From a virus, in the IMG/VR virus record IMGVR_UViG_3300005582_000151, positions 1-20,501 of that record: a stretch of 20,501 bases of DNA; one strand, written 5' to 3'. Below the pieces are notes generated by a model. That model had not been told where the DNA came from. It made no database searches and saw nothing but the letters and a program-made list of their open reading frames with translations. Positions 1 through 20,501 of this stretch are shown piece after piece. A program made the translations under genes and the position numbers. How positions within the stretch are numbered: position 1 is the first letter of the stretch; every line of letters starts with the position of its first letter.

Positions 1-86
1 TCGCATGCGAAGCGAACCTTCGTGCCGTTACAGCCCTTGCCGCCTGTCGAGAAACCAATGAAGTTGACCGTGTCTGAATTACGCAT
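1..86 (-). CDS. 5' end of an unidentified protein (partial)
   Basis: The reading frame opens with ATG at 86 and stays open to the window edge, giving 28 codons that begin MRNSDTVNFIGF and continue through a Gly-rich stretch with two Cys residues. A clear AGGAGAA ribosome binding site lies at 93-99, and a strong promoter (130-158) sits just upstream, so this is very likely the start of a real gene. The visible part is too short to identify, and the gene continues outside the window. Confidence 0.7.
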   Translation of the reverse strand, partial: MRNSDTVNFIGFSTGGKGCNGTKVRFAC

Positions 87-129
87 AATATATTCTCCTG
101 AGAAAGTTAGAGTTTTCACTTACATCTTA

Positions 130-158
130 AAGATAACACATATCGTACCGTTTGTCAA
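130..158 (-). promoter_or_regulatory. Sigma70-type promoter for the leftmost gene
   Basis: On the minus strand the -35 box is TTGACA (153-158), followed by a 17-bp spacer and a -10 box TATCTT (130-135). The TGA stop codon of the upstream 59-codon gene (155-157) lies inside the -35 box. The extended -35 context GGCTTGACAAA is shared with three other promoters in the window. It is placed to drive the gene starting at 86. No palindrome precedes it. Confidence 0.75.
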
Positions 159-334
159 GCCTTTACTACATTCATTTCACCACTTTCATCACCCAAAAAC
201 ATGGAAAGGTCAAAGTATCCTTCGCCGAAACTGGCCAATCGGTCTAGATATTCTTGCTCATCTAAATCCAAAACTGCCCAGAATCTTTCGATTACAGTGA
301 CTTCCTCATTTTTGAGGACCTGCTGTTGTGTCAT
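155..334 (-). CDS. Small acidic protein, 59 aa, unknown function
   Basis: This short gene starts with ATG at 334 (MTQQQVLKNEEV) and ends with TGA at 155. A GAGGG ribosome binding site precedes the start, and a promoter lies directly upstream (379-407). The product is acidic, with a hydrophobic and aromatic centre (ERFWAVLDLDEQEYLDRL) that is probably helical. I see no known motif or membrane segment. Its stop codon forms part of the -35 box of the next promoter, so coding and regulatory sequence are packed together. I do not recognise the family. The ribosome binding site and promoter are the main evidence that it is real. Confidence 0.65.
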   Translation of the reverse strand: MTQQQVLKNEEVTVIERFWAVLDLDEQEYLDRLASFGEGYFDLSMFLGDESGEMNVVKA

Positions 335-378
335 TGTCGTACCCTCGGTTTTTTTGTTGAGTTATGTTCCTTACTTTA

Positions 379-407
379 AATATAACACCTTTTGGTCAAT
401 TTGTCAA
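379..407 (-). promoter_or_regulatory. Sigma70-type promoter for the 59-codon gene
   Basis: Minus-strand TTGACA (402-407), a 17-bp spacer and TATATT (379-384) make a near-consensus host-type promoter in the context GGGCTTGACAAA. It lies between the zincin-like gene (stop at 439) and the 59-codon gene (start at 334). A copy of the shared palindromic element (415-443) lies 7 bp upstream of the -35 box. Confidence 0.8.
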
Positions 408-414
408 GCCCTTG

Positions 415-443
415 GCTAAGTGCTTATTTTACAACAACTTACG
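415..443 (-). repeat. Palindromic element, copy 1 (degenerate left arm)
   Basis: On the plus strand the right arm ACTTACG (437-443) and inner 15 bases GCTTATTTTACAACA (422-436) match copy 2 exactly. The left arm reads GCTAAGT instead of CGTAAGT, so only 5 bp pair. The TAA stop codon of the zincin-like gene (439-441) lies inside the right arm. The element sits just upstream of the -35 box at 402-407. No U-rich tract follows it on the minus strand, so a simple terminator is unlikely. An operator or an RNA processing hairpin are the alternatives. Confidence 0.75.
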
Positions 444-1122
444 ATGGGGTGGGGCCCAGTGCACAGGGAATCCAGCGCCAGATTTTACGCATTAATGATT
501 TTTTCAATCTATCCCATTCGGTCCCTTTAAAGGCATCTTTATAAAATTTGTAACTATACAATTTTCTATGCCCATCAATATATTTTAAAATGGTTGCAGG
601 ATTTGATGTTGGGTAGTATTGATTAATTTCCATGGCGATGTCATGGGCGTATGCCTCAATCTCACACCATGTACTCAAATACTCTATATGTTTCAACCGT
701 TTTTTTGATAACTTATCCGAGTGATATACTTTTATTAATCTGTCTGAATGTTCTGGACGAAATTCATATTGACTCTTATGAATGAATTCATGTTGAATAG
801 TTTGTGATAACATGAACATGAATCCATTATATCGTGCTCGGGTAAATAGAAACTTTTTTTTATTGGGCGCAAAATGAGCATTGATTACAATAGGAATTAC
901 TTTTTCTTCTGTATCATAATGTCCCGAAAAGGAATAATATTGGTAAGAACTAATGGTATTCTTTAAATTAACATCTCTCACAATTTTTCCTTTGGCCCCC
1001 AAAGGGCGAAGAATTTTATTCATTCTTCTACTTATTTGGCCATATGTTAGCTCACTCCCGATAATATCATCAGGAGGGAAATGTTTTTCTATTTCTTTGT
1101 GTAGCTTACTAGCCAGATACAT
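439..1122 (-). CDS. Zincin-like (HExxH, SprT-type) metallopeptidase-like protein
   Basis: A 227-residue protein starting at ATG 1122 behind a GGGGGA ribosome binding site, 32 bp after the gp41 stop. Residues 111-115 read HEFIH inside a hydrophobic helix (FMFMLSQTIQHEFIHKSQY), the classic zincin signature with two zinc-binding His and the catalytic Glu. A later CEIEAYAHDIA stretch (about 153-163) could supply the third, acidic ligand. This pattern suggests a small cytoplasmic metallopeptidase-like protein related to SprT/zincin proteins seen in T4-like phages. The substrate is unknown and activity is inferred only from the motif. No signal peptide is evident. Its last two codons (Ser, stop) fall within palindrome copy 1. 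It occupies the position downstream of gp41 where T4 has primase gp61, but shows no primase motifs. Confidence 0.7.
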   Translation of the reverse strand: MYLASKLHKEIEKHFPPDDIIGSELTYGQISRRMNKILRPLGAKGKIVRDVNLKNTISSYQYYSFSGHYDTEEKVIPIVINAHFAPNKKKFLFTRARYNGFMFMLSQTIQHEFIHKSQYEFRPEHSDRLIKVYHSDKLSKKRLKHIEYLSTWCEIEAYAHDIAMEINQYYPTSNPATILKYIDGHRKLYSYKFYKDAFKGTEWDRLKKSLMRKIWRWIPCALGPTPS

Positions 1123-1154
1123 AATTCCCCCTGGGTCAAGATACTACTCACTAT

Positions 1155-2543
1155 TTATATTTTAATATTTTCAAAGTTTCGAGAAAATGTCTTAGAGGAC
1201 ACAAAATTCGGACGATTGTTGTAATCTTTCTTTTCAGGTTCTTGCATAATACTCTTTTGAGCGCTCATATCCAAATCAAACAGCTTCATCTTGGCTCTAT
1301 CAACACCAATCACAAATCTTTTGTGCTGTGAGGGATCGTTATACCGATTTTTTAATTGTTTAATGAGAAGCTGTCCCAATTTCTCTAAATCTTCTGTAGA
1401 AATCAACGCAAACATAAAATCAGCGGTTGCTGGAAGACCAAATGATTCTGATGTATCTGTCAATTCTACATCGCTATTTGAATATCCAGTTCGAGTAGTC
1501 TGTGTAGCCGTCATGATGGGGACATTAAACTCAACTGCTAACCCACGAAGTTCTTCTGCGATACCTTTGATATAAATGTAGCTGTTTACACTCCCTGACA
1601 TCTTGAAGCGACTGCTTGCACAAATGTTCAAATAATCAATAAAGATGATGTCTGGACGAATATCTTTCTTTAAACTTAATTCATTTAGCAATGCGCGAAA
1701 ATGTCCTGCATGTGCCGACGCCGTAGGATATTCTTTGATGATGAGTTTACCTTCAGTCTTTTTCTGAATGCGTGTAATTCTATCATCAAACATTTGTTTT
1801 GGAAGATTCTTTAAATCATCCATTGTGACATTCATCAAATTTGCGTCAATACGTTCAGCAATCTTTTCTTCTGCCATTTCCATTGTAATATACAATACAT
1901 TCTTGCCTTGACTTAAGGCACCTGCCGCCATGTGACACATGAATAATGACTTACCTACGCCCGTACCGGCCAGTGCAACATTCAATGTCTTTTTCGATAA
2001 TCCACCTTTTGTAATTTTATTGAAGAATTCCAAATCGAACGGAAGCTTTTCTTCAACCCGATGATAAAAATCAAACCGAGATTCACTATCTTCTAGATAA
2101 TCATGTCCTACACTGTTATCAAAACTAATTGCAAGAGCATCCTTCAGAATTTCTGGAATAGCATCAGATGTGAGTTTATCATTTTTTCCATCAATGATTT
2201 GAATGGATTGGACAATGGCATTATACACCGCCTTATCCTTACAGAATTTTTCTGTTTCAACGAGTAACCATTCAATGTTGTTTTCTTTCTGTGTTAATGT
2301 TTCAAGAACAGAAGTGATGCGATAATACTCATCTTCAGTTAACGTCTTGTCATTCTGACATGAGATGGATAACGCCTCAACACTAGGCGAAGCGTTATAC
2401 TCATCTACAAAGTTTCGAATGTGATAATATAATTTTCGTTCTATTGAATCTATAAAATATTCATCTTTGATGAAGGGAATAACTTTTCGTAAATAATTTT
2501 CATCATTCAGAAGGTTGCTCAGTATCAGGGTCTCCAGTTTCAT
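1155..2543 (-). CDS. 41: Replicative DNA helicase gp41 (DnaB family)
   Basis: A 462-residue hexameric 5'-3' helicase that unwinds the fork and would recruit the primase. An N-terminal helical domain (about 1-145) is followed by the RecA-like motor. Walker A is AGTGVGKS (192-199), the motif TMEMAEEKIAERID is at 220-233, Walker B is IIFIDYLN (299-306), and a Gln-containing motif MTATQTTR is at about 345-351. These are typical of the DnaB/gp41 family, and the length is close to T4 gp41. The ATG at 2543 follows GGAGAA at good spacing and lies inside the end of the preceding small gene (41-base overlap), so translation is probably coupled. Position downstream of uvsX matches the T4 uvsX-40-41 order. 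Confidence 0.93.
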   Translation of the reverse strand: MKLETLILSNLLNDENYLRKVIPFIKDEYFIDSIERKLYYHIRNFVDEYNASPSVEALSISCQNDKTLTEDEYYRITSVLETLTQKENNIEWLLVETEKFCKDKAVYNAIVQSIQIIDGKNDKLTSDAIPEILKDALAISFDNSVGHDYLEDSESRFDFYHRVEEKLPFDLEFFNKITKGGLSKKTLNVALAGTGVGKSLFMCHMAAGALSQGKNVLYITMEMAEEKIAERIDANLMNVTMDDLKNLPKQMFDDRITRIQKKTEGKLIIKEYPTASAHAGHFRALLNELSLKKDIRPDIIFIDYLNICASSRFKMSGSVNSYIYIKGIAEELRGLAVEFNVPIMTATQTTRTGYSNSDVELTDTSESFGLPATADFMFALISTEDLEKLGQLLIKQLKNRYNDPSQHKRFVIGVDRAKMKLFDLDMSAQKSIMQEPEKKDYNNRPNFVSSKTFSRNFENIKI

Positions 2544-2853
2544 TTACATTCTCCGTTGAGATATTTCGCTTGTCTTCCACTTGCTGCTCCATGATAGTTT
2601 GAAGAATCTTACCAATGTTGCCCTCAATTTCTTCTCGGCGTTCTTGTAAGATAATCGTTTCTGGGAGATGAATCAAGTTATAATCAAAATTAATTATGCC
2701 ATTTCCTTCTGCATCTTCTCCTGTAAATTCAACCGTACCAAATGTAAAACATGTTCCCTGTAGGGGACCGCTATCAATTTCAATATAATGAGTTGCCGTG
2801 TTTACATCGGCGTATTCGATATTTTCTTTTACAATGTAACTAGAATTAGACAT
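2503..2853 (-). CDS. Conserved hypothetical protein between uvsX and 41
   Basis: A 116-residue acidic protein with a beta-rich first two thirds (YIEIDSGPLQGTCFTFGTVEF and onward) and a Glu/Asn/Pro-rich, probably disordered tail. I do not recognise the family. It sits where T4 has gene 40 (uvsX-40-41), but I see no resemblance to gp40, so equivalence of function should not be assumed. Two starts are possible. ATG at 2859 lies only about 1 base after the AGGAG site. ATG at 2853 (MSNSSYIV) has normal spacing and is chosen here. The gene overlaps the uvsX stop codon at its start and the gp41 start at its end, which suggests tight translational coupling. Confidence 0.75.
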   Translation of the reverse strand: MSNSSYIVKENIEYADVNTATHYIEIDSGPLQGTCFTFGTVEFTGEDAEGNGIINFDYNLIHLPETIILQERREEIEGNIGKILQTIMEQQVEDKRNISTENVNETGDPDTEQPSE

Positions 2854-3895
2854 TTTCATACTCCTCTTGGATAATTTTATCAGTAAATTCCGCTATTAAG
2901 GATGAATTGGAAATAGAGTAATGTGTAGTGATCCAATCTCTGAATGTGACATCAGCAAGAATAGACATCCAGAATTCCTTTGTATCTGTATCATTTTGGC
3001 GATACTTTTTTTCCTCTCCCTTCTTTTGATACCACCCATTTGCTGGCTTCACAACATGTCCTGATTCAAGTGCAACATCCAGCAATCCAGACCATGTGCT
3101 AATACCTCCCTCAAAGGATACTTCAACAGGAATCTTACTCTTTTCACGGACAAAGCGAGACTTCTCAACATTGATGATGAAGTTGTATCCTGTCAATCCT
3201 TCGGCGCTCTTTTCCTGTTGACGCCCAATGATGAAAATGTTGTCCGCGGAATAATACACGCCAGTACCACCTGATACAATGTCCTTCGGAAACAGCCCAA
3301 TTTCCTTGTATGTGTGATTCACGACAACCATAGGAATGTCCTTGATGGTTAAATGAGGGGTACACATCCGAAACAAACTTTTAAGTTGCTTGGCACGTGT
3401 CATATCTGCAACAGACTTTCCTTCTAATGCGTCATCTACTTCTTTCTTAGACGCCAAATTACCAATTGAGTCAACAATGACGATAACATGTTCGCCTCGT
3501 TCAATGTTGTTAATCTGTGACATCATATCATGCTTCAGTTGTTCAATGTCTGTGATAGGAGTATGAATTACGCGGTCAGTGTCAATGCCGAAGCTCTTGA
3601 AGTATCCTGCAGGTGCACCAAATTCAGAATCATAAAATAGAATGGCAGCATCTTCATATTTGTCCATGTAGCTCTTGGCAAGCAACATGGCAAAGGCAGT
3701 TTTGAAATGTTTACTAGGGCCGGCAAATACCGTCAAGCCAGGGGTCAACCCCCCGTCCAACTTGCCCGATAGTGCCACATTAATCATAGGCACGGGCGTC
3801 TGAATCATATCCTTTGCTGTAAAGAATTTTGAGTCGGTTAGTATTTCGGTTTCACGAATTGTAGAATTTTTACGCAACTTATTAATTAATGACAT
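2846..3895 (-). CDS. uvsX: UvsX RecA-like recombinase
   Basis: A 349-residue strand-exchange ATPase that coats ssDNA and promotes homologous pairing and recombination-dependent replication. Walker A is GPSKHFKT (59-66), very like the GPSKSFKS of T4 UvsX. Walker B lies in HVIVIVDSIGN (136-146), and a VVVNHTYKE motif (190-198) matches the family's conserved segment. DNA-binding loop regions follow at about 150-165 and 205-215. The start ATG at 3895 has an AGGAGA site. The gene lies 10 bp after gp43 with no promoter between them, so both are probably on one transcript. Its partners here would be gp41 helicase and the gp46/gp47 nuclease. No UvsY or gp32 is in view. Confidence 0.93.
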   Translation of the reverse strand: MSLINKLRKNSTIRETEILTDSKFFTAKDMIQTPVPMINVALSGKLDGGLTPGLTVFAGPSKHFKTAFAMLLAKSYMDKYEDAAILFYDSEFGAPAGYFKSFGIDTDRVIHTPITDIEQLKHDMMSQINNIERGEHVIVIVDSIGNLASKKEVDDALEGKSVADMTRAKQLKSLFRMCTPHLTIKDIPMVVVNHTYKEIGLFPKDIVSGGTGVYYSADNIFIIGRQQEKSAEGLTGYNFIINVEKSRFVREKSKIPVEVSFEGGISTWSGLLDVALESGHVVKPANGWYQKKGEEKKYRQNDTDTKEFWMSILADVTFRDWITTHYSISNSSLIAEFTDKIIQEEYENV

Positions 3896-3904
3896 AACAT
3901 CTCC

Positions 3905-6415
3905 TTAAAATAAATCATCTAGTGTGGCAATCTTACGAGGTGACCAACTCATACAATCAAGAATGGTTCGCATAGGTTCTATAAAACTTTTTTCGAACAT
4001 TGTATTATAATCAACATACTTATGTAAGTCAAGCTCTTTAGGCAATGTTGTTGCAAATGCGATACTGTTCTCTTTAATAGGATTCGGTTCTTTCAAATAC
4101 AAATACTTAATTTTATCCCCTTCTTTAATCAGTTCGTATTTCCTATCCAACTTCTGTTTTGTAACATAATGGTTATACAACAATGAACCACGAACATGTA
4201 ATGGAGTTGCCTTTTGATAGATGTTGGCAGTTGATTTATATTTACTCATGTTGTTAGCACTTCGCGGGAATGCAATCTCCTCAGGAGACATTTGCATAAA
4301 CTTCATTTCAAGATCAGCAATATATTGTTGAATTTCATCCTGCGATTTTGTAAGTGCCAACTTTACCGTATTGCGAAGATATTCCCGAATACTCCCAGGG
4401 GTACTACTTCGAACAATTTCTAATCCCTGAACTTTCAGTTTCGGTTCTTTGTATCGCACTCCTTCACTATCATACACGTTCAAGGCATATCGCTTCTTGG
4501 CAACCCAAATAGCCGTATCGGCAATTACTTCACGTTTAAACTCCATTTTTGGAACAAACCCATTTGTTACTTCCATAATTTGCTCGCATGCCCGCGCCAA
4601 CACAATACTAATTTTTTCTTTACAGAATTTATCAATAATCTCAACTACTTTATTTTTATCATGAGTTGAAAAGTGCTTCTTGACAAGAGTATCCAATGTG
4701 ATATAACAACTATCTGTATCTGAATAGAATGTGTATTCAATATTTTCTGTACCGCATGTTTTATTCAAGTATTCATTCAAAGCACGACCAATATGTTGAA
4801 TGATGTATTGTCCCGTCAAAGTGATACCTTCGGCAATTCTGTCATCGTAGAAACGAAAGTATTGATTTGCCCAGGCACCATACAAACTATTCAACTGAAT
4901 CTTACGAGCCATTTGAATGTTGTTATACTTAGAAATCAATTTTATCTGCTCAACATCTTTTGTTTTTTCATACTCTTGTTGTGATGCAATCATTTTCTTT
5001 TTGTAAAACACCCGCTCACTAAAAATCTTTTCAACAATTTCGGGAAACAATCCCTGATGCGCGGTAGTGTAGCAATATCCATTGGCAGCCATCGTCACAT
5101 TCTGTTCATGCAATAGATTGACATGGGTAGTATTGCCATCCAACAATTTCTCAGGGGAGATGTCCAAAGATGTATTTGACATCATTGTTTCCGGACTCAT
5201 ATTATATTGCATAATGATACTAGGATACAGCGATGCCGCGTCAAAACTCACAACCCATTCATACTTACCTGGTACGGGTTCTTTTACATATGCCCCTGCA
5301 ATTGTTCTACCTTCGTGATGTTCTTTTTGTTGAACAATGATATTCTTTGCCCACAAATGATTATGAAGGATACAGTCCCAAGTACGCACCGCCGAAAAAA
5401 TGTCATTAAAGTTGCACTTGGCGTCATATGCCATTGTGATAACCAATTCAATCAATTTCATTTTATCTTCAAGAGCGTCAACCAACTCTACGTCAATAAC
5501 GTTATATTCCACAAATGATTGCCAATCATTCGTATAGTGGTCTTTGAACGTTTCATATTTTGTTTCCAACTTTTTACGTCCTAATTCGTGCTGGGCAATG
5601 TAATCAAGTTTATAACTTTCTTGAGTAGAGTATGTAAACTTTTTATACAAATCCAGATAATCTAAACTACTTACGCCGAAAATATCAGCTGTGAGAAATT
5701 CTCGACCATTTCGTGTAATATATCGTTCATTAACAATACGCCAAGGTGAAAGCTCCTTAATCCTATCCTCTCCTAATATTCTCTTGATGCGGACAAGAAG
5801 ATATGGCATATCGAATAGTTGTGTGTTCCAACCTGTCACAACATCTGGCATTGTTGCTTGCCAAAAGTGAAGAAATGTAGACAGCAAATCCGCTTCATCG
5901 CGGCATTTCACATATTCAAAATTATTTTTATTGGTGATGTGCTTAATGTTATCAACATCAAATTTCTTTGCACCAAAAGTAGTAATTTTCTTCGTGTTAT
6001 TATCTTGCACCGTGATGAGCAGGACTTCTTCAATAGGATTATCAATACTCGGAAATCCATTTTCTGAAGCAGTTTCAATATCTAAAGACAGAATTGTTAA
6101 TTGACTAATATCATAATCAATTTCAGTAGGATACTTTTCTGTGATGTATTGATAGGCAAATGAGGTGTTACCGAAGATGGGAAAGTTTTCCACCTCCTTA
6201 TACTTCTTTATAAACTCTTTTGCATCGTTAATATCACCAAACTGAATAGGCTCTAAATTGTCACCAAACAAACTTGTGTGTTTTGTTTTGTTTTGTGATT
6301 TGATAAACATCGTGGGACGAAATTCCACTCGATGATTATCCCGCTTGCCGTTACGAATTTCACGGACAAGAATTTTATTACCATATTGCAAGATATTCGT
6401 GTAAAAATTCTTCAT
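3905..6415 (-). CDS. 43: DNA polymerase gp43 (family B)
   Basis: An 836-residue replicative polymerase, somewhat shorter than T4 gp43 (898). The 3'-5' exonuclease motifs are visible: LDIET (D112, E114), VTGWNTQLFD (193-202) and YNVIDVE (304-310). The polymerase motifs are motif A FDAASLYPS (391-399, D392), motif B around K505 (ARKIQLNSLYG) and motif C YSDTDS (564-569, with D566 and D568). All key residues are present, so both activities should be intact. The protein ends in TLDDLF, which resembles a clamp-binding peptide for gp45. ATG at 6415 has a strong GGAGGAGG site, and a promoter lies 26 bp upstream (6441-6469). In T4 the gp43 mRNA is repressed by RegA and by gp43 itself; I did not see an obvious operator hairpin at this start. 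Confidence 0.97.
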   Translation of the reverse strand: MKNFYTNILQYGNKILVREIRNGKRDNHRVEFRPTMFIKSQNKTKHTSLFGDNLEPIQFGDINDAKEFIKKYKEVENFPIFGNTSFAYQYITEKYPTEIDYDISQLTILSLDIETASENGFPSIDNPIEEVLLITVQDNNTKKITTFGAKKFDVDNIKHITNKNNFEYVKCRDEADLLSTFLHFWQATMPDVVTGWNTQLFDMPYLLVRIKRILGEDRIKELSPWRIVNERYITRNGREFLTADIFGVSSLDYLDLYKKFTYSTQESYKLDYIAQHELGRKKLETKYETFKDHYTNDWQSFVEYNVIDVELVDALEDKMKLIELVITMAYDAKCNFNDIFSAVRTWDCILHNHLWAKNIIVQQKEHHEGRTIAGAYVKEPVPGKYEWVVSFDAASLYPSIIMQYNMSPETMMSNTSLDISPEKLLDGNTTHVNLLHEQNVTMAANGYCYTTAHQGLFPEIVEKIFSERVFYKKKMIASQQEYEKTKDVEQIKLISKYNNIQMARKIQLNSLYGAWANQYFRFYDDRIAEGITLTGQYIIQHIGRALNEYLNKTCGTENIEYTFYSDTDSCYITLDTLVKKHFSTHDKNKVVEIIDKFCKEKISIVLARACEQIMEVTNGFVPKMEFKREVIADTAIWVAKKRYALNVYDSEGVRYKEPKLKVQGLEIVRSSTPGSIREYLRNTVKLALTKSQDEIQQYIADLEMKFMQMSPEEIAFPRSANNMSKYKSTANIYQKATPLHVRGSLLYNHYVTKQKLDRKYELIKEGDKIKYLYLKEPNPIKENSIAFATTLPKELDLHKYVDYNTMFEKSFIEPMRTILDCMSWSPRKIATLDDLF

Positions 6416-6440
6416 TCAACCTCCTCCGGGCTATGAATGT

Positions 6441-6469
6441 AATATAACATGATGATATACTTTTGTCAA
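6441..6469 (-). promoter_or_regulatory. Sigma70-type promoter for the 43-uvsX-41 unit
   Basis: Minus-strand TTGACA (6464-6469), 17-bp spacer, TATATT (6441-6446), in the context ATCTTGACAAAA. It lies between the terminator hairpin (6473-6496) and the gp43 start at 6415. It has no palindromic element; the terminator takes that place. It probably drives polymerase, UvsX, the small protein and gp41 together. Confidence 0.82.
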
Positions 6470-6472
6470 GAT

Positions 6473-6496
6473 ACAACAAACCTCCCTTTCGGGAGG
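6473..6496 (-). terminator. Hairpin terminator after the small LSm-like gene
   Basis: On the minus strand CCTCCC, the tetraloop GAAA and GGGAGG form a 6-bp all-GC-rich stem (6481-6496), followed by the T-rich run TTTGTTGT (6473-6480). The GNRA-type loop and compact stem are typical of intrinsic terminators in T4-like phages. The hairpin begins 10 bp past the stop codon at 6507 and ends next to the gp43 promoter, separating two transcription units. Confidence 0.85.
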
Positions 6497-6506
6497 CCTG
6501 TTTATG

Positions 6507-6803
6507 TTATACGAGTTCTAGCTTTGGTCGGTCAGGCATGATGATTCCTTTACCGGTAATCCTATTATATTCATTCTTCAGTTGGTCGGCTGCCTCATAC
6601 AACAATACGATATGTTCCCGAGAATAAGAAAATTTCTTGGAAGCCGCGAATGGCAGAAATGGCGCAAGACCAATAGAATATTGATGTTCTTGTGTCGGGA
6701 TAAGCACAACCACACATGGATTTTCAATGGTAAGTGTGTCCCCTTGGACCTCAACATCACCTATCAAATCTTCGCCGGTAATTAGTTTGATACATTTAAT
6801 CAT
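6507..6803 (-). CDS. Small conserved phage protein, possibly LSm-like
   Basis: A 98-residue protein: MIKCIKLITGEDLIGDV, then short beta-strand-like segments, ENP (28-30), a LAPFLPFA segment (about 46-53), a helical YEAADQLKNEYNRITG region and a final PKLEL. The N-terminal pattern (KLITGEDLIGDVEVQGDTLTIENP) resembles the five-stranded LSm-like barrels of small T4-like phage proteins. That is recognition by eye, not a search result. An RNA-binding role would be an inference. The start has only a weak ribosome binding site, so it may depend on the upstream Hsp20 gene (41 bp away). A strong terminator follows. Confidence 0.7.
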   Translation of the reverse strand: MIKCIKLITGEDLIGDVEVQGDTLTIENPCVVVLIPTQEHQYSIGLAPFLPFAASKKFSYSREHIVLLYEAADQLKNEYNRITGKGIIMPDRPKLELV

Positions 6804-6843
6804 AATAAACTCAACTGTAGGGGGTTAGGAGGATGCTACTTAA

Positions 6844-7272
6844 TTACAAAATTTCAATTTTGCGTGGCTTCTTTTCTTCTGGAATGATGCGTTCCAGCTT
6901 AATAGCTAGCACACCATCCATAAGTGAAGCATCATTGATTACTACGTCATCGGCCAATGTCCACTTTCGTGTAAACGCACGCTTGGCCAATCCACGATGA
7001 ACATATTCCACATCTTCATCTGTGTTGTTCGTGTTGGCAGTAATGGTGAGGACACCCTCTGCCATTACTACATCTAATTCACTGCGCTTAAATCCAGCGA
7101 CAGCAAGTTCGATACTCCAATGTTCAGCATCATGCTTAACAATGTTGTATGGGGGATAGTTGCTTACACTATTAGCCGATTCAATAGTATGAAACCGGTC
7201 CCAGAGACTATCAAAGCCAATGGCCCATGGTGTGTTAAGAGATGCAGCGTTAAAAGTATAGGTACGTGTCAT
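6844..7272 (-). CDS. hsp20: Small heat shock protein Hsp20
   Basis: A 142-residue alpha-crystallin-type chaperone, close to the length of IbpA. The alpha-crystallin domain runs from about residue 42 (YNIVKHDAEHWSIELAVAGFK) through SELDVVMAEGVLTITA to VINDASLMDGVLAIKLE. The C-terminal RKIEIL carries an IxI-type tail motif, which in this family docks onto neighbouring subunits to form oligomers. Such proteins hold unfolding proteins without ATP, and Hsp20 is common in T4-like marine phages. ATG at 7272 follows an AAAGGAGG site. The gene has its own promoter (7329-7357) after regA and shares a transcript with the small gene downstream. Confidence 0.92.
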   Translation of the reverse strand: MTRTYTFNAASLNTPWAIGFDSLWDRFHTIESANSVSNYPPYNIVKHDAEHWSIELAVAGFKRSELDVVMAEGVLTITANTNNTDEDVEYVHRGLAKRAFTRKWTLADDVVINDASLMDGVLAIKLERIIPEEKKPRKIEIL

Positions 7273-7328
7273 AATTCCTCCTTTGAGCGAATGTGTTAGT
7301 GATACCCTTTCGGCGTATCTTACAGTTA

Positions 7329-7357
7329 AATATAACTCCTAACACCCCTACAGTCAA
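7329..7357 (-). promoter_or_regulatory. Sigma70-type promoter for hsp20
   Basis: Minus-strand TTGACT (7352-7357), 17-bp spacer, TATATT (7329-7334). It differs from consensus at the last base of the -35 box. It starts 4 bp after the regA stop codon and lies 57 bp before the hsp20 start. No palindrome precedes it. Confidence 0.75.
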
Positions 7358-7360
7358 GTC

Positions 7361-7780
7361 TTATTTCTTTTTTCCAATATTATATTTTGCCACTAAATTC
7401 CAACTACTCTTTTCACCAAATGCGAGTACTTTGATTTGGGATAAAGGAGCAGTATCTTCACACATATCAACATTTACAATATCAATTAATCCCCAATCTT
7501 CAAGAAGATGTGCAACTGTATTGCGTCTATGTAAATCATTGTCTGATAAATCAGCATGCTTGCCATCTAACGCAAACAGCTCTTTAAAATGTACAATGAA
7601 ATATCGTCCTTGCTTATGCAAGATGTGACAGCTTTGATATAGTGTTTGATCCTTACGTGATGCAACACCAATACGTGTCAATGTTTCCCGAACTTTTAAG
7701 AAGTCATCAGCATTTACTAATTTAACTTCTAGTGGTTCATACCCAGGAACAGAAGGTATGTTAATTAAATCATGTGCCAT
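7361..7780 (-). CDS. regA: RegA translational repressor
   Basis: A 139-residue RNA-binding repressor that in T4 blocks ribosome access to early mRNAs, including those for 44, 45 and 62. The family signature is strong: DDFLKVRETLTRIGVASRKD, TLYQSCHILHKQGRYFIVHFKELF, RRNTVAHLLEDWGLIDIV and LVAKYNIG all match T4 RegA closely. Compared with T4 RegA (122 residues) there is an N-terminal extension of about 18 residues (MAHDLINIPSVPGYEPLE), and no later ATG fits. The start overlaps the gp62 stop region, so it is translationally coupled as in T4. It ends 4 bp before the hsp20 promoter. Confidence 0.95.
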   Translation of the reverse strand: MAHDLINIPSVPGYEPLEVKLVNADDFLKVRETLTRIGVASRKDQTLYQSCHILHKQGRYFIVHFKELFALDGKHADLSDNDLHRRNTVAHLLEDWGLIDIVNVDMCEDTAPLSQIKVLAFGEKSSWNLVAKYNIGKKK

Positions 7781-8219
7781 TTGTCAATCCACCTGTGTTC
7801 AATTTTTCTTTAATTGTGAGAATTTGTTCTGGCGTCAGTAATTTTAATGCCTGAAGTGCCTTTTCAGTATTATATTTATAATATTGTTTAATCACTTCAA
7901 CATCTTCAACTTTTTCAGCCTTTAACCACTTATTAAATCTTTTACGTGGTCTCACACTATTTATAAGAAAAGTGAATTGCAGGTGTTTGCCTAAATGGGA
8001 ACGACTGTTCATTTCATTGGCGAAAATGACAGTATCAGGACCGAAACTTAAACTTTTGTTTACAATAAACGGATTATATTGTTTTTCACTCCAATCGTCA
8101 ACAATGAGTGCATCCTTAGAGTAATGAATGGCATTCACAAAATCGAAAGGACTAATTTTCGGAGTTTTATATTCCTCAATTTTTTCTTCTACGATTTCTT
8201 CGCCATCAAGATTCATCAT
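7770..8219 (-). CDS. 62: Clamp loader small subunit gp62
   Basis: A 149-residue partner of gp44. In T4, four gp44 and one gp62 load the gp45 clamp. Family features are SPFDFVNAIHYSKDALI (23-39), YNPFIVNKSLSF, DTVIFANEMN, the basic PRKRFNKWLKAEK segment and the C-terminal LLTPEQILTIKEKL helix. The length is shorter than T4 gp62 (187). The ORF opens with two adjacent Met codons (8219 and 8216), overlapping the stop of the nuclease-like gene, and the ribosome binding site is weak. This gene is not next to 44 as in T4; the nuclease-like gene separates them. Confidence 0.9.
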   Translation of the reverse strand: MMNLDGEEIVEEKIEEYKTPKISPFDFVNAIHYSKDALIVDDWSEKQYNPFIVNKSLSFGPDTVIFANEMNSRSHLGKHLQFTFLINSVRPRKRFNKWLKAEKVEDVEVIKQYYKYNTEKALQALKLLTPEQILTIKEKLNTGGLTNGT

Positions 8220-8700
8220 GTGTCACTAAGTCTAATGTGGCAGTTTCTTCGAACATCTTATAGTTTCTATATCCTCGTTCTGTGATGAATTCAACATCAT
8301 GCGAAGGATTTTTATCTACATTGATACTACTCTTTCCCCGATAGAAATCTAACGGATACAGATACACATTATCTGGAGTGTCAACATCAACCCCAAAAAG
8401 AATATCAATACCAATTTTGGCATAATCTGTCTTTCTTCTTTTTGACCCCTTGTCCTTACCATTTCCTGTACCATATGTTTCAATACTTCTATTTTTACTA
8501 GTTAATGCCTTTACTTGTACCAGCTTTTGCTCTCCTGTTCGGGGATGACGAATCACTAAATCATATGGAGAGGATGTATTCACAGGAGTTGACATCTCCC
8601 AACCTCGATAGATGAAAAATTTCTGAGCCGTTAGTTCTGCGATTTGTCCTTTTTCATGGGCAGTCACATATGTCGAATAGGAATCGGGAATAAGATTCAT
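8206..8700 (-). CDS. PD-(D/E)XK endonuclease-like protein
   Basis: A 164-residue protein. KGQIAELTAQKFFIYRGWEM (17-36) gives a helix with E22. SSPYDLVI (43-50) supplies D47, and KLVQVKALT (59-67) gives the Q-x-K form of the active site (Q62, K64). This arrangement matches the PD-(D/E)XK endonuclease family related to archaeal Holliday junction resolvases and to some homing nucleases, which often have QVK. A middle basic segment (KDKGSKRRKTDYAKIG) could bind DNA. The start overlaps the gp44 stop by ATGA, and its end overlaps gp62, so it is made together with the clamp loader. The substrate is unknown. DNA repair, branch resolution and homing are all open. Confidence 0.75.
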   Translation of the reverse strand: MNLIPDSYSTYVTAHEKGQIAELTAQKFFIYRGWEMSTPVNTSSPYDLVIRHPRTGEQKLVQVKALTSKNRSIETYGTGNGKDKGSKRRKTDYAKIGIDILFGVDVDTPDNVYLYPLDFYRGKSSINVDKNPSHDVEFITERGYRNYKMFEETATLDLVTHDES

Positions 8701-9647
8701 AGTATTTTTTTCATCTCACATGACGCCATAATTTCTGTTAAACATGCCACTAAATTAATTTCTGCGTCAGCTACAAATGCTGCTTTATATTGATAGTCAG
8801 CTAACAATAATACGAACTGGGGAACCTGAGATACTTCAGGCAATAACGTATCATATAATTTTCGAAATAACATGTTCGGATCGTTGTCCATGTTGTTGAC
8901 AACCCAACTGCGCATCTTTTTAAAGTCCTTTTCTCGGAGAGATGCAATCAATTCCTTCATGTTTGCATCCCCCATATGACTGAGAATGCCTACGTCAACA
9001 TTGCCTGAAGATGCATATCGCTGTAATTCATTCAACACTCGGCGATAATCAGGAAAATGTTTATTTAATACTTCAGCAACCACCTTTGGATCAAATGTCA
9101 CTTGTTCTTCTTTCAAAATATCTGTCAATCTCTTGAAGAATTTTGTTGCCATTACAGGCTTGTCATCCTTTGTCAACTTGAAATCAATCACAGTCGTTCT
9201 ACTATGTAGAGGCGGGATGATTCTATTCTTGTAATTACATGTGAAAATGAAACGACAATTCTTACTAAATTCTTCAATGAAACCACGAAGGGCGGGTTGT
9301 GTGGAGTTAGGATTCAAATAATCAGCTTCATCAAGAATCACAACCTTTGTCTTGCCCGCAAATGATACTGTGCTGGCAAAATCTTTAATCTTAGTCCTCA
9401 GAACATCAATACCTGATTCCTCAGAACCGTTGATAATAATATAATCACATTCCAATTCTTCACACAGAGCCCGTGCCACCGTAGTTTTACCTGTACCTGC
9501 TGTGCCTGCCAAGAGCATGTTAGGAATATTGTCCTTATCAATAAACTCTTGGAAGGTATTTTTTAATGATTGCGGAAGAATACAATCGGAAATTTTCCGC
9601 GGACGATACTTTTCAACCCAAAGAAACTGCTCACGATTTACTTCCAT
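8697..9647 (-). CDS. 44: Clamp loader large subunit gp44
   Basis: A 316-residue AAA+ ATPase, essentially the length of T4 gp44 (319). The N-terminal WVEKYRPRKISDCILP is the family signature. Walker A is AGTAGTGKTT (47-56), Walker B is VVILDEAD (102-109), sensor 1 is TCNYKNR (136-142), and the HSRTTVIDF segment corresponds to the SRC motif region. It uses ATP to open gp45 and place it at primer ends. The start at 9647 is 6 bp beyond the gp45 stop with only a weak AAAGG site, so coupling to gp45 translation is likely. It forms the loader with gp62. Confidence 0.96.
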   Translation of the reverse strand: MEVNREQFLWVEKYRPRKISDCILPQSLKNTFQEFIDKDNIPNMLLAGTAGTGKTTVARALCEELECDYIIINGSEESGIDVLRTKIKDFASTVSFAGKTKVVILDEADYLNPNSTQPALRGFIEEFSKNCRFIFTCNYKNRIIPPLHSRTTVIDFKLTKDDKPVMATKFFKRLTDILKEEQVTFDPKVVAEVLNKHFPDYRRVLNELQRYASSGNVDVGILSHMGDANMKELIASLREKDFKKMRSWVVNNMDNDPNMLFRKLYDTLLPEVSQVPQFVLLLADYQYKAAFVADAEINLVACLTEIMASCEMKKIL

Positions 9648-9653
9648 AATATA

Positions 9654-10334
9654 TTATACCTTTGAAGTGGCGTCGGCTGCAATCAAATATGTTAATTCAG
9701 AAGTGGTAGATTCAAAGAAAAATACTAATACCTTGCCTGCTTTGGCAATGGCATACGACACATGAACTGTATAGTCACCAGGAACAATCTTAAATGTGTC
9801 AATTGCCATTTTCACATCAAACGACATATCACTTTCTCCCAAGGGCTGAGTTAATGAATGAGCCGTTGAATTCTTTGGATCATTTACACTTAAAATAACC
9901 TTGCCATTTTTTGATACGATATTCATCATTGTAGCAGACACAACAGAAGCCGTCTTAACGACCATATTGATATCAGATGCGCTGAGTTTAAATGAATACA
10001 AATGTTCAAGTTGAGGCGGATTATCTGCAGGAGCCGTTACCAGACTCTCGTCTGCATAATTAAATCGGTGATTGACGCCCCCGCCATGTTTGATTTCAAG
10101 ATGTTTTTCATGAAACTCAATATCGGGCGTCTGAGACAGTGATAGTAATGTCAAAAACTGACCCAAATCATACACGGCAAACTGCTGAGGAAATGTTTCC
10201 TCAACCACAGCACGTGCTTGAATACTGTTTACTGAATTACGAGTTGCCAATTTATTGCCCGTTTTAACCAAAAGGTTAGGACTAATTTGTGCAAAACTCT
10301 GTAATAGTGATACCGTCTTGGAACTAATCTTCAT
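9654..10334 (-). CDS. 45: Sliding clamp gp45
   Basis: A 226-residue processivity clamp, matching T4 gp45 (228). It starts MKISSKTVSLLQSFAQISPNLLVKTGN, has the clamp segments VYDLGQFLTLLSLSQTPDIEF and the central YSFKLSASDINMVVKTASVV, and ends with the typical YTVHVSYAIAKAGKVLVFFFES region. Trimers would encircle DNA and bind gp43, and in T4 they also act in late transcription. I chose ATG 10334, with a GAGGAAAAG site, over an upstream in-frame ATG at 10367 that lies inside the preceding gene. It overlaps that gene's end by 11 bases. RegA target status is inferred from T4. Confidence 0.95.
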   Translation of the reverse strand: MKISSKTVSLLQSFAQISPNLLVKTGNKLATRNSVNSIQARAVVEETFPQQFAVYDLGQFLTLLSLSQTPDIEFHEKHLEIKHGGGVNHRFNYADESLVTAPADNPPQLEHLYSFKLSASDINMVVKTASVVSATMMNIVSKNGKVILSVNDPKNSTAHSLTQPLGESDMSFDVKMAIDTFKIVPGDYTVHVSYAIAKAGKVLVFFFESTTSELTYLIAADATSKV

Positions 10335-10614
10335 GTTGCTTTTCCTCAATGTAAGTGTCATGTACATGTAATAACATAATAGCGTAGTGAATGATTTTCA
10401 AGATGTCATCCCGATTATGTCCATTCTTTTTCCCATATCGCTGTGCATACTTCATGATGTTACCTACTGTGAACCCAACCCCATGTCCATTATCAAAAAT
10501 GAATTCAGATGCCTGAAATTTATTTCGTGAATAATGTTGGGTGTAGGTCTTATTAATGTACGCCTGTATTTCCCGAAAGATTGTATCCTCAGAATAGCGA
10601 TAATCAATTTCCAT
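10324..10614 (-). CDS. DUF3310-like phage protein
   Basis: A 96-residue protein of the small phage family recognised by GFTVGNIMKYAQRYGKKNGHNRDDILKIIHYAIMLL (47-82). The pattern 'GN-x-x-KY-x-x-R-x-G-K-K-N-x-x-x-x-DI-x-K' is the DUF3310 signature found in many tailed phages, sometimes annotated as nucleotide-kinase-like. The function is not established. Its start shares bases with the stop of the preceding gene (TAATG), with no strong ribosome binding site, so it is probably coupled. Its end overlaps gp45. Confidence 0.8.
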   Translation of the reverse strand: MEIDYRYSEDTIFREIQAYINKTYTQHYSRNKFQASEFIFDNGHGVGFTVGNIMKYAQRYGKKNGHNRDDILKIIHYAIMLLHVHDTYIEEKQHED

Positions 10615-10976
10615 TATGCCTGCACCACAGGATACTGCCCACCCTCAGCTTCCGACAATGTGCGATACCATCCATTACAATTACGGAGCTTACCAGGAGC
10701 GCCGGATACTTCACAAATGGTGAAGCTACGTTTTTCGACATCACGAATCTTTGTATCTAGAAAGTCATTGATGTTATCGGTGTAAATTCGAAGCCCGCCC
10801 CACTTTTCCTTGACCTGAATGATACGAGTGTTGGTAATCTTTTGCTGCTCAATGAAATCAAAAATTTCATTAACAAGAGATGTCCAACCCGCCCCTACAG
10901 ATTCAAGAGCAAGATTTCTGTCATACCCCTCGTATACAACAAACGTAGGATATCGGGGTGATACAATTTTAGCCAT
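10614..10976 (-). CDS. Conserved phage protein with KEKWGGLR motif, unknown function
   Basis: A 120-residue protein starting at ATG 10976 (MAKIVSPRY). This start follows GAGGAGA at normal spacing; a longer reading from TTG 10991 would place the ribosome binding site inside the gene and is rejected. VGAGWTSLVNEIFDFIE (32-48) and IIQVKEKWGGLRIYTDN (57-73) match a widespread phage family of unknown function. The later CEVSGAPGKLRNCNGWYRTLSEAE looks like a worn-down zinc-binding end: relatives as I remember them have paired Cys, but here only two Cys remain. The start overlaps the upstream 58-codon gene by 8 bases. Confidence 0.75.
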   Translation of the reverse strand: MAKIVSPRYPTFVVYEGYDRNLALESVGAGWTSLVNEIFDFIEQQKITNTRIIQVKEKWGGLRIYTDNINDFLDTKIRDVEKRSFTICEVSGAPGKLRNCNGWYRTLSEAEGGQYPVVQA

Positions 10977-11145
10977 GTGTGTTCTCCTCAATTAAATCTT
11001 CAACGATGAAATCTGGAATAGATAAAATCCTATATGGATCTTTCATGTTAACTCGCGTTTTAGTTTTTTGTTCTGCATGTTCCCAGACGCCTCTGGCATA
11101 TGCTTTCTTTAATATATACAATAATTGTTCTTTTGTCAAGATCAT
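10969..11145 (-). CDS. Small protein, 58 aa, unknown function
   Basis: An open frame from ATG 11145 to TAA 10969 (MILTKEQLLYILKKAYARGVWEH... ending IEENTHG). Its ATG overlaps the stop of the preceding gene as ATGA, and its stop overlaps the start of the next gene by 8 bases. It therefore fills an otherwise empty gap with the spacing typical of this operon, which is the main support. The predicted product is a helical, charged N-terminal half (TKEQLLYILKKAYARGVWEHAEQK) plus an acidic end. I recognise no family. A complete promoter-like sequence lies within its first codons. Confidence 0.75.
   Translation of the reverse strand: MILTKEQLLYILKKAYARGVWEHAEQKTKTRVNMKDPYRILSIPDFIVEDLIEENTHG
11111..11139 (-). 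promoter_or_regulatory. Candidate promoter inside the 58-codon gene
   Basis: Minus-strand TTGACA (11134-11139), 17-bp spacer, TATATT (11111-11116). This is as good a match as the intergenic promoters and shares the context ATCTTGACAAAAG with the gp43 promoter. However it falls inside codons 2-12 of the small gene. It could be an internal promoter for the downstream small genes and the 45-44-62-regA unit, or the gene may instead be untranslated leader. A chance match cannot be ruled out. Confidence 0.55.
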
Positions 11146-11411
11146 TTTGCTTTTTCTTCACCAGTAGGTTCATACGGCAATATTTCTACTACTCCTTCCT
11201 GTGACATACACCAACATTTAGGTTTTTCAATCTTTTGAAAATAATGATAATTGTGACATCTATAGGTGGTGATATTCACCATATCAATATGGTTATGCCA
11301 ATTTCCTTCTTCGTCAAAATATTGAAATACTTCACCTGAGTTTTCTGAGAAAACTGTAAGTATGAATACATGACTTTTTATATTTTCGGCTTTACATGCG
11401 GGGCAAATCAT
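11142..11411 (-). CDS. Small Cys-rich protein, possible zinc-binding
   Basis: An 89-residue protein. CPAC at 3-6 and two later Cys groups, YRCHNYHYF (C52) and PKCWC (C66, C68), could hold one zinc ion in a zinc-ribbon-like fold. The intervening FDEEGNWHNHIDMVNITTYRC strands fit a compact beta structure. I do not recognise the family. It begins 1 base after the stop of the preceding gene, so translation is probably coupled. It ends in the ATGA overlap with the 58-codon gene. Confidence 0.7.
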   Translation of the reverse strand: MICPACKAENIKSHVFILTVFSENSGEVFQYFDEEGNWHNHIDMVNITTYRCHNYHYFQKIEKPKCWCMSQEGVVEILPYEPTGEEKAK

Positions 11412-11627
11412 TTAACGTGATTTATCCTTATCTAATCCATATTCATAAAAATAATATATTACTGCATCATCAAATGCCTTTTCGGTAAACGTCACACCTA
11501 CCATCAAGGTTTTAAATGCCTCAAACAATGTATTGGCATCACTGTCCTTGGGGAGTTCAACACTCACCTTTCGGTTGTATGCACTTGCCGTCAAGGTCAA
11601 TTCTTTGTATTTGTCAATTCCATACAT
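11412..11627 (-). CDS. Small hypothetical protein, 71 aa
   Basis: A 71-residue protein (MYGIDKYKELTLTASAYNRK to YGLDKDKSR) with beta-type N-terminal half and a helical, aromatic-rich C-terminal half (FEAFKTLMVGVTFTEKAFDDAVIYYFYEY). An AGGAGAG site precedes ATG 11627 at slightly long spacing. It lies 17 bp after the cobS-like gene and leads into a run of small genes, probably on the transcript from the cobS-like promoter. No known motif is visible. Confidence 0.65.
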   Translation of the reverse strand: MYGIDKYKELTLTASAYNRKVSVELPKDSDANTLFEAFKTLMVGVTFTEKAFDDAVIYYFYEYGLDKDKSR

Positions 11628-11644
11628 GATGTTTAACTCTCCTG

Positions 11645-12757
11645 TTAAAAGGAAGGAGGAACTGTTTCCTCTACTTCATTCTCTGTGGTTGGCATTTCTA
11701 CGCCGGCATCCACCTTGGTGTACAGATCCAAGAAACTTGTCTTGGTGTCCTCGTCAAAACGCGCGATGCAGACATTAATCGCCTTCAAGCGGTCATTAAA
11801 CATGGCAAAGGCGTTTACAATATGTTCAAGACGGCGAGTGGAGATGAGGTCGTCAATGGCACCTTCCTTGAACGTCTTGCGAATAATTTCTGCCCACGCT
11901 ACCAACTTGTCAGCGAAATCCTCATCTACTTTTTCCACGCGCTCCATCTTTTTCATGATAATCTTCTTTTCAACCGAAGCGGACGGATACTCTTGCTCAA
12001 CGGTGATGGCAAATCGTTCAAGGAAGGCATCGTCCAGAATTTGTGCTGACATGTACTTACCATCGGTGGTGCCCTGACCCTTGGTATTGGCAGTTCCTAT
12101 GATATTGAACCCAGGTGTGGGATAAATTGTTTCACCTGTCTTTTTATTGAAATAGGGCTTACCTTCCAGAATTGCCTGCAGGCACATGAGCTTGTTACTG
12201 CCGCGGTCACACTCGTCAAGAATAAGCACTGACCCTCGCTTCATGGCGATGATCACGGGTCCCTCACGATTCACTACATTGCCATTCACTAGTGTGTTGC
12301 CCCCAATGAGGTCATCCTCATCAGTCTCAATGCTAATGTTCACACGGATACATTCGCGCTTCAGAGTAGCACATGCCTGTTCCGCCATAGTGGTCTTACC
12401 ATTACCTGACATTCCTGTGATAAACACCGGGTAAAACATCTTACTGTTTAGAATAGTCAACAGATCCTTATAGAAACCAAAAGGAACAAACGTCTTGTCC
12501 TTTACAGGGACAATGTCTGATACCTCAACCTTAAGTTTTGGTTGAACAAGGTACATTTCAGAAGCAGTATTCATAGTAGGAATCTCAACCTTGGCCGGAG
12601 TTGTCTCAATAGTATAAACGCCACGTGCAATCTTGTGTGCAGGATTATTGAGAAATGTATTAGGATTTTCACTTACTTTTCGCGCCACCCCGAGAATTTC
12701 AGGGCGAGAAAATTCCGTCTTTCCTGTAGTACGAAGGGCATCAATGAGTCTAGTCAT
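11645..12757 (-). CDS. cobS: MoxR/CobS-type AAA+ ATPase
   Basis: A 370-residue ATPase. An N-terminal region of about 100 residues, not obviously conserved, precedes the AAA+ module: Walker A GMSGNGKTT (115-123), the segment IGGNTLVNGNVVNREGP (151-167), Walker B VLILDECDR (177-185), sensor 1 IIGTANTKGQGTTDG (219-233) and the arginine-finger region LDDAFLERF (241-249). This is the MoxR group, closest to the CobS subunit of cobaltochelatase, and T4-like cyanophages often carry a cobS gene. CobS works with a VWA partner, and the VWA gene here is directly upstream. No cobN is in view, so a role in B12 synthesis is doubtful. The ATG has a GGAG site. It has its own promoter (12805-12833) preceded by palindrome copy 2. 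Confidence 0.85.
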   Translation of the reverse strand: MTRLIDALRTTGKTEFSRPEILGVARKVSENPNTFLNNPAHKIARGVYTIETTPAKVEIPTMNTASEMYLVQPKLKVEVSDIVPVKDKTFVPFGFYKDLLTILNSKMFYPVFITGMSGNGKTTMAEQACATLKRECIRVNISIETDEDDLIGGNTLVNGNVVNREGPVIIAMKRGSVLILDECDRGSNKLMCLQAILEGKPYFNKKTGETIYPTPGFNIIGTANTKGQGTTDGKYMSAQILDDAFLERFAITVEQEYPSASVEKKIIMKKMERVEKVDEDFADKLVAWAEIIRKTFKEGAIDDLISTRRLEHIVNAFAMFNDRLKAINVCIARFDEDTKTSFLDLYTKVDAGVEMPTTENEVEETVPPSF

Positions 12758-12804
12758 GTTTACTCCTATGTGCTTGAATGATATCGTGTCGTTCTCATAT
12801 TATA

Positions 12805-12833
12805 AATATACAGCCATTTACATCATTTGTCAA
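12805..12833 (-). promoter_or_regulatory. Sigma70-type promoter for the cobS-like gene
   Basis: Minus-strand TTGACA (12828-12833), 17-bp spacer, TATATT (12805-12810), context GGGCTTGACAAA. The palindromic element copy 2 ends 2 bp upstream of the -35 box. It drives the cobS-like gene (start 12757) and probably the small genes that follow. Confidence 0.82.
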
Positions 12834-12835
12834 GC

Positions 12836-12872
12836 CCTACGTAAGTGCTTATTTTACAACAACTTACGTAGG
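12836..12872 (-). repeat. Palindromic element, copy 2 (perfect 11-bp arms)
   Basis: The plus strand reads CCTACGTAAGT (12836-12846), a 15-base inner segment GCTTATTTTACAACA (12847-12861), then ACTTACGTAGG (12862-12872): a perfect 11-bp inverted repeat. It lies between the cobT-like stop (12882) and the cobS-like promoter, 2 bp from the -35 box. As RNA it would make a long hairpin, but no U-tract follows on the minus strand. It is placed like an operator; a 3'-end RNA hairpin is the alternative. Confidence 0.85.
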
Positions 12873-12881
12873 ACTAGAATA

Positions 12882-15128
12882 TTATGCCACTTGTTCAATA
12901 AATCTATTCAAGAATACCCGTGAAATCATTTTTGTATTTTGCATTTTCTTGAATGCCTTAAGCAGAGAGCCTTTCGATACTACATCCTTGTAACTTTTAA
13001 GGGTGCTAGCCATATCCACATCTTCAACCTCCAACTCCTCTCCTGGCACCATGTAATATGCATCATATCCTGCAATTTTCATACCGAAATACTTGTATTT
13101 TGTAAACTCATCAGCATATTGTGTATCAAATGCTTCCTGATTGAAATCATTAGTATTTCTATGCATAGTACCTAAAATTGTACGGCGATGATGTCTCCCT
13201 GACATTAGATAGAATCCAACAACACGCGATCCAGTGTGTTGACGATACATTTCAAGAAGGGCGAGAGTAGAATTATCACCACAGTTTGATACCATAACCT
13301 GTTTCTTAGTTTTTCTATCTTCAATTACTACACGTTGACGAGACTTGTATCCGCTGTAACTAACCTTGTCATTATCTCTGTAATAATATCCACATGTTGA
13401 TGCATCGCCATCAGTGAGTAGGACTGTATTAAGAATTTCAACCTGAGTATTCTTTTTAAATTCTTCTGCGAGTGAACGCAAGACCAAAACAGTTTCGTTC
13501 AACGGCGTACCGCCTAACTGCATCGAAGCAGGAATGTTGTAGTTACCTGCACGATAATAATTTCTTGAGGACTTGTATCCATTTGCCACAAGAAGAAGAT
13601 TCTTTACAGAAAAATTAAACTCTGCTGTTCCCATCTTGTAGTGTAGCAACTGTTTCAGTCGGAAATCATTTTCTGTAATTTGAATGGATCCATTACGGTT
13701 ATCATTAATGGGACCATCTTTTATTACGTGACCTAAAATAGGATGGGTGATTGCTGGCCGGACAATGCCTGCCAGAGCAAAATCTTTTTCACCATTTGTA
13801 TCAATAAATCCATATACATCAAAGGGAATATTCACCTTACGACAAAATAGAGAGAGATTGACAATCTGCTCAATGGTGCCTGACATGTTATCAGTCATTG
13901 AGCTTGACATGTCAACGACCATTAGCATTCCATGATTTTTCCCGTTAGGGACTGTGGTTGACTGTAGGAACAAATCTTCCGACAACTGATACCGCCAAAG
14001 TTTCTTAGTATCCAATTTACCAGTTTTACTTACCCGAGCCTTGGCAAATTGTTTGGCATTTCGCTTCAGCTCAAATTCCTTTACGAGGTAACTAATATAG
14101 TTTCGGTTAGTGCGCATGAATTCATTATACACACTAGTCTCTTTCTCCAAAGAGAAACTATTAAATTCTGAGCGCATTTGCTGATGTACCACGCGAGCAG
14201 GAATCACAAAGTCCTTATGATTCAATTCAGGCCAAAAGAGGTATGTGATAGGATATGCTGCATCATCAATAAGCTTTTCCTGATTGGCTTCCAATGCTTC
14301 ATCAGTAATAGATCCAACATCCTGATTTTCCGCCCAATCAGTCATTGCTCTGCGATATTCCTCACTCTTTGCCATTTGTTCTAATTTGTCGGCGGCCCTA
14401 GATTTGCCGGCGGCGCGCAGCTTATTTAACACATCTGGCAAGGGAAGAGGATTGCCGTCTACATCACCCTCTGAGTATTGTGAATCACCTTGACCTTCCT
14501 GCATGTTTTCAGTTGCATCGGTAAGCGAATCAAGATTATCAATAATATCTTCAGAAATATCGTCGAATTCACTTTCTGCAATGTTAAACAATTCCCTAGA
14601 CAAAGACAGTACTTCATCCCAGGTATCAGCAGCCTCGATCCGGGTGACAAGGTGTGTCTCATCCTCCGTGAAGGTGACTCCAGAACGAACTCCTAGTTTG
14701 AAATATGCATTAATCCGGTCGGCAAACGGAAGATGCTTTATGTCATCCATGTTAATCCCAAAAAATCCTCGCTCTACCAGTTGAGAATATCCATTGTACA
14801 TGGGTTTTCGAAGACCTGGGAACTTCTGCTTCATCAACTTTTCGATTCGTGCATCCTCAACAATATTGAGAATATTTTTGAAATTGATGCCCATCTCCCT
14901 CGCCTCGTCCAGCCAACCATCAGGAGGAGTGTACAGCGCATGACCCACCTCATGTCCAATCATGAGGTCATAGAGGTCTGCGTCAACTTCCTTCCAGATG
15001 GGAAGAACAAGAACGCGGTCCTTGACATCAAAGCTAGGTCCTTTAACCTGTCGGTGCTCGATGCGAATGTTCTCTGCTGCCAAAAGCTTGCCTAAGGTAG
15101 ACTTTGTATTGTCTAGAAGGTTTGACAT
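12882..15128 (-). CDS. cobT: CobT-like VWA protein with HEVGH metallopeptidase-like motif
   Basis: A 748-residue protein. An N-terminal zincin-like region has HEVGH (59-63) followed by NIVEDARIEKLMK (88-100), where a Glu may be the third metal ligand. A middle acidic stretch (about 186-228, rich in Asp/Glu) resembles the acidic region of CobT. The C-terminal VWA domain begins about 400: MIDAS DMSSS (406-410), GGTPLNET (MIDAS Thr) and TDGD further on. VWA proteins of this kind pair with MoxR/CobS ATPases, and the cobS-like gene is next. The C-terminus is AFKKMQNTKMISRVFLNRF. ATG 15128 has a GAGGAAAC site. The true reaction is unknown. Chelatase-like remodelling or ATP-driven proteolysis are both possible. 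The symbol is by similarity of architecture only. Confidence 0.78.
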   Translation of the reverse strand: MSNLLDNTKSTLGKLLAAENIRIEHRQVKGPSFDVKDRVLVLPIWKEVDADLYDLMIGHEVGHALYTPPDGWLDEAREMGINFKNILNIVEDARIEKLMKQKFPGLRKPMYNGYSQLVERGFFGINMDDIKHLPFADRINAYFKLGVRSGVTFTEDETHLVTRIEAADTWDEVLSLSRELFNIAESEFDDISEDIIDNLDSLTDATENMQEGQGDSQYSEGDVDGNPLPLPDVLNKLRAAGKSRAADKLEQMAKSEEYRRAMTDWAENQDVGSITDEALEANQEKLIDDAAYPITYLFWPELNHKDFVIPARVVHQQMRSEFNSFSLEKETSVYNEFMRTNRNYISYLVKEFELKRNAKQFAKARVSKTGKLDTKKLWRYQLSEDLFLQSTTVPNGKNHGMLMVVDMSSSMTDNMSGTIEQIVNLSLFCRKVNIPFDVYGFIDTNGEKDFALAGIVRPAITHPILGHVIKDGPINDNRNGSIQITENDFRLKQLLHYKMGTAEFNFSVKNLLLVANGYKSSRNYYRAGNYNIPASMQLGGTPLNETVLVLRSLAEEFKKNTQVEILNTVLLTDGDASTCGYYYRDNDKVSYSGYKSRQRVVIEDRKTKKQVMVSNCGDNSTLALLEMYRQHTGSRVVGFYLMSGRHHRRTILGTMHRNTNDFNQEAFDTQYADEFTKYKYFGMKIAGYDAYYMVPGEELEVEDVDMASTLKSYKDVVSKGSLLKAFKKMQNTKMISRVFLNRFIEQVA

Positions 15129-15172
15129 TGTTTCCTCTTTTGATGGACGTCAAGGACTTATCGTATACTAAT

Positions 15173-15201
15173 AATATAGCACACAATAAGTCCTTTGTCA
15201 A
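15173..15201 (-). promoter_or_regulatory. Sigma70-type promoter for the cobT-like gene
   Basis: Minus-strand TTGACA (15196-15201), 17-bp spacer, TATATT (15173-15178), context GGGCTTGACAAA. It lies between the ClpP-like stop (15234) and the cobT-like start (15128), with palindrome copy 3 ending 8 bp upstream of the -35 box. Confidence 0.82.
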
Positions 15202-15209
15202 GCCCTATC

Positions 15210-15238
15210 CGTAAGTTATTGTAAAATAAGCACTTACG
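15210..15238 (-). repeat. Palindromic element, copy 3 (inner segment inverted)
   Basis: Plus-strand arms CGTAAGT (15210-15216) and ACTTACG (15232-15238) enclose the 15 bases TATTGTAAAATAAGC. That inner segment is the reverse complement of the inner segment of copies 1 and 2 except for one base. So relative to the downstream promoter this copy points the other way. The TAA stop of the ClpP-like gene (15234-15236) lies in the right arm. Confidence 0.83.
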
Positions 15239-15854
15239 AGGTTTTCTTCTTTTTAGGAGTTTTCTTAGGAGCCTTTTTAGGAGTTTTCTTAGGAGTTCTT
15301 AAAGACTTTGGTGCAAATTTTTCCTGTAGTCTTTTAGATACCTCTTCTCCTGTCATCCAAATATCCTTGCTATCAAGGATTGATTTTATTTCATTTTCAG
15401 TTAAAAATCCGCCATAAATATCATGCCAAAGTTTTTCACTCCACTTGCGTTCATGTATAATGTTATCATACATTTCTCCACCCTTGCCAACTATAGCACT
15501 GGCGTAATTGTGGAACATGAACATGGAATGTTTACTAATTTCCCAATGTTTGGCTGATAAGAAGATGATGGTGGCGGCACTCATACATGTACCCTCAACT
15601 GATGCCACTACATTTGCTTTGGTTTCATTAAAAACACGCATGAATTGAATGGCGGTGAATAAATCTCCGCCGTAACTATTAATGTGTACCATAATTACAT
15701 CATTTTCACTAGCATTGCGAATAGTTTCAAACCACTGCACATATTCTGCTGGCGGCTTTACATCACCTGACAAATAAAATGTGTGTACCTTTGATAAGGC
15801 CCTATCTGTAAAAGCATTAACGGCATTGCCTGATGAAATTTCAAGTTTCTCCAT
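15234..15854 (-). CDS. ClpP-like serine protease
   Basis: A 206-residue protein with the ClpP/crotonase fold signature: a TFYLSGDV strand (25-32), VIMVHINSYGGDL (53-65) with the GG turn, the nucleophile in VEGTCMSAATI (S92), catalytic His in MFMFHNY (H115) and DIWMTGEEV (D164) as the likely acid. All three triad residues appear present. Phage ClpP-like proteins could act with a host ClpX/ClpA or alone; nothing here shows which. After residue 186 the protein ends in a Lys/Pro-rich tail made of repeated [T/A]PKK units, unusual for ClpP. ATG 15854 overlaps the previous gene by 14 bases. The stop codon is inside palindrome copy 3. Confidence 0.85.
   Translation of the reverse strand: MEKLEISSGNAVNAFTDRALSKVHTFYLSGDVKPPAEYVQWFETIRNASENDVIMVHINSYGGDLFTAIQFMRVFNETKANVVASVEGTCMSAATIIFLSAKHWEISKHSMFMFHNYASAIVGKGGEMYDNIIHERKWSEKLWHDIYGGFLTENEIKSILDSKDIWMTGEEVSKRLQEKFAPKSLRTPKKTPKKAPKKTPKKKKTS
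15253..15300 (-). repeat. 12-bp tandem repeat encoding the TPKK/APKK tail
   Basis: Four back-to-back 12-bp units on the plus strand begin at 15253, 15265, 15277 and 15289, based on TTAGGAGTTTTC with small changes. Read on the minus strand each unit encodes [T/A]PKK. This suggests the basic tail of the ClpP-like protein grew by tandem duplication. Its length may vary between related phages. Confidence 0.85.
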
Positions 15855-16224
15855 AATATTTCGTCACCTTTAGAATTCGCTCAATTTGTTTTTGTATAAT
15901 GTCTTTACGATTAGGCCAATGAATATATTCCTTTTCAGGATTCTTTTGCAAATTGTAAAGAAGCGGAAGAATCATTTGTTCAACTTCTTGTAACTTACCA
16001 TGTACTTCTTTTGTTACTAACAGTTTGTGCTGTTCAATCAAATCTGATGTGTCGCCTTCAGTTAACCCCTCTATTTGTCGCTCTAATTTTTGAATCTTTA
16101 AAAATAATTCATCTTTAAATTCTGGGTCAACTAGTGTAGGTTGCTGTGATGTGGGAGAAATTGGAGATCCAGAGAATTCGTCGTCTGTAAACGTAAATCC
16201 AAAATCAAAATCATTATTTTCCAT
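15841..16224 (-). CDS. Conserved hypothetical protein (DFDFGFTF N-terminus)
   Basis: A 127-residue protein starting MENNDFDFGFTFTDDEF, followed by a Ser/Pro/Gln-rich linker (about 19-32), a helical segment likely to form a coiled coil (FLKIQKLERQIEGL, about 41-54) and a C-terminal helix with WPNRKDIIQKQIERILKVT. I recall similar small proteins in T4-like marine phages, with the DFxFGF start and a WPNR-type end, but none with a known function. It overlaps the deformylase gene at its start (11 bases) and the ClpP-like gene at its end (14 bases), so the three are probably translated together. Confidence 0.75.
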   Translation of the reverse strand: MENNDFDFGFTFTDDEFSGSPISPTSQQPTLVDPEFKDELFLKIQKLERQIEGLTEGDTSDLIEQHKLLVTKEVHGKLQEVEQMILPLLYNLQKNPEKEYIHWPNRKDIIQKQIERILKVTKYYGET

Positions 16225-16750
16225 ATTTCCCCTTGCGTTGAATTTTCTTATTCTTCTTCTTTAATTTATTTAGTTCCCAACGCAACTTGAAGTTTGACGC
16301 ATGATGTGTGAAGTTCAATCCTTCCATATGGTCATATTCATGTAACACCACACGAGCAGCAATATTTTTAAATGACATGCGTTGAGTTGTACCAGACACA
16401 TCTTGATACTCCACAGTGACTTCAGACGGACGCTGCAATGTTAACAGGAATCCTGGCAATGATGTACACCCTTCTTCCATCGTGGTTTGTTCTTTGCTTA
16501 CACCAATCACGTTAGGATTGAACAAGGCGTATCGCTGTTCGGCATTACCAAATACAAACACACGATAGGGCAATCCTACTTGATTGGATGCCAATCCTAA
16601 CCCCCCTAATTGTAACATTCGCTCATGAAGTATCGTTGCCAACTCCTCTGCGATATCTCCATCCTTCTGAAAATCAAACTCAGGAGGCTTTGTAGTCATA
16701 CGTGGGTCTGCAAAATGAATCAATTGCAAATCTTCAAGTTTCCAATTCAT
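16214..16750 (-). CDS. def: Peptide deformylase
   Basis: A 178-residue metallohydrolase that removes the formyl group from new N-terminal Met. All three family motifs are visible: motif 1 GLGLASNQVG (50-59, with Ser in place of the usual second Ala), motif 2 EGCTS (93-97, metal ligand C95) and motif 3 HEYDH (137-141). The active site should be intact. The C-terminus is strongly basic (LKKKNKKIQRKGKYGK). Phage deformylases are known from marine T4-like phages, where they are thought to aid translation of phage or host proteins. ATG 16750 follows AGGACC, 9 bp after the gp46 stop. Confidence 0.95.
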   Translation of the reverse strand: MNWKLEDLQLIHFADPRMTTKPPEFDFQKDGDIAEELATILHERMLQLGGLGLASNQVGLPYRVFVFGNAEQRYALFNPNVIGVSKEQTTMEEGCTSLPGFLLTLQRPSEVTVEYQDVSGTTQRMSFKNIAARVVLHEYDHMEGLNFTHHASNFKLRWELNKLKKKNKKIQRKGKYGK

Positions 16751-16759
16751 AGGTCCTCG

Positions 16760-18472
16760 TTATACAATAACAGAAAAGTTTTGTTTCTTTGTAAATTTTA
16801 CTGCATGTGAAAATTTATCAAACAATTGGTCGCCTTTATGAGAGATGACCCATACGTTTGTCCCATCACCCAACGTGTTTAATAGTTGCATGACATATTC
16901 GGTTGCAGTTGTATCTAAACTGCTATCAAATACTTCATCAAGAATAAGCAAATTAGTACTAGCACTATTCTTGAGCTTAGCGATTGTGCGCCACGTAAAC
17001 AAAAGCGCCAAATCAATTCTTTGTTTCTCGCCTTCGCTAAAGCTTTCATAACTAAAATCATCCCGATAGCGCGATTTAATAACTTCATCAAACTTCTCAT
17101 CTAAAGTAAACTGCACGAAGAAGTCCATTGATGTCAAGAACTTATTCACAAGTTTATTTATCGCAGGCAAATACTGTCGTATAATCTTTGTCTTGATTCC
17201 TGAATCTTTTAATAATACTGATGCAATATCATAATAATCGGATTGCTCATGTAAATCGGAGCGGTCTTTCACTATTGATAATGTATCCTTTGCTAAATCT
17301 TTAAGTTTTGCCTTTTCTACCTCAATATTACCTACTTTCTTACTGACATCATCTTTCTCTAACTCTAACCGTTGAATGTATCGGTCGCCGGTAGAAATCT
17401 CATTCTTCACTTCTGTTATTTGCTGCGTTAATATAACAATGTTTTTGTTGACGTCCTGAATTTCTGCTAGACGCTGTTGTAAACTACCATATGTATCTTG
17501 CACCTGATTTTTTTGTGTTTCAATAGAGGCGGCTTCAACTTGATGTTCATTGATAATTTCAATTTTGAATTCATGTTCAATGCCCTGTTTGCATTTAGGG
17601 CAGTTGTCATTATTATGGTAAAATGTAATTTCTTTTTGAATTTTGCCTAAGGTGTTTTCGCATTCTTGAATTTGTTGTGAAACCAGTTGTAAAGATTGTG
17701 CGACATTAGATGAATCCCCAATAGAACCGAGATGCCGGTCACGTTGATGGTCAAGATCAGCAAGTAAAGTGCGTCTTTCAGAAATTTCATTGTGTGCCTC
17801 TTGAATTTTAATTTTAATTTCTACAATGCGTGCGTCACGGTCATCTTGTAACGTCTTGATATAATCCTGTTGCAACTCCGCCTTGTTTTTTGCAATAGAA
17901 ATCTTTGTTTCTACTTCTAGAAGTTTCTGTTTTAGTTCTGTAATCTTGTCCTTCAAGACCACATTCATAGAAGTAAAAATTTTAATATCAAGAATATCTT
18001 CAATAACTTCCCGGCGAGCCGCAGCAGGAAGTTGCATGAAGGGCGTAAATGACGCTGTTCCTAAAATTACAATCTGCGTGAACGACTTAAAATTTAATTT
18101 TAAAATATTATCTTCTAGGTACTTCTGATAATCACGCGAAGCGGCATCTTGATTAATGAGTATACCGTTCGTCCAAATTTCAAAAATACCTGGTCTGATA
18201 CCACGATTGATTTTGTAATTCTTACTTCCAATGGAAAATTCAATTTCAACAAGACATTGCTTTCCATTAATAGAGTTAACAAGTTGTGGTTTATTAATAT
18301 TTCGATAGGGTTTACCAAACAAGGCAAAGCAAATAGCGTCAAGCATCGTACTCTTTCCGCTACCATTCTCCCCCACAACAAGGGTGGTGGGGCGTCTATC
18401 AAGTTCTATTTCAGTAAATGCATTACCCGTGGAGAGAAAGTTTTTCCATCGAACAGTTTTAAAATGTATCAT
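16760..18472 (-). CDS. 46: Recombination nuclease ATPase subunit gp46 (Rad50/SbcC-like)
   Basis: A 570-residue SMC-like ATPase, matching T4 gp46 (560). Walker A is VGENGSGKS (33-41). A long coiled coil spans roughly 170-420, with a zinc-hook CPKC (291-294) at its centre. The ABC signature FSEGEKQRIDLALLF and Walker B LLILDEVFDSSLD follow near the C-terminus, then VISHKGD with the switch His. With gp47 it processes DNA ends for recombination-dependent replication and host DNA breakdown. The start overlaps the gp47 stop as ATGA, which fits coupled production of the complex. Confidence 0.96.
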   Translation of the reverse strand: MIHFKTVRWKNFLSTGNAFTEIELDRRPTTLVVGENGSGKSTMLDAICFALFGKPYRNINKPQLVNSINGKQCLVEIEFSIGSKNYKINRGIRPGIFEIWTNGILINQDAASRDYQKYLEDNILKLNFKSFTQIVILGTASFTPFMQLPAAARREVIEDILDIKIFTSMNVVLKDKITELKQKLLEVETKISIAKNKAELQQDYIKTLQDDRDARIVEIKIKIQEAHNEISERRTLLADLDHQRDRHLGSIGDSSNVAQSLQLVSQQIQECENTLGKIQKEITFYHNNDNCPKCKQGIEHEFKIEIINEHQVEAASIETQKNQVQDTYGSLQQRLAEIQDVNKNIVILTQQITEVKNEISTGDRYIQRLELEKDDVSKKVGNIEVEKAKLKDLAKDTLSIVKDRSDLHEQSDYYDIASVLLKDSGIKTKIIRQYLPAINKLVNKFLTSMDFFVQFTLDEKFDEVIKSRYRDDFSYESFSEGEKQRIDLALLFTWRTIAKLKNSASTNLLILDEVFDSSLDTTATEYVMQLLNTLGDGTNVWVISHKGDQLFDKFSHAVKFTKKQNFSVIV

Positions 18473-19512
18473 ATTTCAAGATTCTGTGCCTCAACATATA
18501 AGGTTTTCAGCAATGTTTTTAATTTATTCTTGTCTTTGGCTGATTCAACAGAATCAACATATTCGGAAAGAAGTGTCATTGTATCTTCAATATTCACTGT
18601 CTCGTTATCCAATGCCTCAGACTCAAATTCTGAAAAATCTTCATGAATTGTCAATTCAATCACTTCATTAATATACAACGCATCAAGCAGTTTGTCAAAT
18701 CTTTGATAATCATTTTTGTGAACAACAATCAACTTTACGCATGCTTTTGCATACTTGGATGCATCAATGGTATTTTGGCGGTCATCATAATAAATTTTAT
18801 GAAAAATTTCAAATGGATTTGGAATTAATAGCAAATCTAGTGTGTCTAAATCCAATACATGAAATCCTCGTGTATCATCATAGTCACTCCATGTGAATCC
18901 ATATGGACTTCCTAAGTAATATACATTGTCATCTGTACTGCGATGATGGAAATGTCCGGTGAGTACCATTGAATAGTTTTTCAAAACTTGTCTATCCATA
19001 CCCCCATCATTCTTTGCTCCGCGAAACATATCGAAACCGGCAATTTCAAAATGCCCAAAACATACTTCAGCAGGTTGCTGAATAACCTGCATACAGGCAT
19101 CATAATTTTCTGCGCACATCCAAGGAATAAATGATACGGTGCGTTTATCTAATTGGATAATGGATGGCTCTTCAATGATTTCAATGTTACTATATTCCCG
19201 TAACAATAAATCTAAACTATTTACTTCATTTGTGTTCTTATAATATGTATCATGATTACCTGGAATGACTTTCATATCAATACCACGTATCTTTAGTTGC
19301 TCAAAGAAATATTCTTTACATGACCGTAATGTATTAAAATTGATATACTTTCTTCGGTCGAATACATCCCCTAAATGTAAAAGAGTTTTAATTCCTGTTT
19401 GATCAAGATAGGGGAAAAATACTTCATCATAAAATTTTCGAAAATATGAATCAAAATGTTGGGAGTCATTTCGTGCGCCAAAATGAGTATCGGTGATAAT
19501 GGCGACTTTCAT
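18469..19512 (-). CDS. 47: Recombination nuclease subunit gp47 (Mre11/SbcD-like)
   Basis: A 347-residue metallophosphoesterase nuclease, close to T4 gp47 (339). The metal-binding motifs appear in order: DTHFG (8-12), GDVFDRR (48-54), GNHDTYY (85-91) and LTGHFHHRS (about 182-190). All ligands for the two-metal centre are present. A C-terminal helical region (after about 300) should bind the coiled-coil base of gp46. ATG 19512 has a GAGGG site and lies just behind the QueD-like gene. The 47-46 order is the T4 one. Confidence 0.95.
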   Translation of the reverse strand: MKVAIITDTHFGARNDSQHFDSYFRKFYDEVFFPYLDQTGIKTLLHLGDVFDRRKYINFNTLRSCKEYFFEQLKIRGIDMKVIPGNHDTYYKNTNEVNSLDLLLREYSNIEIIEEPSIIQLDKRTVSFIPWMCAENYDACMQVIQQPAEVCFGHFEIAGFDMFRGAKNDGGMDRQVLKNYSMVLTGHFHHRSTDDNVYYLGSPYGFTWSDYDDTRGFHVLDLDTLDLLLIPNPFEIFHKIYYDDRQNTIDASKYAKACVKLIVVHKNDYQRFDKLLDALYINEVIELTIHEDFSEFESEALDNETVNIEDTMTLLSEYVDSVESAKDKNKLKTLLKTLYVEAQNLEI

Positions 19513-19956
19513 TTATCCCTCGTATATGGCAGAATTGCTCCCGTGTTCAAACACTTCAACACTCTTGAGACGCACTCGACCGTGCGTGTTATGTTCTACT
19601 CTCGGGGCAACATCAAGATATGTCATTTGTGCAAATGCTTCGCATCCTACATTATCCATAATACGAAGGGTGCATATTCCGTCTTTATCCATTTGCTTAA
19701 ATGATGAGAGATATGGATCATCTTTCGCCGCGGCTGTTGTATGGTCGAACGCCTCATCTAGATATTCCTTAATCCACTTGGTATCGCCAAAATCATATAC
19801 CCAATTTCTTTCGTCTAGTGTGTCAGACTCAAAGATGAAACGAAATCCTAAACTATATCCATGAATTTGATTACAGTGAGATGTTGCACGCCATTGACGA
19901 AATGCACAGCTCAATCCTCGGTCATTACCAAATGTCTTAGTTGAATAATATTTCAT
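19513..19956 (-). CDS. queD: QueD/PTPS-like 6-carboxytetrahydropterin synthase family protein
   Basis: A 147-residue protein of the tunnel-fold pterin synthase family. It has the Cys near the start (GLSCAFRQWRATSHCNQIHGYS, C17), the WVYDFGDTK strand, FDHTT and a terminal EVFEHGSNSAIY that fits the C-terminal His/Glu region. Compared with E. coli QueD the first zinc-binding His is replaced (AFRQW for AAHRL), and HGH is HGY (32-34). H27 and H32 remain. This CAFRQWRA-SHC-HGY form is, as I recall it, a distinct subgroup found in Alphaproteobacteria and their phages. Its reaction is uncertain. A role in queuosine or 7-deazaguanine DNA modification would be inference, since no QueE/QueC is in view. 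An AGGAGA site precedes ATG 19956. Confidence 0.78.
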   Translation of the reverse strand: MKYYSTKTFGNDRGLSCAFRQWRATSHCNQIHGYSLGFRFIFESDTLDERNWVYDFGDTKWIKEYLDEAFDHTTAAAKDDPYLSSFKQMDKDGICTLRIMDNVGCEAFAQMTYLDVAPRVEHNTHGRVRLKSVEVFEHGSNSAIYEG

Positions 19957-19966
19957 TTCTATCTCC

Positions 19967-20501
19967 TTAGTATTTGTTTACAGAAGTGTTATCACGATAA
20001 CGAATATCATCGCGGCGCCAGAATTCTCCTTGTCCTAACATGATGTCAAGAATTCTATCCATCGTACCTGTTGTCCAAGCTGAAATCTTTCCCATGTTTC
20101 TGTGAGGCTCATTCAAGTGTTTAATCAACTTGTTAATGGCATCTTCTTGTGACCAAGGTACATATAAACGTTCAGCATCATTGGCAAACGTTTCTGGAAA
20201 CGACCGATAGGCAGGATACAATACATTACATTCAAGTGCATCTGCCTCAGACACCGTGTTACTTACCCAATCTTGTAATGCACAATTAAACAATACCCGA
20301 CTATTGGCAACAATCTCATAATATTCATTCTTAGAAAGATTATCATAAATCTTTAAAAGACCTTTCTTTTCTAAGTCACGGGCACGTTCCAAATATGCCG
20401 GATTGTTACTCCGTAATGGACCACCCGATACTATGGCAAATTCAATGTGATATGTTTCTGCAATTTGTTCAGCAATATCCATGAAGAAGTTGGGTTGCTT
20501 T
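19967..20501 (-). CDS. Glycosyltransferase, GT-B type (C-terminal part)
   Basis: The frame is open to the window edge; codons upstream of an internal Met at 20482 read KQPNFF, so the Met is not taken as the start and the gene is partial. About 177 residues are visible. The IAETYHIEFAIVSGGP segment, a loop NLSKNEYYEIVANSRVLFNCALQDWVSNTVSEADAL and the Pro/Trp-containing VPWSQEDAINKLIKHL end resemble the nucleotide-sugar-binding half of GT-B glycosyltransferases. Glu in SEADAL is at the usual ExxxxxE-type position. The acceptor (phage DNA or a surface sugar) cannot be told. It precedes the QueD-like gene by 10 bp. Confidence 0.7.
   Translation of the reverse strand, partial: KQPNFFMDIAEQIAETYHIEFAIVSGGPLRSNNPAYLERARDLEKKGLLKIYDNLSKNEYYEIVANSRVLFNCALQDWVSNTVSEADALECNVLYPAYRSFPETFANDAERLYVPWSQEDAINKLIKHLNEPHRNMGKISAWTTGTMDRILDIMLGQGEFWRRDDIRYRDNTSVNKY

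Follow-up and report, generated by a model that had tools for sequence, protein, structure and literature searches.

PeSL (promoter-early stem-loop) cassettes of T4-type phages were reportedly described by Arbiol et al. in 2010 and by Comeau et al. in 2014. Their stem-loop is an effective terminator, and the cassettes lie in hyperplastic regions, where they mediate gene shuffling. A secondary account gives their order as stop codon, stem-loop and strong sigma70-type promoter (PMC4503421). Here we compare with this arrangement an element that recurs in the window, as we call the whole stretch of 20,501 nucleotides that was analysed. The window is part of a T4-like phage genome. The genes recognized in it, all on the minus strand, encode gp41, UvsX, gp43, Hsp20, RegA, gp62, gp44, gp45, CobS-like and CobT-like proteins, a ClpP-like protease, peptide deformylase, gp46, gp47 and QueD.

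An imperfect dyad upstream of three promoters

The earlier note on this DNA had described a shared 29-bp palindrome in three copies. The repeat itself is real: the 24-mer searched matched the window three times with at most one mismatch and never in 100 dinucleotide shuffles. Copies 1 and 2 are identical across 27 bp (417-443 and 12842-12868), and copy 3 matches their reverse complement except at one position (97% complementarity across 29 nt). The proposed length and arms had to be revised, however. On the plus strand copy 1 reads GCTAAGT...ACTTACG and lacks the CGTAAGT arm; the arms common to all three copies are TAAGT/ACTTA only, and the outer CG/CG pairing is present in copies 2 and 3 but not in copy 1. 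Among the three, a perfect 11-bp arm (12836-12872) is found only in copy 2, where the flanks extend the core. The corrected unit is a 25-bp site, TAAGTnnTTRnnnnnYAAnnACTTA, an imperfect dyad of two similar, unequal half-sites, usually TAAGTTGTT on the side distal to the promoter and TAAGTGCTT on the proximal side (Table 1). In copies 1 and 3 the element's own first TAA is the stop codon of the preceding gene, just as had been claimed, and the near-consensus promoter said to follow each copy was confirmed, with TTGACA-17-TATATT behind all three.

Table 1. Element copies, their promoters and adjoining genes in the window; gaps are counted from the 25-bp core to TTGACA
Feature	Position	Strand	Remarks
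Element copy 1	417..441	-	25-bp core along transcription TAAGTTGTTGTAAAATAAGCACTTA; distal half TAAGTTGTT, proximal half TAAGTGCTT; TAA 439-441 is the orf227 stop codon
Element copy 2	12842..12866	-	core identical to copy 1; starts 18 bp past the CobT stop codon
Element copy 3	15212..15236	+	core along transcription TAAGTGCTTATTTTACAATAACTTA; one change, inverted relative to transcription (TAAGTGCTT half distal); TAA 15234-15236 on the minus strand is the ClpP-like stop codon
orf59 promoter	379..407	-	TTGACA-17-TATATT, 9 bp past copy 1; -35 hexamer starts at 407
CobS-like gene promoter	12805..12833	-	TTGACA-17-TATATT, 8 bp past copy 2; -35 hexamer starts at 12833
CobT-like gene promoter	15173..15201	-	TTGACA-17-TATATT, 10 bp past copy 3; -35 hexamer starts at 15201
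orf59, 59-aa ORF downstream of copy 1	155..334	-	kept in relatives; no family
orf227, 227-aa ORF ending in copy 1	439..1122	-	kept in relatives; no family
CobS-like AAA ATPase, downstream of copy 2	11645..12757	-	phrog_249
CobT-like peptidase, between copies 3 and 2	12882..15128	-	phrog_459
ClpP-like / head-maturation-type protease, ending in copy 3	15234..15854	-	phrog_1827; Lys/Pro-rich tail

Three further features of the window were seen. An inverted repeat with 10-bp arms encloses the CobT promoter's -10 region (15152-15195); in the relative G002 its two arms have altered in concert (GGCTTATCGG/CCGATAAGCC), in the manner of a compensated change. The Lys/Pro-rich tail of the ClpP-like protein is encoded by a 12-bp repeat (15249-15295; TPKKTPKKAPKKTPKKKKTS). 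A 125-aa ORF (orf125, 10614-10991) adjoins gp45, has a CxxxG zinc-finger-like end and matches no family; it has relatives in the unrelated jumbo phages, whereas few named phages carry one.

Placement and retention in T4-like relatives

Exact searches of viral contigs with the core identified the larger relatives G002 (124 kb), G001 (119 kb), G005, G006 and G007. A weight matrix derived from 27 distinct sequences was then used to scan six genomes (the window, G001, G002, G005, G037 and G038), a check that the earlier note had suggested for constant placement upstream of -35 boxes. The placement proved constant: all 22 strong copies, seven of them in the 178-kb genome of G037, lay 6-10 bp upstream of a TTGAC promoter, and none was found elsewhere. 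Among 57 distinct copies from related phages, the distance to TTGAC was 6 bp in 1, 7 in 14, 8 in 23, 9 in 15 and 10 in 4, or 7-9 bp in 52 of the 57. Some of the searches behind this set required TAAGT/ACTTA and a restricted gap (5-11 in the regular expression). An earlier scan of the collection had allowed gaps of 2-16, and its T4-like matches likewise fell at 6-10. The bases between the element and the -35 box differ widely among the 57 copies despite the near-constant gap; such constancy across variable bases is a sign that element and promoter are coupled. In 36 of these copies at least 40 open codons precede the element's TAA in its frame.

The proteins of the window are colinear with those of the relatives, with CobT identities of 74% in G002 and 43% in G001. 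The ClpP-CobT, CobT-CobS and orf227-orf59 junctions keep their copies in the relatives, even at 43% CobT identity. At the ClpP-CobT junction the G001 copy is oriented opposite to that of the window, so orientation was flipped during evolution and position was not. A less biased set was assembled by picking CobS neighbours by protein similarity, not by the motif, and inspecting the DNA upstream. Among the closest of these (70-80% identity) that were inspected, all except L429 have the element, exact or slightly altered, at the CobT-CobS junction; in L429 the CobT stop codon abuts an intact promoter. Most relatives with 60-67% identity lack the full element. In one of 66% identity, L433, it lies upstream of its usual place by about 27 bp, and four others (L432, L480, L487 and L490) keep the distal half alone, TAAGTnnTTGAT, at the CobT stop codon. 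This survey indicates that the element is a separate unit, open to gain and loss, which this clade has nonetheless retained vertically. The suggestion of a mobile unit thus finds no support, at least for recent times, since orthologous junctions keep their copies.

The isolated distal halves bear on another explanation, in which the element would be a site for host IHF, or for a similar bending protein, or a UP-like A/T tract, with IHF bending the DNA upstream of the promoter. The location near -57 would suit such a site, as would the distant relatives that keep only the distal half. The distal half and the centre, TAAnnnnTTGATW, fit the consensus YAAnnnnTTGATW from the other strand, and many copies read TAAGTnnTTGATTT. 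However, the IHF consensus WATCAANNNNTTR fits the distal half in many relatives' copies but in none of the three window copies, which, like those of G001 and G002, have TTGTA, TTGAA or TTTCA instead of TTGAT. Neither the conserved GT nor the second half-site is needed by IHF, and the centres in jumbo phages are often G/C-rich. We consider an IHF site improbable.

Hairpin or double-stranded DNA site

The element might instead be the stem-loop of a T4-style stem-loop and early promoter cassette, ending the upstream transcript, starting the next and perhaps allowing cassettes to be shuffled by homologous recombination. Its order of parts is that given for PeSLs (PMC4503421). Other strong promoters of the same phages have at the element's place either a classical hairpin, such as CCTCCC-GAAA-GGGAGG at the gp43 promoter (window, 6469) and the hairpin in G002 (106430), or nothing recognizable. 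Some promoters have a GC stem across the -35 box (mean score 8.7 versus 6.3 in shuffled sequences, with 0 of 500 shuffles reaching the mean), and copy 2 folds at -24.9 kcal/mol (z = -7.1). At CobT-CobS copies with a non-coding left flank (window copy 2, G002, L416 and L422), complementarity extends far past the core, the flanks adding 7-10 pairs to the dyad, and this leaves room for a structural role of the extended dyad at that junction. Against this, folding is weak in copy 1 (z -1.8) and copy 3 (z -2.4), and terminator calling picked out none of the three window copies. The sequence right after the element is CGTAGGGC, GCCAAGGGC or CGGATAGGGC, with no U-tract. A Rho-independent terminator, with its GC-rich stem and subsequent T run, was accordingly rejected as a description of the element.

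If a hairpin were selected, the halves of a copy should match one another better than halves from different copies. For 33 distinct cores the mean ensemble energy was -4.54 kcal/mol, compared with -5.62 for recombined halves, and 995 of 1000 recombined sets in the sense direction and 997 of 1000 in the antisense direction folded at least as well as the real cores. The halves are not matched for pairing; real pairs fold worse than recombined ones, and hairpin or terminator stability is therefore not selected. This favours a putative protein target over just a hairpin, as the earlier note had argued. In the straight register core positions 6/20 and 7/19 are unpaired, and a shifted register with one bulged base pairs. 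A search of Rfam 15 with the window and the jumbo-phage loci gave no family above the gathering score.

The proximal half TAAGTGCTT occurs in 34 of the 57 copies and the distal half TAAGTTGTT in 28 of 57, and most copies have one orientation relative to the promoter. The notion of a two-fold symmetric operator needs amending accordingly: the site is two-fold and tolerates inversion, but its symmetry had been overstated, as the halves are consistently unequal. Membership of the PeSL class would explain the layout, but not the missing terminator features, the absence of selection for pairing or the fixed spacing, and copies lie at conserved core-gene junctions and are kept there. The element punctuates gene and promoter as a PeSL does, but we do not class it as one, a reading that seems to us rather unlikely.

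Genes behind the element promoters

In G037 the element precedes the genes for CobT, CobS and the orf59 homologue, a WYL_2 ORF with a 366-aa ORF behind it, a 65-aa ORF, a GP88-family gene and a 29-gene tRNA array, whose first tRNA lies just past the element promoter. The grouping of the cobT-like, cobS-like and 59-codon genes proposed earlier thus recurs as a shared gene set, and extends to the tRNA array and several small ORFs; that these genes form one regulon is a prediction from sequence. In G037 (98228), in L296 and L208 and at the tRNA-array promoters, a GC-rich inverted repeat straddles the -35 box, placing TTGACA in its loop and the -10 region in a T-rich tail. Such promoters may lie within a terminator that acts on read-through transcripts.

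Distribution beyond the T4-like phages

The asymmetric motif TAAGTYRTTRnnnnAYAAGYACTTA was found in at least 119 stretches of viral contigs, compared with 11 for the reversed control pattern. Beyond the T4-like phages, most of the matches listed were in large phages without a gp43-type polymerase. The jumbo-phage sites lie between small genes in one clustered region per genome and are doubled, with a second TAAGTnnTT exactly 53 bp on in 70 of 103. Unrelated jumbo phages (L497, L498, L499 and records G026-G032) carry clusters of doubled sites, the two members of which lie 53 bp apart around a GC-rich near-palindrome. Many jumbo sites are preceded at 10-25 bp by a sigma54-like TGGCAC-N5-TTGC that points at the site and away from the neighbouring gene (L177 3340-3450, L039 and similar).

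The exact 53-bp pairing and the clustering would be in keeping with an element of 11-bp arm, 7-bp spacer and 11-bp arm on which a site-specific recombinase or transposase acts to move gene cassettes. The small genes flanked by these sites also differ in order between L177 and L039, in the manner of a cassette array. However, a search of 15 element-bearing phages for a tyrosine recombinase or integrase gave none over the cut-off and one sub-threshold match, in G035. Centres vary between copies within one genome, and in T4-like phages the distance to the promoter is fixed and copies are retained at orthologous places. We give little credence to a recombination or mobile site.

In bacteria, the strict motif occurred in none of 343 Planctomycetota genomes and was absent from 348 of 349 Pseudomonadota genomes; the sole exception among the 692 genomes sampled is the one that contains the phage-like contig L177. 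Restriction to phages in the bacteria sampled, whose phyla may not include the true hosts, favours a phage-encoded factor. The contig L177 had been assigned to a Gammaproteobacteria MAG. Beside small phage-like genes it codes for a subtilase-like protein (5996-7210) starting FESLESRRVLS, a motif typical of Planctomycetes; the contig is probably mis-binned. A genome scan with a symmetric pattern returned 24 matches, mostly in termite-gut Planctomycetaceae and Treponema, many of them perfect hairpins beside tRNA genes. We did not accept these as copies of the element: they may be ordinary terminators caught by a palindromic query, and the asymmetric motif gave nothing in the Planctomycetota and Pseudomonadota genomes besides L177's genome. 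The half-motif AAATCAAnnACTTA is over-represented in 40 Pseudomonadota genomes (78 versus 17 for the reversed control). Several half-motif copies, in L547, L556, L562, L564 and L569, start about 10 nt or less from the 3' end of a tRNA gene, some in terminator-like hairpins.

Among named phages, blastn with a 37-mer gave weak, partial matches only, and the jumbo double-site consensus gave none. Another consensus returned recurring 17-19-mers, TAAGTTGTTGATTTATAAG, at gene ends in Aeromonas, Vibrio and Shewanella phages, at E values of 0.8 or worse on which we do not rely. Photosystem genes were not found in the relatives. The proteins common to the T4-like and jumbo phages are UvdE, IMP dehydrogenase/GMP reductase, PhoH, ligase, a DksA-like zinc finger protein and orf125, none of which is a clear regulator. 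WYL_2 was rejected as a shared regulator because it is absent from the jumbo phages tested.

Proposed function of the element

We propose, with about even confidence, that the element is a double-stranded DNA operator for one sequence-specific, probably phage-encoded, putative protein that acts on the sigma70-type promoter beside the element. The sequences directly show the site itself, its constant position, its survival at orthologous junctions, its capacity to be inverted and the absence of selection for a hairpin, and conserved inverted half-sites at a constrained promoter distance are what characterizes the operator of a dimeric protein. From these we infer that a protein binds, that the phage encodes it and that it activates rather than represses. 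Two half-sites, alike but unequal, oppose each other across an A/T-rich centre and would form the docking site of one putative protein, which from about -57 relative to the promoter start might contact or modulate the sigma70-type RNA polymerase. The promoters so controlled would be those of the CobT-like, CobS-like and orf59-like genes, the tRNA array and some small ORFs. The L429 promoter that has no element and the displaced element of L433 count against an operator.

It is conceivable, though we hold it only tentatively, that one phage-restricted code (half-sites TAAGTnnTTR) is common to two unrelated lineages: single, 7-9 bp from the promoter of a defined gene set including the tRNA array in T4-like phages, and in pairs exactly 53 bp apart in cassette arrays in jumbo phages. 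If so, an exchanged family of phage DNA-binding proteins would be implied, and the same half-sites in unrelated jumbo phages would constitute a rare cis-regulatory code common across phage lineages. An operator would also provide a searchable motif that predicts co-switched promoters (the tRNA array, the CobS/CobT pair and small ORFs) in an uncultured T4-like group, and a route to the missing regulator.

Comparison with known systems

The element resembles PeSL in being a compact intergenic unit after a stop codon, with a strong sigma70-like early promoter directly behind a dyad or stem-loop, an arrangement found at 22 of 22 strong copies. It differs in its A/T-rich, sequence-conserved, unequal half-sites, in lacking a U-tract and in its near-constant distance of 7-9 bp from the -35 box, and its sequence does not suggest an effective terminator. 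Moreover, it is kept at core-gene junctions and not in hyperplastic regions; shuffled arrays were seen in jumbo phages only.

The jumbo versions, as doubled dyads between gene cassettes 53 bp apart, recall integron attC sites, BIME/REP and res-type elements. A distance of 53 bp is about five helical turns, like that between res sites I and II. However, RYYYAAC/GTTRRRY cores were absent on inspection and no integrase, nor any other tyrosine recombinase, exceeded the cut-off in the 15 phages, so an integron attC site was rejected; the T4-like version, besides, is single and tied to a promoter. The half-site contains TGCTT, as does the T4 MotA box. The MotA box replaces the -35 region at -30, whereas the element is centred at about -57 and its promoters have a consensus TTGACA, and MotA-dependent middle promoters were rejected on these grounds. 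Phage or bacterial operators of dimeric regulators upstream of the -35 box differ from the element in that its halves are systematically unequal, and no known regulator or matching consensus was found for it. The likeness to such operators, in the class I activator position, lies in the inverted half-sites, the centre at about -57, the near-constant spacing and the occurrence in either orientation.
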